From contig NZ_VSZS01000068.1 in NCBI RefSeq assembly GCF_008180155.1, positions 1 to 64,000 of the forward strand: DNA of 64,000 nucleotides, written 5' to 3'. This DNA is from Neoaquamicrobium microcysteis (lineage in GTDB: Bacteria; Pseudomonadota; Alphaproteobacteria; Rhizobiales; Rhizobiaceae). The first letter of the stretch is position 1; each line of letters starts with the position of its first letter. Below are positions 1 to 64,000 of this stretch, one piece after another. A program made the position numbers and the translations under genes. The notes beneath the pieces are model-generated. The model did not search any database. It saw nothing but the letters and a program-made list of their open reading frames with translations, and was not told the DNA's origin.

Positions 1-44
1 AGCTTCGCGACGATCTCTTCGGGCTTGTGCTTCTTCTGGGGCAT
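1..44 (-). CDS. IS3-family transposase OrfA, N-terminus only
   Basis: The minus-strand frame starts with ATG at 44 and reads MPQKKHKPEEIVAKL before leaving the window. This is the characteristic start of OrfA proteins of one IS3 subgroup, which carry an N-terminal helix-turn-helix and are joined to OrfB by programmed frameshifting. A purine-rich GAGGA lies just upstream. Only 15 codons are visible, so activity of the element cannot be judged. Confidence 0.7.
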   Translation of the reverse strand, partial: MPQKKHKPEEIVAK

Positions 45-110
45 TCCAACGTCCTCTCTATCGGCCAAATAGCCTACTTCAGGGAGGACCACTTTTCAGG
101 AGGCAGGCCA
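1..110 (-). mobile_element. IS3-family element, 5' end, cut by the window edge
   Basis: The left edge enters an IS3-family insertion sequence read on the minus strand. It contains the first codons of an OrfA transposase and, upstream of them, a leader that begins on the minus strand with TGGCCTGCCTCCTGAAAAGT, so the element would end in CA at about 110. IS3-family elements start TG and end CA. The rest, including orfB and the other inverted repeat, lies outside the window. The exact terminus is an inference from the TG/CA rule and from the fact that a small reading frame changes character at this point. Confidence 0.55.
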
Positions 111-175
111 CGCTTCTCCAGGAAGTTCGCCAGGCGAGTGTCTGCATAGGGTTTACCGGGGATTATCTTCGTCAC
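74..175 (-). pseudogene. small gene start probably truncated by the IS3 element
   Basis: A minus-strand frame starts with GTG at 175, has GGAG five bases upstream, and encodes about 22 residues (MTKIIPGKPYADTRLANFLE and two more) before entering the presumed IS sequence at 110, where it runs to a stop at 74. The native part looks like the beginning of a small cytoplasmic protein. A weak resemblance to N-termini of small XRE-like regulators in rhizobia is a guess only. The codons after the junction are read through IS sequence. Confidence 0.35.
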
Positions 176-502
176 TGTCGCTCCGATCGATCGTTTTGCA
201 CTGTTGTCTGTGCTTTCGATATAGCGAAGCAGTGATGGGGACTGACGGGTTTTTGAATGGCGTGAACTCCAGCCTCTACACCAGCGAGAGCACGCGATGT
301 CGGCTACTAGTTGGCCGGCAAATCCTCGTCGCTTTGGTCGCTGTAGGCGATAGTTCGCGGGCGGACCGCGATCGGATTAGCCACCGCCAACTGCAGCTCG
401 TCTCGGATGTAATGCGAAGGCGAACGAGTTCAGACCGCGTGCGCATTTTTCTCTTGCAATGCGCATGTGAATTCTGTATTCACCTTCACATATGGAGGGC
501 AT
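176..502. other. region with no convincing gene
   Basis: No reading frame with a credible start and ribosome binding site was found here. A plus-strand frame at 196-576 has no start context and overlaps the better supported gene at 503. A minus-strand frame stays open to about 380 but has no start until the GTG at 175. Base composition is lower in GC than the rest of the window, as expected of acquired DNA. Confidence 0.5.
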
Positions 503-1039
503 ATGGCAAAAAGCGCATTAGAACGAAAAAGGCTGCAGCTTCAGCGGGAACAAGAGCGCCTGCGCAAGCGAGATGACAGCACATATCCATTCCTGAAAGA
601 GCCATTCTTCAAATGGTTAAATCGGACTGACGCATATGGAGACTGGAGCAGCGGCAGCTTTCACCTGGACGCATCGCAGATCAATGTTCCCCAATTCGAA
701 GACGATTCCGGGCCTCGTTCTGTTGATGGACACGTGGAGTTGCTTTGGGAGAATGAACCAGAGGAAGGACATTACGCTGGCTTTCGGGGATCGATCGGCC
801 GAGCGGAATGTATGGTTGATGACCTCTTAGCAGCGGCGGCTAGTTTCGCTCTAGCGATCAACACCTACAAAAAGGAGCAAATCAACGCCCGGATCGCCGA
901 GACTGAGCAATCAGATCTTTCAGATCCGGACCTGAGGAAGAAGGCGTTTGCCGATGTTGTGCGCCTTCGGAAGATGCTCGACCGGCTCGAAAAGATGACC
1001 CGGACAAGCGTCTACGAATACAAGATCAAGGACATCTAA
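503..1039 (+). CDS. hypothetical protein, phage-like accessory gene
   Basis: The 178-residue product is not recognised. The start at 503 is chosen because GGAGGG lies six bases upstream; the longer frame from 467 has no such site. The first ~35 residues are highly charged (Lys/Arg/Gln/Glu) and probably helical. The middle has a WENEPEEGHYAGFRGS stretch typical of a beta-rich domain, and the C-terminal third is again charged and helical. There is no signal peptide or membrane segment. It lies with other small unknown genes beside an IS end and an HNH gene, which suggests a prophage or genomic-island remnant. Confidence 0.6.
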   Translation: MAKSALERKRLQLQREQERLRKRDDSTYPFLKEPFFKWLNRTDAYGDWSSGSFHLDASQINVPQFEDDSGPRSVDGHVELLWENEPEEGHYAGFRGSIGRAECMVDDLLAAAASFALAINTYKKEQINARIAETEQSDLSDPDLRKKAFADVVRLRKMLDRLEKMTRTSVYEYKIKDI

Positions 1040-1163
1040 CCTTACCCCGGCGGAAGGTGACGGGCGTATAAGCCCAAACGGAACAGCCGAGTTCAGCGAC
1101 CAAACTTCACTCGGCTGCCCCGCATATCGAAACTCTCGCAATGGTCATCACAGGAGACATCGA

Positions 1164-1418
1164 ATGGCCGATTTTAACACTGGCAACCTCGCCCCTGCAA
1201 TGGCGGAAACCTTTGAAGAAGGGGCGGCGCGCCTTCAGTTCTTGAACGTTCTCGAACACGCCTTTGAACGGTTCCACGCCAATCCAGCCGACTGCCGCGA
1301 CTACACCCGGGAGGCGACGGACATGCTTGAATTGTCCGAGCTTTGGGTCGCAAAGTATCACCCTGAAGGGCGTTCTGATTTCGGCGATCCGGCCGATTGC
1401 CTGAGGGAGTCTGTCTAA
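1164..1418 (+). CDS. hypothetical small acidic protein
   Basis: This 84-residue acidic protein is not recognised. It has a GGAGA ribosome binding site seven bases before the ATG. The sequence is predicted helical (MAETFEEGAARLQFLNVLEH) without membrane segments or cysteine motifs. Its stop overlaps the next start in a TAATG arrangement, so the two genes are probably translated together. The neighbourhood (IS end, HNH nuclease) points to mobile DNA. Confidence 0.5.
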   Translation: MADFNTGNLAPAMAETFEEGAARLQFLNVLEHAFERFHANPADCRDYTREATDMLELSELWVAKYHPEGRSDFGDPADCLRESV

Positions 1419-1729
1419 TGGCGAACCGTCACGAGCGCCGGAAGAACATCAAGCTTGGTCGAGCCGAGATTGTGCGCATTGATGACTTCATCAACATGCC
1501 GAGCATGTGCGCATGGGAGGGTTGTCACTGCACCACGAGCAACGCTGACAACGAAGGGTGGAGCAAGATGGTTCTCTACACCGGCAAGACGCGAACAAAC
1601 TTTCTGAACATCGATCCCCGCCGCATAGCTCGCGATTGCGTTCTGTGCCCGGAACATGCACGGTATCTGGACGAGCACCTTTTGAAGGACATCGGCAGGC
1701 CGCTTCGCCATTTGGAGGGGACGGCTTAA
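1418..1729 (+). CDS. hypothetical Cys-rich small protein, possible zinc ribbon
   Basis: The 103-residue product is basic at the N-terminus (MANRHERRKNIKLGRAE). It has two cysteine clusters, CAWEGCHC near residue 28 and CVLCPEH near residue 75, in a pattern that could bind zinc. The ATG overlaps the stop of the preceding gene (TAATG), implying translational coupling. A 29-bp repeat and an intrinsic terminator follow directly after the stop. The function is unknown; DNA or RNA binding is only an inference from the Cys pairs and charge. Confidence 0.5.
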   Translation: MANRHERRKNIKLGRAEIVRIDDFINMPSMCAWEGCHCTTSNADNEGWSKMVLYTGKTRTNFLNIDPRRIARDCVLCPEHARYLDEHLLKDIGRPLRHLEGTA

Positions 1730-1732
1730 TCG

Positions 1733-1761
1733 CCGATCATCGCCAGCCTACCAGCAGCCCG
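1733..1761 (+). repeat. 29-bp direct repeat, left copy
   Basis: CCGATCATCGCCAGCCTACC followed by AGCAGCCCG is identical at 2550-2578. This copy begins three bases after the stop of the gene ending at 1729 and its last bases form the left arm of a terminator hairpin. The two copies flank the HNH endonuclease gene. Sequence immediately outside the 29 bp does not match. Confidence 0.9.
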
Positions 1762-1782
1762 TCGCTCAAGCGGCGGGCTTTT
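1756..1782 (+). terminator. intrinsic terminator after the small-gene pair
   Basis: AGCCCG at 1756-1761 pairs with CGGGCT at 1774-1779 around a partly paired loop and is followed by TTTT. It would end transcription of the plus-strand genes 1164-1729, and it overlaps the 3' end of the convergent HNH gene. Confidence 0.65.
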
Positions 1783-2479
1783 CACTTGCCTTCTCAAAAC
1801 CAAGCGGCGAGCGGGCTTCCTCGACAGTGAACCAATGTTTGCGCACCGTCACTAGGCGGTGAACTGCCCGATGGCAGCACGCGCACAGCAATGCCATATC
1901 GCTAATCTTTGTGGTGCGTTCACCAGCTGATACGGGCGCGGTATTGTGGTGCGCCTCGAATATCGCGTTGCGAATAGATTCCTCGAATTCGCTCCCCGTT
2001 CTTTTGCAAAGATCGCACGACAGACCAGTTGCGGCGCGCTGTTTCAACAATTTGTTTCTGATACCCGGCGCACGCTCGCGAACTAAATGCGTTCGATATT
2101 TTTGCTTCGCTTCAACGAACTCAATGTCCTCTTGAGTGGGCGGCAAGGTCGTTCCGCCAACAAGTTCCCATTGCATAACGATCCGCGTTCCCCATCCCTT
2201 GGCGGCTGGGACAAATCCGAGACGGATCACGGCAGTCTGTTTTCGGGCTTTGTCGTTGAGGTAGTTGTAGAGGACATTTGCAGGTGAGTAGAAATGGCCG
2301 CTCCCCCTGCCGCCTGGCCCCCAGCGGCGGACCATTTCTGCCCAAACGTCCGGTGCTTCCTCTTCCACCAGCGTGCGAAAAGTTTGGGTAGTGAACGGAC
2401 CGGTCAATTTGCTTCGGATGGATTCCCAATGCTTTTCCAGCATCGGGAAAATTGCTTCCGCTTTGTCTTTTCGTGCCAT
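1766..2479 (-). CDS. HNH endonuclease domain protein
   Basis: The 237-residue protein has an HNH-type C-terminal half: CDLCKR around residue 155, then FEAHHNTAPV with the His pair around residue 174, then DMALLCACCHRAVH around residues 195-208. The two CxxC pairs would hold structural zinc and the His residues would form the beta-beta-alpha metal site. The N-terminal ~130 residues are unassigned and may bind DNA. Such proteins occur in phage packaging modules, restriction systems and homing elements. No methylase or terminase is visible nearby, so the role is open. A 29-bp direct repeat brackets the gene. Confidence 0.8.
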   Translation of the reverse strand: MARKDKAEAIFPMLEKHWESIRSKLTGPFTTQTFRTLVEEEAPDVWAEMVRRWGPGGRGSGHFYSPANVLYNYLNDKARKQTAVIRLGFVPAAKGWGTRIVMQWELVGGTTLPPTQEDIEFVEAKQKYRTHLVRERAPGIRNKLLKQRAATGLSCDLCKRTGSEFEESIRNAIFEAHHNTAPVSAGERTTKISDMALLCACCHRAVHRLVTVRKHWFTVEEARSPLGFEKASEKPAA

Positions 2480-2549
2480 ACCTTCACCCCATGAGTCGGC
2501 ACGAGTTTAACGTGCTCCAAATAATTTCGCGCATGGCCCCTTCGGCTGT

Positions 2550-2578
2550 CCGATCATCGCCAGCCTACCAGCAGCCCG
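2550..2578 (+). repeat. 29-bp direct repeat, right copy
   Basis: Identical to 1733-1761 and in the same orientation, 817 bp away start to start. It lies about 70 bp upstream of the HNH start codon. A weaker hairpin (CCC...GGG followed by a T-rich stretch) follows it, imitating the terminator context of the left copy. Confidence 0.9.
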
Positions 2579-2762
2579 AGCTTTGGAGCGGGTCATTTTC
2601 TAGACCGTCACAATGTTACAAAATGCCTTGTAAGTAATTGATCTTATTAACTCTGGCTCGATTTCAATCCTCTCTCGCAGCACCATTACACCTTAAAGCT
2701 ATATCGAGCTGACGGAATATCTCGACGTTGCTTGCAAGTCGGCAGCCATGCATGAGCTTCGC

Positions 2763-4331
2763 CTACGCTCCCGCTTCCAGAGCGCGCAGGACATCGTCGG
2801 TCGTCGTCACCGCGGCCACGTTCTGCATCGCGTAGTCGATCGAGGCGCGGTGCCAGTCGGCATTCATCGTCGAGCACGCGTCTTCGGGCACGATCATGAT
2901 GTAGCCCTTGTCGGCGCCGGTTCGCGCCGTGTGCTCGATCGACATGTTGGTCCACGCTCCCGTCTCGATGATCGTGTCGCGGCCTTCCGCCTTCAGGATC
3001 GTTTCGAGATTGGTGCCCTCCCACGCGCTCATGCGGTTCTTTGAAACGATGTGATCGCCCGGCTGCGCCTCCAGCCCCGGCACGGCCTGTGCGCCCCAGC
3101 TTCCCTTGACGAGCGCGTTTGCCTGAACCGTGTTTTCGAACAGCGGGGCGTTGAGCGTCATGCTGCGGCCGGCATTGTCGACCTCGAACCACACATGGAT
3201 GACGGGGACGCCCAGCGCCCTACAACGCTCGGCCAGACGCCGGGCGTTCTCGATCGCGTTCTGGTCGCGGCAATGCTGGGGCGAACCGGATTCTGAAAAA
3301 GCGCCTCCTTCCATGACAACATCGTTCTGCATGTCCTGGATGATGAGCGCGCAGCGCTGGGGATCAAGCCCGGCATGGTTGTTTGACATCGCTTGGCGTC
3401 CCTCCTTCTTCACCGGGCCGGCCTTCATGAAAGGTTCGCTCCGCGGGCCGATCTTCACGTCCACCGCGTAGACGGATGTCGATGCGCAGACGAACAGTGT
3501 ACGCCAGTCCTTCCCGCCCCAGTGCAAATTGGCGGGCAGCTCCGGTATCGAGATCTTGCCGAGAAGCTGGCCATCCGGGTCGTAAACCCAGATGCCGCCG
3601 GGCGCCGTCACCCAGACATTGCCTTCCGCGTCGCACTTCATGCCATCCGGCACGCCGGGCCTGAGCGTGTCCCTGATGCCCGAGGCGAACATGCGTCCGC
3701 TGCCCAACGTCCCATCGGGCCTCACATCGAAGACCCGGATGTTGCATTGTTCGGTGTCGTTCACGTAAAGGCGCTTCTCGTCCGGCGAGAAGCAGAGGCC
3801 GTTGGGCTGGGTGAACATGTAGCGCTCGACGAGCAACTGGGGATCGTCACCCTCCCTTCCCGGCGCGATGCGGAAGACGCCCTGCCAGCCCAACTGGCGC
3901 GGACGTTCGATGCCGTAATGAGGCATGCGGCCGTACCAGGGGTCGGAGAAGTAGATGGAGCCGTCGGATCGCACGCATAGATCGTTTGGGCTGTTGAGTT
4001 CTCTGCCCTCGAAATGGCTGGCCAGCACCTGGCGCGCACCGTCGGGACGAAAGCGGGAAACGGTGGAAGTCGCGTGCTCGCAGACAAGCAGATTCAGGTC
4101 GGCATCATAGGTCATGCCGTTGCCCTTGTTGGCGGGGCTCAGAACCTCCCGCACTCCATTGCCGTCCCATCGGCGGCGCACGTCTCCGGGCATGTCGGAA
4201 AACAGCAGATAATGTTCATGCGGATGCCAGATAGGCCCCTCAGTGAAGATAAATCCCGAGCCGATTTGGCGCACCGGCGCATGCTCATCGACAAGGTTGC
4301 GGAACTGCGGCCTTACGGCTTCGTGCGCCAT
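2763..4331 (-). CDS. SMP-30/gluconolactonase - isochorismatase-like hydrolase fusion
   Basis: The 522-residue protein joins two complete enzymes. Residues ~10-310 are an SMP-30/gluconolactonase beta-propeller (FTEGPIWHP, NSPNDLCVRSDG, VPDGMKCDAEGNVWV), a metal-dependent lactone hydrolase fold. Residues 315-522 are a cysteine-hydrolase/isochorismatase domain with Asp333 in IIQDMQND and Lys431 in SKNRMSAW. The usual catalytic Cys is replaced by Ser464 in TNMSIEHT. An internal ATG at 3389 retains its own AAGGAGGG site, so the second domain may also be made alone. This looks like an operon pair joined by loss of the first stop. It is the last gene of the Mo-hydroxylase locus; a role in the later hydrolytic steps is inferred. 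Confidence 0.85.
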   Translation of the reverse strand: MAHEAVRPQFRNLVDEHAPVRQIGSGFIFTEGPIWHPHEHYLLFSDMPGDVRRRWDGNGVREVLSPANKGNGMTYDADLNLLVCEHATSTVSRFRPDGARQVLASHFEGRELNSPNDLCVRSDGSIYFSDPWYGRMPHYGIERPRQLGWQGVFRIAPGREGDDPQLLVERYMFTQPNGLCFSPDEKRLYVNDTEQCNIRVFDVRPDGTLGSGRMFASGIRDTLRPGVPDGMKCDAEGNVWVTAPGGIWVYDPDGQLLGKISIPELPANLHWGGKDWRTLFVCASTSVYAVDVKIGPRSEPFMKAGPVKKEGRQAMSNNHAGLDPQRCALIIQDMQNDVVMEGGAFSESGSPQHCRDQNAIENARRLAERCRALGVPVIHVWFEVDNAGRSMTLNAPLFENTVQANALVKGSWGAQAVPGLEAQPGDHIVSKNRMSAWEGTNLETILKAEGRDTIIETGAWTNMSIEHTARTGADKGYIMIVPEDACSTMNADWHRASIDYAMQNVAAVTTTDDVLRALEAGA

Positions 4332-4354
4332 CCTTTCCTCCCTCCCCCCTGCCG

Positions 4355-5203
4355 TCAGACCGGGAACCAGTGGCGGCGATGCACCGTCTGGCTGACAGGC
4401 CCAGGCACAGCCATGTCGAGACGGCCGACGATCTGGCCGTTCTCGACCTTCGCGGGCTTGTCGTGCACTGGCAGCAGGAATTTCGAACCATTCAGCAGCT
4501 TCTTGATCGCCGCCTTTTCGCCGCGCTTGGAGCCGGCATGATTTCCCGTCACCTGCGGCTCGTTCGCATTGATCTGGTGATAAGGATCGACGATCTGGTT
4601 CTGGATGTCATAGATCACGTCGCCGCAGATGGTCGCACGGCCTTCAGCCGTCTCGACATGGACGTTCATCGAACCCTCGGTATGTGCATTGGCTGCTTCC
4701 AGCACAACGCCCGGGATGAGTTCTACGGGGCCCGACAGTTCGAGGTCCTCGAAGCGGAGCGCGCCGGGTGTGTGCAGCCGCTCAACGAGATGCATGATGT
4801 CCGGCTTGGGATATTGCGGGTGCATGAGGCCGGAAACGGAACATTCCATCTCGCGCCGGTTGACCACCACCGTGGTGTTCATCGGGAAGTGGTCGTCCTT
4901 GCCGGCATGGTCGATATGAAGATGTGTGTGGCAGATGTAGCGGACGTCGCCGGGCTTCACCCCGTTACGGGCAAGCTGGTTCTCGATCATCTGTTCATGG
5001 AACTGCAGCCCCCGCATGCCCAGAATTTCCATGATCGCGTTGTCGCGAAAGCCGGTATCCACCAGCACGGGATACTGCCCGCCGAGTATGAGGAAGCCGT
5101 AGGTGTAGACGCGCGCCCTGATGCCGCAATTGCGTCCCAGCACGAGAAAGCTCGATTCGAGCTCGATGTCGCCGTAGTCGAGAACCTTGATCTCCAGCGC
5201 CAT
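4355..5203 (-). CDS. metallo-beta-lactamase-fold hydrolase, lactonase-like
   Basis: The 282-residue cytoplasmic protein carries the zinc signature HTHLHIDHAG (residues ~92-101), a later ligand His in AANAHTEGS, Asp in CGDVIYD, and a final His in PVHDKP. This is the set for a dinuclear zinc hydrolase of the N-acyl-homoserine-lactonase-like branch. The start has GGAGGG four bases upstream. It lies between an amidohydrolase and an SMP-30/isochorismatase fusion, all probably co-transcribed. Hydrolysis of a lactone or cyclic ester intermediate is the likely job. Quorum quenching is possible but the catabolic context argues against it as the main role. Confidence 0.8.
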   Translation of the reverse strand: MALEIKVLDYGDIELESSFLVLGRNCGIRARVYTYGFLILGGQYPVLVDTGFRDNAIMEILGMRGLQFHEQMIENQLARNGVKPGDVRYICHTHLHIDHAGKDDHFPMNTTVVVNRREMECSVSGLMHPQYPKPDIMHLVERLHTPGALRFEDLELSGPVELIPGVVLEAANAHTEGSMNVHVETAEGRATICGDVIYDIQNQIVDPYHQINANEPQVTGNHAGSKRGEKAAIKKLLNGSKFLLPVHDKPAKVENGQIVGRLDMAVPGPVSQTVHRRHWFPV

Positions 5204-5225
5204 TGCGCCCTCCCTTCATTGTCGT

Positions 5226-6107
5226 TCAGAGCCGGTAGACCCGCTTTGCCGTGTCGTAGAAGATCGCCTTCTGACGTCCTGCGCTCAGGTCGCTGGCGGC
5301 CTTGAGGAAGGAGCCGACGAGCTTGGCGTAGCTGGTCCAGAGCTTTTCGATTGGAAAGTTCGAGCCATACAGGCAACGCTTCGCGCCGAAGATCGCGATC
5401 GTGTCGTGCAGGATGCGCTCGATATGCGCGTCATCATTGCGATGGATGAAGGTGCCGAAGGCAGACAGTTTCGACACGACATTTTCCTGCTTCGCCAGCT
5501 TGCGCATCTGCGCCTTCCATGTGGCGCGGCCGTCGTCCGAGAGGTCTTCCAGCATTCCCGCGTGCTGCAGGACGAAGGTGACCTTCGGACATGCTTCCGC
5601 CAGCTCGGCCGCGCCCTCCATCTGGTCCGCAAAGACCTGAAGATCGAAGCTCCAATCGTAGTCAGCGAGATAGCCGATGTTGCGCTGGACGTTGGCGTCG
5701 CGACACAGGTCCGGCGTCTTTGCGAAGCGGTATTGCGCGTTCTCGTGCCAGTGAAACTGCTGACGTATGCCGCGCATCAGCGGATGCTTTGCCAGCTTGT
5801 CGAGGGCCGGGCGCGCATCAGGCACCGTCATGTCGCAATAGCCGACGATGGCATGCGGCCATCCAGTACGATCGGCGGTTTCCTGCACCCAGGCGACCTC
5901 GTCGGCGGCCCAGTTCGGTGCCCAGTTGGCCTGCACATAGACGGACTTCTCAACGCCGGTTCCAGCTATGTCATCCAGAAACTCCTCGATGGGATAATCG
6001 CGCTTGATCGCATCGTATTCACCGAAGATGCGTGGTTGGGAGGGCCCGAGCAGCCACGGCAAATCCGACTGTCGCCAGATGTGATGATGAGCGTCGATGA
6101 TCTTCAT
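5226..6107 (-). CDS. amidohydrolase 2 family, TIM-barrel metal-dependent hydrolase
   Basis: The 293-residue product begins MKIIDAHHHIW, the HxH metal motif of the amidohydrolase 2/fuconolactonase-like family. A central VLQHAGM (residue ~195) and a C-terminal YGSNFPIEKLW supply further ligand positions. The ATG at 6107 overlaps the stop of the VWA gene (ATGA), which fixes the start; the longer frame to 6146 is not needed. These enzymes hydrolyse lactones or decarboxylate ring-derived acids. With the neighbouring lactonase-like genes it suggests ring-opening chemistry after hydroxylation. The substrate is unknown. Confidence 0.85.
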   Translation of the reverse strand: MKIIDAHHHIWRQSDLPWLLGPSQPRIFGEYDAIKRDYPIEEFLDDIAGTGVEKSVYVQANWAPNWAADEVAWVQETADRTGWPHAIVGYCDMTVPDARPALDKLAKHPLMRGIRQQFHWHENAQYRFAKTPDLCRDANVQRNIGYLADYDWSFDLQVFADQMEGAAELAEACPKVTFVLQHAGMLEDLSDDGRATWKAQMRKLAKQENVVSKLSAFGTFIHRNDDAHIERILHDTIAIFGAKRCLYGSNFPIEKLWTSYAKLVGSFLKAASDLSAGRQKAIFYDTAKRVYRL

Positions 6108-7222
6108 GCAGCCATTTCCCTTTCGAACCCCAGCACCTCCGCGCATACGCGCTGCGCACTCGACCCGTCTCCCAGCCGGTCGATGAAGGGCAGCACGGAC
6201 CGCAATGCCGCTGTCTCGGCGATGTAGTCGTTTCCGCCAGCCAACGGGCTCAGCCAGAGAATGCCCCAGGACAGACGTGACAACTTCTGTACGGCGTCGG
6301 TCATCGCGCGGTGGTCACCTCGCTCCAGTCCGTCGGACAGGATGACCACCATCGCGCCCCGTGCAAAACCGGCGAAGCGCGGGATGGACAGGAACACCTG
6401 CAACGCGTCGCCAAGCCGCGTTCCTCCATCCCAGTCCGCCACAAGGGCCGAGGCCGTCGCAAGCGCGCGGTCGCGATTGCGCCTGCGCAACGCGCGCGTG
6501 ACGCGGGTCAGCCTTGTGCCGAGCGTGAAGGCTTCGAGACGGTCGGTCGACTGCGCCAGCGCGTGGGCAAAGCGCAACGAAGCGTCGGTATGGTCCTTCA
6601 TCGAACCGGACACGTCGATCAGCAGCAGGATGCGACGACGACGTTTCCGTCTTTCCAGCACAGGAAGGGACACCACCTCGCCATCGCGGCGAACCGCCTC
6701 GCGCAGCACACGCCGCATGTCCAGCTGTCCCCTGCCCTTGCTCGCCATCAGCCTTCGCGACCGGCGCCTGGGCAGTGCATTCGGCGCTTCTCGGCGGAAG
6801 CGGCGCAACGCCTCGTTCTCGGAGAGTGAAGCAAAGCCCCGCGCAAACAGCCGCTCGGCGCCTGTGGGCTGCCCGCCGGATTCTTCAGCATCTTCCAGGT
6901 CCGGCGGTTCGCTGTCACCGTCACGATCGTCGAACGCCTGAAGCTCTTCCTCGTCGTCGGGTTCGCCCGGAACGGGAGCGGCAATCGTCTGACCAAGAAA
7001 CGCAAGACGAAACAGCGCCTCGAACTCCGGGCGTCGCTCCGGTGGCGGCGCGAGCGTCGCATGGGCAGCGCGAAAAATATCTTCCATGGAGCGCGGCCCC
7101 AGGAGGCCGACGGCCGCGATGAAGCTTCGCGTCTGCTCAGGCGCCAGCGAAAAGTCGTTGTTTCGCAGGAGCGTTGCGAAATCCAGGAAGGGCTTGAGTG
7201 GGCGCGGGAAAAGCTCGCTCAT
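6104..7222 (-). CDS. VWA-domain protein, CoxE-like maturation factor
   Basis: The 372-residue protein has a divergent helical N-terminus with an acidic stretch (residues ~88-115), then a von Willebrand A domain with the MIDAS motif DVSGSMKD around residue 200. CoxE-type VWA proteins pair with MoxR ATPases (CoxD) and help build the active site of CO dehydrogenase and related Mo hydroxylases. The gene overlaps both neighbours by 4 bp (MoxR upstream, amidohydrolase downstream), consistent with a single operon. There is no signal peptide, so it acts in the cytoplasm. Confidence 0.88.
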   Translation of the reverse strand: MSELFPRPLKPFLDFATLLRNNDFSLAPEQTRSFIAAVGLLGPRSMEDIFRAAHATLAPPPERRPEFEALFRLAFLGQTIAAPVPGEPDDEEELQAFDDRDGDSEPPDLEDAEESGGQPTGAERLFARGFASLSENEALRRFRREAPNALPRRRSRRLMASKGRGQLDMRRVLREAVRRDGEVVSLPVLERRKRRRRILLLIDVSGSMKDHTDASLRFAHALAQSTDRLEAFTLGTRLTRVTRALRRRNRDRALATASALVADWDGGTRLGDALQVFLSIPRFAGFARGAMVVILSDGLERGDHRAMTDAVQKLSRLSWGILWLSPLAGGNDYIAETAALRSVLPFIDRLGDGSSAQRVCAEVLGFEREMAA

Positions 7223-8100
7223 GCCGCAGCCTCGTCAAGAATCTGGTCGAGGCGAGGCTGCATGAACAACAGGTCGTCATGGTCCTTCAGCGCAACGCCT
7301 ATGGCGCGGCGGAACGCGGCGGGCCACGGCGCGCCCTGGTGGTTGAGAAGCGTGGCTGCCTCGGCCCACTCGACCGTTTCGGCAACGCCGGGCGGCTTGG
7401 CGAGTGGTTCTGCCCTCAGCGCGCCGACCGCTGCCACCACCCGGTTGGCAGTATCCTGCGCCACGGTCGAGGCGCGCATCATCACGATCTGCGCTTCCAA
7501 TGCGGGGTGCGGATAGTCGATCCAGTGATAGACGCAACGCCGCCGCAGCGCTTCGTGAAGTTCACGTGTCCGGTTGGAGGTGAGCACTACAACCGGATGT
7601 TCTGTTGCGCGCACGGTGCCGCGCTCTGGAATGGAGATGGAGAAATCCGACAGGAATTCGAGCAGGAACGCCTCGAACTCATGGTCGGCCCTGTCGATTT
7701 CATCGATCAGCAGCACCGTATCGCGCGGGTGACGCAATGCGTCGAGCATCGGCCGTGCGATGAGAAATTCGTCGGAATAGATGTTGACGTACTCATCGTG
7801 CGCCTGCCGGATCGACAGCATCTGGCGCGGATAATTCCACTCGTAGAGCGCGTGCGCGGCGTCGATGCCTTCATAGCATTGCAGTCGCACGAGTTGCCGG
7901 CCGAGGATGGAGGCGATGGCCTTGGCGCCCTCCGTCTTGCCCACACCTGGCGCACCCTCTAGCAGCAACGGCTTGCCCAGCGCCAGCGCCAGATAGGCGG
8001 CGGTCGAAAGCCCCTCATCAGCGATATACTGCGCATCCTGCAGCGCAGCAGCCAGCCGATCCGGGCTGTCGATGCCGACTATGGAGTGCCTGATGGGCAT
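7219..8100 (-). CDS. MoxR-family AAA+ ATPase, CoxD-like
   Basis: The 293-residue ATPase has a P-loop LEGAPGVGKTE near residue 50, Walker B TVLLIDEIDRAD, and sensor-1 VLTSNRTREL. The start at 8100 (MPIRHSIVG) is chosen because the extension to 8250 reads in a non-coding style through the preceding gene. MoxR/CoxD ATPases act with VWA partners as chaperones that complete Mo-hydroxylase cofactors, and the VWA gene follows with a 4-bp overlap. It lies directly after the catalytic subunit genes. Confidence 0.92.
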   Translation of the reverse strand: MPIRHSIVGIDSPDRLAAALQDAQYIADEGLSTAAYLALALGKPLLLEGAPGVGKTEGAKAIASILGRQLVRLQCYEGIDAAHALYEWNYPRQMLSIRQAHDEYVNIYSDEFLIARPMLDALRHPRDTVLLIDEIDRADHEFEAFLLEFLSDFSISIPERGTVRATEHPVVVLTSNRTRELHEALRRRCVYHWIDYPHPALEAQIVMMRASTVAQDTANRVVAAVGALRAEPLAKPPGVAETVEWAEAATLLNHQGAPWPAAFRRAIGVALKDHDDLLFMQPRLDQILDEAAA

Positions 8101-8102
8101 AG

Positions 8103-9128
8103 CTAGCCCCGCCGCCCCTGCGGCTGCGCGCCGCCATTGGCGCGGATGCCTCGCAGGATCTTTTCCGGGGTGATCGGCAGCTCGTCGATGCGCACGCCTA
8201 CCGCGTTGAAGACGGCATTGACCATGGCTGGAAGCACCGGATTTGCGCACATTTCGCCCGGTCCCTTGCCGCCATACGGGCCATCTGGCGCGGGGCGCTC
8301 GAGGATGGAAATATGATGGGAAGCAATGTCGCCGGGCCCTGGCATTAGATAGGTATTAAAATCGAGCGGGCCGTGGCTGCGTTCAGGGTAATAGGGCTCG
8401 GTCGTTTCCCAGGCAGCGTGGCTCAATCCCATCCACGCGCCGCCTACCAGCTGCTGTTCGACGAGGCGCGGGTTGAGCGCGCGACCAAGCTCGTAGGCGC
8501 TGTTCATCTCCACCACATCGATCTCGCCCGTTTCATCGTCTACATCGATATCGACGATCAGGGCGGCGTGGGCGAAGCAGGAAACCGGCGTCATCTCGCC
8601 GGTCTCGGGATCGACCTCCGACAGCGGGATCAGGAAGATGCCGCGGCCGGAAACCGTGCGCCCCTGCTTGAACTGCGCGGCGCCACACGCCTCGGCCGTC
8701 GTGATCGACTTGGAAGGCGCGCCCTTCACGTGGATGTTGCCCTTGCCGTCGGTCACAAGGTCGGCAGGGTCGACTTCCAGTTCCTCGGCAGCCGCCTCCA
8801 GCATCACCGCACGGGCCTCCTGCGCGGCCTGGATGACGGCGTTGCCCACACGGTGCGTGCCGCGCGAGGCGAAGGAGCCCATGCAGTGCGGGCCGGTGTC
8901 GGAATCGGCGGTGTCCACGTAGACATCCTCGACCGGCACCCCCAGCGTCTCAGCCGCGATCTGGCGCGTGACCGATTTCATGCCCTGCCCGAGATCGATC
9001 GACGACAATGCGACCATGAACTTGCCGCCGGGATTGGAATGCACCAGCGCCTGCGAGGGGTCGCCACCAAGGTTCATGCCGATGGGATAGTTGATAGACG
9101 CAAAGCCCCGCCCGCGGTGAATGGTCAT
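8103..9128 (-). CDS. Mo hydroxylase large subunit, C-terminal half
   Basis: The 341-residue protein begins MTIHRGRGFASINYPIGMN, which matches the middle of a xanthine-dehydrogenase-family molybdopterin subunit. It continues with DLGQGMKSV, the molybdopterin-binding stretch HCMGSFASRGTHRVGNAV, and near the end PYGGKGPGEMCANP, which carries the usual catalytic Glu position. The ATG at 9128 lies one base after the stop of the N-terminal-half gene, so the two are translationally coupled and should assemble into one active site. The frame upstream of this ATG looks non-coding. See the entry at 9130. Confidence 0.85.
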   Translation of the reverse strand: MTIHRGRGFASINYPIGMNLGGDPSQALVHSNPGGKFMVALSSIDLGQGMKSVTRQIAAETLGVPVEDVYVDTADSDTGPHCMGSFASRGTHRVGNAVIQAAQEARAVMLEAAAEELEVDPADLVTDGKGNIHVKGAPSKSITTAEACGAAQFKQGRTVSGRGIFLIPLSEVDPETGEMTPVSCFAHAALIVDIDVDDETGEIDVVEMNSAYELGRALNPRLVEQQLVGGAWMGLSHAAWETTEPYYPERSHGPLDFNTYLMPGPGDIASHHISILERPAPDGPYGGKGPGEMCANPVLPAMVNAVFNAVGVRIDELPITPEKILRGIRANGGAQPQGRRG

Positions 9129-9129
9129 G

Positions 9130-10803
9130 TCAGCGCCTCCGCAAGCCGGAAATCGAGGAAAACCGCGTGCGCCGCGCATCGCTGGCCGTCTGCGCCGGCG
9201 GGGCAGGCGGTGGCGGCGCGGACGCCGCAGGCTGGTGTTGCGGCCGCACCGGCTGTTCGTAGCGTGGAGCCACCGGCACGCTGTCATGCCGGGGCGTCTG
9301 TGTCGGCAGCGATTGCGGCGCGGCCGGTTCCGAGCGCTTTGCCTTGCGGGCGTAGTTGCCGGCCGTAAACCCGGTGACCAGACCGTTCTGGTCGATCGCG
9401 GTAAAGTTCGGGATTTTGGCCCGTTCGCCACCCCCCTCGCGCAGCGAAGACGCCTGCCGCGCTTTCTGGCTGATCGGCCATTGGGCCTTTTCGGCCGCGA
9501 CCTGACAGCACTCGATGAGCGCCGTGTTCTTGGCCAGACGACGATGCGCCTTCATGTCGCCGTCCCGGTACGCATTGAGGATGCGCAGCTCGATCGGGTC
9601 CATGTTCACCGCATGGGCCACCTTGTCCATATGCGCCTCGATGGCGAAATCGACGCCCGTGATGCCGAAGCCGCGCATGGCGGTTGCAGGGGTGCGGTTG
9701 GTGAAGACGCAGTAGACGTCGGCGTAGACGTTGGGGATTGTGTATGGCCCCGGCAGGTGGCCGACGCCCTTAATGATGGCGTAGCTTGAAAGGCGGGTGT
9801 ATGCGCCGCTGTCGAAGTAGCCGATGAACTTGCGCGCCACGATGCGCCCGTCGTTCATCACTCCGTCCCGGATGTACCAGCGTTCGGCGCCGCGTGGTGC
9901 GCCGACCTGCATCTCTTCCTCGCGGTCGAAGATGTATTTGCATGGGCGTCCCGTCAGCATCGTGCCCAGAACCGCAAGCGGCTCGTGCAGAGAATCCACC
10001 TTGCCCCCGAAGCCGCCACCAACGGTGCCGCCGATGAAGTGCAGCCGGTTGGACGGCGTTTTCAGCAGCTTCGAGGTGGTGTCGAGCGAGAAGAACAGCG
10101 CCTGCGTGGAGGTGTACACCACGTAGCGGTCGTTGGTTTCGGGAGCCGCTATCGCGCCGCAGGTCTCGGTGGGCGCCTGCTCGATGGGCGACATCTGATA
10201 GCGCCCTTCGATGACCTGATCCGCCTGTCGAAACCCTGCCTCTACATCGCCGAAGCGCAGCTTCTGATGGTCGTACTTGCCGTGATAGATGAAGAGATTG
10301 CCCGGATAGATGTCGTTTACGACGGGCGCGCCGGGCTTCACTGCCTCTTCAACGTCGAAGACAGCCGGTAGCTCTTCCCAGTCGACCCGGACCTTCGCCA
10401 CGGCGTCGCGCGCCGCGCGTTCGCTCTCCGCCACCACGGCCGCGACGGGTTCGCCCTTGTACGACACCTTCTTTTCCGACAGCAGCGGCTCGTCATCGAT
10501 GCCGAAATCCAGCAGCGACAGGAGCGTGTTCAGATTTTGCGGCACGTCCCGCCCGGTGATGATGCGAACGACCCCCGGCATACGCTCCGCCTCGCTCGTA
10601 TCGATGCGGCGGATGCGTGCGTGATGGTGCGGGCTTCGCACGCAGCGTATGTGCAGCAGCCCGTCGAACAGGTGATCGTCGAAGAAGGGCGAGCGGCCCG
10701 TGACGTGGCCGAGTGCATCCTGCCGCTGGGTAGGCTTGCCGATCTCGTTGAGATTGTCGTCGCGCTCGTCGGCGAAATATTCCTTGCGGAATTCGATCGT
10801 CAT
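9130..10803 (-). CDS. Mo hydroxylase large subunit, N-terminal half with Pro-rich tail
   Basis: The 557-residue protein holds the first half of a xanthine-dehydrogenase-type large subunit: GKPTQRQDALGHVTG, the a/b hammerhead region, IGGTVGGGFGGKVDS, and TPATAMRGFG. The last motif is of the xanthine/aromatic hydroxylase type and lacks the AYRCSFR loop of true CO dehydrogenase. From about residue 485 it leaves homology and ends in a ~70-residue Pro/Ala/Gln-rich tail (SAPPPPAPPAQT). The rest of the enzyme is the next gene, 1 bp away. Splitting within the catalytic subunit is unusual. It follows the 2Fe-2S subunit gene. Confidence 0.85.
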   Translation of the reverse strand: MTIEFRKEYFADERDDNLNEIGKPTQRQDALGHVTGRSPFFDDHLFDGLLHIRCVRSPHHHARIRRIDTSEAERMPGVVRIITGRDVPQNLNTLLSLLDFGIDDEPLLSEKKVSYKGEPVAAVVAESERAARDAVAKVRVDWEELPAVFDVEEAVKPGAPVVNDIYPGNLFIYHGKYDHQKLRFGDVEAGFRQADQVIEGRYQMSPIEQAPTETCGAIAAPETNDRYVVYTSTQALFFSLDTTSKLLKTPSNRLHFIGGTVGGGFGGKVDSLHEPLAVLGTMLTGRPCKYIFDREEEMQVGAPRGAERWYIRDGVMNDGRIVARKFIGYFDSGAYTRLSSYAIIKGVGHLPGPYTIPNVYADVYCVFTNRTPATAMRGFGITGVDFAIEAHMDKVAHAVNMDPIELRILNAYRDGDMKAHRRLAKNTALIECCQVAAEKAQWPISQKARQASSLREGGGERAKIPNFTAIDQNGLVTGFTAGNYARKAKRSEPAAPQSLPTQTPRHDSVPVAPRYEQPVRPQHQPAASAPPPPAPPAQTASDARRTRFSSISGLRRR

Positions 10804-10812
10804 GACTCTACC

Positions 10813-11298
10813 TCACCCATAGCGGCGGGCGCCGCCGGCCTTTGCGGCCTCGAGAATTGCATTGATGATCGGCTCGTAGCCGGTGCAACGGCAGATGTTT
10901 CCGGAGATGGCTTCCACAACCTCGTCACGCGACGGGTTGGGGTTCTTGTCGAGCAGCGCCTTGGCCGCCATGAGCATGCCCGGCGTGCAGTAGCCGCACT
11001 GGGCGGCGAAACCTTCCATGAACGCCTTCTGCAACGGGTGCAGCTCGGCGCCGCGCTGGAGGCCGCCCGTGGTGGATACCTGTCGTCCCTCGATGGTCTC
11101 CGCCAGTGTAAGGCATGACAGATGCGGCTTACCGTCGATCAGCACCGTGCAGGTTCCGCACGTGCCCTGCCCACAACCATATTTCGGCGTCAGATCCCCG
11201 ACCCCGCGCCGGATGACGTCGAGCAGGTTCTGGCCTTCCTCGACGAAAATCGCCTTTTCGGAGCCGTTAAGGTGAAACTGGATCGGTTTCTTCGCCAT
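10813..11298 (-). CDS. Mo hydroxylase 2Fe-2S small subunit
   Basis: The 161-residue protein carries a plant-type 2Fe-2S motif (YGCGQGTCGTC...C) near residues 42-62 and an alpha-helical second cluster domain with CGYCTPGMLMA and CRCTGYEPI. It passes electrons from the Mo centre to the FAD subunit. The ATG at 11298 is preferred over GTG at 11304: AGGTGA lies just before it and includes the stop of the FAD-subunit gene. Gene order FAD, FeS, large is as in CO dehydrogenase/aromatic hydroxylase operons, though medium-small-large order varies. Confidence 0.93.
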   Translation of the reverse strand: MAKKPIQFHLNGSEKAIFVEEGQNLLDVIRRGVGDLTPKYGCGQGTCGTCTVLIDGKPHLSCLTLAETIEGRQVSTTGGLQRGAELHPLQKAFMEGFAAQCGYCTPGMLMAAKALLDKNPNPSRDEVVEAISGNICRCTGYEPIINAILEAAKAGGARRYG

Positions 11299-11300
11299 AT

Positions 11301-12122
11301 TCACCTCCGCTCGCCGGCCAGCAGCCGCTTGAGATGCACGCCTGCCACCTCGGTGCGGTACCAGCCCGACGCAATGGCATCCGTGGGTGGATTGAGGCCC
11401 TGCGTCGCGGCGGCTGCAGCCCGGTCGATGGCCGCTGCATCGAGAGCTTGCCCGTCAAGCGCACGCTCGACGCCCGTGGCACGGACCGGATGCGGCGCCA
11501 TGGAGCCATAGGCCACACGGGCGCCCTGCACGCGCCCGCCGGACTGCGGCAGGTATGTCGCGATGGACATGACCGACACGCCCTTCGGCTTGACACGGCT
11601 AACCTTCAGGAAGCGAAACGCGCCGGCCTCGCGGGGACGCGGCACCGTTACCGACAGCACAAGCGACGTTGCATGCCGCTCACGGTCGCGCAGGAAATCG
11701 TCGATGGGAATGCCGCGTCCTGAAGAGCCGGCAAGATTGACGGTTGCGCCCAGTGCGAGCAGAGCAACGGTGAAATCGCCGTAGTTGCCGGTCGCAAACA
11801 GATTGCCTCCGACCGTCGCCATGTTGCGGATAGCGGGACCGCCAACAACACGTGCGACAGGCGCCAGGAAGGCCAGATCCCGGCTTTGCGCCACAGCCGC
11901 CATCGTGACGCCTGCGCCGACGGTATAGCCGTCACCCTCCGACCGGATGGTGCTGAACGAGGGATCGCGCAGCCTGACGATCGTGTCGAACGACTGATCG
12001 CCGGCATTCACCGCGCGCATCACCAGCGTGCCGCCGCCGAGGAATCGCGCCGACCGGCTTGAGGACAAAGCGCGCGCCGCGTCCTCCGTCCGATCATATG
12101 TCTCCACTCTAACGGGCATCAT
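11301..12122 (-). CDS. Mo hydroxylase FAD-binding medium subunit
   Basis: The 273-residue subunit has the two FAD signatures of the CoxM/xanthine dehydrogenase family: FLGGGTLVMR near residue 30 and ATVGGNLFA near residue 102, followed by ALLALGATV. It takes electrons from the 2Fe-2S subunit and hands them to an acceptor, possibly quinone in this context. The ATG at 12122 overlaps the stop of the upstream SRPBCC gene (ATGA); a second ATG follows immediately. Confidence 0.92.
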   Translation of the reverse strand: MMPVRVETYDRTEDAARALSSSRSARFLGGGTLVMRAVNAGDQSFDTIVRLRDPSFSTIRSEGDGYTVGAGVTMAAVAQSRDLAFLAPVARVVGGPAIRNMATVGGNLFATGNYGDFTVALLALGATVNLAGSSGRGIPIDDFLRDRERHATSLVLSVTVPRPREAGAFRFLKVSRVKPKGVSVMSIATYLPQSGGRVQGARVAYGSMAPHPVRATGVERALDGQALDAAAIDRAAAAATQGLNPPTDAIASGWYRTEVAGVHLKRLLAGERR

Positions 12123-12580
12123 GCCCCTCCCTGCGATGCGGGTTCGAGCCCCATGAAAGCGCGAACGGCGCGAAAGCCGCCTTCGTAGATTTCCTCACCG
12201 ACCTGCTTTTTCAGCTCGGCCTCCCGTCCCGGCGGCGTGTCGAAACGCGACTCCCAATGCCAGAAGGTCATGTCGCCGTCCGTGACCGGCACGAGCCGCA
12301 CATGCGCGACGTAGTTGAGAAGCGGGATAGGCGTGTCGAGCAGGCAGTAGGAAAAGGCCATGTCGATGTCCGACATCGTCAGCAGCAGTTCGCGCAGCTC
12401 CGACCCGTCGGCCAGATGGAACCTGCGCACGCAGCCGACCTTGTCGGACGGCAGCCCTCGTTCGATATGGCTGTCCGCGACCGCCGGATGCCACTGGTCG
12501 TGACCGTTGAAGTCGCGCAGCACATCCCACACCGCCTCAACCGGCGCTTCCATGATGGTGGATTTGACGATTTTCACCAT
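12119..12580 (-). CDS. SRPBCC / CoxG-like protein A
   Basis: The 153-residue protein is an SRPBCC (START-like) fold member: MEAPVEAVWDVLRDFNGHDQWHP at the N-terminus, then SDKVGCVRRF, and a long C-terminal helix. It is a paralogue of the next gene upstream and shares WHP, SDKVGCVR and the YD/ID-M motif with it. CoxG proteins of this fold work with CO dehydrogenase at the membrane. Here the location directly before the FAD subunit suggests the same. No membrane tail is visible, unlike longer CoxG proteins. Confidence 0.8.
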   Translation of the reverse strand: MVKIVKSTIMEAPVEAVWDVLRDFNGHDQWHPAVADSHIERGLPSDKVGCVRRFHLADGSELRELLLTMSDIDMAFSYCLLDTPIPLLNYVAHVRLVPVTDGDMTFWHWESRFDTPPGREAELKKQVGEEIYEGGFRAVRAFMGLEPASQGGA

Positions 12581-12589
12581 CGTCTGCGC

Positions 12590-13027
12590 CTACCCGCCGA
12601 AATGCCGCTTGAGTGCATCGAAGCCGCCCTGGAAGACATTGGTGCCGATGCCGTTGACGAGGTCGTCGGCGACCTCGTCGGCGCATTCGAATTCGGCAGA
12701 CCATTCCGCAAAAGTGCGGTCGCCATCCGTGATCGGGGTGAGCCGCAGCGTCGCCACATAGTCGGTCAGCGGCATGGGCCCTTCGAGGATCGCGTAGGTG
12801 CAGAACATGTCGTAGTCGGACAGGCCGAGCAGCTTTTCGCGCAGCCGGTCGCCATTCTGCAGCGTGAAGTCGCGGACGCAGCCGACCTTGTCGGATGGCT
12901 CGCCGTTTTCAATTCGGCTTTCGCGGATGCGCGGGTGCCAGCGCGGCAGCGCGTTGAAGTCGCGGACACGTTCCCACACCTTGGCGGGCGGGGCGTCGAT
13001 GACGGAAGAGACGAATACTCTCGGCAT
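12590..13027 (-). CDS. SRPBCC / CoxG-like protein B
   Basis: The 145-residue protein has the same fold as its neighbour: DAPPAKVWERVRDFNALPRW, then SDKVGCVRDFTL, then a C-terminal helix ending DALKRHFGG. The tandem pair probably arose by duplication; sequence divergence suggests separate roles such as binding different ligands or partners. It lies 11 bp after the flotillin gene and 9 bp before its paralogue. The hydrophobic pocket of this fold can carry lipids or quinones; which ligand is unknown. Confidence 0.8.
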   Translation of the reverse strand: MPRVFVSSVIDAPPAKVWERVRDFNALPRWHPRIRESRIENGEPSDKVGCVRDFTLQNGDRLREKLLGLSDYDMFCTYAILEGPMPLTDYVATLRLTPITDGDRTFAEWSAEFECADEVADDLVNGIGTNVFQGGFDALKRHFGG

Positions 13028-13038
13028 GGATGGCCCCC

Positions 13039-15840
13039 TTACTTCTTCGCCCGCGAGGAACCGGATGACGGCTTACCGCTTCCGCCGGAACCGGAGCCGC
13101 CGCCATCACCATCGCCGCCCGAGCGTGACTGCTGTTTCGCAGCCTCGTTGGCGATGCGCTGCATGTCGGACGCCTCGCGGATGAGCCCGCCCTGCTTCGT
13201 CAGGTTGCCACCCTCGATGCCGATATCTGCGAGAAGGCTGTCGACCAACGGCGCCTGAACGCGATAGCGCAGCGCGGAGTTGATGACCTCGTCGGTCATG
13301 TTGGCGCGCTCTCCGCCATTGCCGCCACCGATACCGTCGAGCTGCATGATGCGGATATCCTGTATCTTCTCCAGCGGCTTGACCGACGCCGACACGATGC
13401 CTTCGACATGCTCCAGCAGCTTGCGGCGGAACAGCGAGTGCCGCGCCGGATCGCTGAGGACGTTTTCGGCCTCGTTGAGCAGCTTTTGCGCTTCGGCCTC
13501 CACGGCGCGGCGCACCTTCTCGGCCTCGGCCGCGATCTTCTCTTCCTGCGCGCGCTTCTCCGCGATCAGCACGTCGATGCTCTTGCGGCGGTTGGCCTCT
13601 TCCGTCTCGCGAGCGGTCTTCACCTGCTCTTCGGCTTCGGCGGCGCGGGCACGGGCAATGTCGGCTTCGGCTCTTGCAGCGGACTCTTCCAGCGACTTGC
13701 GGTAGAGCGCGATCGCCTTCTCCATCTGGGCGGTCTCGACATTGCGCTCCCGCTCGACCTCGAGACGGCGGCGCTCGGTCTCGTGGCCGATACGGGCCTC
13801 GTCCAGGCCGCGCTCGGATGCGATGCGGGCGCGCTCGATCTCCTCCTTCGAGGCGATCTCGGCTTCGCGCAGCGTCTGCACCCGGGCAATCTCGAGCTGT
13901 TCCAGCGCGCGCTGGCGCTCCAGCCTTGCGGCGTCCATGACCTGCTCGCGGGCAAGATCGGATTTTTCCACGTCGCGGCGCGCGGCGATCTCGGCCTGCC
14001 GCACCTTGGCGTCGGCCTCGGCGCGCTCGCTTCGCTTGGCTGCAAGCTCGATGGCGCGCTGTTCGCTCGCTTCCTCGACCACACGCTCGCGGTCGATCTC
14101 GCGCCGGCGCGTCTCCTGCTCGGCGGCGATGCGCTCGAAGTCGATCATCTTCTTCTGTGCGATGCGGGCGGCTTCGACCGCCTCGTCGGCGGCGACCTGC
14201 GCTTCCTCAAGCATCTTCCTGCGCTCGATGTCGCGCTGGCGGGTCGCCTGCTCGGTCGAGATACGCTCCTGCTCGATCCGGGCCTCGACCTCGATGCGGG
14301 CGCTTTCGATCTGCTCGCGCGAGGTGATGTCGGCCTGGTCGACGGCACGATTGCGCGCGATCTCGCGTTCGCGGGTTTCCTGCTCGTAGGCGATGCGCTC
14401 GGCAGCGATCTTCTTTTCGCGGGCGATGCGAGCGGCTTCCGTCGCCTGGCCGGCAGCGATCTCCGCTTCGTCCAGCGCCTTCTGCTTTCCTATCTCCAGT
14501 TCGCGGATCTTGCGGTCGGTCTGGATGCGCTCTTCATTCGTGTTGGCGGCTTCGAGAATGCGCAGCTTCTCGGTTGCCTCGCGCGATGCGATTTCGGCTT
14601 CCTCGATGGCCCGGCTGCGCTCGATCTCGCGGCGGCGGATTTCCTCTTCGTTGGCAATCCTGCTTTCGGCGATGGACCGCTCCTGCTCGATCCGCGCCTT
14701 CTGGGTCGCTTCCTTCGCCTCGATCTCCGCGGATTCCACCTTGCGCTGGCGCTCGATCTCGCGCGTCTGCGTCTCCTGCTCGTTGGCAATGCGGGCTTCG
14801 GTGATGGCTCGCTCCTGCGCGATGCGGGCCTTCTCGATCTCCTCGCGGGTGGCGATCTCGGCGGAGTCGATGGCGCGCTGCCGCTCGATCTCGCGATGCC
14901 TGATCTCACGCTCCGATGCGATGCGCGTTTCCGCGATCGACTGCTCGTTGGCGATGCGGGCACGCTCGATGGCCTCGCGAGCGGTGATCTGCGCGCTTTC
15001 GGCCTCAGTGTCACGCTCGGCTCGTTCGCGGGCAAGCTGGGCGCGCTGGTGGGCGCGGCGGAACTCGACATCGCGCTGCTGCTCGAGCCGGGCTTCCTCG
15101 CTCGCGCGTTCGATCTCCAGCGACTGCTTCTCGGCTTCGAGGTTGCGGGCGCGGATTTGGATCATGGCGTCCTGCTCGATGTCGTTGCGCAGCGTGCGGC
15201 GCTCCTCGATGTCCTTGATGAGGGCGGTCAGACCTTCCGCGTCGAAGCGGTTGGAAGGGTTGAAATATTCAAGCGAAGTCTGGTCGATATCGACGATGGC
15301 GACCGATTCAAGCTCGAGGCCGTTGCGCGAAAGGTCTTCTTGCGCCGCCTCGCGGACGCGAGAGACGTAGACGCCGCGCTGCTCGTGCATCTCGCCCATA
15401 GACATCTCGGCGGCCACCGCGCGCATGGCGCTCTCGAACTTGCCGACAAGCAACTCGTGCAGGTTCTTGGCGTCGAGAGTGCGTCGGCCCAGCGTCGAGG
15501 CGGCAACGGACACGGCCTCGCGCGTCGGCCTGACGCGAACGTAGAACTCGGCCTCCACGTCGACGCGCATGCGGTCGCGCGTGATGAGCGCCTGCTCCTT
15601 GTTGCGCACGACCTCGAGAACCAGCGTGTTCATGCTGACCGGCGTGACGTCGTGCACGATGGGCCAGACGAACGCGCCGCCGTCGATCACCACCTTCTCG
15701 CCGAGAAGACCGGTTCGCACGAAGGCGATCTCCTTGGTCGAGCGGCGGTAAAGCCAGTTCATCACCCAGTAGATGATGGCGATGACGATGACGGCTACGA
15801 TGAGCCATAGGATGAGCTGGCCGATGAACTGTCCGGTCAT
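13039..15840 (-). CDS. giant flotillin-family membrane scaffold protein
   Basis: The 933-residue protein has one N-terminal membrane helix (residues ~8-30, very hydrophobic), an SPFH/flotillin domain (~35-210), a long coiled coil (~205-800) and a Gly/Ser-rich low-complexity tail (~900-933). Flotillins oligomerise and organise membrane microdomains. Related bacterial proteins are usually about 500-700 residues; the extra length is a regular 44-residue repeat described separately. A conserved C-terminal block (PARHSLFRRKLLEHVEGIVS) precedes the tail. It lies between the PEP-hydrolase-like gene and the CoxG-like genes, so a scaffold for the hydroxylase complex is a plausible role. Confidence 0.9.
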   Translation of the reverse strand: MTGQFIGQLILWLIVAVIVIAIIYWVMNWLYRRSTKEIAFVRTGLLGEKVVIDGGAFVWPIVHDVTPVSMNTLVLEVVRNKEQALITRDRMRVDVEAEFYVRVRPTREAVSVAASTLGRRTLDAKNLHELLVGKFESAMRAVAAEMSMGEMHEQRGVYVSRVREAAQEDLSRNGLELESVAIVDIDQTSLEYFNPSNRFDAEGLTALIKDIEERRTLRNDIEQDAMIQIRARNLEAEKQSLEIERASEEARLEQQRDVEFRRAHQRAQLARERAERDTEAESAQITAREAIERARIANEQSIAETRIASEREIRHREIERQRAIDSAEIATREEIEKARIAQERAITEARIANEQETQTREIERQRKVESAEIEAKEATQKARIEQERSIAESRIANEEEIRRREIERSRAIEEAEIASREATEKLRILEAANTNEERIQTDRKIRELEIGKQKALDEAEIAAGQATEAARIAREKKIAAERIAYEQETREREIARNRAVDQADITSREQIESARIEVEARIEQERISTEQATRQRDIERRKMLEEAQVAADEAVEAARIAQKKMIDFERIAAEQETRRREIDRERVVEEASEQRAIELAAKRSERAEADAKVRQAEIAARRDVEKSDLAREQVMDAARLERQRALEQLEIARVQTLREAEIASKEEIERARIASERGLDEARIGHETERRRLEVERERNVETAQMEKAIALYRKSLEESAARAEADIARARAAEAEEQVKTARETEEANRRKSIDVLIAEKRAQEEKIAAEAEKVRRAVEAEAQKLLNEAENVLSDPARHSLFRRKLLEHVEGIVSASVKPLEKIQDIRIMQLDGIGGGNGGERANMTDEVINSALRYRVQAPLVDSLLADIGIEGGNLTKQGGLIREASDMQRIANEAAKQQSRSGGDGDGGGSGSGGSGKPSSGSSRAKK
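14071..14994 (-). repeat. seven tandem 132-bp repeats (44 residues) in the flotillin coiled coil
   Basis: Residues 283-590 are exactly seven units of 44 residues, starting AQITAREA, AEIATREE, AEIEAKEA, AEIASREA, AEIAAGQA, ADITSREQ and AQVAADEA. An eighth, displaced unit occupies residues 660-703 (AEIASKEE). Each unit is four 11-residue hendecads with Ile mostly at position 3, as in AEIATREEIEK, ARIAQERAITE, ARIANEQETQT, REIERQRKVES. No insertions break the register. Confidence 0.9.
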
Positions 15841-15885
15841 TTTCGTCCCTCCCGCGAAGGCGCCGATGCGATGTCTATCGGCATG

Positions 15886-16716
15886 TCATTTTCCCTTGAT
15901 CCGCTTGAACTGGCGGGTCTGTTCGGTAAGCGCCGTCTCCGTCGGCAGTCGCTCCATCGAGGACGCGCCGTAGAAGCCGTGGCAATTTCTCGTGTTCTTC
16001 ATGATGAAGTCGGCATCCTCCGGCATGGCGACGGGGCCGCCGTGCGAGAGGATGATCGCATCGGGGTTGACCTTCAGCGCCGCCTCGGCCCAGGCGTCGA
16101 TCAGCGCCGGGCAGTCCGCCAGCTTGAGCGCGGTTTCGGCGCCGATGGAGCCGCCCGTCGTGAGGCCCATATGGCAGACGATGATGTCCGCGCCGGCCTT
16201 GGCCATGGCCGCCGCCTCGTCCTCGTTGAAGACGTAGGGCGTGGTCAGCATATCCCTGGCATGGGCCTTGGCGATCATGTCGACCTCCAGCCCGTATGAC
16301 ATGCCGGTTTCCTCGAGGTTGGCGCGAAATGTGCCATCGATGATGCCGACCGTGGGGAAGTTCTGGACCCCTGAGAAACCCATACGCTTCAGCTCGTCCA
16401 GAAAGACGTCCATCAGGCGGAACGGATCCGTTGCGTTCACGCCCGCGAGCACAGGCGTGTGCTTCACCACAGGCAGAACCTCGCGTGCCATGTCGACCAC
16501 GATGGCGTTTGCATCGCCGTAGGCCAGCAGCCCCGCAAGCGAACCGCGGCCCGCCATGCGGTAGCGGCCGGAATTGTAGATGACGATGAGGTCGATGCCG
16601 CCCTCTTCCTCGCATTTCGCCGACAGGCCGGTGCCTGCGCCGCCGCCGATGATGGGCTCGCCGCGCTTCATCATCCCGCGGAACTTTTCGAGGATTTTCG
16701 CCCTTTCGATCGCCAT
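15886..16716 (-). CDS. PEP-hydrolase-family TIM-barrel protein, Tm-1 C-domain homologue
   Basis: The 276-residue protein starts at ATG 16716 ([15 protein letters not shown]); the longer frame to 16941 overlaps the upstream gene and is rejected. It has [17 protein letters not shown] near the N-terminus, [14 protein letters not shown], and [13 protein letters not shown] near the C-terminus, all typical of the phosphoenolpyruvate-hydrolase-like TIM-barrel family. In plants and fungi this domain follows a UPF0261 domain in one protein (tomato Tm-1). Here the UPF0261 domain is encoded directly upstream, 4 bp away. The reaction in bacteria is not established. Confidence 0.85.
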
Positions 16717-16720
16717 GCTT

Positions 16721-18934
16721 CTACCTTGTCCTTGCCCGCCGCTGCGGTCTGCCGCCACCGTGCAGAGCGCGGTATGCCTTGACGACTTCGGCGGAAAATT
16801 CGGGATCGTTGATATGGTGAGGCAGGCGGATGAGCTGCCGCGTCGAAGTCTGACGCACGGTGGCTTCCAGCGCGCGGAACAGTGCGTCGTCGGCAGCCGG
16901 ATCATGGAAGGGCTGGCCCGGAGCGTCGAGCGCGGAGACACCCTTCTCCGGCAGGAAGAAGCGGACCGGCGCCTCCATTGCGTTCAGGCGCTCGCCGATC
17001 CAGCGGCCCATGGCCGTGTTCTCGTCAGCCGTTGTGCGCATCAGCGTGATCTGCGGATTATGGCGGTAAAGATTGCGGTGTCGAAATTTCTCCGGCACCG
17101 TCTCGAATGCGCGGAAATTGACCATGTCCAGCGCGCCGACCGAGCCGACATAGGGCATGCGCGTGCGGATCATCGCTCCGAAGCGGTCTTCGGTCGCGGG
17201 AAACACCCCGCCCACCAGCATGTCGCAAACCTCGGTGGTGGTAACGTCGATGACGCCCTGCACCATGCGCGACTCCACAAGCTTCTCCATCGACTGGCCG
17301 CCGATGCCGGTGGCATGGAAAACGAGGCAGTCGTGGTCCGCGTCGAGCTCTGCGGTGATCTGGCGAACGCATTGGGTGGTCACACCGAACATGGTGAGGG
17401 CCACGGTGGGGCGATCGTCCGAGGGTTGCCGCGCGCTTTCACGCCGGGCCCGCACCATCCCGGCAATCGCATTCGCGCCGTTGGCAAGCACGGACCGGGT
17501 GATGGAGTTCAGGCCCTGTACGTCCGCGACCGAATGCATCATGACGATGTCGGAGGGGCCGACATAGCTGGAGACATCGCCCGACGCGATGGTGGAAACG
17601 ATGAGCTTCGGCACGCCGATCGGCAGGGCGCGCATGGCCGGGGCTACCATCGCGGTACCACCGGAACCGCCGGCGCCGATAATGCCTGCGATGCCGGTCT
17701 GCCGCTCGATCCAGCGCTCGAATGCCAGCGTCATGCCGGCGACCGCCTCGCCACGATCGCTCGAGAAAACGCCGCTCGCCCCGCGCGGATGATAGGCAGC
17801 AATCTGGTGCGCGGGTATCTCGGCACCCGAGTGCCTTCCGGTCGTCGACAGATCGACGATGCGCACCGGCAGGCCCGCAGCGCGGATCGTGTCGCGGATG
17901 AAGCGCAGTTCCTCACCCTTGGTGTCCAGAGTGCCGGCGACCAGCACGACCTGTTCGCCGGGAGAGGCCAGTGGCCGCAGTTCGGTCTGCGCGGGCACGG
18001 AAGCCTGCAGGCCAGTGATGGTGCGCGCAGCTTGGATGATCTGTCGCCTTGGCGTCGGCTTGGACCAGCGCGTCGGCGGCACGGGGTTCGACATGTAGAC
18101 TTTGTGTGAAGCCGGCTCCCGTCCGGGAGCGGCTTGCCGGTCTGCTTCTTCAAGAGGCGATGCGGCCTGCCTTCCGGCGTCGTCTTCCGAATGCCGGCCC
18201 ACGCCGAGAAGGCGCTGCTGCAAATCGCGGTCCGCCGCAAGCTGGCCGGAATCGATGACGCGGTTGATGCGACCGTTGACCATGATGCCGACGCTGGCTG
18301 CCACGGCGGTCGCCACACCGATGTTCTGTTCGATGACGAGAACGTCGATGCCCTCTTCCTCGCCGATGCGAAGCAGGATGTCCTCGACATGGTTGACGAT
18401 AACGGGCGCGAGGCCCTCGGTCGGCTCGTCCATGACCAGCAGGCGCGGATTGGTCAGCAGCGCGCGCGATATCGCCAGCATCTGCTGTTCGCCCCCGGAA
18501 AGCTGCCCGCCGCCATTGCTCTTGCGTTCGGCCAGACGCGGAAATGTCGAATAGATGCGGTCGATGGTCCACGCACCGCTCCTGCCTGACGCGACCATGC
18601 GCAGATGTTCGTCCACGGTCAGGGAGCGCCAAAGGCGACGGCCCTGGGGCACGTAGCCTATGCCCATCTGCGCGATCGCCGAAGGCGAGCGGCCGACGAG
18701 TTGCTCGCCGTTGAAGGTGATCGACCCGCCGGACACCGGCACCAGCCCCATGATCGCCTTGCACAGGGTGGTCTTGCCCATGCCATTGCGGCCAACCACC
18801 GAGAGAACGCCGCTGTCGAGCGTAAGGTCGACACCCTGAAGGGCATGGGAAGCGCCGTAGTAGACGTTGAGGCCGCGTATCTCGAGCGCGGCAGCGCCAA
18901 TGCGCCTGCGTTCAGCCCCCTGTCGCTCAACCAT
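16721..18934 (-). CDS. LIV-type ABC ATPase fused to Tm-1-like (UPF0261) domain
   Basis: The 737-residue fusion has a LivF-type ATPase at ~15-245 (P-loop [11 protein letters not shown], signature LSGGEQQ, Walker [11 protein letters not shown]). A hydrophilic linker follows at ~246-326, then a Tm-1-like domain at ~327-725 ([48 protein letters not shown]). Both domains look intact. It overlaps the LivG-type gene by 8 bp. The fusion ties the unknown UPF0261 function physically to the importer. Whether the UPF0261 part modifies the incoming substrate, or uses ATP itself as the plant protein binds it, is unknown. Confidence 0.9.
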
Positions 18935-19724
18935 GACCGCCTCCGAGATAAAGCTCCTGAACCTCGGGGTCGTTCTCGATCTCGCTGGGCAGGCCCTCCT
19001 TGAAGATGCGGCCGTTGTGCATCATCGAGACCGTCTCGGCGACGCGCAGCGCCACGTCCATGTCGTGCTCGATGATGATGTAGCCGATATGCCGGGGCAG
19101 GCTCGTCAGGATCGCCACGAGATCGGAGCGCTCGGTCGGCGACAGGCCGGCAGCCGGCTCGTCGAACAGGATGAAACGGGGCGCGCCCGCCAGCGCCAAT
19201 GCGATCTCCAACTGGCGCTGCTGCCCGTAGGACAGTTCGGCGACCAGCGTCTCGGCAACGTCGCCGAGATGAACCGCATCGATCAGTTCGGTAGCCGATT
19301 GCATCAGCGCGTCGGAGCGGCGCGGCCGCCGCATCGAGAACCGCCCGCGCGAAACGCCCCGGCAGGCGAGGTAGACATTGTCGATGACGCTCAGCCCGCC
19401 GAACAGCAGCGATATCTGGTAGGTGCGGCGCAACCCCCGGCGGATACGCTCATGCGGAGGGAAGCTTGTCACGTCCTCGCCGAAGAGGCGGATGGTGCCG
19501 GAGGTCGGCAGAAAATCGCCAGTCACGCAGTTGAACAGCGTGGTCTTGCCAGCACCGTTGGAACCGAGAACGCCGCGCCGCTCTCCGGGTTTCACAGTAA
19601 GCGTCACGTCGGTAAGGGCGGCAAGCGCGCCGAACATCCGTGTCACGCCGCGCAACTCCAGCGCGTTACCCGTGCCGGCGGCGGTCAGCATCTCGCCCAC
19701 ATTGCGTTCGGCCGTGAGGCTCAT
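18927..19724 (-). CDS. branched-chain-amino-acid-type ABC transporter ATPase (LivG type)
   Basis: The 265-residue ATPase shows P-loop VLGSNGAGKTT, the LivG-typical long insert after ERIRRGLRRTYQ, signature LSYGQQRQLE and Walker B FILFDEPAAG, ending in the LivG hallmark DPEVQELYLGGG. It pairs with the fused ATPase downstream to drive the two permeases. Its start overlaps the stop of the permease gene by 4 bp. Confidence 0.93.
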   Translation of the reverse strand: MSLTAERNVGEMLTAAGTGNALELRGVTRMFGALAALTDVTLTVKPGERRGVLGSNGAGKTTLFNCVTGDFLPTSGTIRLFGEDVTSFPPHERIRRGLRRTYQISLLFGGLSVIDNVYLACRGVSRGRFSMRRPRRSDALMQSATELIDAVHLGDVAETLVAELSYGQQRQLEIALALAGAPRFILFDEPAAGLSPTERSDLVAILTSLPRHIGYIIIEHDMDVALRVAETVSMMHNGRIFKEGLPSEIENDPEVQELYLGGGHG

Positions 19725-20809
19725 GATTTGCCCCCCTGCCCGGTAAGCGGATCACCACGTGTCTGACGATGGGAACGCCATTTTTCCCACAAGCCCAGAA
19801 CACCATCAGGCGACCAGTAGACGACGGCGAGGAAGCCCAGCCCGATCAATAGCTTGAAGCGGTCGCCGGGCAGGTTCAGCGCCAACAGGATGTCGGGGGC
19901 ATAGGTGCGCAGGATCACGTAGATGAACGCGCCGATGAAGGGACCGATGGGCCGCTTGAGACCGCCGACGATGGCGATGACCAGAATATCGATGACGGCC
20001 GGCAGACCCGCCGTACCCGGTGCGATCTGCGCGTTCTGCCAAACCATGAGGATGCCGGCCACCGCCGCGATGATGCTGGCGAAGGTGTAGGCGAACACGC
20101 GATGCGCAAAGACGTTGAAGCCGAGCGCGGCCATGCGGCGCGGATTGTCGCGGACACCCTGAAGCGCAAGTCCGAAGGGTGAACGCGATACGTATACGAC
20201 GACCGCAAACGAGATCGCCGCGCAAGCCAGCGTCAGATAGTAGAACGGGATGGGCCTGCGCCAGTTGATGCCGAACAACTCAGGCGGCACGACGTTGGCG
20301 AAGCCGGTGTAACCGTTGAAAATCGTATAGTTCTGGCGCGTGAAGTAGAAGAAGGCCGCCGCTATCGCGAGCGTGATCATGATCGTGTAGATGCCTTCGG
20401 TCCGCACGGCCAACGCGCCTATAAGCGTGGCGAAAAGGGCGGCGATGAGGATGGCAACGGGGATGTAGAGCCACCACGGCCAGAAAAGGCTGATGGTCTG
20501 GACACCGCTCGGACCGAGGATCGCTACCATGTAGCCTGCAAGACCGGCGATCGACATCTGCGCCAGGCTGACCATGCCGCCGTAGCCCCCCAGAAACATC
20601 AGGCTGAGCGCGATCATGCCAAGGATGAACGCCCAGCCGAATATCTGGAACAGAACGAAGTTGCCGGCGACGACAGGCATGAACAGCAGGGCCACGCCGA
20701 CCACCCACCAGGAAACCGGGATGCCTGAAATCCATTCGGGCACGTCGCTCGCCGCCTGCCTCGGCCGGGTCAGCCGGTTGGGAATGCCTGTCTGGTCCAC
20801 TGTCGCCAT
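19721..20809 (-). CDS. ABC transporter permease (LivM type)
   Basis: The 362-residue polytopic membrane protein has about eight to ten hydrophobic segments and the conserved GGYGGMVSLAQMSIAGLAGY motif of LivM permeases. It also carries the EAA-like region VRDNPRRMAALGFNVFAHR that contacts the ATPase. It lies 3 bp after the LivH-type gene. Substrate specificity cannot be read from it. Confidence 0.93.
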   Translation of the reverse strand: MATVDQTGIPNRLTRPRQAASDVPEWISGIPVSWWVVGVALLFMPVVAGNFVLFQIFGWAFILGMIALSLMFLGGYGGMVSLAQMSIAGLAGYMVAILGPSGVQTISLFWPWWLYIPVAILIAALFATLIGALAVRTEGIYTIMITLAIAAAFFYFTRQNYTIFNGYTGFANVVPPELFGINWRRPIPFYYLTLACAAISFAVVVYVSRSPFGLALQGVRDNPRRMAALGFNVFAHRVFAYTFASIIAAVAGILMVWQNAQIAPGTAGLPAVIDILVIAIVGGLKRPIGPFIGAFIYVILRTYAPDILLALNLPGDRFKLLIGLGFLAVVYWSPDGVLGLWEKWRSHRQTRGDPLTGQGGKS

Positions 20810-20812
20810 CCG

Positions 20813-21826
20813 TCAGCGCCCCAGAAGGCCTTGCGGGCGAAATGCCAGCACAAGGGCCATGATGAGGAAGGTCAGCACGACCGAATATGTCGGCGCGTAG
20901 ACGGAGCCGAGCTGCTCGGCGAGCCCGATCAGCACCGCACCCAGCGCAGCGCCGAAGATCGATCCCATTCCGCCGACGATGACCACCACCAGCGATGCAA
21001 GCAGGAATCGCATGTCCTCGCCCGCCGAGACCGACTGGAAGGTGCCGCCGACGATACCCGCGATGCCGGCCAGCCCTGCGCCGAAGGCAAAGACGAGGAT
21101 GAAGACATACTGGATGCGCACGCCAGAGGCGGCCAGCATCTCGCGGTCGTCCACGCCGGCACGGATGAGCATGCCGACACGGGTGCGGTTGAGCGCCAGC
21201 CACATCAGGACACCCAGCGCAATGGAGGCGACGAGTATGGCGATGCGCACTGCGGGGAACGTGAGATAGACGAGTTCGCCCTCGCCCCTGATGGCGGTGA
21301 TGAGAGGAAGCGTGACAGGCCCGCTAAGAAAATCGGGCGTCAGGATCTGGTAGGAGTGACTCCCCCAGCGCCACAGCATGAGATCGGCGAGAACGATCGA
21401 GATGCCGATCGTCACAAGCGTCTGGCGCAGATCCTCGCCCTCCATACGCCGAAACACGACGTATTGCAGCACGATGCCTATGAGGGCAACGATGATGAAG
21501 ACCACCACGAACGCGCCGAGCCACGAGCCTGTCGCCTCGGCGAACTCGTAGCCGATGTATCCACCGAGCAGATACAGGGACCCGTGGGCCAGATTGACGT
21601 TCTTCATCAAGCCGAAGATGAGCGTGAAGCCGCTGGCGACGAGGAAGTAGAGAGCGCCGAGCGTGATGCCGTTGAACAGCGCATTCAAGAAGATGCGCTT
21701 GCGCCCGATGGCCGCCTCGAGACCTTCGGGCCATGGAGCGACGACCAGCCAGACCAGCGCGGCGACTGCCACCGCAATGATTACCGACCATACCGGATTG
21801 CGCTGTATGAAGCGGCTCACCCGCAC
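20813..21826 (-). CDS. ABC transporter permease (LivH type)
   Basis: The 337-residue membrane protein has the LivH signature LNALFNGITLGALYFLVASG and SGFTLIFGLMKNVNLAHGSL. It carries a C-terminal MGSIFGAALGAVLIGLAEQLG. It is the first gene after a ~180-bp gap downstream of the AraC gene and may have its own promoter there. It forms the transmembrane channel with the LivM-type protein. Confidence 0.93.
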   Translation of the reverse strand: MRVSRFIQRNPVWSVIIAVAVAALVWLVVAPWPEGLEAAIGRKRIFLNALFNGITLGALYFLVASGFTLIFGLMKNVNLAHGSLYLLGGYIGYEFAEATGSWLGAFVVVFIIVALIGIVLQYVVFRRMEGEDLRQTLVTIGISIVLADLMLWRWGSHSYQILTPDFLSGPVTLPLITAIRGEGELVYLTFPAVRIAILVASIALGVLMWLALNRTRVGMLIRAGVDDREMLAASGVRIQYVFILVFAFGAGLAGIAGIVGGTFQSVSAGEDMRFLLASLVVVIVGGMGSIFGAALGAVLIGLAEQLGSVYAPTYSVVLTFLIMALVLAFRPQGLLGR

Positions 21827-22009
21827 CTCCTTGCGAGGAGCGCAGACGGGTTACCACGGCGCACGCCAATCATGCCGATACCCTCCTCCCTAGAGCTGCA
21901 TCGCATCAGTTGGTCACCAAGCTAATCGCAAGATGCGCCATCGCGCGTACCCGACAGTCTCTTGCTGTCGCCAATCATCGCGAAAAACTGCCGCGGCGGC
22001 CCGCCCCGG

Positions 22010-22846
22010 TCAGGCCAGGCCGGCGAAATGGACCACGCGGCGGTAGTCGCTCGGCGCGATCCCGGCATTGGCGATGAAGAACCGGGTAAAGCTCGCCTGC
22101 GAGGAGAAGCCCAGGTCGAGCCCGATGTCTGTGACGGCATCCGAGGTCGTCGTCAGCCGGTCAATCGCGCTCTCCATGCGCAGCGTGTTGAGGTAGATGT
22201 TGGGCGTGATGCCCACCTGCTGGCGGAAGAGCTTGTAGAAGTGCGGCCGGGACAGGCCGGACTCGCGCGCGATCTTGTCCAGAACGATGCGCTCGCTGAC
22301 GCGGTGCTGCATGAGCTTGACCGAGTTGCGCACCCGGAAATCGCGCACCGGAGGCGCGCACCGCGTGAACGTCGCGCCCTCGGCAACCCACTGCCATGAC
22401 TGGTCGAAGCAGGCCTGCGTCAGTTCGTAGAGGTAGCCGGCGATGAAGCTGTCGTCGGCATCCTCCAGCATGGCCGAAGCGACCTGAAACGAGAGCCGGA
22501 AAATCTGCTCGGTCACATCGATCTGGCTGCGGCCGAAGCGGAGCGATGCGTTTGCCTGCCGGCTGGCTTCCAGAAACCAGAAGGGCTTTATGTAGAGCGT
22601 CAGAAACAACGACGGCTCTTCGGAATCCAGCGACATGTAGTTGTGCGGCTGCCAGGGACTGATCGCAACGGCCTGGCCGCCCGACAGCGGGAATATGTCC
22701 TCATCGATCCTGATCGAGGCGGGCGGACCCTGTATATGAATTATCAGGTGGCCCTCCCTGTGCGCATGCAGGGCCAGCGAACGATCCAGATTGTACAGCG
22801 CCACGCGCCCGAACGGGCCGTGATGCACTGCCAACGCGGTGCTCAT
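22010..22846 (-). CDS. AraC-family transcriptional regulator
   Basis: The 278-residue regulator has an N-terminal cupin-like sensor half (LALHAHREGHLIIHIQGPP, IDEDIFPLSGGQAVAISPWQ). A C-terminal double helix-turn-helix follows (IARESGLSRPHFYKLFRQQV and DIGLDLGFSSQASFTRFF). GGGAGGAAC precedes the ATG. It stands between the first two genes of the locus and the permease genes, in the same orientation, and is the obvious candidate regulator of the whole cluster. The effector is presumably the transported compound or a product. Confidence 0.9.
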   Translation of the reverse strand: MSTALAVHHGPFGRVALYNLDRSLALHAHREGHLIIHIQGPPASIRIDEDIFPLSGGQAVAISPWQPHNYMSLDSEEPSLFLTLYIKPFWFLEASRQANASLRFGRSQIDVTEQIFRLSFQVASAMLEDADDSFIAGYLYELTQACFDQSWQWVAEGATFTRCAPPVRDFRVRNSVKLMQHRVSERIVLDKIARESGLSRPHFYKLFRQQVGITPNIYLNTLRMESAIDRLTTTSDAVTDIGLDLGFSSQASFTRFFIANAGIAPSDYRRVVHFAGLA

Positions 22847-22952
22847 GTTCCTCCCTTTCCGCTATTTTTTTTCGGGGCGCGGATTTTTTCTTTCAGTCTA
22901 GCCGAGCCCGCCGCCGAGTCCAGCCCCCATGACGCTGGGGAAGATTCGAGTG

Positions 22953-24086
22953 TCACAGTGCGGCCTCCAGCAGCGTGAAATAGTCGTCGGCATCGGCGTG
23001 GCGGGGATTGGTGCGATTTGCGTAGTCGGAAGCCGCCAGCGTGGCCGCCTGCTCGAGATCGCCGCGCGCCACGCCCATCTCGCGAAGGCTTGCGGGAAGC
23101 GCGATCCGCTCGCGCAGCCGGCTTATCGCGTCGGCAAGGTCAACGCCGGCCGGCAGGCTGAACTCGCGCTTGATCTCCTCATAGCGACTGGCCACCGCCG
23201 GCGCGTTGAACGCCAGCACGTACGGCAGCAGGACCGCGTTCACCGCCCCATGATCGAGGCCGCCAGCCACGACGCCGCCAAGCGCATGGCTCATCGCATG
23301 GACGCCGCCCAGCCCCTTCTGGCTCGCGAGCGCACCGTTGAGCGCCGCTGCCATCATCTCGCGGCGCGCGGCCAGGTCGTTACCGTCCGCGACGGCGCGC
23401 TCCAGATGGCCGATGGCGCGACGCAGGCCGTCGCGCGCGATGCCGTCGGCGGGCGGGTTGTAGGCCGTCGCTATGTAGGTCTCCATACAGTGCGTCAGCG
23501 CATCCATACCGGCGCCCGCCGTCTGGGTGGCGGGAAGATCGAGCGTCAGCGTCGGGTCGCAGATCACGACGCGCGGGGTCAGATAGGGGCTCACGAGTGA
23601 GACGTTGGGGCCGTCGGCCAGAGACACGACCGCCACGCCGACGGTTTCCGAACACGAGCCCGCAATGGTGGGGATCGCGATGACAGGCGGGTTCACGTCG
23701 CGGATGCGCGGCCGACCGCCCTCCATCCCGGCATAGTGGCGGAGCGGACCGCCGTGACTGACCCGCAGACCTATCGCCTTTGCAAGGTTGATCGCCGCCG
23801 CGCCGCCAAACCCGATGAGGCCATCGGCGCCGGCTTCGGCGTAGAGGGCGGCAGCCTCCGAACAGGCCTCCTCCGTGGCGCGGCAGGCAGACGTCTCATA
23901 GAGCGTGGCATCCACCCAGCGCGGCATGCCGTGCACAAGGCGTTCAAGAACCCCGCGCCTGCGCTCGCCATTGTCCGAGACGACAAGCGGCCTGGTTATT
24001 CCCAGAAGTTCAAGTTCGCCTTCCAGCGCGTCCTCGAGGACGTTCTCGGCGAAATGTATCTTCGTCACGTAGCTGATGAGCGACAT
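22953..24086 (-). CDS. iron-containing alcohol dehydrogenase, maleylacetate-reductase-like
   Basis: The 377-residue enzyme belongs to the group III metal-dependent dehydrogenases. It has an N-terminal dinucleotide motif GFGGAAAINLAKA in the place of the common GGGS, metal-ligand Asp and His in GMDALTHCMET, and further His residues in GGVHAMSHALGG and LDHGAVNAVLLP. The likely reaction is NAD(P)-linked reduction or oxidation of a small alcohol, aldehyde or maleylacetate-like acid. It sits between the binding-protein and regulator genes of the catabolic locus. Confidence 0.85.
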   Translation of the reverse strand: MSLISYVTKIHFAENVLEDALEGELELLGITRPLVVSDNGERRRGVLERLVHGMPRWVDATLYETSACRATEEACSEAAALYAEAGADGLIGFGGAAAINLAKAIGLRVSHGGPLRHYAGMEGGRPRIRDVNPPVIAIPTIAGSCSETVGVAVVSLADGPNVSLVSPYLTPRVVICDPTLTLDLPATQTAGAGMDALTHCMETYIATAYNPPADGIARDGLRRAIGHLERAVADGNDLAARREMMAAALNGALASQKGLGGVHAMSHALGGVVAGGLDHGAVNAVLLPYVLAFNAPAVASRYEEIKREFSLPAGVDLADAISRLRERIALPASLREMGVARGDLEQAATLAASDYANRTNPRHADADDYFTLLEAAL

Positions 24087-24158
24087 GGCGCAACACCCCC
24101 GCAGCGGGCGGCAGCGATGAAGCCGCCGCCCGACTTGCTGGACCGGTTCGCGAAGCCG

Positions 24159-24190
24159 GCCTGCGGACGGGGGAACAACCGTCCGCAGGC
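24159..24190 (-). terminator. strong hairpin after the binding-protein gene
   Basis: A perfect 12-bp inverted repeat (GCCTGCGGACGG at 24159-24170 and its complement at 24179-24190, 8-base loop) starts 9 bp after the stop of the binding-protein gene. It lacks a clear U-run, so it may act as an mRNA stabiliser or partial terminator that keeps binding protein in excess over the genes downstream. Confidence 0.6.
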
Positions 24191-24198
24191 GCTGCGCT

Positions 24199-25446
24199 TT
24201 ACGGGTTCAGCGCCGCACAGTCCGGCGTGTCGCGGGAAGGCAGGCCGATGGCGTCGAATTCTTCCTTCGACATGCCCAGCTTCTGGTCCACGTTGTCGAC
24301 CTTGGCCTTGAAGGTATTGTGCAGAGAGCCGTCCGCACCTTCCACCACCTCGGTGATGAAGATGGACCCGATGGCCTGACGGTTCTCATCAAGCTTGATG
24401 TGCCCGTTCGGCGCATCGAACTCCAGCGACGAGAGGGCCGCGTGGAAGTTCGCCTGATCTTCGTCGAGTTCGCCGCCGATCTGTTCCAGCGCCATCAGCG
24501 TCGCAAGCGTCGCGCCGTAGTAGTTGGTAGCGAACAGCGATGGTGACGGGAAGCCATCCGGGAAGGTTTCCTGATAGTCCTTCACATAGGCCTGCCATTC
24601 AGGGTTGTCCCAGTCGTCGGCCTGCGGGCCGGAACTGGGCGTACCCACCAGAGCTTCCTTGGCGCGGCCGCGCGCGGTCAGCACCGTCTGATCCACCATG
24701 ATGGTGCCGCCGATGATGTTGGTGTCACCGCCGGCCTGCTCATACTGGTTGAGGAAGTTGACCGCATCGGTGCCGCCGACGCCCAGATAGATCGCGTCCA
24801 CGTCGTCGGGCAGTGCCGCGATGATCGAGGCAAAGTCGCCGCTGCCCAGGGGCAGCCAGAAGCGCTCCACGATCTCGCCGCCGGCCTTGCAGAAGTCGAC
24901 CGCGAAGCCCATGAAGTTGGTGTATCCGAAGGAATAGTCGGCCGCCACGGTGGCTACGCGTTTCCATCCCTTCTCGTTGACGACGTAGCTGCCGAGACCG
25001 TAGCCCCATTGTGCGCCGTCGGGGTGGAAGCGGAAGAAGTTCGGGGCGGGATCGACATAGGTCGTCTCAAGCGCGCCGGACGCCGTGTTGATGATCGTCT
25101 TGTCGGGAATGGTCTTGGCGTAGTCGCGCAGGGCCAGACCTTCCGAACCCGACAGCGGGCCGAGAATGAAGTCGACGCCTTCCTGCTCGATCAGGCGGCG
25201 CGCCTCGCGAACGGCGCGGTCGGGCGTCGCATCCGTAGGCCCCAGAACCCATTCGATCTTGTTGCCGTTGATCTCGCCATTGTACTTGTTGAGCGCGAGT
25301 TGGAAACCACGGATGCCGTCGTTGCCCGGCTCGGTGAACACACCTTCCTGCGGGGCCAGCAGACCGATCTTGATTGTCTCGGCCATGGCGGCCGCAGGTG
25401 CGAGTATTGCAAGCGCAGCGACGGTACTGACAAGTTTCAGTTTCAT
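24199..25446 (-). CDS. periplasmic amino-acid/amide-type substrate-binding protein
   Basis: The 415-residue protein has a clear signal peptide (MKLKLVSTVAALAILAPAAA, cleavage after AMA) and a type I periplasmic-binding fold of the LivJ/urea/amide family (IKIGLLAPQEGVF, IEQEGVDFILGPLSGSEG, YYGATLATLMALEQIGG). GGGAGGA lies before the ATG. It captures the substrate for the LIV-type importer whose permeases are encoded 2.4 kb downstream. It is probably the first gene of the locus, with its promoter in the 285-bp gap shared with the divergent L,D-transpeptidase gene. Confidence 0.92.
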   Translation of the reverse strand: MKLKLVSTVAALAILAPAAAMAETIKIGLLAPQEGVFTEPGNDGIRGFQLALNKYNGEINGNKIEWVLGPTDATPDRAVREARRLIEQEGVDFILGPLSGSEGLALRDYAKTIPDKTIINTASGALETTYVDPAPNFFRFHPDGAQWGYGLGSYVVNEKGWKRVATVAADYSFGYTNFMGFAVDFCKAGGEIVERFWLPLGSGDFASIIAALPDDVDAIYLGVGGTDAVNFLNQYEQAGGDTNIIGGTIMVDQTVLTARGRAKEALVGTPSSGPQADDWDNPEWQAYVKDYQETFPDGFPSPSLFATNYYGATLATLMALEQIGGELDEDQANFHAALSSLEFDAPNGHIKLDENRQAIGSIFITEVVEGADGSLHNTFKAKVDNVDQKLGMSKEEFDAIGLPSRDTPDCAALNP

Positions 25447-25731
25447 GCTTTCAGTCCTCCCTGTCGGGCCCGCGCGGTATTCCTCCCGAAAATCACGCGG
25501 CCGAGCTATGACCCTTCCACGTTAGGAAAGAGAGCCTCCAGGACTGATCCCCCGGCGTTCCGACTTATATCCGAGCGTCTGATTTTTGGCCTAGCGCCAC
25601 GTATCGAAACTGCAGGCGCAAGCGGAGAAAAGCAGTCGTTAATCCTGTTGCTTCATAACAGGAAAATGAATTCCCGTTACATTTACGCTCATCTACTTTG
25701 CCTTCGGGCGAGACATGAGTTGGGGTATACA

Positions 25732-26160
25732 ATGAAGTTGGTGACAAGCATTATTGTAGCGCTGATGCTTGCGGTAGGCGCATCCACCACCGCGTCGGCT
25801 GCGACGCTGGTTGCAAATGTCGACATTTCCTCCCAGACGATGACGGTGACGCATCGAGGAAAGGTCAAGTATCGCTGGAAGGTGTCCACCGCGCGCTCAG
25901 GAAAGGTGACGCCTGCGGGAAGCTGGTCTGCGAAATGGCTTTCCAAGAACCACAGGTCGAGCCGCTACAACAACGCGCCGATGCCCTATGCGATCTTCTA
26001 CAACGGGCACTATGCGGTACACGGTACGGACCAGGTCGGACGGCTGGGCCGCCCGGCATCATCCGGCTGCGTGAGGCTGCATCCGGAGAACGCGAGGGTG
26101 CTGTTCGAGTTGACGCGACGGGAAGGCCTGAAGAACACCCGCATCGTCGTGCGGCGCTGA
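25732..26160 (+). CDS. L,D-transpeptidase, YkuD family
   Basis: The 142-residue exported protein has a signal peptide (MKLVTSIIVALMLAVGASTT, cleavage near ASA) followed by a minimal YkuD domain. The catalytic motif is present: HGTDQVG then SSGCVRLH, giving the His, Ser-Gly-Cys and Arg residues. It makes 3-3 peptidoglycan cross-links or attaches proteins to the wall in the periplasm. The ATG at 25732 is chosen because the long upstream extension of the frame has no coding character and would lose the signal peptide. Confidence 0.9.
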   Translation: MKLVTSIIVALMLAVGASTTASAATLVANVDISSQTMTVTHRGKVKYRWKVSTARSGKVTPAGSWSAKWLSKNHRSSRYNNAPMPYAIFYNGHYAVHGTDQVGRLGRPASSGCVRLHPENARVLFELTRREGLKNTRIVVRR

Positions 26161-26167
26161 ACGCGCC

Positions 26168-27319
26168 CTACTCCACCCCGGCAATCTTGTCGGGGTCGAA
26201 CTCCGGCTGATCCGCTTCTTCCGTCGGCTGGTGAGGGAAGCCCTCTGGGCCGGACACTTCCTTGACGTCGCGCGCGATCTCCAGCGGACTTGCCGCATAA
26301 GAGGCGGCGAGGGTGGCCACCGATGTCAGTGCATGGGCATGGATACGCTCGTAGCCATGCGATGCGTCGATGCCGAAGGCGATGAGCGCCGTGCGCACGT
26401 CGTGGCCAGCCTCGATGGCAGACGCCGAATCCGACCGGTAGTAGCGGAACACGTCCTTCTGGAACGGGATTTCTTCTTCCCGGCACAGATCGACCAGCTT
26501 CTTGGTCAGGTGGTAGTCGAACGGGCCTGCCTGGTCCGCCATGGCGATGGTGACGCCGAACTCAGCCGAGTTCTGCCCCGGCGCGGTGGAGCCATTGTCG
26601 ATAGTCACCATCGAGGCGATCTCCGGCGTGACGATGGCGGCCGCACCCACGCCCACCTCCTCCGCAATGGTGAAGAGGAAGTGCACGTCGACGGGCATCT
26701 TCACGCCTTCGCGCTCCAGCGCCTCGATGGCCGCGAGCGCGATGGCCACGCCGGCCTTGTCATCGAGATGGCGGGAATTGATGAAGCCGTTGTCGAGAAA
26801 TTCCGGGTTTGGGTCGAAGGCCACGAAGTCGCCGACATCGATGCCCAGCGCGCGCGTCTCTGCCTTGGACTGCGTGATGGCGTCGATGCGCAATTCGACA
26901 TGGGGCCAGCCGACCGGCAAAGTGTCGACCTCATCGTTGAACGTGTGCCCGGACGCCTTGAGCGGCAGGACCGTGCCACGGAAGCTGCCAATCTCGCTGT
27001 AGAGCGTGACCCGCCCGCCTTCTGCAAAACGCGCCGACCAGTGGCCGATGGGCACGAGTTCCAGCCGCCCGTTTTCCTTGACGAGTTTGACCTGCGCGCC
27101 CAGCGTGTCGAGATGCGCCACGATGGCACGCGCGCCCTTGCGGCGGCTGCCCTGCCGCACGGCGCGGATCGCCCCGCGACGCGTCAGTTCAGGTGTCAGC
27201 CCCAGACGCTCCAGTTCGGCGGAGCAGTAGTGCACGACCTGGTCGGTGTAGCCGGTGGGACTGTCGATCGCCAGCAGCGCCTTGAGCTGCGCCAGCAGGT
27301 AAGCTTCGTCTATCTTCAT
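26168..27319 (-). CDS. NAGGN-operon M42/M20-type peptidase
   Basis: The 383-residue metallopeptidase has metal-ligand motifs IVAHLDTLGAQVK (residue ~65), HLDDKAGVAIALAA (~183), FTIAEEVGVG (~211) and a late HGYERIHAHAL. It matches the conserved third gene of the N-acetylglutaminylglutamine amide osmolyte cluster. Turnover of the dipeptide is the likely role, but this is not proved for the family. It follows the synthetase gene by 2 bp. Confidence 0.9.
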   Translation of the reverse strand: MKIDEAYLLAQLKALLAIDSPTGYTDQVVHYCSAELERLGLTPELTRRGAIRAVRQGSRRKGARAIVAHLDTLGAQVKLVKENGRLELVPIGHWSARFAEGGRVTLYSEIGSFRGTVLPLKASGHTFNDEVDTLPVGWPHVELRIDAITQSKAETRALGIDVGDFVAFDPNPEFLDNGFINSRHLDDKAGVAIALAAIEALEREGVKMPVDVHFLFTIAEEVGVGAAAIVTPEIASMVTIDNGSTAPGQNSAEFGVTIAMADQAGPFDYHLTKKLVDLCREEEIPFQKDVFRYYRSDSASAIEAGHDVRTALIAFGIDASHGYERIHAHALTSVATLAASYAASPLEIARDVKEVSGPEGFPHQPTEEADQPEFDPDKIAGVE

Positions 27320-27321
27320 GC

Positions 27322-29121
27322 TTATAACTTGCCGAGTGCGTGGGCAGCCGCCCGATGCCCGGAAAGCGGGAACAGAAGGTCGAGGAAACGCTCGGCCGTA
27401 GGCTGCGGTTCGTGGTTGGCGAGCCCCGGACGCTCGTTGGCTTCGATGAACACGTAGTCCGGCTCGCTCGGCGAGCGAACCATGAAGTCGATGCCGACAA
27501 CGGGGATGTCGATGGCGCGCGCAGCGGTGACCGCTGCCTCCACGAGGCGGGGATGGACGATGCCGGTCACGTCGTGGATCGAGCCGCCGGTATGCAGATT
27601 CGCAGTCTTGCGCACGACGATATCCTCGCCCTTATCCGGCACGCTGTCCAGCGTGTAGCCGGCGGCCGCCAGACAGCGCTCGGTTTCGCCGTCGATCGGT
27701 ATCCGGCTTTCGCCGCCTGTCGCGGATGCGCGGCGACGCGACTGGCTTTCGATAAGGCTGCGGATCTTGCGCCGTCCATCACCGACGATATGAGGGGGCC
27801 TGCGAATGGCCGCAGCCACGAGCTTGAAGTCGATGACGACGAGGCGCAAGTCCTCGCCCTCGAAACACGCCTCCACCAAGACTCGGTCGCAAACTTCCTT
27901 CGCCACCGCTATGGCCGTTTCGGTGTCCTCGATGGTCTCCAGACCCACCGCGACACCCCGCCCCTGTTCTCCACGCGCGGGTTTGACCACGACGCGGCCA
28001 TGCTTTTTCAGAAAGGCCTTGAGGGCCTTTGCATCGTCGCCTGCGACCATCTGCTCAGGCACAACGAGGCCCGCGTTTTCCACCACGCGCCGCGTGACCG
28101 CCTTGTCGTCGCAGATCGACATGGCCACGCCGGAGGTCAGCTCGGAAAGGCTTTCGCGGCAATGGACCGAGCGGCCGCCATGGGAAAGCCGGAAGAACCC
28201 GCCTTCCGCGTCGGTGATCTCGACATGGACGCCGCGCCGATGGGCCTCGTCCACGATCAGCCGGGCGTAAGGGTTCAGCGCGTCGTATGCCTCCAACGGC
28301 CGGGCATACAGCTTCTCGTTGATAGGGTTCTTGCGCTTGACGGCGAAGACCGGCACGCGACGGAAGCCGAGCTTTTCGTAGAGCGCGATGGCCTGCCCAT
28401 TGTCGTGCAGCACGGAGAGGTCCATGAAGGCCGCGCCACGCGCCGAGAAATGCTCGGCAAGCCGCCGCACCAACATTTCGCCGATGCCCGGGTGACGCGC
28501 CTGCGGATCGACGGCCAGACACCACAAAGACGAACCCTTTTCCGGATCGGCAAAAGCGCGACCGTGGTCTATTCCCGTCACCGTTCCGATGATTTCGCCG
28601 GATGCCTCGTCTTCGGCGACGAAGTATGTGATTGCGCGGTTGTCGCGGTTCGACCAGAAGAAATCCGGCCGGACCGGCACCATGCCGCGCGACGTGTAGA
28701 TGCGGTTGACAGCCCTGGCATCCGCCTCGGAGGACAGCCGGCGGACGAAATAGCCACGCGGCTGGCGCCTGCTCGAACGATAGGTCGAAAGCTCCAGCCT
28801 GAAGGTGTGCGACGGATCAAGAAAAATCTCCTGCGGAGCGGCAGCCAGCAGGACATGCGGATCGCGCACGTAAAAGGCGATGTCGCGTCGCTCCGGCCCT
28901 TCTTCGCGAAGCGCGTCGACCAGTTCGGAAGGCTTGTCGAAGGTCTGCGCAAAGATCAGGCGTCCCCACCCACAATCGACCGAAACGGACTGCTTTCTGG
29001 CGTCGGTTTCGGCTTCGGAAAGCCCCATCGGAGGCTTCATCGATTCTGCTCGAAGACGCCGGAGACGATGCGCCAGCGCTTTGTCGGCACGGGCGCGCGG
29101 GGCGCCGCTTTCCTTCGCCAT
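27322..29121 (-). CDS. ngg: N-acetylglutaminylglutamine synthetase (GNAT + ATP-grasp)
   Basis: The 599-residue two-domain enzyme has an N-terminal GNAT acetyltransferase (~110-290; WCLAVDPQARHPGIGEMLVR, LHDNGQAIALYEKLGF). A C-terminal ATP-grasp ligase follows (~330-590; VVVKPARGEQGRGVAVGLE, VGIDFMVRSPSEPDYVFIEA). It makes N-acetylglutaminylglutamine, the precursor of the osmolyte NAGGN. The ATG at 29121 (MAKESG) is preferred; it overlaps the upstream asnO stop region. asnO lies immediately upstream and the peptidase downstream, forming the standard three-gene set. Confidence 0.93.
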   Translation of the reverse strand: MAKESGAPRARADKALAHRLRRLRAESMKPPMGLSEAETDARKQSVSVDCGWGRLIFAQTFDKPSELVDALREEGPERRDIAFYVRDPHVLLAAAPQEIFLDPSHTFRLELSTYRSSRRQPRGYFVRRLSSEADARAVNRIYTSRGMVPVRPDFFWSNRDNRAITYFVAEDEASGEIIGTVTGIDHGRAFADPEKGSSLWCLAVDPQARHPGIGEMLVRRLAEHFSARGAAFMDLSVLHDNGQAIALYEKLGFRRVPVFAVKRKNPINEKLYARPLEAYDALNPYARLIVDEAHRRGVHVEITDAEGGFFRLSHGGRSVHCRESLSELTSGVAMSICDDKAVTRRVVENAGLVVPEQMVAGDDAKALKAFLKKHGRVVVKPARGEQGRGVAVGLETIEDTETAIAVAKEVCDRVLVEACFEGEDLRLVVIDFKLVAAAIRRPPHIVGDGRRKIRSLIESQSRRRASATGGESRIPIDGETERCLAAAGYTLDSVPDKGEDIVVRKTANLHTGGSIHDVTGIVHPRLVEAAVTAARAIDIPVVGIDFMVRSPSEPDYVFIEANERPGLANHEPQPTAERFLDLLFPLSGHRAAAHALGKL

Positions 29122-29125
29122 GCCG

Positions 29126-30901
29126 TCAGATCCCATGGGTCTGCAACCAGAGTTCGAGAAGACCGGCCTGCCACAGTTCCGAGCCTTGCAACGGCGTGAT
29201 GTGGTCGGACGGATTTGTGAACAGCGTGTCGAGGTATTCGTCGCGGAAGATCGCGCGGTCTTTGGCGGCACGCGAGGTGAGCGCGTCGCGCACCATCTCC
29301 AGATAAGGCCCATCGACATATTTGAGCTGCGGGACGGGGAAATAGCCCTTCTTGCGGTCGATCACCTCGCTGGGCACGACCAGCCGGGCGGCGTCCTTGA
29401 GCACACCCTTGCCGTTTTCGCGCAGCTTCTCCTCCGGCGGGATCTTCGCCGCGAGTTCAACCAGCTCGTGGTCGAGGAACGGCACGCGCGCCTCGAGGCC
29501 CCAAGCCATGGTCATGTTGTCGACGCGCTTGACGGGATCGTCCACCAGCATCACCTGGCTGTCGAGGCGCAGCGCGGCGTCGACTGGCGTATCCGCGCCG
29601 GTGCGCCTAAGATGTTCGGCAACGAGCGCGAGGCTGGCGTCTTCTTCCGGCATCCAGTCCGCGTTGACGTGCGACTTCATCTTGTCGTGCGAGCGGTCGA
29701 AGAACACGCGCGCGTAATCGCTCACGACATCGTTGGACGCGGCGAGCGGCGGATACCAGTGGTAGCCACCGAAGACCTCGTCGGCACCCTGCCCCGACTG
29801 CACGACCTTGATGTGCCTGGAGACCTCCTGCGAGAGCAGGTAGAACCCGACATTGTCATACGACACCATCGGCTCGGACATCGCCGCGAAGACGCCTGGC
29901 AGCGCTTCCATCAGACGGTCTGACGGCACGAAAATCTTGTGGTGGTCGGTGTCGAAATGCCTGGCGATCAGGTCCGAATAGACGAACTCGTCGCCCTTTT
30001 CGCCATTGGCTTCCTCGAAGCCCACAGAGAAGGTCATCAGACCATGCTGACCCTGCTCTGCCAGGAGACCAACGATCATGCTGGAATCGACGCCGCCGGA
30101 CAGCAGGACGCCCACCGGCACATCGGCCACCATGCGCCGCTTGACGGCCGTCCGCAGCGCTTCGAGCACCATGTCGCGCCAGTCCTGCGAGGAAAGGCCC
30201 GACATCGACGCGTCACGCTCGTAGGGTGGAGCCCAGTAGACCGTGTCGGCCTTGCGGCCATCGGGCTCGATGACGCGGATGGTTGCCGGCGGCAGCTTGC
30301 GCACGCCGTTGATGATCGTGCGCGGCGGCGGCACCACGGCATGGAACGAAAGGTAATGGTGCAGGGCGTGCCGGTCGATCGACGTGTCGATGTCGCCGGC
30401 CTTGAGAAGCGCCGGCAGGGACGATGCGAAGCGCACCGAATGCGGCGTCTCGGCCAGATAGAGCGGCTTGATGCCAAAGCGGTCGCGCGCCATCACAACC
30501 CGGCCGGTGTCGCGCTCGTGGATGACGAAGGCAAACATGCCGTGGAAGCGGTTCACGCACTCCCTGCCCCAGGCGTGGTAGGCCTTGAGGATGACTTCGG
30601 TATCGCCGTGGCTGAAGAAAGTGTAGCCCTTGCCCTCGAGCTCGCCGCGCAGTTCGGGATAGTTGTAGATGCAGCCGTTGAATGCGATCGTCAGGCCCAG
30701 TTGCGCATCCACCATGGGCTGACGCGCCTTGTCGGACAGATCGATGATCTTGAGCCTGCGGTGAGCGAGCGCGGCATTGTTATGCACGACGAGCCCCGAT
30801 CCGTCGGGTCCGCGCGGCGCAAGCGCATCCATCATCCTTGTTTGAGCGAGGACCGACGGCTGAGCGCCGTCGAAACGAATTTCTCCACAAATGCCACACA
30901 C
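29126..30901 (-). CDS. asnO: N-acetylglutaminylglutamine amidotransferase (asparagine-synthase type)
   Basis: The 591-residue protein has the class II glutamine amidotransferase N-terminus with catalytic Cys2 ([12 protein letters not shown]). A C-terminal ATP-pyrophosphatase synthase domain follows ([38 protein letters not shown]). It amidates N-acetylglutaminylglutamine to the osmolyte NAGGN. It is first in its operon; the 264-bp gap to divergent hemA must hold its promoter. Osmotic induction is known for this pathway but no control site was recognised. Confidence 0.93.
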
Positions 30902-31029
30902 GAGCCCGGTACAACCTCCGTTGTCGTTTCACCAATGCGGGTACACCGGGCATGCCGAAAACGGCCCCGTCGCGACCCCGCCATGGACCGAACGCCCCTT
31001 TTCCATGATGGTTCCGAAAAAACTTCCCC

Positions 31030-31043
31030 TTGCGCGAGATCAA
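31030..31043 (+). promoter_or_regulatory. possible FNR/FixK-type box upstream of hemA
   Basis: TTGCGCGAGATCAA fits the TTGAT-N4-ATCAA consensus in 8 of 10 specified positions. It lies about 123 bp before the hemA start. hemA is controlled by FnrL/FixK-type regulators in several alphaproteobacteria. The left half-site is imperfect, so this is only a candidate. Confidence 0.3.
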
Positions 31044-31165
31044 CGAGCGACGGGGCGAACGCGGCTAACAAAAGCCCGATCCGGCGTGGCAATTTGCCCG
31101 ACCCCGCCCCGTGGACGCACAAGGCCGCAGCGACTAATTTCCGGCCGCAAAATCAGGAAAGCAGA

Positions 31166-32446
31166 ATGAACTATCAGCGGTTTTTCGAGGAAGCGATCGA
31201 CCAGCTCCACGCCGAGCGGCGCTACCGGATTTTTGCGGACCTGGAGCGGATCGTGGGAGAGTTTCCCAAGGCGATCTGGCGGTCGGGGCCGGATGCGCGC
31301 GAAATCACCGTATGGTGCTCGAACGACTATCTGGGCATGGGCCAGCATCCAGACGTCATCGCCGCGTCGCAGAACGCGGCCGGCAAGATGGGCTCCGGTG
31401 CCGGCGGCACGCGCAACATCTCCGGCACAAACCATCCGCTGGTAGAACTCGAGCTGGAACTGGCCGACCTGCACGGCAAGGAAGCTGCACTCGTCTTCAC
31501 CTCGGGCTTCGTCTCGAACGAGGCGGCGATCTCGACCATCGGAAGGCTGCTGCCCAACTGCCTGATCCTGTCTGACGAACTCAACCACGCCTCGATGATC
31601 GAAGGCGTGCGGCGTTCGGGTGCGGAGAAGAAAATCTTCCGGCATAACGATCTCGCACATCTGGAAACCCTGCTTCAGCAGGCTGGCCGCGAGCGCGCCA
31701 AGCTGATCGTGTTCGAGAGCGTCTATTCGATGGACGGCGACATAGCGCCCATCGCCGCGATCGCCGACCTCGCCGACAAGTACAATGCGATGACCTATAT
31801 CGACGAGGTCCATGCTGTCGGCATGTACGGGGCGCGTGGCGGTGGTATCACCGAGCGCGAGGGGCTCGCCCACCGCATAGACGTGATCGAGGGCACGCTC
31901 GCCAAGGCGTTCGGAACGCTGGGTGGCTACATCTCCGGCACTCGCTCGTTGATCGACGCGGTGCGCTCCTATGCGCCGGGCTTCATATTCACGACCGCGC
32001 TGCCGCCTTCAATCGCCGCGGCGGCGACCGCATCGATCCGCCATCTGAAGCAGTCTCAGGTCGAGCGCGACGCCCAGCAGAGGCAAGCGCAGCGCGCCAA
32101 GGACGTGCTGTCGGCAGCAGCCCTTCCGGTTATGAACTCCGAGACGCATATCGTGCCGGTGCTGGTCGGCGAGCCGGAGCTTTGCAAGATGGCAAGCGAC
32201 CGGCTGCTCGGCAAGCACGGCATCTACATACAGCCGATCAACTACCCGACGGTGCCGCGCGGCACGGAGCGGTTGCGCATCACACCCACGCCGTTCCACG
32301 ACGACGGCCTGATAGACAGGCTGAGGGATGCGCTGGTCGAAACCTGGACCGCGCTGGGCATTCCGTTCCGCGACGAAACGAAGCCCAGCGAACCTGTGCG
32401 CTCCGACCGTGTCGTGCCGCTGGTGGTGGCGAAGTCGGGCGGCTGA
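31166..32446 (+). CDS. hemA: 5-aminolevulinate synthase
   Basis: The 426-residue PLP enzyme condenses glycine and succinyl-CoA to 5-aminolevulinate, the first step of haem and corrinoid synthesis in alphaproteobacteria. Diagnostic features are [20 protein letters not shown] at the N-terminus, [11 protein letters not shown], the glycine-rich [31 protein letters not shown], and the PLP lysine in [20 protein letters not shown] precedes the ATG at 31166. The frame extends far upstream without coding character and was trimmed. It converges with an aminotransferase gene, 1 bp apart. Confidence 0.97.
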
Positions 32447-32447
32447 T

Positions 32448-33620
32448 TCAGGCCTTCTCTATCCAGCGCGCCAGCCTGTCCGACGCCTGCTCGATCTCGT
32501 CGAGGCGGCGGTGGAAGCACAGCCGGAAATAGCCCTCTCCCCCTGCACCGAACGCGGTGCCCGGAGCGAGCCCGACATTGGCGTGGTCGATGATGTCGAA
32601 GGCTGCCTTGCGAACGTCGGTCACCCCGTCGATGCGGAAGAAGGCATAGAATGCGCCTGCAGGCGGGGAAAGGTCTACGCGACCGGTGGCCAGCAAACGA
32701 TCGCACACGATGTCACGCGCTGCGCGGGCCCGTTCCACCTGCTCCGCGACGAAGGCGTCACCTCCATCCAATGCGGCTACCGCACCCCTTTGAAGGAACG
32801 CCGGCACGCCGGAGATCGAATACTGCATCAGGTTTTCGAACACCTGCTGAAGCTCGGGGTGAACCTTGAGCCAGCCAACGCGCCACCCCGTCATCGCCCA
32901 GTTCTTCGAGAAGCTGTTGACGAAAAGGATGCGGTCTTCAGCGTCGGCCACGTCGAGGAAGGAAGGCGCGCGCTTTCCGCCATAATAGAAGAGCGAGTAA
33001 ATCTCGTCGGCCACGATCCACAGGCCGCGCGAACGCGCGAGGTCGAGGATCGCCGCAAGGGTTTCTCGATCGGCAGTCCATCCCGTCGGATTGGACGGCG
33101 TGTTGACGAAGATGGCCTTCGTCGCCGGCGTCAGCGCGGCCTCGATCTTCTCGACATCGCAAGTCCAGCCATTGCCGGAGCGGTCCAGCGTGACGGGAAC
33201 CGGTCTGGCGCCGGCGATGCCAGCCGCGGCGGCGAAGTTCGGCCATGCGGGAGACAGGTAGACGACCTCGTCTCCATGGCCGGCCACCGCGTCGATGGCG
33301 AGTTGGATCGCGTGCATGCCGCCATTGGTGGCGATGAATTCTTCCGGCGCGAAGCTTTGGCCGAAGTGGCGACCGTAGTAGCGGGCAAGCGCAGCGCGCA
33401 GCTCGGGAATGCCGCGCTGCCAGGTGTAGAACGTCTCGCCACCCGCGAGCGCTGCGTTGGCTGCATCCGAAATGAATGCCGGGGTCGCGAGATCGCCCTC
33501 TCCAGCCCACAACGGAATCATCCCGTCCTTGTCGCGCCCGTGGCTCATCACGGCGACGATGCCGCTTTCCGGCGCATTGCGGGCTTCAGGGCGAAGGTGG
33601 TCGAACAGTGTCATCGTCAT
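32448..33620 (-). CDS. PLP-dependent aminotransferase, class I/II
   Basis: The 390-residue fold-type I aminotransferase has WQRGIPELRAALARYYG, NTPSNPTGWTADRETL, VADEIYSLFYYGG and the PLP-lysine motif SFSKNWAMTGWRVGW near residue 230. Specificity cannot be read from the sequence; aspartate- or aromatic-type donors are both possible. The start is ATG 33620 or the next one at 33614; no strong ribosome site separates them. It may share a transcript with mscL, with a hairpin between the two genes. Confidence 0.88.
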   Translation of the reverse strand: MTMTLFDHLRPEARNAPESGIVAVMSHGRDKDGMIPLWAGEGDLATPAFISDAANAALAGGETFYTWQRGIPELRAALARYYGRHFGQSFAPEEFIATNGGMHAIQLAIDAVAGHGDEVVYLSPAWPNFAAAAGIAGARPVPVTLDRSGNGWTCDVEKIEAALTPATKAIFVNTPSNPTGWTADRETLAAILDLARSRGLWIVADEIYSLFYYGGKRAPSFLDVADAEDRILFVNSFSKNWAMTGWRVGWLKVHPELQQVFENLMQYSISGVPAFLQRGAVAALDGGDAFVAEQVERARAARDIVCDRLLATGRVDLSPPAGAFYAFFRIDGVTDVRKAAFDIIDHANVGLAPGTAFGAGGEGYFRLCFHRRLDEIEQASDRLARWIEKA

Positions 33621-33625
33621 CTCGC

Positions 33626-33660
33626 AAAAGGAAAGACCCCGATCGCACGCGACCGGGGCC
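33626..33660 (-). terminator. probable mscL terminator
   Basis: On the minus strand a GC-rich hairpin (CCCCG/CGGGG with one internal mismatch, 33637-33658) is followed by TCTTTCCTTTT. It lies about 20 bp after the mscL stop and just before the aminotransferase start. Confidence 0.6.
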
Positions 33661-33681
33661 GGCAGGTGAGTAGCGAGACTT

Positions 33682-34104
33682 CTATCGCTTCGCAAGCAGG
33701 TCGCGAATTTCCGTCAGCAATTGGACGTCGGCGGGCGGAGGCGCGGCCGGTGCAGCTTCCTTCTCGCGCTCCAGCCTGCGGCGCATCGTGTTCACCCCTT
33801 TGACCATCAGGAAGATGATCCAGGCGAGGATGACGAAGTTGATGATTACGGTGATAAAGCTGCCATAGGCGAATACCGCGCCCTGCTGACGAGCCGCATC
33901 CAGAGTGGATGCCGTGACTTCCGACGACAGCGGGAGGAAATAGTTGGAGAAGTCGAAGCCGCCGAAGATGGCGCCGACGATCGGCATGATGATGTCGTCG
34001 ACCAGCGACGACACGATGAGGCCGAATGCGCCGCCGATAATGACACCGACCGCAAGGTCCATGACATTGCCCTTGGCGATAAATTCCTGAAATTCCTTAA
34101 TCAT
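33682..34104 (-). CDS. mscL: large-conductance mechanosensitive channel
   Basis: The 140-residue membrane protein begins [20 protein letters not shown], the classic MscL N-terminal helix and first transmembrane segment. It continues with [21 protein letters not shown] and a second transmembrane helix ([19 protein letters not shown]). A basic, Ala/Pro-rich cytoplasmic tail follows. It opens under hypo-osmotic stress to release solutes. GGAGGGAAGG lies directly before the ATG at 34104, so longer forms of the frame are rejected. Confidence 0.97.
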
Positions 34105-34324
34105 CCTTCCCTCCTCGGAGAACGGAACAGCGCTCGAATCGACCCCCCGGCCAGGACCGGACTGTGCAACAATAGCAAAATCGGCGCGCGCGATAAGCGG
34201 GAAAGAATGGGCGGGTACAACCGGGCGGATCATCCCACTGCGTCTCAAGATCAATGGACAGGCAAGCCAAGCTGTGATTGCCTCGCTGGCCAAGGCGCAC
34301 CGTTCGTCAGGGAGGACTTAACAG

Positions 34325-37300
34325 GTGCAGGGCTGGGTCATCGTCATCGTGGCAATCGCCTATGTGACGCTGCTGTTTGCGATCGCAAGCATCGGCGATC
34401 GCCGCGCCGTGACACATGGGCCGGGCCGCGCACGGCCGTACATCTATGCGTTCAGCCTAGCCATCTACTGCACGTCGTGGACGTTCTTCGGCTCGGTCGG
34501 GTTGGCCAGTGAGCGCAGCTTCGAGTTCCTGACCATCTATATCGGGCCGATCCTCGTCTTCTTCTTCTGCTATCCGTTTCTGGCCCGCGTCATCAGGGTT
34601 GCCAAGACCGAGAAGATCACGTCGATCGCAGACTTCCTCGGCGCGCGCTATGGCAAGAGCTTTGCCGTAGCAGCCATCGCTACCATGATCGCGATGTTCG
34701 GTACCGTTCCGTACATCGCGCTTCAGCTCAAGGCGATCTCCGGCTCGATGAGCCTCATGGTCGAGCACTACAATGGTGCGCCGCCGGCGTTCGACTTCGT
34801 TATCGGCGACATCTCGCTGGCCGTCGCCCTGCTGCTTGCGCTGTTCGCCATCCTTTTCGGCACGCGCCATGCCGACGCGACCGAGCATCAGGACGGGATG
34901 ATCCTCGCGGTCGCCGTGGAATCCATCGTCAAGCTTGCCGCCTTCATAGCGGTCGGCGTCGCGGTGTCGTTCTTCCTGCTGGGCAGCCCTGCGGAGATGA
35001 TCGCCACCGTCTCGGCCAACGAGCAGGTGCAGAAGTCGCTGGACTACAGCACCTCGCTTGCCACGTGGATCGTGATGACCGTGCTGAGCGGCTTCGCCAT
35101 CATCATGCTGCCGCGCCAGTTCTACGTGACGGTGGTGGAAAACCGCTCGGAGGAGGAGTTGCGCAAGGCGAGCTGGATGTTCCCGCTCTACCTGATCGCC
35201 ATCAACCTCTACGTCATTCCCATCGCCTTCGCTGGCCTCGCAGTGCTGGGGCCGGAATCGAACTCGGACCTCTACGTCGTCTCGCTTCCGCTTCACTACG
35301 GCCAGAACGCGCTGGCGCTGTTCGCCTTCATCGGGGGCCTGTCGGCTGCGACCGCGATGGTCATCGTGGCGAGCGTAGCGTTGTCGATCATGATCTCGAA
35401 CGACCTCGTCATCCCGCTGGTGATGCGCCGGTTGCTCAAGTCGCATGCTGCCGACCGCGAAGACTGGTCGAAGGTTATCCTCAACATCCGCCGCGCGGCC
35501 ATCTTCGTCATCCTATTCGCGGCGTTCCTGTACTACCGCGAGACAACGAGCAACACGAGGCTGGCATCCATCGGGCTGATATCGTTTGCCGCGATCGCGC
35601 AGTTTGCACCAGCCTTCATAGGCGGGCTCATCTGGCGTGGCGCGAACGGCCGCGGCGCGGTGATGGGCATGATCGCCGGCATCACCGTGTGGGCCTACAC
35701 GCTGCTGTTTCCCTCACTCGCGCCCAGCGATACGGAGATCCTGCGCACCGGCCTGTTCGGGCTAGAGGCCCTGCGCCCGCAGGCGCTGTTCGGCACGGTG
35801 GGCGAGCCGCTGAACCACGGCGTGATCTGGAGCCTTTCGATCAACACGCTATTCTTTATCCTCGGGTCGCTGTCGCGCGCGTCCATGCCGCTGGAGCGCA
35901 TTCAAGCAGCGCTTTTCGTGCCACGCGATGCCAACCCGATGCCGAGCCTGAGGCGTTTCCGCACGGCGGTGACGGTCAACGACCTCAAGGACACGATCTC
36001 GCGCTATCTCGGGGTCGAGCGCACCGAACGTTCGTTCCAGAGTTTCGAGGCGAAGGAAGGTCGCGCCATCAACGGCAACGAGCTTGCCTCCATGTCGGTC
36101 ATCCGCTTTTCGGAGCAGTTGCTCACCAGCGCGGTCGGATCTTCATCTGCGCGGCTCATTTTGTCGCTGCTTTTCCAGCGAAACGACAGCAACTCGCGCG
36201 GCGCACTGCGACTGCTGGACGACGCGACCGAAGCGCTGCAGCAGAACCGCGACCTCCTGCAGACCGCGCTGGACCAGATGGAGGAAGGCGTCACGGTGTT
36301 CGACCGCGATTTCGGCCTGACCTGCTGGAACCGCCAGTTCCGCGCGCTGTTCGACCTGCCCGACGAGATGGGTCAGGTGGGCGTATCGCTGCACCATGTG
36401 CTGCACTATCTGGCGGACCGGGGCGACATTCCGCGCGGTTCGGAATACGAGACGCTCAACCGGATGACGTGGTTCGGCGAAGTGTGGTCGATCGAACTCA
36501 AGCGCTCGGGCCGCATCATCGAGTTGCGCACCAACCCGATGCCCGATGGCGGCATCGTCGCGACCTATACCGACATCACGGCACGCGTGCAGGCGGACCT
36601 CGCGCTCAAGCGGGTCAACGAGACGCTGGAGCAGCGCGTGGTGAGCCGCACCGCCGAGCTTACCCGCGTGAACGAAGAGCTGGCGATGGCGCAGATGCTG
36701 GCCGAGGAAGCCAATCTGGGCAAGACGCGCTTTCTGGCCGCCGCGGGCCACGACATCCTGCAGCCACTCAACGCCGCGCGCCTCTACTGCTCCGCCCTTC
36801 TGGAGACAGTCGAGAAAGGCAAAGTTGGCGATGCGGTTGGCAACATAGAATCCTCGCTGGAATCGGTCGAGACCATATTGGGGGCGGTGCTCGACATATC
36901 GCGCCTCGACACCGGCGCGATGAAGCCCGTGGAAACGGTATTCAAGCTGGACGGGCTGCTGCGCCAGATCGAGACCGATTTCCAGCCGCTTGCCGCCGCA
37001 AGAGGCTTGCGGCTGAGTATCGTTCCCTCCCGGCTGGCGGTGAACACCGATCGCAACCTGTTCCGACGGCTGGTGCAGAACCTCGTCTCGAACGCGATCA
37101 AGTATACGCGCTCCGGCCGGGTGCTGGTCGGCGTTCGCAGACGTGGCGAACTGCTCGAGCTTCAGGTGTGGGATACCGGCATCGGTATCGACGGGGACAA
37201 GCTGAATACAGTGTTCCGGGAGTTCACCCGGCTGGAGGAAGGCGCCAAGGTGGCACAGGGGCTGGGGCTGGGGCTGTCGATCGTCGATCGCATCGCCCGC

Positions 37301-37819
37301 GTGCTGAGGCTGGAAATCCAGCTGGAGTCACGCAAGGGGCAAGGCACGCGTTTTTCGGTCATCCTGCCGCGTGTCGAGGCGCCCCAGCTCGAACTGGTCA
37401 GTGAAGTGCGCACACCCGTTCGCCCGAACGTCATGCTCGACGGCGTCAGCGTTCTTTGCATCGACAATGACGGCCCGATCCTGGAGGGCATGCGCCTGCT
37501 GCTGGAAGGGTGGGGCTGTCACGTGGAAACCGCATCCGGTTCCGACGACCTGCCTCCCAGGGACACGGCGCGGCGTCCGGACGTCATCCTGGCGGACTAT
37601 CACCTCGACGGCGGCGAAAACGGCCTCAACGTCATCGCGCGGCTGCGCGCGGTGCACGGCCCGGAAACACCGGCGATCCTGGTTACCGCCGATCGCTCCA
37701 ACGAGGTGCGCGAAGCCGCCGCGGCGATGGATGTCGCCGTCATCAACAAGCCCGTCAAGCCGGCCAATCTGAGGACGGTGCTGACGCGCTACCGGAAGAT
37801 ATTGTCGGCGGCGGAATAG
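34325..37819 (+). CDS. transporter-fused hybrid histidine kinase (CrbS-like)
   Basis: The 1164-residue protein starts with GTG, supported by AGGAGG. Residues ~1-500 form a sodium/solute-symporter-like domain with about 12-13 membrane helices (YCTSWTFFGSVGLA, KITSIADFLGARYGKS). Then come a PAS domain (~650-755), a HisKA domain with His809 in AAGHDILQPLN, an ATPase domain (VQNLVSNAIKYT, DTGIGIDGD, GLGLGLSIVDRIA), and a C-terminal receiver with Asp1091 in LADYHLDGG. CrbS/MxtR-type kinases sense a small acid such as acetate. The partner regulator gene lies convergent, 7 bp away. Confidence 0.92.
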   Translation: MQGWVIVIVAIAYVTLLFAIASIGDRRAVTHGPGRARPYIYAFSLAIYCTSWTFFGSVGLASERSFEFLTIYIGPILVFFFCYPFLARVIRVAKTEKITSIADFLGARYGKSFAVAAIATMIAMFGTVPYIALQLKAISGSMSLMVEHYNGAPPAFDFVIGDISLAVALLLALFAILFGTRHADATEHQDGMILAVAVESIVKLAAFIAVGVAVSFFLLGSPAEMIATVSANEQVQKSLDYSTSLATWIVMTVLSGFAIIMLPRQFYVTVVENRSEEELRKASWMFPLYLIAINLYVIPIAFAGLAVLGPESNSDLYVVSLPLHYGQNALALFAFIGGLSAATAMVIVASVALSIMISNDLVIPLVMRRLLKSHAADREDWSKVILNIRRAAIFVILFAAFLYYRETTSNTRLASIGLISFAAIAQFAPAFIGGLIWRGANGRGAVMGMIAGITVWAYTLLFPSLAPSDTEILRTGLFGLEALRPQALFGTVGEPLNHGVIWSLSINTLFFILGSLSRASMPLERIQAALFVPRDANPMPSLRRFRTAVTVNDLKDTISRYLGVERTERSFQSFEAKEGRAINGNELASMSVIRFSEQLLTSAVGSSSARLILSLLFQRNDSNSRGALRLLDDATEALQQNRDLLQTALDQMEEGVTVFDRDFGLTCWNRQFRALFDLPDEMGQVGVSLHHVLHYLADRGDIPRGSEYETLNRMTWFGEVWSIELKRSGRIIELRTNPMPDGGIVATYTDITARVQADLALKRVNETLEQRVVSRTAELTRVNEELAMAQMLAEEANLGKTRFLAAAGHDILQPLNAARLYCSALLETVEKGKVGDAVGNIESSLESVETILGAVLDISRLDTGAMKPVETVFKLDGLLRQIETDFQPLAAARGLRLSIVPSRLAVNTDRNLFRRLVQNLVSNAIKYTRSGRVLVGVRRRGELLELQVWDTGIGIDGDKLNTVFREFTRLEEGAKVAQGLGLGLSIVDRIARVLRLEIQLESRKGQGTRFSVILPRVEAPQLELVSEVRTPVRPNVMLDGVSVLCIDNDGPILEGMRLLLEGWGCHVETASGSDDLPPRDTARRPDVILADYHLDGGENGLNVIARLRAVHGPETPAILVTADRSNEVREAAAAMDVAVINKPVKPANLRTVLTRYRKILSAAE

Positions 37820-37826
37820 GCCGCGA

Positions 37827-38492
37827 TTACTCCACGCCCTGCAACGGGTCGGTTGCGATGCGCGACAGGCGGATCACCGCCTGGGTGCGGCTGTCCACGC
37901 CAAGCTTCTGCAGAACCGCCGAGACATGCGCCTTGATCGTCGCTTCCGAGACCTTGAGCTCATAGGCGATCTGCTTGTTCAACAGCCCTTCGGCCAGCAT
38001 GCCAAGCACGCGCGTCTGCTGTGGGGTGAGGGTCTGCAACCTGCCGATCAGATCGGATATCTCCGGGTCGCCCTCCTCGCCGAGATCGATGCCTTCGGGT
38101 GCTGCGACGCCGCCCTCGAGCACGGCCTGCACGGCGGTGCGGATATCTTCCATACTCGCCGATTTCGAGATGAAGCCCGATGCGCCGAGCTCGAGAGCAC
38201 GGCGGATCGTCACGGGGTCGTCGTGCGCCGACACGACAACGATGGGCACGCTCGAATCCAGCCCTCGCAGCGCGACGAGGCCCGAAAGCCCGCTTGCGCC
38301 CGGCATGGTCAGATCGAGGAGAACGAGGTCGGTATCCTGATTGTCGATGATGAGCGTCTTGACGCTGTCGAAGTCGCCGGCTTCGAGAATGCGGCTGCCT
38401 TCGCCCACCCCCGCCAGAGCCTGCTTGAGAGCACCCCTGAAAAGCGGATGATCGTCGGCAATTACAAACGTGAAGCCTGACGGCAAACGCAC
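37827..38492 (-). CDS. LuxR/NarL-type response regulator (CrbR-like)
   Basis: The 221-residue regulator has a receiver domain with acidic pair IADDHPLF, phosphoacceptor Asp60 in LVLLDLTMPGASG and Lys in FISKSASMED. A C-terminal LuxR helix-turn-helix follows (LTPQQTRVLGMLAEGLLNKQ, ELKVSEATIKAHVSAVLQKL). It faces the CrbS-like kinase gene. In related pairs it turns on acetyl-CoA synthetase and small-acid use. Direct control of nearby genes is not evident. Confidence 0.9.
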   Translation of the reverse strand: MRLPSGFTFVIADDHPLFRGALKQALAGVGEGSRILEAGDFDSVKTLIIDNQDTDLVLLDLTMPGASGLSGLVALRGLDSSVPIVVVSAHDDPVTIRRALELGASGFISKSASMEDIRTAVQAVLEGGVAAPEGIDLGEEGDPEISDLIGRLQTLTPQQTRVLGMLAEGLLNKQIAYELKVSEATIKAHVSAVLQKLGVDSRTQAVIRLSRIATDPLQGVE

Positions 38493-38710
38493 CTCCCCCG
38501 ATTCGCCCCGCCGAGTGTAACCCCCGGCTGGCGGCGTCGCGACGCGATTATGCGCCGGTACCCCCGCATTGCAAGCGTGTGACCGCTTTCAGCAGACTGG
38601 CGCGCCCGACGCAACCATTTCAGCGATTGCTCATTCTCTCCGCAATGTTACTTGCTGCCGCTAGGGCAGCACCCGCATACTCGACTTTAGTCTAATCTGG
38701 AGACCGGGTT

Positions 38711-39109
38711 ATGGAACCGATCCGTCAGGTCGCAGTCATGTGTGTGGCGCGGGCGGTGAGTTTCGGCACGCTTGCCATCGTCTGCGTGATGGTCTCCTTC
38801 GCCTTCAGTCCGCCCGCCGCATTCCGAACCGGGGCCGTGCTTTCGCTGGTGATGGCCATCATCCTGTTGCTCAAGGCTCACTATGTGGGTTGGCAGCAGC
38901 CGAAGCACACGGAAGTCTGGCTTTACCTGGACGAGCGGACGCGTCCGCGCGATGCCGAGGCTACGCGCCGGTTCACCAGCGTGCTGCGCGAGGTCTACGG
39001 AAGGTTCGCGGCCGGCACGCTGTTGGTGGCGTGCGGCCTATTCGCCGTTTCGGTCCTGATGCTCGCAGCCGGCATGGAACTGCATGGCTTCGAGCGCGGT
39101 GTTCGCTAG
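38711..39109 (+). CDS. hypothetical membrane protein
   Basis: The 132-residue protein is not recognised by name. It has two N-terminal membrane helices (~18-37 and ~40-57), a charged middle (EVWLYLDERTRPRDAEATRR) and a C-terminal helix (~100-122). GGAGA precedes the ATG. It has the look of conserved rhizobial membrane proteins of unknown function. It stands alone between the response regulator and a convergent secreted protein. Confidence 0.65.
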   Translation: MEPIRQVAVMCVARAVSFGTLAIVCVMVSFAFSPPAAFRTGAVLSLVMAIILLLKAHYVGWQQPKHTEVWLYLDERTRPRDAEATRRFTSVLREVYGRFAAGTLLVACGLFAVSVLMLAAGMELHGFERGVR

Positions 39110-39118
39110 TCGATACGA

Positions 39119-39553
39119 TCAGGTACGATCGGCCGGGGGCTCGGAGGGCCGTTCGCCCCGCCCGTACTCACGATCCAGATCCTGCACGATGCCGAGGAAG
39201 CGCCTGAAGAAGCGCTCCATATAGCCCAGCGTCTGCTCGAATTCCTCCTCGCTCGGCAACTGGGCCGCGGGCTGGCCGCTTTCGAGCGCAGCCAGCCGAT
39301 CCTCCAGCGCATCGACCCGCGCCTGCAACTCGTCCAACTGGTCCTCGTAAGCCGTACGCTCTTCCACGGCCATCTTGCAGACAAGCTGCCCACCGCGCTC
39401 CTGGCAGAGCGTCATGCGCCCGTTTGTGGTGTCGAGGCGCACATAACCTTCGTCTGTACGTTCGATCTGATAGCGCTCGACGTCCTGCGCCAGCGATGGC
39501 GACACAGCCATCATGAGCGTTGCGGCGGCCAGGATCGGACCTGAGTATCGCAT
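39119..39553 (-). CDS. secreted coiled-coil protein, unknown function
   Basis: The 144-residue product has a signal peptide (MRYSGPILAAATLMMAVSPS, cleavage near LAQ). A small Cys-containing beta region follows (TTNGRMTLCQERGGQLVCKM), then a coiled coil (ELQARVDALEDRLAALESGQ) and a short C-terminal helix. The start at 39553 is chosen for the signal peptide. The two Cys may form a disulfide in the periplasm. No family was recognised with certainty. Confidence 0.7.
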   Translation of the reverse strand: MRYSGPILAAATLMMAVSPSLAQDVERYQIERTDEGYVRLDTTNGRMTLCQERGGQLVCKMAVEERTAYEDQLDELQARVDALEDRLAALESGQPAAQLPSEEEFEQTLGYMERFFRRFLGIVQDLDREYGRGERPSEPPADRT

Positions 39554-39724
39554 CTCTGCCTCCATCGACTGCAAGCTTGTGTTGAAGCGCGCCATTGCGC
39601 CGGAATTGCGTCGGCGCCCCTCTGGTGTGCAACCACAGGACCATACGATCAACCCAGAGTGGTCATGCACAATCCGCAAATGCCTGCTAGCAAGGCAATC
39701 ACCAGATTCGTCGAGGGATCATGC

Positions 39725-40531
39725 ATGAAGCTCGCCCTGCTGCCGGCACTCATCCTGTTTGCGTTCGTCTTTCCGCACGCGGCATCGGCGCGCACGGTCT
39801 GCACGATCGTCGCAGATGCCAGAACGGGAACGATCCTGCTTGAGGAAGGCGATTGCCAAAGCCGGGTAACGCCTGCGTCCACCTTCAAGATTCCGCTCGC
39901 GGTGATGGGGTATGACGCGAGGTTTCTGAGAGACCCCCAGACACCGGTGCTGCCTTTCAAGGCCGGCTACCCGAACTGGGGCGCGAACTGGGAACAGCCT
40001 ACCGACCCACAGGCTTGGATGAAACACTCGGTGGTCTGGTACTCGCAAGAGATTGCGCGTGACCTCGGCGTCGAGCGCCTGACGTCCTATGCCGCACGGT
40101 TCGGCTATGGCAACGCCGACTTCGCCGGAGACCCCGGGAAGAACAACGCGCTCGAGCGTGCGTGGATAAGTTCCTCGCTCAGGATTTCACCGGTCGAGCA
40201 GGTCGGTTTCCTCCGCAACCTCCTTACGGGCAACCTGCCGGTCGAGCGCCGCGCCGTCGAACAGACGCTGCGGATCGTGGAAAGCGCACGGGCCGGCGAC
40301 TGGACCGTTGCGGGCAAGACCGGCTCGGCCTATCCGCGCAATGCCGACGGTTCGTTCAACCGTGCGCGCGGCTGGGGCTGGTTCGTCGGCTGGGCGACGC
40401 GCGGCGACCGTACGCTGGTCTTCGCGCGGCTCAATCAGGACGAGCAGCGCCAGACCGGCCCCGGCGGCTTGAGAGCGCGAGCCATGTTCCTCGACGAATG
40501 GCCAGCCCTTTCGGAAAAATTGCCGGAATAG
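39725..40531 (+). CDS. class D (OXA-type) beta-lactamase
   Basis: The 268-residue secreted enzyme has a signal peptide (MKLALLPALILFAFVFPHAA, cleavage near ASA) and all class D hallmarks. These are Ser52-x-x-Lys55 in ASTFK, Ser102-Val-Val104 in HSVVWYS, Tyr128-Gly-Asn130 and Lys198-Thr-Gly200, followed by GWFVGW. It would hydrolyse beta-lactams in the periplasm through a carboxylated lysine. No mobile element, integron site or resistance gene lies near, so it appears to be an intrinsic chromosomal enzyme. The spectrum cannot be predicted. Confidence 0.93.
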   Translation: MKLALLPALILFAFVFPHAASARTVCTIVADARTGTILLEEGDCQSRVTPASTFKIPLAVMGYDARFLRDPQTPVLPFKAGYPNWGANWEQPTDPQAWMKHSVVWYSQEIARDLGVERLTSYAARFGYGNADFAGDPGKNNALERAWISSSLRISPVEQVGFLRNLLTGNLPVERRAVEQTLRIVESARAGDWTVAGKTGSAYPRNADGSFNRARGWGWFVGWATRGDRTLVFARLNQDEQRQTGPGGLRARAMFLDEWPALSEKLPE

Positions 40532-40581
40532 TTGGCGCAGCACCGTTTTCATCACCCGGCATTGCGCTTATAGCGCTGGCT

Positions 40582-40929
40582 ATGACCACGCTCATCTACA
40601 AGATCGTTCCGGAAAGCCTGTGGCGTGAAGCCGAGGCGCGAGGCGTGTTCCGCGGTGCGCCGATAGACCTTACCGACGGATATATCCACTTTTCAACCGC
40701 GGCGCAGGCCCGCGAAACCGCGGCCAAGCATTTTGCCGGGCAGACCGGGCTGCTGCTGGCTGCCATCGACGAGGCGCGGCTAGGCCCCGCATTGCGGTAC
40801 GAGGTGTCTCGCGGGGGCGCCCTGTTTCCGCATCTCTACGCACCACTCGATCTTTCTGCAGTCCTTTGGGTGAAGCCATTGCCGCTGGGCTCGGATGGAG
40901 TGCACATCTTCCCGGATGTTGACGAATGA
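40582..40929 (+). CDS. DUF952 family protein
   Basis: The 115-residue protein begins MTTLIYKIVPESLWREAEAR and has DGYIHFSTAAQARETAAKHF and ALFPHLYAPLDLSAVLWVKP, the typical DUF952 pattern (an ADP-ribosyltransferase-like fold of unknown activity). Its stop overlaps the pyrD start (ATGA), so the two are translationally coupled. This gene order recurs in rhizobia but gives no functional clue. Confidence 0.88.
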   Translation: MTTLIYKIVPESLWREAEARGVFRGAPIDLTDGYIHFSTAAQARETAAKHFAGQTGLLLAAIDEARLGPALRYEVSRGGALFPHLYAPLDLSAVLWVKPLPLGSDGVHIFPDVDE

Positions 40930-42023
40930 TCCCGGGCCTCGACCGCCTTGGACGCAGGCTTCTCTTCGCTTTCGATCCCGAGACGGCGCATGGTCTTTCC
41001 ATCGCAGCACTCAAGTCCGGCGGCGCCGCAGCGCTTTGCCCTCGCCCGCCCATCGACACACGGCTGGCGGTGCGGATAGCCGGGCTCGACTTTCCAAATC
41101 CGCTCGGCATGGCGGCAGGATACGACAAGAACGCCGAAGTGCCCGACGCGCTGCTGGGCCTCGGCTTCGGCTTTAGCGAGGTCGGCACCCTGACGCCGAA
41201 GCCGCAGGCTGGCAACCCGAAGCCGCGCATATTCCGGCTGACGGAAGATGACGCCGTCATCAATCGCATGGGTTTCAACAATGACGGCCACGAGCGCGCG
41301 CTGCTGCGCCTGAAGGCGCGTATCGGCCGCCAGGGCATAGCCGGCGTCAACATCGGCGCCAACAAGGACAGTGCGGATCGCATCGCGGACTACCGGCTGG
41401 GCGTCGAGCGCTTCGCGGCGGTCGCCTCCTATCTTGCCATCAATATCTCTTCGCCCAACACGCCCGGACTGCGCGACCTGCAGTCGCGCGACAGCCTTGC
41501 CGAACTGCTGGCGACGGTGATCGATGCGCGCGACGCCGAAGCGGCAAAAACCGGAAGCCCCGCACCGCTGTTCCTCAAGATTGCGCCCGACCTGTCCGAA
41601 GCCGAATTGGACAGCATCGCCGAGGAGGTGCTGGCGCGGAAGATCGAAGGCGTGATCGTCTCCAATACAACACTGTCGCGCTCGGGGCTCAGGAGCATCC
41701 ACGCTTCCGAGACCGGAGGCCTTTCGGGCCGCCCGCTCTTTGCCCGCTCGACAGCCGTCCTTGCACGAATGCGTCGCCGGCTCGGCCCGGATGTGGCCCT
41801 CATCGGCGTTGGCGGCGTCGATTCCGCCGAGACGGCCATGGAGAAAATTCGCGCCGGAGCGGACCTCGTCCAGCTCTATACCGGCATGATCTATGGCGGC
41901 CCGACCCTTCCGGGACGGATCGTGCGCGGACTTGCGGACATAGCCCGACGGGAGGGCGTTTCCACCATTGGCGACCTGCGCGATAGCTCGCTTGCCAGAT
42001 GGGAAGCTGCCTCGATCGACTAG
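40926..42023 (+). CDS. pyrD: dihydroorotate dehydrogenase (quinone)
   Basis: The 365-residue class 2 enzyme oxidises dihydroorotate to orotate at the inner membrane with FMN and quinone. It has the N-terminal helix RLGRRLLFAFDPETAH, FPNPLGMAAGYDKNAEVPDA, NRMGFNNDGH, NISSPNTPGLRDLQ with the class 2 catalytic Ser region, and FMN motifs GVGGVDSAE and LVQLYTGMIYGGP. It overlaps the DUF952 gene upstream by 4 bp and the convergent MATE gene by 4 bp. Confidence 0.97.
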   Translation: MIPGLDRLGRRLLFAFDPETAHGLSIAALKSGGAAALCPRPPIDTRLAVRIAGLDFPNPLGMAAGYDKNAEVPDALLGLGFGFSEVGTLTPKPQAGNPKPRIFRLTEDDAVINRMGFNNDGHERALLRLKARIGRQGIAGVNIGANKDSADRIADYRLGVERFAAVASYLAINISSPNTPGLRDLQSRDSLAELLATVIDARDAEAAKTGSPAPLFLKIAPDLSEAELDSIAEEVLARKIEGVIVSNTTLSRSGLRSIHASETGGLSGRPLFARSTAVLARMRRRLGPDVALIGVGGVDSAETAMEKIRAGADLVQLYTGMIYGGPTLPGRIVRGLADIARREGVSTIGDLRDSSLARWEAASID

Positions 42024-43366
42024 TTTTCGAAGGTCGCTCGTGCACGCACGGGCATGATCGCAAATAGGCTCAAACCCCGCGCGATCAGGAAGACGTGCAG
42101 CGACGCCCAAAGCCCCGGATTGCCGAGCAGCGGCACGAGAACCACCAGCGCCGCGATGAAAAGTGCAAACGAGGCGAGCATCATGTTTCGCAGATCGCGC
42201 GACCACGTCGATCCCATGAAGACGCCGTCCATCTGAAAGGCCAGCACGCCGGAAACCGCCGTCAGCGCGGCCCATGGCAGATAGTCTGCCGCCATGGCGC
42301 GCACATCGGCGGATGTCGTCATCAGGGCAACGAGGCCGTTGCCGAAAACCAGAAACAGCAGCGCCACGCCCGCCGAGACGGCGAAGCCCCAGATCGCGGT
42401 GAGACGCACGGCAGCCATGAAGGCTGGGCGGTGGCGCGCGCCGACTGCGCGGCCTGCGAGCTGCTCCGCCGCAGTTGCGAAGCCGTCGAGAAAATAGCCG
42501 GAGAGCAGGAAGAAGTTCATCAACACGGCATTGGCGGCAAGCGTCAGCGTACCGAGTTGCGCGCCCTGCCGGGCAAACAGCGCAAAGGCACCCAGCAGCA
42601 CGAAAGAGCGGATCATGATGTCTCGGTTGAGCGCGAACATCGTGCGAAGCGCCGCGACGTTGCGCAGCGTGCCCTGCGCCAAAGGCGGAAGCCTGCGAAA
42701 CCGCAGCACGAGGATGCTCATGCCCACCAGGGCCGCGAATGCTTCTGCGGCAACGGTAGCCCACGCCACACCGGCCACGCCCCAGCCCATCCACAGGCCA
42801 AGCGCAACTGACAGAGCCATGTTGACGACGTTCAGGGCCAGTTGCAGCCCGAGCCCGAGCCCGGCCTCTCCGCGACCAAGGACATAACCGAGGATGGCAT
42901 AGTTGGTCAGCGCGAAGGGCGCGGATACGAGCCGGATGGAGACGTAGGTCGCCATCGCTTCCGTGACTGCTGGTTCGGCCGCCATGAAACGGGCGCCCCC
43001 AAGAACGACAAGCGGCGCGGCGGCTACCAACAATACCCCCGCACCGACAGCCACGATCAGCGCCCGCCAGAATACCGCCTGTTCCTCAGGCGCGTCGCCA
43101 CGACCGTAAGCCTGCGCGACCAACCCCGTGGTTCCTGTCCGCAGGAAATTGAACGTGGCGAAGACGAGGTCGAAGATGATAGCGCCAGCAGCCAGCCCGC
43201 CCAGCAGCGCAGCGTCGCCAAGCCTGCCTATCACCGCCGTATCGACAATGCCCAGAAGCGGCGTCGTGAGATAGGCGAGCATCATCGGCAGCGCTATGGA
43301 CAGCACGAGCCGATTGCTCACCTCGAAGGGGCGTGCACCCGCACTCGTCTCCCGTATCGCCGTCAT
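42020..43366 (-). CDS. MATE-family efflux transporter
   Basis: The 448-residue membrane protein has about 12 hydrophobic helices. It carries MATE/DinF features: LSIALPMMLAYLTTPLLGIV at the start, DTAVIGRLGDAALLGGLA, and RTGTTGLVAQAYGRGDAPEE. It exports cationic or amphipathic compounds in exchange for Na+ or H+. The branch looks like the DinF-type group. It overlaps pyrD at the 3' end by 4 bp, which may link their expression through convergent transcription. Confidence 0.92.
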   Translation of the reverse strand: MTAIRETSAGARPFEVSNRLVLSIALPMMLAYLTTPLLGIVDTAVIGRLGDAALLGGLAAGAIIFDLVFATFNFLRTGTTGLVAQAYGRGDAPEEQAVFWRALIVAVGAGVLLVAAAPLVVLGGARFMAAEPAVTEAMATYVSIRLVSAPFALTNYAILGYVLGRGEAGLGLGLQLALNVVNMALSVALGLWMGWGVAGVAWATVAAEAFAALVGMSILVLRFRRLPPLAQGTLRNVAALRTMFALNRDIMIRSFVLLGAFALFARQGAQLGTLTLAANAVLMNFFLLSGYFLDGFATAAEQLAGRAVGARHRPAFMAAVRLTAIWGFAVSAGVALLFLVFGNGLVALMTTSADVRAMAADYLPWAALTAVSGVLAFQMDGVFMGSTWSRDLRNMMLASFALFIAALVVLVPLLGNPGLWASLHVFLIARGLSLFAIMPVRARATFEN

Positions 43367-43459
43367 CGGCCATCCGCTCCGTGCTACCCCGTGGATCAGA
43401 CCTGCATCATTCTCATCCGGCCCGACATTGCCAGCGGGAAAATATCGTTTCAGCCAGTC

Positions 43460-43723
43460 TCAGCGGCGATAGCTGAGGATGCGCAGGATGATGAAGGCGG
43501 GTATCACGACCGCTGCGCCCAGAAGGAAGTAAACCCAGAAGCGATAGATCGCATCGAAGCCCAGGTTCCAAAGCCCTGCGAAGAAGTCCTGGATGCGGTA
43601 GAACACGTCCCATGGCGACCAGCCGAAGGTTGCCATCACGATCCCGACCAGAAACGATACGACGATCAGCTTGAGAGCGACACGCAGCGGCGTGTCGCCG
43701 AGGAAGCGGTTGATCGCGGACAT
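43460..43723 (-). CDS. small membrane protein, DUF6460-like
   Basis: The 87-residue protein has two membrane helices (~16-34 and ~62-83) linked by DVFYRIQDFFAGLWNLGFDA. This pattern fits the DUF6460 family seen in Hyphomicrobiales, as far as memory allows. Function is unknown. Confidence 0.75.
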   Translation of the reverse strand: MSAINRFLGDTPLRVALKLIVVSFLVGIVMATFGWSPWDVFYRIQDFFAGLWNLGFDAIYRFWVYFLLGAAVVIPAFIILRILSYRR

Positions 43724-43887
43724 AAGGTTCTTCTCCTGAAGCAGACCAAGCGCAGATACGCGGCAAGTGCGGCGGCTTCAAGAGGTCGCGTGCCGCCAGC
43801 TTGCCGGCGCTGCGATGCAACCAATGCGGCCCCAAGCCGTTTTGCAGCGGGCGAGTTGGGCTACTGAGGCAACAGCAGGAGATTCAT

Positions 43888-43965
43888 ATGCTTCGCGCAG
43901 TCATCTTGTGGCTGATGGGCGTGCCGCTCGTCGTCGTCATCCTTATCTGGTTGTTCTTTCTCTGA
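43888..43965 (+). CDS. 25-residue hydrophobic membrane peptide
   Basis: ATG at 43888, with AGGAG seven bases upstream, opens a 25-codon frame that reads MLRAVILWLMGVPLVVVILI followed by WLFFL. It is a single membrane helix with almost no soluble part. The good ribosome site and the spacing to the next small gene (10 bp) support translation. Tiny peptides of this kind are found in other rhizobia; the function is unknown. Confidence 0.65.
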   Translation: MLRAVILWLMGVPLVVVILIWLFFL

Positions 43966-43975
43966 CGGAGCGCAC

Positions 43976-44122
43976 ATGAAGCAGAACCATCTCTATCTCA
44001 TCATCGGCGCCCTCGTGGTGGCCGTCATCGGGCTGGGCATTTACGTGATGCGCGAGGAGACGAAGCCCAGCGGCGTCGAACTGCGCATCGATGAGACCGG
44101 AGTGTCGGTCGAGCAGAATTGA
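43976..44122 (+). CDS. 48-residue membrane-anchored protein
   Basis: ATG at 43976 follows GGAG at good spacing. The product has one membrane helix (YLIIGALVVAVIGLGIYVM) and a short acidic tail (EETKPSGVELRIDETGVSVE). It lies 10 bp after the 25-residue peptide and 54 bp before the DUF883 gene, suggesting a small-membrane-protein operon. Function unknown. Confidence 0.65.
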   Translation: MKQNHLYLIIGALVVAVIGLGIYVMREETKPSGVELRIDETGVSVEQN

Positions 44123-44176
44123 ACCTGAACGATATGGCAGGGCGCCATGTCGACACGGCCTTGCAAGGAGAAGATC

Positions 44177-44527
44177 ATGGCAGAAAATTCCGACACCGAA
44201 ACCGTGCGCAAGGAACTGGAAAAGCAGATCGGCGACCTTCGCAAGGAGGTCAGCAAGCTGAGCAAGACCGTTTCAGCCCGCACCGAAGAAATCTACAAGC
44301 AGGCGCGCGACGAAGCTGAAGAAGCCTATGAGAGTGCGTCGCGGCAGGCCCGGGGCGCTGCGAAGCAGGTACGCCGGCAGGCCTATGCCGTGTCGGAAGC
44401 CATCAAGGAAAATCCCGGCACCGCGGCTACCGTGCTGTCGTCGGCCGGTCTTCTCGGCTTTCTCATCGGGCTTGTCGTCGGACAGGCGATTTCTTCCAGC
44501 AACGATCGTTCGAGCCGCTGGTACTGA
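44177..44527 (+). CDS. DUF883/ElaB-YqjD family membrane protein
   Basis: The 116-residue protein has a long amphipathic helix (TVRKELEKQIGDLRKEVSKL) and KENPGTAATVLSSAGLLGFL, which leads into a C-terminal membrane helix (IGLVVGQAI). This is the arrangement of the DUF883 family. E. coli members of this family attach to ribosomes in stationary phase. AAGGAGA precedes the ATG at 44177. It ends a run of three small membrane-protein genes and is followed by a terminator. Confidence 0.88.
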   Translation: MAENSDTETVRKELEKQIGDLRKEVSKLSKTVSARTEEIYKQARDEAEEAYESASRQARGAAKQVRRQAYAVSEAIKENPGTAATVLSSAGLLGFLIGLVVGQAISSSNDRSSRWY

Positions 44528-44564
44528 CGCCAGTTCGCCTTTCGCAACGTCGATCCCATACACA

Positions 44565-44594
44565 AGCCTCGCCGTGCCAGCGGCGGGGCTTTTC
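44565..44594 (+). terminator. terminator of the small-membrane-protein genes
   Basis: AGCCTCGCCG at 44565-44574 pairs with CGGCGGGGCT at 44581-44590 (one wobble), with a TGCCAG loop and TTTT following. Confidence 0.85.
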
Positions 44595-44791
44595 GTTGCG
44601 GATAGTGACGGGAATTTGGTGAAATTTGGACTTTCGTCGTATCTCACCTAGCATTCGTCGCGAATCGGCACCTCACCCACCGCTGCCGATTCCATGCTCC
44701 CACCCGCGGAGTCGTAACTCCCCTACGGAGAAAGATAGCCGCCTGCCGTTCGCGCGGGTGGCTGAATTCATTGCAATGGAGGGATGCTGCA

Positions 44792-46393
44792 ATGAGCGAC
44801 ACAAATGCAATCGTGCCCGAAGATCACGGGCTCGAGCCCGGACAAGACAACATCCAGTTTCTGGGCCTGGACATTCACAATCCCGTATTTGCGATATCGA
44901 GCGTCCTTACCGTCGCGTTCGTCATCGTGACGCTCATCTTCCGTGACGTGGCAGGCGATCTGCTCGGCGGCCTGCGCGTCTGGCTGACGACCACGTTCGA
45001 CTGGGTCTTCATGATCTCGGCCAACATCTTCGTGCTCTTCTGCCTCGCACTGATCGTCACACCGCTGGGGAAGGTGAGGATCGGCGGCGCCGATGCCAAG
45101 CCAGAATATTCCTACTGGGGATGGTTCGCGATGCTGTTTGCTGCCGGCATGGGCATCGGCCTGATGTTCTTCGGCGTCCTGGAGCCTATGAACCATTTCA
45201 ACTACCCGCCGCTGGGCCTTGCACCGCCGGTGGTGGATGGTGCGCTGGTGCCGGAGGCCGTGGAAGAGGCGCGCAGGATGGGCATGGCCGCCACGATCTT
45301 CCACTGGGGCCTGCACCCATGGGCGATCTACGCTGTCGTAGCGCTTTCGCTTGCCATCGCGTCCTACAATTTCGGCCTCCCACTCTCCATGCGCTCGGCG
45401 TTCTATCCGATTTTCGGAGAGCATGTGCGCGGCTGGGTCGGTCATGTCATCGACATCCTCGCCGTCTTTGCGACGCTGTTCGGACTGGCGACCTCACTGG
45501 GCTTCGGCGCATCGCAGGCCCTGGCCGGCCTCAACGAGCTCTACGGCGTGCCCAACACCGACAATATGAAGATATTGTTGATCGTCGGCATCACTGCCAT
45601 CGCGCTCGGTTCGGTGCTGGCGGGGCTCGATGCTGGCGTCAAGCGGCTTTCCGAGATCAACATGGCGCTCGCGTTCCTGCTGCTGCTCACGGTAATAGTA
45701 CTGGGGCCGACGCTTGCGATCGCCACCGGCTTCTTCACCAACACCGTCGACTATGTGAGGAACCTGCCGGCACTTTCGAACTGGATCGGTCGCGAGGACA
45801 GTGATTTCGTCCATGGCTGGACTACCTTCTACTGGGCCTGGTGGATTTCGTGGTCGCCTTTCGTCGGCATGTTCATCGCCCGCGTTTCGCGCGGCCGCAC
45901 GGTGCGTGAATTCATCACCTGCGTGCTCATCATTCCGACGCTCGCCTCCATCATCTGGATGACGACGTTCGGCGGCACCGCCCTCAGCCAGTTCCTCGTC
46001 GATGGTTACACCGGCGTCCAGGAGACGGTCGTGGCCTATGTTCCCGAGCTGTCGCTGTTCCGGATGCTCGACCAGCTTCCACTTGCCGCGATCACCGCGC
46101 CTCTCGGCATCGTCGTCGTGATCCTGTTCTTCGTCACGTCATCGGATTCGGGGTCTCTCGTCATCGACACGATCACGGCAGGCGGCAAGGTGGATGCCCC
46201 GGTGGCGCAGCGCGTCTTCTGGTGCACCTTCGAGGGGCTGATCGCCATCGTGCTGCTGCTGGGCGGCGGCCTTGCCGCGCTTCAAGCCAGCGCGATTGCG
46301 ACCGGGTTCCCGTTCGCGTTCCTGCTGCTCCTGATGATCTATGCCCTGCTCAAGGGCTTGAGAAGCGAAAGCCGCAGCATGGCGACTGCCTAG
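44792..46393 (+). CDS. BCCT-family betaine/choline/carnitine transporter
   Basis: The 533-residue transporter has 12 predicted membrane helices. It carries the BCCT signatures GWFAMLFAAGMGIGLMFFGV and GWTTFYWAWWISWSPFVGMF, the latter with the aromatic box residues. The start at 44792 is chosen for GGAGGG eight bases before it. It imports osmoprotectants or quaternary amines with Na+ or H+. Together with NAGGN synthesis and MscL in this window it supports an osmoadaptation role; a catabolic use of the substrate is also possible. Confidence 0.94.
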   Translation: MSDTNAIVPEDHGLEPGQDNIQFLGLDIHNPVFAISSVLTVAFVIVTLIFRDVAGDLLGGLRVWLTTTFDWVFMISANIFVLFCLALIVTPLGKVRIGGADAKPEYSYWGWFAMLFAAGMGIGLMFFGVLEPMNHFNYPPLGLAPPVVDGALVPEAVEEARRMGMAATIFHWGLHPWAIYAVVALSLAIASYNFGLPLSMRSAFYPIFGEHVRGWVGHVIDILAVFATLFGLATSLGFGASQALAGLNELYGVPNTDNMKILLIVGITAIALGSVLAGLDAGVKRLSEINMALAFLLLLTVIVLGPTLAIATGFFTNTVDYVRNLPALSNWIGREDSDFVHGWTTFYWAWWISWSPFVGMFIARVSRGRTVREFITCVLIIPTLASIIWMTTFGGTALSQFLVDGYTGVQETVVAYVPELSLFRMLDQLPLAAITAPLGIVVVILFFVTSSDSGSLVIDTITAGGKVDAPVAQRVFWCTFEGLIAIVLLLGGGLAALQASAIATGFPFAFLLLLMIYALLKGLRSESRSMATA

Positions 46394-46403
46394 CTGTAGA
46401 AAA

Positions 46404-46428
46404 CCCGCCGCCGGTCGCCGGCGGCGGG
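46404..46428. other. strong GC hairpin after the BCCT gene
   Basis: Perfect 11-bp inverted repeat CCCGCCGCCGG with a TCG loop. There is no T-run on the plus strand; the minus strand has TTTT after it. It may stabilise the 3' end of the transporter mRNA. Confidence 0.7.
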
Positions 46429-46498
46429 AACCAATTCTTCTCCGAAGGGTTGGAGAGACGGCAGCCCACACCTGCCCGATAGTTCCCCTACTTCATGA

Positions 46499-46528
46499 AT
46501 GGCCGGCATCCACCGGCCATCTTTTTTT
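46499..46528 (+). terminator. intrinsic terminator downstream of the BCCT gene
   Basis: ATGGCCGG pairs with CCGGCCAT around a six-base loop and is followed by CTTTTTTT, a textbook rho-independent terminator. Confidence 0.9.
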
Positions 46529-46629
46529 CGTGACATCAACACCGCATCGCTATCCCCCAAGCGGGTGATGAGCGGACCGGATGGATGAGACATTCTGTGA
46601 CCCTGACTTCAGGCTCAGGGAGTGATCGG

Positions 46630-46833
46630 ATGCAAGTGTACGTGGAACCCGCAAAGCGCGCCGGCCGGAGAAAGCTGATAAGCGAAGCGCAACTTACGCG
46701 CTCGAACGTCGACAGGAGCAACGACTGCATCCTGCTGACTTTCGAGGCGGCCGGACTGTATGACGCTTCGCGCTATCGATACACGCTCAAGCTTTCGCCA
46801 GAGAGCATCGCCACGTTGAGAGGCTACCTGTAG
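46630..46833 (+). CDS. hypothetical small protein
   Basis: The 67-residue product is not recognised. GGGAG lies seven bases before the ATG at 46630, which is preferred over the frame start at 46585. It is basic in the first third (KRAGRRKLISEAQLTRS) and ends in a beta/helix pattern (RYTLKLSPESIATLRGYL). It sits between a terminator and a tRNA gene. Whether it is expressed is uncertain. Confidence 0.45.
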   Translation: MQVYVEPAKRAGRRKLISEAQLTRSNVDRSNDCILLTFEAAGLYDASRYRYTLKLSPESIATLRGYL

Positions 46834-46861
46834 CGTATCCGGATCTGGCGGGTGGAAGACC

Positions 46862-46935
46862 TGGAGCGGGTGAAGGGAATCGAACCCTCGTATTCAGCTT
46901 GGGAAGCTGCTGCTCTACCATTGAGCTACACCCGC
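46862..46935 (-). tRNA. tRNA-Gly (CCC anticodon)
   Basis: The minus strand folds as a tRNA: acceptor GCGGGTG/CACCCGC, D arm GCTCAATGGTAGAGC, anticodon loop TTCCCAA, T arm AGGGTTCGATTCCCT, and an encoded CCA end. The anticodon CCC reads GGG glycine codons. One mismatch occurs at the base of the anticodon stem. Confidence 0.93.
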
Positions 46936-47030
46936 GAAGGCGCCATTAGATCGCGGCGCGACGGGCGCATGTCAAGGGTCATGTTCGCAGGCGGACAAAC
47001 GGACGGTTGAAGCGTCCGCGGCTCGGCCTT

Positions 47031-47876
47031 ATGGAAGGCGCGCGGGCGGCATCCGCCGCCCTTCACCGCTTTCGCCGGAGACCCGCCTTGGACGCCCTCA
47101 GGACGCTCATTGAATCGCGCCGCTTCGAAGCCGCGATTACCGTTCTCATCATCATCAACGCCATCACGCTGGGACTGGAAACCTCTCCCTCGGTCATGGC
47201 CCGGTTCGGCGGGGTGCTGACAGCCCTCGACACTGCAGTCCTCGCCGTCTTCGTCGCAGAGCTTCTCGCGCGCTTCGTCGTCTATCGCACCGAATTCTTC
47301 CGCGATCCATGGCGGGTCTTCGATTTCCTCGTCGTCGCGATCGCGCTGATGCCCGCAACGGGCAATCTCTCCGTTCTCCGCGCGCTGCGCATCCTGCGCG
47401 TGCTGCGGCTCGTCAGCGTCGTGCCGTCGCTGCGTCGGGTGGTAGGTGGCCTCATTGCCGCCCTGCCCGGCATGGGCTCGATCGTGCTCCTGCTGGGGCT
47501 GGTCTTCTACGTCTTCTCTGTGATGGCGACCAAGCTGTTCGCCGCGACCTTCCCCGAATGGTTCGGCACGCTGGGTGAGTCCGCCTACTCACTCTTCCAG
47601 ATCATGACGCTGGAAAGCTGGTCGATGGGCATCGTGCGGCCGGTGATGGAGGTGCATCCCTATTCGTGGCTCTTCTTCATACCCTTCATCGTGCTGACGT
47701 CGTTTGCCGTGCTCAACCTCTTCATCGGTATCATCGTGTCGGCGATGCAGGAGGAGCACGAGAGCACGGCTTCCGAGGAGCGCTCGGCGATGCAGCACGA
47801 GCAGGAACTGATCCTGTCGGAAATCAGGTCGTTACGCGACGAGGTGCGCGCGATGAGGGCGGACGGGAAGGCCTAG
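47031..47876 (+). CDS. NaChBac-like voltage-gated sodium channel
   Basis: The ~281-residue, six-helix ion channel subunit has an S4 voltage sensor with regularly spaced arginines (LRALRILRVLRLVSVVPSLR). The pore has the selectivity filter TLESWSM of bacterial sodium channels. The S6 region (LTSFAVLNLFIGIIVSAMQE) continues into a C-terminal coiled coil (EERSAMQHEQELILSEIRSL). Four copies form a channel. ATG 47031 is used; a TTG at 47007 would add eight residues. Roles in motility or pH/salt response are known in alkaliphilic bacilli but not here. Confidence 0.92.
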   Translation: MEGARAASAALHRFRRRPALDALRTLIESRRFEAAITVLIIINAITLGLETSPSVMARFGGVLTALDTAVLAVFVAELLARFVVYRTEFFRDPWRVFDFLVVAIALMPATGNLSVLRALRILRVLRLVSVVPSLRRVVGGLIAALPGMGSIVLLLGLVFYVFSVMATKLFAATFPEWFGTLGESAYSLFQIMTLESWSMGIVRPVMEVHPYSWLFFIPFIVLTSFAVLNLFIGIIVSAMQEEHESTASEERSAMQHEQELILSEIRSLRDEVRAMRADGKA

Positions 47877-47878
47877 TT

Positions 47879-48982
47879 TCAGCCGGCGCGGAAGTGCTTT
47901 GAGAGCTTCAGGCCCTGCGCCTGATAGTTCGATTTCAGGTCTACGCCGTATAGCCTGCCGGGCCGCGCCAACATGTGCTCGTAGACCAGCCGGCCGACGA
48001 TCTGGCCGTGCTCGAGGATGAAGGGCACCTCGTGGCTGCGCACCTCCAGCACGGCGCGGCTGCCCGTGCCGCCCGCATCGGAATGCCCGAAGCCCGGGTC
48101 GAAGAAGCCCGCATAGTGAACCCGGAACTCGCCAACCAGCGGGTCGAAGGGCGTCATCTCGGCAGCATAGTCCGGTGGCACGTGAACGGCCTCCCGGCTG
48201 ACGAGGATGTAGAACTCGTCCGGGTCGAGGATCAGTTCCGAGCGCCCGCGCGCGTATAGCGGCTCCCAGAAATCATGCAGATCCTGCGCGTCGCGCTTGT
48301 CCACGTCGATGACAGCCGTATGGTGCTTGCCGCGATAACCGATGAGCCCGCCACCCTCGCCCGCCATGTCGCCCTTGAGATCGATCGACAGCGCAATACC
48401 CCCGCCGGAGATGTTGGGCTGCTCGGAGGCCACGATCGTTTCGCGCGCGTGCAGCCCCAGCAGCTCGGTTTCGGAAAGCAGTGCCTGCCCCTTGCGGAAG
48501 CGTATCTGCGATAGCCGGGAACCTGCCCGCACCACGATCGGAAACGTGCGCGGGCTGACTTCGATGAACAGCGGTCCCGCGTATCCCGCCGGTATCTTGT
48601 CGAACTCCTGGCCGTGGTCGGCCATGACGCGCGTGAAGATGTCGAGCCGGCCGGTCGAGCTCTTGGGGTTGGCTGAAGCCGAAACGTCTGCCGGCAGGGC
48701 AAGCCGTTCCTGGATAGGGACAATGTAGACGCAACCCGTCTCCAGCACCGCGCCCGCCGTCAGGTCGATTTCGTGCAGCTTCAGCCGCTCGAGCTTGTCT
48801 TCCACCTTGCTGGCCGGGCCGGGCAGGAAGCTCGCACGCACGCGGTAGGCGGTAGCGCCGAGCCGCAGGTCCAGGCTGGCCGGCTGGATCTGGTCGGTGT
48901 CGAGCGGCCCGGCCGAAACCAGTGCGCGTGCATCGAACAACGCTGCGATGTCCCGATCCGGCAGAATTCCTGTGGTGCGCAC
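47879..48982 (-). CDS. dcd: 2'-deoxycytidine 5'-triphosphate deaminase
   Basis: The 367-residue protein is the long, duplicated form of dCTP deaminase found in alphaproteobacteria, about twice the E. coli length. It has IQPASLDLRLGATAYRVRAS near residue 32 and the active-site region ANPKSSTGRLDIFTRVMADH. A second trimer-type core carries FDPGFGHSDAGGTGSRAVLE. It produces dUTP for thymidylate synthesis in the cytoplasm. It converges with the sodium channel gene, 2 bp apart. Confidence 0.93.
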   Translation of the reverse strand: MRTTGILPDRDIAALFDARALVSAGPLDTDQIQPASLDLRLGATAYRVRASFLPGPASKVEDKLERLKLHEIDLTAGAVLETGCVYIVPIQERLALPADVSASANPKSSTGRLDIFTRVMADHGQEFDKIPAGYAGPLFIEVSPRTFPIVVRAGSRLSQIRFRKGQALLSETELLGLHARETIVASEQPNISGGGIALSIDLKGDMAGEGGGLIGYRGKHHTAVIDVDKRDAQDLHDFWEPLYARGRSELILDPDEFYILVSREAVHVPPDYAAEMTPFDPLVGEFRVHYAGFFDPGFGHSDAGGTGSRAVLEVRSHEVPFILEHGQIVGRLVYEHMLARPGRLYGVDLKSNYQAQGLKLSKHFRAG

Positions 48983-49069
48983 GATGCCGCGTCCCCCTTG
49001 TTCAACGGGCGAGGTTTAATGAGACCGGCGATTGACGCAAGGAGGCCATGGGCGTAAAGGGCGTTTATC

Positions 49070-49122
49070 CCGTGGTGATTTGCCGGTCGGCTTGCAGCCA
49101 CGTTAAACAAGTCGCTAAAAGG
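49070..49122 (+). ncRNA. SAM-II riboswitch
   Basis: The region contains the SAM-II core in order: CCGTGGTGATTTG, GGCTTGCAGCCACGTTAAA, then AAGTCGCTAAAAG, spaced to form the H-type pseudoknot. This aptamer binds S-adenosylmethionine and represses methionine genes in alphaproteobacteria. It lies 60 bp before metZ. Confidence 0.93.
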
Positions 49123-49133
49123 GACCGAGAGGA

Positions 49134-49171
49134 AACCGGCATGCGACTTCGCGGCCGGTTTTTGTGTTTTT
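49134..49171 (+). terminator. hairpin with U-run between SAM-II aptamer and metZ
   Basis: AACCGGC (49134-49140) pairs with GCCGGTT (49154-49160), followed by TTTGTGTTTTT. It can serve as an attenuator driven by the aptamer, or hold the ribosome site region. It ends about 10 bp before the ATG. Confidence 0.75.
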
Positions 49172-49181
49172 GGGGCATGAC

Positions 49182-50375
49182 ATGACGAGCGAGACCAAGC
49201 GCAACTGGAAGCCGGCCACCTCCCTGGTTCACGGCGGCACAACAAGGTCGCCGTTCGGTGAAACGTCCGAAGCGCTCTATCTGACGCAGGGCTTCGTGTA
49301 CGACACCGCAGAGGCGGCGGAAGCTCGCTTCAAGGGCGAAGAACCCGGCTTCATCTATTCGCGCTATGCCAACCCCACCGTCGACATGTTCGAAAAGCGC
49401 ATGTGCGAGCTGGAAGGCGCCGAAGACGCTCGCGCGACGGCGTCCGGCATGGCTGCGGTCTCAGCCGCCCTTCTCTGTAGCGTCAAGGCGGGGGACCACG
49501 TGGTCGCGGCGCGCGCGCTGTTCGGCTCCTGCCGGTGGGTCGTCGAGAAGCTGATGCCGCAGTACGGCATCGAGACGACGCTGGTTGATGGAACGAACCT
49601 GGAAGAATGGGAGAACGCTGTTCGCCCGAACACGAAGCTGTTCTTCCTGGAAAGCCCGACCAACCCGACGCTGGAGGTGATCGACATCGCGGCGGTGGCG
49701 AGCATCGCCAACAGGGCCGGCGCACGGCTCGTCGTCGACAACGTGTTTGCGACGCCGCTGCAGCAGAAGCCGCTCGAGTTGGGCGCTCACGTGGTCGTCT
49801 ATTCGGCGACCAAGCATATCGACGGACAGGGCCGCTGCCTCGGCGGCGTCATCCTTTCCGACAAGCAGTGGATCGACGACAATCTGCACGACTATTTCCG
49901 CCACACCGGCCCGTCGCTGTCGCCGTTCAACGCATGGACCCTGCTTAAGGGGCTCGAAACGCTACCGCTGCGCGTCAAGCAGCAGACCGAGAGCGCGGGG
50001 CGCATCGCCGGACATCTCGCCTGCCATCCGGCAATCGAGCGCGTGATCTATCCCGGCCGCAACGACCATCCGCAGGCCGACATCATCGCGCGGCAGATGA
50101 AGGGTGGATCGACGCTCATCTGCTTCGACGTGAAAGGCGGCAAGAAGCAGGCATTCTCCTTCCTCAACGCGCTGGACATCATCCGTATCTCCAACAATCT
50201 CGGTGACGCCAAGAGCCTCATCACGCACCCCGCCACGACGACGCACAAGAACCTTGCAGAGGAGGCCCGCAATGACCTGGGCATCCTTGGAAGCACGGTA
50301 CGGCTGTCGGTCGGCCTGGAGGATGCGGACGACCTGATCGAGGACATCGACCGCGCGCTGGCAACTGCCGCCTGA
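49182..50375 (+). CDS. metZ: O-succinylhomoserine sulfhydrylase
   Basis: The 397-residue PLP enzyme makes homocysteine from O-succinylhomoserine and sulfide. It has RNWKPATSLVHGGTTRSPFG, the MetZ-typical ETSEALYLTQGFVYDTAEAA, YSRYANPTVDMFEKR, and the PLP lysine in VVYSATKHIDGQGRCLGG. The ATG at 49182 is chosen because the GTG at 49164 lies inside the U-run of the upstream hairpin. Control by the SAM-II riboswitch fits methionine biosynthesis. Confidence 0.95.
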   Translation: MTSETKRNWKPATSLVHGGTTRSPFGETSEALYLTQGFVYDTAEAAEARFKGEEPGFIYSRYANPTVDMFEKRMCELEGAEDARATASGMAAVSAALLCSVKAGDHVVAARALFGSCRWVVEKLMPQYGIETTLVDGTNLEEWENAVRPNTKLFFLESPTNPTLEVIDIAAVASIANRAGARLVVDNVFATPLQQKPLELGAHVVVYSATKHIDGQGRCLGGVILSDKQWIDDNLHDYFRHTGPSLSPFNAWTLLKGLETLPLRVKQQTESAGRIAGHLACHPAIERVIYPGRNDHPQADIIARQMKGGSTLICFDVKGGKKQAFSFLNALDIIRISNNLGDAKSLITHPATTTHKNLAEEARNDLGILGSTVRLSVGLEDADDLIEDIDRALATAA

Positions 50376-50530
50376 CGCCGCATCAGCCGGCCTGACAAAC
50401 GAGCGCGGCTCCGGGACAGGCCGGGCCGCGGTCACATTTGCGCCACGCGGCCTTGACCAATCGCGGACCAGCAACAAGTTCCCAGCGTAGGGTTGGGTCG
50501 CCATAAGGCTCGCAGAGACGCAGCAGGAAC

Positions 50531-50923
50531 ATGTATCGCAGCACGACGCGCAACATCGAGGTGGAGGTCGAGCCTTTTTATATGCCGGATCGATCCGATC
50601 CCGACGAAGCGCGCTACGTCTGGGGATACAAGGTCACGATCGCGAACAATTCGGATGCCTTCATCCAGTTGCTCGCGCGCTATTGGCGCATCACCGACGG
50701 CATGGGGCGGGTTGAGGAAGTGCGGGGGCCCGGCGTCGTGGGCGAACAGCCCGAGCTCAATCCGGGCGACAGTTTCCAGTACACGTCCGGCTGCCCTCTG
50801 CGCACGCCGTCAGGCTTCATGGTCGGAGCCTACACGGTAAGGAGCGGCGAAGGCGAGTTCTTCGACGTCGCCATTCCCGCCTTTTCCCTTGATCTGCCCG
50901 GTGAAAATCACTCGGTGAACTGA
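50531..50923 (+). CDS. apaG: ApaG protein
   Basis: The 130-residue single-domain protein has the ApaG fold signature: [40 protein letters not shown] and [16 protein letters not shown]. Linked to Co2+/Mg2+ resistance in enterobacteria; the exact activity is uncertain. GCAGGAAC precedes the start. It stands alone downstream of metZ. Confidence 0.95.
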
Positions 50924-50937
50924 GCCCGTTCGGGGCG

Positions 50938-51201
50938 TCAGTCGTCGCTGGCCGGGTCGTCCCGTTCGGGAAACAGGTTCTGGTCCATCAGCGCCCGGCC
51001 GAAACGATAAAGTATGTCTGCCGCCAGTTCGCGATTTTCGCCCAGAAGTCGATTATACGCCTTGCCGGCCGTGAAATTCATGCGGCGGTGCGCCGTCGGG
51101 TCCAGTTCGTGGATAGCCTGCGCCAGGCAGATGGCGATCTCGCAGACCGCCTCGGCCGTTTCTTCGCGCATCTCCGCGCGTGTCGCGATGGTGTCCGGCA
51201 T
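50938..51201 (-). CDS. hypothetical helical protein
   Basis: The 87-residue acidic protein (TAEAVCEIAICLAQAIHELD, AGKAYNRLLGENRELAADIL) is all-helical and has no membrane segment. It resembles conserved unknown proteins of rhizobia but no named family is recognised. It converges with apaG. Confidence 0.6.
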   Translation of the reverse strand: MPDTIATRAEMREETAEAVCEIAICLAQAIHELDPTAHRRMNFTAGKAYNRLLGENRELAADILYRFGRALMDQNLFPERDDPASDD

Positions 51202-51287
51202 GCATCTGGCCCACGAACCCTGCCCTATGGCGCGGAATCCTGCACACCAGGCGTTGAGTATTCATTAAGCCTGATCCGAAAAGCGGA

Positions 51288-51449
51288 TTATCGTTCCATG
51301 GACGGCATGCAGCCTTCGCTGGACCATTCGTTGCAGGCTACGCGCGGGTTGTCGGGGCGGACCGTCTGGTCTGCGTGCTCGACGAGCGCGGAAAACCCCC
51401 AGCCGAACGCGGCGGCGGCAAAAACAATCAGTATCAGTTTGGTCGTCAT
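51288..51449 (-). CDS. small exported or membrane-anchored protein
   Basis: The 53-residue protein has one N-terminal hydrophobic helix (MTTKLILIVFAAAAFGWGFS) and a short periplasmic tail with two Cys (RVACNEWSSEGCMPS) that could form a disulfide. GGAAAG precedes the ATG at 51449; the longer frame to 51515 is less likely. Function unknown. Confidence 0.55.
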   Translation of the reverse strand: MTTKLILIVFAAAAFGWGFSALVEHADQTVRPDNPRVACNEWSSEGCMPSMER

Positions 51450-51639
51450 AATCTTTCCGGGCGTGTCCCATGCCGCCCACGGAACACCGGCAAGCATGAA
51501 ACAGATGAGGTTCACAAAGGATTTAGAGCGCCCTTAACCATATTTCGGCCGTCGGCAGCCTTCTTGCCAATCGTGCCGGTCCACTGTTCAGGGTCCCGTC
51601 TTCCTTTCTGCCCGCCCGCAGCGATTGTGCAATGCGGGA

Positions 51640-51659
51640 CGCGCCCGATCAAGGGCGCG
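51640..51659 (-). other. hairpin after hslO
   Basis: CGCGCCC/GGGCGCG inverted repeat with a six-base loop just after the hslO stop on the minus strand. No U-run follows, so it may protect the mRNA 3' end rather than terminate. Confidence 0.5.
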
Positions 51660-51664
51660 ACCCA

Positions 51665-52672
51665 TTATTGTGCAGGAGCAAACTCCGCCGGGTCGAACTC
51701 GTACTGCGTCGAGCAGAATTCGCAGGCAACCTGGATCGAGCCGTCCTGCGTGCTTTCGGCGATTTCCTCGGCAGTGAAGCTGTCGAGCACCGAGCGTATC
51801 CGCTCGCGCGAGCAGGAGCAGTCGTCCAGAACCTCGGTCCCTTCGAATACGCGCACGCCGTGCTCGTGGAACAGCCTGTAGAGCAACCTTTCCGAGCCGA
51901 CGGTGGGATCGAGAAGTTCGTCGCTCTCCACGGTCCCGAGTAGCGCCACCACCTCATTCCAGGCGTCGTCTGTCGGGTCCGGCGCGTCGCCGTTGTCTCC
52001 ATCGCCGCCCGGAAGGTCGGGCAGGCGCAGCCGCTCGGATGATTCCGGCAGGAACTGCGCCAGCAGGCCGCCCGCGCGCCAGTGCTCCTCCTTCCCGCTA
52101 TCGCCGCGAACCAGTTGCCGCGCAACCGAAAGCCGAACCTCCGTGGGGATTTGCTCCGACTGGCGGAAATAGGTGCGCGCCGCTTCCTCCAGCGAGGTGG
52201 AATCCAGTGGAACGATGCCCTGATAGCGCTGCATGTACTGGCCCTGGTCGATGGTGAGCGCCAGCACGCCGGCTCCCATCAGGTCGGCCGGCGACGCCTT
52301 GCCTGCGGCCATCGCGGCCTGCAGCCTTTCTTCGTCGAAGCGGGCATAGGCGCGCAGAGACTGCGGTGTCGAGAAATCGGCGACCAGCATATCGACCGGC
52401 CCGTCGGAGCGCGTCTGCAGGATGAACTTTCCATCGAACTTGAGCGAGGTGCCCAGAAGCACCGTCAGCGTCACGGCTTCCGCCAGCAGGCGGGCCACCG
52501 GTTCGGGATAGTCGTGGCGCGAGAGTATCGCATCCAGCACCGCGCCCAGTTGAACCACGCGTCCGCGCGCGTCCAGCATGGCCACCTCGAAGGGAACCAC
52601 ATGGTCGTCACCGGCGAAGCCGAATTCGCCAAGCTTGATGTCGGTCTCAGTCACCAGAACAATTCCTGTCAT
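51665..52672 (-). CDS. hslO: redox-regulated chaperone Hsp33
   Basis: The 335-residue cytoplasmic holdase has the Hsp33 core (AEAVTLTVLLGTSLKFDGKF, ALTIDQGQYMQRYQGIVPL). The C-terminal redox switch carries CSCS and CEFC, whose four Cys bind zinc when reduced and form disulfides under oxidative stress. The start at 52672 (MTGIVLV) is chosen over the frame start at 52873. It follows argF on the same strand, about 100 bp away. Confidence 0.94.
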   Translation of the reverse strand: MTGIVLVTETDIKLGEFGFAGDDHVVPFEVAMLDARGRVVQLGAVLDAILSRHDYPEPVARLLAEAVTLTVLLGTSLKFDGKFILQTRSDGPVDMLVADFSTPQSLRAYARFDEERLQAAMAAGKASPADLMGAGVLALTIDQGQYMQRYQGIVPLDSTSLEEAARTYFRQSEQIPTEVRLSVARQLVRGDSGKEEHWRAGGLLAQFLPESSERLRLPDLPGGDGDNGDAPDPTDDAWNEVVALLGTVESDELLDPTVGSERLLYRLFHEHGVRVFEGTEVLDDCSCSRERIRSVLDSFTAEEIAESTQDGSIQVACEFCSTQYEFDPAEFAPAQ

Positions 52673-52775
52673 AGCGCCGCTGCCGCAGGCGCGGTTCAGC
52701 ATCGCAGAACGATGCGCGGGATCAAACACCCGGTTTGAAGGATGAGCCCCTAGATAGGTTCGCCCAAACCGCCGA

Positions 52776-53693
52776 TCAAGCGCCGAAGCACCAGGCGAGC
52801 ACGGCCTTCTGGGCGTGCAGGCGGTTCTCGGCTTCGTCGAACACCACCGAGTTGGGGCCGTCGATGACTTCATCCGTCACTTCCTCGCCGCGGTGTGCCG
52901 GCAGGCAGTGCATGAACAGGGCGTCCGGCTTCGCGCGCTTCATCAGCGCCTCGTTCACCTGATAGGGGGTGAAGACGTTGTGGCCGCGCGCGCGGTGCTC
53001 CTGTCCCATCGAAACCCACGTGTCTGTGACGATGCAGTCGGCATCCTTCACCGCATCCTCCGGCGAGCGCATGACGGCCACGCGACCGCCATTGGACTTC
53101 GACCAGTCGGAAAACTTCTGCGCCGGCTCGCTACCCTCCGGGACAGCCACATTGAGCCGGAAATCGAACCGGGCCGACGCTTCCATCAGCGAGTGCAGCA
53201 CATTGTTGCCATCACCGGTCCACGCAAAGAGCTTGTCCTTCACCGGCCCGCGGTGCTCTTCATAGGTCATCACGTCGGCCATGATCTGGCAGGGATGGGT
53301 GTCGTCCGTCAGCCCGTTGATCACCGGGACCGTGGCATGCTCGGCCAATTCCAGCATGCGGTCGTGGGACGTGGTGCGGATCATGATGGCATCGACGTAG
53401 CGCGACAGCACCTTGGCCGTGTCGGCAATGGTCTCCGAGCGCCCGAGCTGCATCTCAGCGCCTGTGAGCATGATCGTTTCGCCGCCAAGCTGGCGCATGC
53501 CGACATCGAATGACACACGCGTCCGCGTGGACGGCTTCTCGAAGATCATCGCCAGAACCTTGCCGGCGAGCGGCTTTTCCACGTTGCCCGACTTCAACCG
53601 GTGCTTGCGCGCCCGCGCATCGTCGAGGATCGTTCTCAGTTCGGCCGGCGATATCGCGGATAGGTCGGTAAAGTGCCGAAACGGTCCGCTCAT
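52776..53693 (-). CDS. argF: ornithine carbamoyltransferase
   Basis: The 305-residue enzyme forms citrulline from ornithine and carbamoyl phosphate. It has the carbamoyl-phosphate motif [35 protein letters not shown] (ornithine loop) and [12 protein letters not shown]. The ATG at 53693 overlaps the argD stop by 4 bp, so argD-argF form one operon, as usual in alphaproteobacteria. Confidence 0.96.
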
Positions 53694-54889
53694 GACGCGT
53701 TTCCCTTGCCGCCTGCATCGCTCAGCTTTTGCGCCGCGTTGCGGATGCGCTCGACGCCTTCGCGGATTTCCTCGCTCGTAACAGTCAGAGGGGGCAACAG
53801 CCGCACGACGTTGTCGCCGGCCGGCACCGCAAGGAAATGCTCGCCGCGCAACGCGGCGTTGACGGCAGTATTGGCCATCCTGCACTTCAGGCCGAGCATC
53901 AGACCGGTGCCGCGCACCTCTTCGAACACCGTCGGAAATTCATCCACGACCGACGCCAGCGCCTGCTTGGCGGCAAGCGCCTTGTCCTGCACCGACTGGA
54001 GAAACCCTTGCTCCAACACAACGTCCAGCACCGCATTGCCAACTGCCATTGCAAGCGGGTTGCCACCGAAGGTGGTGCCGTGCACGCCCGGCGTCATGCC
54101 CATGGCTGCCTTGTCGGTCGCGAGGCACGCGCCGACGGGGAACCCGCCGCCGATACCCTTGGCGATCGCCATGATGTCGGGCTCGATGCCCGACCATTCG
54201 TAGGCAAAGAGTTTCCCCGTGCGGCCGATGCCGCTCTGCACCTCGTCGAGGATCAGCAGCAGGCCGTGCTCGTCGCACAGCGCGCGCAGCTTCTGCATCA
54301 TCGGTGCCGGCAGCAGCCTGATGCCGCCCTCGCCCTGCACCGGCTCGACGAGAATTGCCGCCGTCTCCGGCCCGATCAGCTTTTCGGCCGCTTCGAGATC
54401 GCCGAACGCCACCTGGTCGAAGCCCTCGACCTTGGGCCCGAAGCCTTCCAGATATTTCGGCTGGCCACCGGCTGCGATGGTGGCCAGCGTGCGGCCGTGA
54501 AACGCGCCTTCGAATGTGATGATACGGTAGCGTTCGGGGGCGCCGTTTACATATTGATAGCGCCGCGCGGTCTTGATGGCGCATTCCAGCGCCTCCGCGC
54601 CCGAATTGGTGAAGAACACCTTGTCGGCGAAAGTGGTGTCTACCAGTCGCTCGCCGAGGCGCCGCTGGCCGGGGATCTCATACAGGTTTGAGACGTGCCA
54701 GAGCTTCTGCGCCTGTTCCGTCAGCGCGGCAACGAGGTGGGGATGACTATGGCCAAGCGAGTTGACGGCGATGCCGCCGGCAAAATCGAGATATCGCTCG
54801 CCGCTTTCCGTCACCAGCCAGCTTCCCTCGCCCCGGTCGAATGCCAGGGGCGCGCGGGCGAAGGTCTCGTAAAGCGCCGAACCGCTCAT
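53690..54889 (-). CDS. argD: acetylornithine aminotransferase
   Basis: The 399-residue PLP enzyme of arginine synthesis has [74 protein letters not shown], and the end of the PLP-binding region [19 protein letters not shown]. The ATG at 54889 (MSGSALYE) is used. The 5' side has a promoter-like sequence followed at once by a terminator-like hairpin, described separately. Confidence 0.95.
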
Positions 54890-54944
54890 TATATGCCTCT
54901 CCGACTGCATCGCGCGGCAGCATCTGCGATCTGCGCGATGTATC

Positions 54945-54967
54945 AAAAAAGCCGCCCAAAGGGCGGC
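54945..54967 (-). terminator. intrinsic terminator in the argD leader
   Basis: On the minus strand GCCGCCC pairs with GGGCGGC around a TTT loop and is followed by TTTTTT. It lies 55 bp before the argD start, not after any minus-strand gene, so it looks like an attenuator. Confidence 0.75.
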
Positions 54968-54978
54968 AGGAGCCAGCT

Positions 54979-55007
54979 TATATCGGCCTTTCGGCCATTT
55001 GTGTCAA
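54979..55007 (-). promoter_or_regulatory. sigma70-like promoter facing argD
   Basis: TTGACA (55002-55007) and GATATA (54979-54984) are separated by 17 bp on the minus strand. The spacer contains the palindrome GGCCGAAAGGCC, a possible operator. The predicted start, near 54972, is only a few bases before the terminator hairpin. Confidence 0.55.
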
Positions 55008-55098
55008 ATGAAACGTCTTGCGCCAACAGGCCGGGAAGCCTGCGCCACCACGACCGGGGCGCGCCACCTCCGGCAAGTTGGGGAAAACCGAAAAAACA

Positions 55099-55249
55099 GA
55101 TTCGGCGGCGATGACTGACTCTTGTCACGGAGTCAGCCGATAATGTAGTTTGAAGACAAGAAATAACTAGATTTCGTGCGGCGGATCTAATCACCCCTGT
55201 AGATGTGGTGTCGCACCGGCTGTGACCGGGCGAAGAAGGATTCGGATTC
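55099..55249 (+). promoter_or_regulatory. cluster of five GANTC (CcrM) sites upstream of gcrA
   Basis: GATTC 55099, GACTC 55117, GAGTC 55130, GATTC 55239 and GATTC 55245 all lie within 180 bp of the gcrA start. GANTC is the CcrM methylation site, and GcrA acts with RNA polymerase at methylated promoters in Caulobacter. Confidence 0.6.
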
Positions 55250-55277
55250 CGTCGGCACCAATTAGGAGCCTGTCCTT

Positions 55278-55784
55278 ATGAACTGGACCGACGAACGCGT
55301 TGAGTTGCTCAAGAAACTTTGGTCGGAAGGCCTCAGCGCCAGCCAGATTGCAACCCAGCTCGGCGGCGTCAGCCGCAACGCCGTCATCGGCAAGGTGCAC
55401 CGCCTCAAGCTTTCGGCACGCGGGCGCACCTCCTCGGCCCAGCCGCGCGCCAAGAAGACTCCCGTCAGCAACGGCACCAAGACGACCACCCGCCCCACGC
55501 GCACGATAACGGCCACGATCGGTGCGACCGCGCTCGCCGCCCAGTTCGATGTCGAGCCGGTGGCGCGCCAGATGCTGCGCCCCACGGCCAACGTCGTCAT
55601 CCCAATCTCACGCAAGCTGGCGCTGATCGAACTGACCGAGCGCACCTGCAAGTGGCCGAACGGCGATCCGCTGTCGGAAGAATTCAACTTCTGCGGCAAC
55701 GAGGCCGGTGAGAGCGGCCCCTATTGCGGCTATCACTCCAAGGTAGCCTACCAGCCGGTGTCGGAGCGCAAACGCGCGCGTTGA
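55278..55784 (+). CDS. gcrA: cell cycle regulator GcrA
   Basis: The 168-residue protein has the GcrA N-terminal helix-turn-helix (MNWTDERVELLKKLWSEGLS, IATQLGGVSRNAVIGKVHRL), a Thr/Arg-rich linker, and a C-terminal domain with CKWPNGDP and FCGNEAGESGPYCGYH. It recruits sigma70 RNA polymerase to methylated cell-cycle promoters. The upstream region is rich in GANTC sites. It converges with phoU. Confidence 0.96.
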   Translation: MNWTDERVELLKKLWSEGLSASQIATQLGGVSRNAVIGKVHRLKLSARGRTSSAQPRAKKTPVSNGTKTTTRPTRTITATIGATALAAQFDVEPVARQMLRPTANVVIPISRKLALIELTERTCKWPNGDPLSEEFNFCGNEAGESGPYCGYHSKVAYQPVSERKRAR

Positions 55785-55834
55785 TCGTTTTTGCCGCAGC
55801 GGACGGAGTTCGATCAATCTTCTGCCGTACCCCG

Positions 55835-56557
55835 TCAGCTCGCCGACGAAGATCCCAGCACCACCCGGTGGCTTTTGTCTTCCTTGGGGCGCTCCAGCGG
55901 AAGCTGCTCGCCGGTGACCACGTAATACACCGTCTCGGCGATGTTTGTCGCGTGGTCGCCGATGCGTTCGATGTTCTTGGCGCAGAACAGCAGGTGGGTG
56001 CACGGCGAGATGTTGCGCGGATCTTCCATCATGTAGGTCAGCAGCTCGCGAAAGAGCGAGGTGTACATCGCGTCGATCTCCTCGTCGCGGTCGCGCATGA
56101 ACGCGATGGCGCCGATTGAGCGTGAGGCGTAGACGTCCAGCACCTGTTTGAGCTGGGTCAGGGCCAGCGTGGCGAGTGCCTCCAGCCCACGGAAGAGTTG
56201 CACCGGCTGGCGCGTATCGGAAACGGCCACCACCCGCTTTGCGATGCTTTTGCCAAGATCGCCCACACGCTCCAGATCGGCTGCGATGCGGATCGTGCCG
56301 ATGATCTCGCGCAGGTCGTCCGCCATGGGCTGGCGCTTGGCGATCAGGAGGATGGCACGGTCGTCGATCCAGCGCTGCCCCTCGTCGAGAACGATGTCGT
56401 CTGCGATCACCTTGCGGGCGAGAGCGACGTCGGCATTGATGAGTGCCCCCACCGCCTCATCGACCATGCGCTCGGCATGGCCTCCCATAGCGGCAATGCG
56501 GTTGCCCAAGGTGGCAAGCTCGTCATCGTAGGCGCGAACGATGTGCTGCGAATTCAT
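55835..56557 (-). CDS. phoU: phosphate signalling protein PhoU
   Basis: The 240-residue protein has the two PhoU three-helix bundles, with the metal-binding motifs EIIGTIRIAADLERVGDLGK and LLFCAKNIERIGDHATNIAE. It represses PhoR signalling when phosphate is plentiful, in contact with the Pst transporter. Here phoR is directly upstream, 89 bp away, with no pst genes between and no phoB after it. A single CTGTCAT Pho-box-like half-site lies at 56610-56616 in that gap. Confidence 0.95.
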   Translation of the reverse strand: MNSQHIVRAYDDELATLGNRIAAMGGHAERMVDEAVGALINADVALARKVIADDIVLDEGQRWIDDRAILLIAKRQPMADDLREIIGTIRIAADLERVGDLGKSIAKRVVAVSDTRQPVQLFRGLEALATLALTQLKQVLDVYASRSIGAIAFMRDRDEEIDAMYTSLFRELLTYMMEDPRNISPCTHLLFCAKNIERIGDHATNIAETVYYVVTGEQLPLERPKEDKSHRVVLGSSSAS

Positions 56558-56646
56558 GATCGGCGATCTGCCTGAAGCGATTCCTGAATGCGAATCCTAA
56601 CGTATTCTCATGACAGGAAAAAGAAAGCGCGCGACGCGAAGCGGCG

Positions 56647-57699
56647 CTATCCGGCCGGCAGATGCACGGTGAACGCGGCGCCTTCACCAGGCTTCGACTT
56701 CACCGTCAGCCGGCCCTCATGGCGCGTCAGGATGTGCTTGACGATCGCGAGCCCCAGGCCGGTACCCTTCGGTGCGCGGCCGGTCTCTACGCGGTAGAAC
56801 CGTTCCGTGATGCGGGGAATGTGCTCCTCCGCGATGCCCTGCCCATGATCGCGAACCGTGACCGCAACTTCCGGCGACGGCCCTGCCCGGCTATGCGCCA
56901 TGGTGATATCGATCCTGCCGCCGGCCTGTCCGTATTTGCAGGCATTCTCCAGAAGGTTCTCGAAAACCTGGATGAGTTCGTCGCGGCTGCCCGGCGCGAG
57001 CATCGGGCTGGCGGGGCGGTCGAAGACGATCTCGACACCGCTCTCGCGCGCCAGATGGCCGAGCGACTCCACAACACCCGCCACTACCTCGCCGATGTCG
57101 ATCTCGCCCTGCGAGCGCATGTACGGCTTCATCTCGATGCGCGACAGCGAGAGCAGGTCGTCGATCAGGCGCGCCATGCGTTCGGTCTGGGCCTGCATGA
57201 TCTGGAGAAAGTTGTCGCGCGCCTTCTCGTCGTTGCGGGCCGGGCCGCGCAGCGTCTCGATGAACCCGGCGATGGAGGCGAGCGGCGTGCGCAGCTCGTG
57301 GCTTGCGTTGGCGATGAAATCGGCGCGCATCCGGTCGATCCGGCGGGTCTCGCTCTGGTCCTTGAAATGAATGGCGAACAGGCCGCCGCTTCCGACCGGC
57401 ATGGCGCAGACCCGGAACGCGCGCTCGATCGGCACGCGCTCGGCATAGTCGATGGTGGCCGCCTTGCGCTCGCGCAGCAACCCGCCCATCAGTTGCTGCA
57501 TTTCCGGCGTGCGGAACTTGTGATGCAGCAGGGTGCCGCGCGGTATCTGCCCGAACGCTATGCCGGCCGGCTGGTTTGCATGCAGCACCGCGCCCCGACC
57601 GTCGATGATGACGACGGGGTCAGGCAGCGCCGCGGCAAGATCGCGCGCCGACAGCGTGTCCACCGCATCAAGGTTGCCGCCGCGTGCTTCCACGTCCAT
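56647..57699 (-). CDS. phoR: phosphate sensor histidine kinase PhoR
   Basis: The 350-residue kinase has a PAS domain (~18-110, [20 protein letters not shown]), HisKA with the H-box [20 protein letters not shown] and an ATPase domain ([32 protein letters not shown]). The short form starts directly with the PAS; it lacks the N-terminal membrane helices of E. coli PhoR, so membrane attachment is not obvious. A longer start could lie upstream, but ppk2 begins only 99 bp away on the other strand. The neighbours phoU and ppk2 support a phosphate role. Confidence 0.85.
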
Positions 57700-57798
57700 C
57701 GTGCGCCTTTCCTGCCGCCAATTTACTCGCGTCTCTTGCTATGGACCGGCGCGAGACCACCCAATAGCATGGTTTCCTCACATCACAGGAATATCTCA

Positions 57799-58695
57799 AT
57801 GGGCAAGAGCGCCGCAAAGTTCGAGGTTCCCATCAAGCCGGTCAAGCTCGTCATCGACGGCAAGAAGCGCGCCTTCGACATCGATGATCCTGCGCTACCC
57901 TCGTGGATCACCGATATGGAACTCGCAGCCGGTGGCTATCCGTATGAAGACCGGATGAAGAAGAAGGAGTACGAGGCGACGCTGGAGTTGCTGCAGATCG
58001 AGCTCGTCAAGCTGCAGACCTGGCTGCAGAAAAGCGGCGAGCGTGTCATGGTGCTGTTCGAAGGGCGCGACGCGGCCGGCAAGGGCGGCACCATCTTCGT
58101 CACGCGGCAGTACATGAACCCGCGCACCGCGCGTAACGTCGCCCTCACCAAACCGACCGAGACCGAGCGCGGCCAGTGGTATTTCCAGCGGCACGTCGCG
58201 CACTTCCCGACGGCCGGCGAATTCGTGACGTTCGACCGCTCCTGGTACAACCGTGCGGGCGTCGAGCCGGTGATGGGCTTCTGCACGCCGCAGCAGCACG
58301 AGCTTTTTCTCGATGAGACGCCGCATTTCGAGAAAGGCATCGTCGCCGACGGCATCCGGTTCTTCAAGTTCTGGCTGTCCATCGGTCGCGAAACGCAGCT
58401 GCGCCGTTTCCACGACCGCCGCCACAGCCCGCTCAAGATGTGGAAGTTCTCGCCGATCGATGTCGCGGGCATCGAGAAGTGGGACGACTATACAAAGGCG
58501 CGCGACCTGATGTTCGAGCGCACCCATACCGAACATGCGCCGTGGACCATCGTTCGCGCCAACGACAAGCGACGCGCCCGCCTGGCCGTCATCCGGCGGC
58601 TGCTGGTGTCGATGCCTTACGAAGGCCGCGACGCCCGCGTGGTCGGAGAGGAAGACCCGCACATCATCGGAATGCCTTCGCAGGCGCTTGACTGA
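57799..58695 (+). CDS. ppk2: polyphosphate kinase 2
   Basis: The 298-residue enzyme has Walker [14 protein letters not shown], the PPK2 lid and Walker B regions ([40 protein letters not shown]) and a C-terminal [19 protein letters not shown]. It transfers phosphate between polyphosphate and nucleoside diphosphates. Divergent from phoR. The 3' end overlaps the convergent glycosyltransferase gene by 32 bp. Confidence 0.95.
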
Positions 58696-60742
58696 CCCCG
58701 TCTGCTGCCGGCTCACGCATGGAGCGCGAGCGCCGGTGGTGCGTCTTGTTCCAGTGGTGAGGCCTGCGGTAAATCTCCCACAGTGCCAGCCAGGCCGCCA
58801 CCGACAGCAGCACCCAGTGCAGCGGCGTCAGCAGCCCCGTGCCCAGCAGCCTGCCCTTCTCCTTCATAGACAGCGTCATGGCGCCGATCGCGATGAACGC
58901 GCCGTAGCCGAAAAGGATGTTGGCGAAACCGAGCATCAGCATCAGCATTTCCAGCGTCTGCGCCGACCCGGTCCAAACCAGCTTCGCCATCACATAGGCT
59001 ATGGTGACGAGGAACAGGGGATGGATCAGCGCGGACACGAGCATACCCAGAAACAGCACCTGCATGACGAGGAAGGATGCCGGCCCCAGATCGCGCCAGA
59101 GCGCGCGCGGCGAGCGCATGTGGACCAACCAAGTCTGCACCCAGCCCTTGAACCAGCGTACCCGCTGCGGCAGCCATGTTTGCAGGTCCTCAGGCCCGTC
59201 CTCGAAGGTTGGATGGGTCAGAACGCCCGTGCGATAACCCAGCCGCTTGAACCGCAAGCCGAGATCGGCATCCTCGGTGACGTTGTAGGCGTCCCATCCT
59301 CCCGCATCGGCAAGCGCCGACCGCCGGAAGTGATTTGACGTGCCGCCCAGGGGCAGAAGAAGATTGTTGCCTGCAAGCCACGGCAACAGGCCCCTGAAGA
59401 GGCCGGCATATTCGAACGCGAACAGGCGCGAGAACGGGCTTGCCGACCCGTTGGTGACGACCAGCGGCGCCTGCAGACAGGCCAGATCCTCACCTTCCCG
59501 GCTGAACCGATACCAAGCCTCCATCAATTGCATCGGATGCGGCCGGTCTTCGGCATCGTAAAGCGTGACGAGTTCGCCCGAGCACAACGGTAGCGCGTAG
59601 GCCAGCGCCTTCGGTTTGGTGCGCGGGCCCCCAGCCGGCACCTCGACGATCTCCACAAAAGGGCGCAGATGGTGAGCGCGCAGCGCGGCAAGCGTTTCGT
59701 GGTCGTCTTCCTCGCAAACCAGCTTGATCTCGAGCTTCGCGTGGGGCCATTGCAACTTGCCCAGCGCGACGAGCAGTTGCGGAATGACCTCGCGTTCCCT
59801 GTAGAGCGCGACCAGCACCGAATAGACGGGCAGGTCCTTGGGATTGACCGCTGGTAGCGGGCGTAACCTTAACGGGCCGGCGCTGCTCAGAGCCAAAAGC
59901 CGCAGAGCTATGCAGGCAAAGAACGCAATGGTCGCCACGAGGTGAAGCGCAAAGATCGTCTGCGCGCCTGCCAGAATGAGGCACAACGGAAACGCGACGA
60001 GGAACGCGCCGATACAGGCGCCCTGCCAGGCATTTGCAACGATGTTGGCCGAAAAGTCTGGCTGGCGGAGGAACAGGTCGTACTGGGCGTCGAACAGCAG
60101 CCTGCGCCTGGTGAGCTTGATGATGGCTGCTCTGAGCATGCCTGGAGGCGCGATGCACAGCCTGCCGGCAAGCTCCGGCATGCGAGCCAGCCGCTCGCGC
60201 ATCGAAGCAATGCCCACATCCAAATGCGCCAGCACATGCACGATCGTGCCGTCGGGACGCTCAAGCAGCGCGATGGGCAATGCGTCCCGACTGGCAAGGG
60301 CGGCCAGCCTGTGGCGTTCGGCAACCTGAAGTCGCTCGGGATCAATATGGGACAAAAACGGAAGACCGAGTTCGTGCGCTACAGCCTCGAACAGACGGCC
60401 CTCATCGACCCTGCCAGACGCCAGCAGTTCCTCCACAAAGGCCGTGCCGTTGGCCACCGCGCGATGCGCGGCGCGGCTCACTTCGTCGGTCGGCAGCGAC
60501 AGCCGCTCGACCAGCGGCATCCACTCTTCGAGGATCGCTGCATGACGCCCCTGATGCGGCGCTGCGTTGCCGAAAACCTGCGGCCGCCTTCCGGCCGGCA
60601 CAGCAGCCAGGTCGCTCTTTTCAGAAAGCGGCGGAAGATCGGCTCTGGGCCGGAAATGAGGCCCGGCCCGGCCAGACGGTGCCGGCGCGCTGAACGGCTG
60701 CAGCATCACCATGCGACGACTACGCGAAAGCAGCTGCGCCAT
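58664..60742 (-). CDS. MshEN-like domain + family 2 glycosyltransferase
   Basis: The ~690-residue membrane protein has a variable Pro/Arg-rich N-terminus and a GspE/MshE N-terminal-like domain (residues ~90-240; [20 protein letters not shown]). Two membrane helices follow, then a processive-type GT2 domain ([53 protein letters not shown]) and four or more C-terminal helices. MshEN domains can bind cyclic di-GMP, so synthesis and export of a polysaccharide under that signal is plausible. The start is uncertain (60769, 60742 or 60712). Confidence 0.85.
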
Positions 60743-61103
60743 ATGTTCGCACATGTACACGCAGCACATATGCGGCGAGCCGTACGAACCAGTATCTGCG
60801 AATGAAACACCGGAATCTCGGAGATTACCGGCAACCGGACGCCCCGCCCGAACGACATCGAACGCATATTATTTCCCCACCCACCTACGCATGGTATTGA
60901 GAAAAACGATCATTTCAATGGAAAAACCTTCACGCTCTCCATTTCTTGATGCCGTTAAACTTCATGCAACATCGGAAACCTCTAATATTGATCTCAATTC
61001 TGATACGAATGCGTGGACTCGTCCGCCACATCCGCATCGGTTGACAGCGGGAGCATGGCGCGGAACAACAAGCCGTCATTTTTCGCATGCACCGGCATCG
61101 TCC
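60743..61103. other. intergenic region, lower GC
   Basis: About 330-360 bp between divergent genes, visibly poorer in GC than its surroundings. It should hold promoters for both the glycosyltransferase and the binding-protein genes. The plus-strand frame stays open through it but without a convincing start before 61104. No repeat or RNA was recognised. Confidence 0.5.
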
Positions 61104-61952
61104 ATGCTCAAAACCTTCAAAGCCCTGTTTTCCATTGTTGCGATTGCAGCCTGCCTTGCGACAGCGTCAGGGCGCGCGGCCGAACCCGTCATCCCGAACT
61201 ATTGGGACGAACGGGAGCGCCTTCCCAAGCCCGACCTTTCGGGACTGGAGCGGCTGCGCTTTCTGACCACGATCGATTTTCCCCCGTTCAGCTTTCTCGA
61301 CGGCGATGGAAGACTCAGCGGCTTTCATGTCGAACTTGCTCGCGCGATCTGCCGGGAACTCGACATTGTCGCGCGATGCCAGATCCAGGCGCTGCCGTGG
61401 GACGAATTGGATGAGGCGATGGCGAACGACCAGGGTGAGGCGCTGATCGCCGGCACCTCTGTGACGGCCGATACGCGCGAGCGCTACGTCTTCTCGCGGC
61501 CGTATCTGCGCTTTCCTGCCCGCTTTGCCGTGCGCAGGACCACCACCCTCTACGAACCGCTACACAAGGCGGTAGCCGACAGGCGCATCGGTGTTCTGGC
61601 GGGGTCGGGACACGAGGCGATGCTGCGCAGCTATTTTCCCGATGCCCGGCCGGTCACCTTCACCCGCCTCGAATGGCTCCACGACGCACTTCGCGAAGGC
61701 AGGGTGGACGGGATATTTGGCGACGGGATGCGCCTCTCGTTCTGGATTGCAGGATCGGCGTCGCAGAATTGCTGTCGCTTTGCCGGCGGGCCTTACATCG
61801 CGCCGGAATTTCTGGGCGCAGGCCTCGCCATTGCCGCCAACAAGGACGACGCGGTGCTCGCGCAGGCGTTCGACTATGCACTGCGCGAGATCGCGGTAAA
61901 GGGCACGTTCGCCGAGCTCTACCTCAAGTATTTTCCGGTCAGCTTCTACTGA
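61104..61952 (+). CDS. periplasmic binding protein, amino-acid (SBP_bac_3) type
   Basis: The 282-residue secreted protein has a signal peptide (MLKTFKALFSIVAIAACLAT, cleavage near GRA). It has a bacterial family 3 solute-binding domain: LRFLTTIDFPPFSFLDGDGR, FHVELARAICREL, ALIAGTSVTADTRERYVFSR and GVLAGSGHEAMLRSYF. No permease or ATPase genes lie next to it, so it is an orphan component, a receptor, or serves a distant transporter. It ends directly against the convergent TerB-like gene. Confidence 0.85.
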   Translation: MLKTFKALFSIVAIAACLATASGRAAEPVIPNYWDERERLPKPDLSGLERLRFLTTIDFPPFSFLDGDGRLSGFHVELARAICRELDIVARCQIQALPWDELDEAMANDQGEALIAGTSVTADTRERYVFSRPYLRFPARFAVRRTTTLYEPLHKAVADRRIGVLAGSGHEAMLRSYFPDARPVTFTRLEWLHDALREGRVDGIFGDGMRLSFWIAGSASQNCCRFAGGPYIAPEFLGAGLAIAANKDDAVLAQAFDYALREIAVKGTFAELYLKYFPVSFY

Positions 61953-62363
61953 TCACGCGGTGCGATGGCGAATGGCGGCGGCACGCTCGATCGCCGCGAC
62001 CGCAAGCGGGTCGATGTCGAACCGGTCCCTGACGAGGTCAAGCACACGCGTCTCCTCGTCGCGCACCGACAGGTCAGCCGCAGCGATATCCACCGCCAGC
62101 GCATAGGCGGTCTCGCGCAGCTCGTCCGAAAGTGCAGCCTTGATAAGGGTGAGAGCCCCACCCAACCCGGCTTCCTTCTGCAACAGTTGCTGGCACTCCT
62201 GCGCGACCGCGAGTGTGCGCGACTGGTCGAAGCCATCGAAGACCGGCAACGTCCTAACGATGGCGCCGATGCGCGCCAGTTCCTCGTCGCCCATGTCTCG
62301 GTCGGAAGCCGACATGATAACCATCAGATAGACCAGCGCTTCCTGCGGGGTCGGCTTCGACAT
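61953..62363 (-). CDS. TerB-like (tellurite resistance/DjlA N-terminal) domain protein
   Basis: The 136-residue helical protein has the TerB pattern: EALVYLMVIMSASDRDMGDE near the N-terminus with acidic metal-binding residues, then ETAYALAVDIAAADLSVRDE and ETRVLDLVRDRFDID. The family coordinates divalent metals; its role as a stand-alone protein is unknown. The start at 62363 (MSKPTPQE) is chosen, with GGAGAAG just upstream. Confidence 0.8.
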   Translation of the reverse strand: MSKPTPQEALVYLMVIMSASDRDMGDEELARIGAIVRTLPVFDGFDQSRTLAVAQECQQLLQKEAGLGGALTLIKAALSDELRETAYALAVDIAAADLSVRDEETRVLDLVRDRFDIDPLAVAAIERAAAIRHRTA

Positions 62364-62516
62364 CAGTTCTTCTCCGTCAAGGTTTTGTCGAGCGAAGGTA
62401 GGAAGCTCCATGGCGGCGTTCAATCAAAAAGGCTTATCGCGATTGACGCACCGTACAAGCGCGCATAGACGTGGCGCGCCGGCAAAAGGCCCGCAAATCT
62501 TCACAGGACGCCCGAA

Positions 62517-64000
62517 ATGACCTCTTCGCGATCGAACTCGCTGACGCTTACGCCCGAAATCCTTGCGGCGGCGCGCGAGAGCAAAGCGTGGCCATTCGAA
62601 GAGGCGCGCAAGATCATCAAGCGCTATGAAGGACGCGACTGGCCGGCGGAAATCCTGTTCGAGACGGGGTACGGCCCGTCCGGCCTGCCGCATATCGGCA
62701 CGTTCGGCGAGGTCGCCCGCACGACCATGGTGCGCCATGCCTTCCGCATCCTCACCGAGGACAAGGTGGCGACGCGCCTGCTTTGCTTCTCCGACGACAT
62801 GGACGGGATGCGCAAAATTCCTGAAAACGTCCCGGACCGCACCTTTCTCGAGCCGCACCTGCACCGGCCACTCACCGTGGTGCCGAACCCGTTCGGCGGC
62901 GACTTTGACAGCTTCGGGCATCACAACAACGCGATGCTGCGTCGCTTCCTCGACACTTTCGGCTTCGACTACGAGTTTGCCAGCGCAACCGAATATTACC
63001 GGTCCGGCCGTTTCGACGCGATCCTGAAGCGTGTGGCCGAGCGTTACGACGCGATCATGGAAATTATGCTGCCGACGCTTGGCGAGGAACGACGCGCGAC
63101 CTATTCGCCGTTCCTGCCGATCTCGCCGAAGACCGGGCGCGTGCTTTACGTGCCGATGAAGAAGGTGGACGCCGAGGCCGGCACCATCACCTTCGACGAC
63201 GAGGATGGTGAGGAAACAACGCTGCCTGTAACCGGAGGCAGGGTGAAGCTGCAGTGGAAGCCCGATTTCGGCGCCCGCTGGGCGGCGCTCGGCGTCGACT
63301 TCGAGATGTTCGGCAAGGACCATGGTCCCAACATGGGCGTCTACGACCGCATCTGTGTGGCGCTGGGCGGCCGCGCTCCGGAGCACTTCGTCTACGAGCT
63401 CTTCCTCGACGAGAAGGGAGAGAAGATTTCGAAGTCGAAGGGCAACGGCCTCACCATCGACGAATGGCTGACATACGCGCCGACGGAAAGCCTCACGCTC
63501 TACATGTTCCAGAAGCCGCGCACGGCCAAAAAGCTCTATTTCGACGTCATTCCCCGAGCGGTGGATGAGTATTATCAGTTCCTGGCGGCCTACCAGCGGC
63601 AGGAATGGAAGGAGCGGCTCGGCAATCCCGTCTGGCACATTCACGACGGCAACCCGCCCGTCATCGAGTTGCCTGTTTCGTTTGCGCTTCTGCTCAATCT
63701 CGTCAGCGCGTCGAACGCCCACGACAAGTCCGTGCTGTGGGGTTTCATCTCCCGCCACGCGCCGGGCGTTACGCCACAGACGCATCCCGAGCTCGATCGG
63801 CTTGCAGGATACGCGATCCGCTACTTCGACGATTTCGTGAAGCCTTCCAAAGTCTTCCGTGCCCCGGACGAGGTGGAAGCAGACGCTCTCCAGGCGCTGG
63901 CCGACAAACTCGGCACGCTGCCCGCGGACGCCGACGGCGAAGCCATCCAGAACGCAGCGCTGGACGTGGCGCGCGGCATCGAACGGTATCAGGATCACAC
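62517..64000 (+). CDS. lysS: class I lysyl-tRNA synthetase, 3' end beyond window
   Basis: The frame from ATG 62517 stays open to the window end, giving 494 residues so far. It has the class I HIGH-type motif [34 protein letters not shown], the KMSKS-type loop [12 protein letters not shown], and [20 protein letters not shown] typical of archaeal-type LysRS. Class I LysRS replaces the common class II enzyme in alphaproteobacteria. A 524-codon antisense frame lies over it and is rejected. Confidence 0.96.

Follow-up and report, generated by a model that had tools for sequence, protein, structure and literature searches.

The described enzyme closest to the one considered here is nicotinate dehydrogenase (PDB 3HRD, which we take to be NdhFSLM of Eubacterium barkeri); its molybdenum subunit is split at the same domain boundary, and it is the best PDB match of both halves, MoA and MoB. 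The cox cluster of Oligotropha carboxidovorans shares with our locus the MoxR (CoxD) and VWA (CoxE) maturation genes, and to our knowledge cox clusters come without a flotillin, a LIV importer or a tail of the kind described below. As far as we know, bacterial flotillins have seldom been tied to one dedicated client enzyme. In encapsulins and microcompartments, cargo enzymes carry a flexible linker and a short conserved terminal peptide. CoxG has been proposed to recruit CO dehydrogenase to the membrane (accessible part of PMC4240915).

The window, i.e. the whole stretch of 64,000 nucleotides of Neoaquamicrobium microcysteis that was analysed, carries 20 minus-strand genes at 2763-25446, and Pfam scans place them in the families that an earlier note on this DNA had named (Table 1). 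From LivH to the SGL-isochorismatase gene, 17 genes follow one another at intergenic distances of -8 to +45 bp, four of the junctions being 4-bp overlaps. Gaps of 112, 106 and 183 bp follow SBP, FeADH and the AraC gene respectively, so these three possibly lie off any transcript that the 17 may share. The label 'CoxG-like', which the earlier note had given to the SRPBCC pair, did not hold, as both proteins match PF10604 (SRPBCC1 also PF03364) and neither matches the COXG family, presumably PF06240, at E <= 0.001.

Table 1 Features of the locus, with positions in the window and the matches or data on which each assignment is based.
Feature	Position	Strand	Evidence
SBP, LIV-type periplasmic binding protein, 415 aa	24199..25446	-	PF13458 E 1.5e-61
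Fe-containing alcohol dehydrogenase (FeADH), 377 aa	22953..24086	-	PF00465/PF25137
AraC-family regulator	22010..22846	-	PF12833
LIV permease, LivH-like	20813..21826	-	PF02653
LIV permease, LivM-like	19721..20809	-	PF02653
LivG-like ATPase	18927..19724	-	PF00005
LivF-like ATPase fused to UPF0261 (Tm-1-like), 737 aa	16721..18934	-	PF00005 + PF06792 + PF23189
PF09370 'PEP hydrolase-like' TIM-barrel protein, 276 aa	15886..16716	-	PF09370 E 6.1e-132; PDB 2p10
Giant flotillin, 933 aa	13039..15840	-	PF01145 (Band_7) + PF15975 (Flot)
SRPBCC1	12590..13027	-	PF10604, PF03364; best PDB 2le1, 3cnw 'XoxI'
SRPBCC2	12119..12580	-	PF10604
Mo-hydroxylase FAD subunit	11301..12122	-	PF00941 + PF03450
Mo-hydroxylase 2Fe-2S subunit	10813..11298	-	PF01799 + PF00111
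MoA, N-terminal half of split Mo subunit, 557 aa, C-terminal tail	9130..10803	-	PF01315 + PF02738; best PDB 3hrd_A
MoA disordered Pro/Ala-rich tail, residues 461-557	9133..9423	-	pLDDT, tail lengths
Conserved terminal peptide RFSSISGLRRR (MoA)	9133..9165	-	tail comparison
MoB, C-terminal half of Mo subunit, KGxGE glutamate	8103..9128	-	PF20256; best PDB 3hrd_B
MoxR-family AAA ATPase, CoxD-like maturation factor	7219..8100	-	PF07728; Walker A in 84/84 type-A rows
CoxE-type VWA protein	6104..7222	-	PF05762; DxSxS in 79/81 type-A rows
Amidohydro_2 hydrolase, lactonase-like	5226..6107	-	PF04909; PDB 4dlf
Metallo-beta-lactamase-fold (MBL) hydrolase, AHL/pyridoxolactonase-like	4355..5203	-	PF00753; PDB 5eht, 3aj3
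SMP-30/gluconolactonase (SGL) domain fused to isochorismatase domain	2763..4331	-	PF08450 + PF00857

We propose, at roughly even odds (about 0.5), that these genes encode a self-contained uptake-and-oxidation unit, in which the hydroxylase would be tethered through the MoA tail to a membrane module of flotillin and SRPBCC proteins; the substrate, the ligand, the binding and the cage of this proposal are what we infer, and what we observe is the gene content, its conservation, the tail with its predicted disorder, and the joint presence of tail and flotillin in the locus. One small organic substrate would enter by the LIV-type ABC importer, the second ATPase of which is fused to UPF0261, and the split, nicotinate-dehydrogenase-like hydroxylase, matured by MoxR and VWA, would oxidise the substrate or a derivative. 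The products may then be opened and cleaved by the three lactonase-like hydrolases and the isochorismatase domain. The giant flotillin would be a membrane-attached scaffold, probably, by homology alone, a cage as in other SPFH proteins, to which, together with the SRPBCC proteins, the long disordered tail may tether the enzyme, the terminal peptide acting as docking signal. The two SRPBCC proteins likely ferry a lipophilic ligand, be it the substrate, the product or a quinone, between the membrane and the enzyme.

The FAD, two [2Fe-2S] and molybdenum-cofactor domains found by Pfam, and the catalytic glutamate in KGxGE (84/84 type-A rows, defined below), place the hydroxylase in the xanthine oxidase family. 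The MoA stop precedes MoB in all 84 of these rows, with a 1-bp gap in the window, and since the split recurs in them and in 14 sister rows, a frameshift or assembly error is ruled out as its origin. The KGxGE motifs of 3hrd_B and MoB are aligned, and 3hrd_A, at 425 aa against the 557 aa of MoA, is without such a tail. An identity as CO dehydrogenase was rejected: the cysteine signature of CoxL is AYxCSFR, MoA reads TPATAMRGFG where inspection by eye placed the equivalent position, and the NCBIfam CO dehydrogenase models scored far below cut-off.

The tail of the window's MoA, about 100 residues long and rich in proline and alanine, is predicted to be disordered, with every 10-residue block mean from residue 461 on at pLDDT < 50. 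The 84 type-A rows have tails of 77-190 residues (median 115), the 14 sister rows have 3-7 residues at this place, and a tail is present in all 44 complete MoA proteins from order-level genomes with a close MoB. On average, two MoA sequences are 73% identical in the core, 18% along the linker and 64% over the last 11 residues, and this conservation of core and end around a variable linker suggests a tethered binding motif. Every one of the 110 distinct tails (76 in the first set, 110 pooled) ends in RRR, an ending shared by none of the 1342 other proteins matched in the 84 type-A rows; some loci from G-numbered genomes are the same contigs as other loci (e.g. L059 and L079), and such duplicates are included among the 1342 controls. 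The longer pattern F-x(3-7)-RRR ends 109 of the 110 tails, the exception being L210. When the window's own genome was searched with the peptide, no protein besides MoA was found, and a regular-expression scan of the collected loci returned MoA and two evident chance matches (L113, L151). The conserved C-terminal peptide was absent from the earlier note and is new here.

The flotillin has the SPFH region, helical wall and Flot domain that define its family, preceded by an N-terminal transmembrane helix; the wall, of some 580 residues (583), has an internal period of 44 residues (4 x 11). The monomer model is of low confidence (pTM 0.30), and the five best PDB matches of its fold are flotillin entries, headed by the flotillin complexes 9bq2/9l3g.

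Loci like the window's, with a flotillin and a tailed split hydroxylase, form type A (84 rows). We further distinguish sister loci, with related tail-less hydroxylases (14 counted, the unsplit L038 being left out), and type B, comprising 11 flotillin/importer loci without a Mo hydroxylase (L037 of Variovorax paradoxus and ten others). The order from LivH to SGL-isochorismatase recurs across Alphaproteobacteria, with LivF and UPF0261 in one ORF in 80/80 type-A rows and SGL and isochorismatase in one ORF in 60/61. SBP lies upstream of LivH in all seven genomes whose upstream flank was examined and FeADH in five of the seven, one of the others having an ALDH in its place and one neither; the PF09370 gene is missing in L088 and L108. 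A search for co-occurrence of flotillin, LivF-UPF0261 and split Mo subunit across genomes, which the earlier note had put forward as a check, revealed one recurrent unit, the flotillin adjoining the hydroxylase in 39/39 order-level genomes with a close MoB and enough contig. That sample comprised 46 genomes (MoB identity at least 77%), of which seven, with stretches at or near contig ends, were left unscored, two of them also lacking a complete MoA; whole-genome searches of the seven located a type-A-like flotillin on another contig in six, 71-86% identical to the N-terminal part of the window's. The seventh, G551, has a tail-bearing MoA, but its assembly gave no match to flotillin or SRPBCC2, and the 281 bp that lie upstream of the FAD match hold no SRPBCC2 either; as the assembly is 89% complete and in about 550 contigs, this is either an exception or a gap.

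The earlier claim that all this is one unit thus stands in that the blocks recur together, but paralogous hydroxylases and flotillin/importer blocks are also found apart, so that the independent occurrence named beforehand as its refutation was observed at the level of paralogues. Sister loci lack the flotillin and this importer (flotillin judged in 13/14, as the contig of L168 ends just past MoA), and type-B loci lack the hydroxylase, which argues that the unit was assembled from separable modules. Overall, the earlier interpretation is partly supported.

That a disordered tether and conserved peptide are found on the hydroxylase of the flotillin loci and on none of the 14 sister enzymes lends independent support to the docking idea, which the earlier note had marked as inference, and so does the fusion of SRPBCC2 to an oxidoreductase in all 11 type-B loci. 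A flotillin merely in the genome is insufficient for a tail, since at least 5 of 13 sister-type genomes encode a type-B-like flotillin elsewhere and their hydroxylase is still tail-less. Type-A MoB proteins (23 rows in the tree) group in a single clade (100/100) that excludes the sister-type rows, so the association of flotillin and tail is possibly one evolutionary event counted often. As to the partner, MoxR/VWA and SRPBCC1 are unlikely, being present in 13/14 and 7/14 tail-less sister loci respectively; PF09370, MBL and Amidohydro_2 proteins are disfavoured, having been found without the tail or the tail without them. Flotillin, SRPBCC2 and LivF-UPF0261 are never missing, where visible, from the 84 tail rows and are therefore inseparable by co-occurrence. 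Also counting against the tether reading are the type-D locus L185, in which a flotillin and two SRPBCCs (one SRPBCC2-like) stand beside an ALDH without such a tail, and the tail of G551 without a flotillin match.

Docking of the tail on SRPBCC2 instead of the flotillin, with SRPBCC2 as an enzyme-membrane adaptor joined by the peptide in type A and by fusion in type B, is somewhat unlikely in our judgement. SRPBCC2, present in 84/84 tail rows, did not turn up in any of the 14 sister stretches (L168 being uninformative, as its contig ends), is fused to a Zn-MDR (quinone-oxidoreductase-like) enzyme in 11/11 type-B loci, and is acidic (24 D/E, 15 K/R) where the tail is basic; however, the equal co-occurrence of the flotillin gives it no preference, and both G551 and the SRPBCC2-like protein of L185 speak against it. 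We consider it unlikely that the locus is an ordinary, horizontally spread catabolic operon with the flotillin as a general membrane organiser without a direct role for the enzyme. Its modules do occur separately as paralogues, and in the phylum sample flotillins of some 560-600 aa are frequent, but the type-A flotillins (858-1190 aa, 80 rows) are a distinct long class and are never missing from a tail-bearing locus with coverage. Direct binding of the RRR peptide to anionic membrane lipid, the flotillin being in the operon by chance, would suit a basic peptide with one or two large hydrophobics, but is quite improbable given that its F, S and G positions are conserved beyond what charge requires and that sister enzymes lack the tail. 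A role of the tail in MoxR/VWA-dependent maturation of the molybdenum centre, to which the genes downstream of MoB in type-A rows with coverage (MoxR 84/84, VWA 81/81) might point, is highly improbable, both genes being present in 13/14 tail-less sister loci as well.

The tether to the flotillin/SRPBCC module remains our preferred reading, and a tentative extension of it is a flotillin catabolic compartment, in which the cage might enclose the membrane patch where the LIV-UPF0261 importer sits and capture the hydroxylase by its peptide while the SRPBCCs shuttle a lipophilic substrate or quinone, the swapped oxidoreductases (Mo hydroxylase, MDR, ALDH) being variants of one scaffold. As to chemistry, three lactonase-like enzymes or folds hint at lactone intermediates; the Amidohydro_2 protein matches NCBIfam L-fucono-1,5-lactonase at E 3.9e-30, below cut-off. 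Of three sister loci that were scanned, L166 and L163 have sugar-type ABC binding proteins, L166 has a LacI regulator as well, and L167 has an aldo-keto reductase. No experimental lead to the substrate came from searches of the literature; Shinella Teo12 is a TRIS degrader, with its TRIS genes on another plasmid (accessible part of PMC10848231).

Compared with nicotinate dehydrogenase, the locus has no recognisable nicotinate pathway genes and is distinguished by the linked flotillin and importer. Unlike the single-chain large subunit of CO dehydrogenase, its Mo subunit is split, and no CoxF-like gene was recognised, in contrast to the cox cluster. Type-B clusters share with the window the LIV importer with LivF-UPF0261, the flotillin, both SRPBCCs and mostly the PF09370 protein, but have no Mo hydroxylase in the stretch. 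Human flotillin (9BQ2) and HflKC cages have the SPFH region, long helical wall and Flot domain in common with the locus flotillin, whereas the human wall is 186 residues (accessible part of PMC11260169) against 583 in the window, where the flotillin is encoded with an enzyme and an importer. In this locus a single class of flotillin is linked with a single enzyme and importer, and docking by the tail, if it occurs, would give the UPF0261 and PF09370 proteins, which are the bacterial relatives of tomato Tm-1, a place in metabolism. No encapsulin or microcompartment shell domain appeared when the 20 genes were scanned with Pfam; MoA nevertheless shares the linker and conserved terminal peptide of encapsulin and microcompartment cargo, but its scaffold would be a membrane flotillin. 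Should the tail indeed hold the enzyme to the flotillin module, flotillin cages would count, beside encapsulins and microcompartments, among the structures that organise enzymes.

The locus comprises 20 genes once gene starts are re-read, all on the minus strand. The earlier note's observation of a Mo-hydroxylase locus with its own flotillin, an SRPBCC pair and a fused ABC importer is confirmed as a whole, and Pfam scans recovered each of its gene families except for the SRPBCC pair, described there as CoxG-like, which matches PF10604 instead of the COXG family. The 17 genes from LivH to the SGL-isochorismatase fusion are separated by -8 to +45 bp, with 4-bp overlaps at four junctions, and from this spacing it is fair to infer that they are probably co-transcribed. 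Larger gaps to the downstream neighbour follow SBP (112 bp), the Fe-ADH gene (106 bp) and the AraC gene (183 bp). Just upstream of the locus, a 665-aa open reading frame combines a GNAT acetyltransferase domain with an ATP-grasp-like region and is adjoined by an M42 peptidase gene.

Coordinates of the outermost locus genes and of features observed beside them or in other loci
Feature	Sequence	Positions	Strand
SBP (first gene of the locus)	window	24199-25446	minus
SGL-isochorismatase fusion (last gene)	window	2763-4331	minus
M42 peptidase	window	26168-27319	
GNAT/ATP-grasp-like ORF	window	27322-29319	
Locus stopping after SRPBCC1	L140	10001-20435	
Joint SRPBCC ORF	L046	8030-9196	
Joint SRPBCC ORF	L050	6146-7282	
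MoB with in-frame TGA codons	L164 (G271:C22)	77074-78096	
Haloarchaeal split hydroxylase	L180	12668-15047	
LivF fusion and aldehyde dehydrogenase	L185	6645-8702 and 13430-14953	

In the INDEPENDENCE test, MoB, the C-terminal half of the split Mo subunit, was searched for across 397 genomes of the order, of which 132 matched at E <= 1e-30. Among the matches listed, identity was at least 77% in 46 genomes (the window's own not counted), 63-69% in 13 and at most 37% in the remainder. A stretch was fetched for every genome of the first two groups. In the close group, the flotillin lies beside the hydroxylase in all 39 stretches that reach its position, and all 44 complete copies of MoA, the N-terminal half, bear a C-terminal tail. 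The other seven stretches end at or near contig ends, and these genomes were searched whole; six hold a flotillin on another contig, with 71-86% identity to the N-terminal part of the window flotillin. The seventh, G551, whose assembly is 89% complete and in about 550 contigs, gave no match to flotillin or to SRPBCC2. Its tail-bearing MoA (L199, on G551:C513) is near the contig start, where the FAD subunit match begins at base 281 and the preceding 281 bp hold no SRPBCC2.

The 13 mid-identity stretches yielded no flotillin, SRPBCC2, UPF0261 or PF09370 gene, one contig (L168) ending just past MoA, and in each of them MoA ends at about residue 455. Together with a plasmid copy of Sinorhizobium BG8 (L181), they form 14 untailed sister loci, which retain MoxR and VWA in 13 cases and SRPBCC1 in seven. 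Whole-genome searches found a flotillin elsewhere, at 59-63% identity, in at least five of the 13 genomes (G155, G271, G536, G381 and G413), where, as in type B (the flotillin/importer loci that lack a hydroxylase), an SRPBCC2-like match lies near it on that contig; in seven of the 13 no flotillin match was found. One sister-type MoB, in G271, carries two in-frame TGA codons, and a type-B flotillin locus (L186) is present elsewhere in that genome. These order-level and whole-genome results show that the close orthologues move as a single unit, and that sister hydroxylase and sister flotillin/importer blocks live apart, sometimes within one genome. Independent occurrence of the blocks, which the earlier note had set against its proposal, is thus found for the paralogues and not for this unit.

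The unit recurs in other records. A search of plasmid records with the LivF-UPF0261 fusion as query returned four at coverage of at least 80%. Syntenic loci are present on Shinella zoogloeoides p1_Teo12, where the MBL gene is missing, and in Yoonia SS1-5. In Variovorax paradoxus VAI-C, the importer genes are found with UPF0261, PF09370 and flotillin genes and an SRPBCC pair, and the fetched stretch has no hydroxylase. In Thermomicrobium roseum there is no flotillin, and the importer is accompanied by an unfused UPF0261, the PF09370 protein and a Mo hydroxylase of the unsplit kind. Genome contigs were also scanned with SRPBCC1 as anchor, and the best 80 of at least 572 loci were kept, from hosts including Roseibium, Bosea, Hoeflea, Elioraea, Acuticoccus, Jannaschia and Ruegeria. 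Flotillin is present in all 80 and the FAD subunit follows SRPBCC2 in 78; of the other two, L086 ends at a contig end, and L140 (Labrenzia sp. DG1229) stops after SRPBCC1 and is followed by reverse-strand LIV genes, which may reflect decay of the copy or a join made in assembly. A complete type-A locus, the kind with flotillin and tailed hydroxylase, occurs in WNWL01000004.1, a Bacillota record under the name Oceanobacillus sp. HTM 045; its MoB groups among alphaproteobacterial copies in the tree, and the record is probably mislabelled or contaminated. In L046 and L050, which have importer, UPF0261 and PF09370 genes and no detected flotillin, a single ORF matches both SRPBCC proteins, and Pfam shows two SRPBCC stretches in that of L046. 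Searches of the open-licence full-text literature for UPF0261, PF09370 and flotillin with hydroxylase, SRPBCC or other locus terms found no description of the cluster among the matches listed.

The window MoA extends about 100 residues beyond its last recognised domain. Across type-A rows the tail measures 77-190 residues, the linker is 29% proline and 20% alanine, and mean pairwise identity is 73% in the core, 18% in the linker and 64% in the last 11 residues. All 110 distinct tails, pooled, end in RRR, and F-x(3-7)-RRR fits 109 of them (the exception is L210); none of 1342 other matched proteins from the 84 type-A rows ends in RRR. For nearly all of residues 461-557, AlphaFold2 pLDDT is below 50. 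The tail thus carries the signature of a predicted flexible tether with a candidate binding motif. In a MoB tree of 23 type-A and 14 sister rows, type A forms one clade (support 100/100) with the sister rows outside, some of which branch with a haloarchaeal Salinigranum copy. With the tree rooted on the unsplit T. roseum enzyme, whose branch is very long, the tail appears to have been gained once, on the type-A stem. In the Salinigranum rubrum plasmid stretch, the split MoA/MoB is accompanied by genes for the FAD and FeS subunits, for a cyclase and for an SRPBCC protein, with no flotillin annotated.

Wherever the 84 rows extend far enough to show it, the tail comes with flotillin, with SRPBCC2 and with the importer that includes LivF-UPF0261; G551 is an apparent exception. 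By contrast, two tail-bearing loci have no PF09370 gene, six no MBL and two no Amido2. Since sister enzymes are untailed despite a type-B-like flotillin in the same genome, the tail is associated with the scaffold encoded in its own locus, not with just any flotillin. The earlier note's interpretation, that flotillin and SRPBCC proteins dock the hydroxylase at the membrane near the importer, is supported in part and is now sharpened to a testable claim on one peptide. In all 11 type-B loci (Pfam on two, BLAST on all), SRPBCC2 is fused by way of a linker to a Zn-MDR, quinone-oxidoreductase-like enzyme, and the variant L185, which lacks a hydroxylase, has flotillin, an SRPBCC pair, MBL and an aldehyde dehydrogenase that bears no MoA-like tail. 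The oxidoreductases alongside the flotillin/SRPBCC block therefore appear exchangeable. In L185, the dehydrogenase occupies the hydroxylase place, LivF is fused to a domain at only 24% identity to UPF0261 and without a Pfam match, and no PF09370 gene was detected.

The Amidohydro_2 protein resembles L-fucono-1,5-lactonase (PDB 4dlf), the MBL protein is similar to AHL lactonase and 4-pyridoxolactonase, and the SGL domain has a gluconolactonase-like fold; these likenesses point to a pathway that would run via lactone intermediates. Upstream flanks from seven genomes hold the binding protein in all seven and Fe-ADH in five, with an aldehyde dehydrogenase in its place in one, and the Yoonia locus adds an aldehyde dehydrogenase, two SDRs and a fumarylacetoacetate hydrolase. 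Both Mo halves find their best PDB match in nicotinate dehydrogenase 3HRD, the KGxGE glutamate region included, and as that enzyme likewise has a split Mo subunit, the split is already known. For CO dehydrogenase, PMC4240915 reports CoxG as having no part in maturation and proposes for it a role in membrane recruitment of the enzyme. Strictly by analogy, the SRPBCC pair may form a link between enzyme and membrane. In a later report, CoxG is said to act as a quinone carrier.

The Band_7 family occurs at four places in the window's own genome, the locus flotillin being the longest open frame (948 aa versus 336-427). Locus flotillins measure 858-1190 aa in 80 type-A rows versus 562-856 aa in the 11 type-B loci, and their helical wall spans 528-836 residues in 57 measurable type-A rows. 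The wall repeats internally every 44 residues (4 x 11), at Z >13 versus shuffles. The five best PDB matches of the window flotillin model (low confidence, pTM 0.30) are all flotillin entries, four of them chains of complexes 9bq2 and 9l3g. Human flotillin 1/2 forms a membrane-attached truncated cone of 44 subunits with a 186-residue wall, according to PMC11260169; with a wall of 583 residues in the window, we infer that the locus flotillin would form a longer cage.
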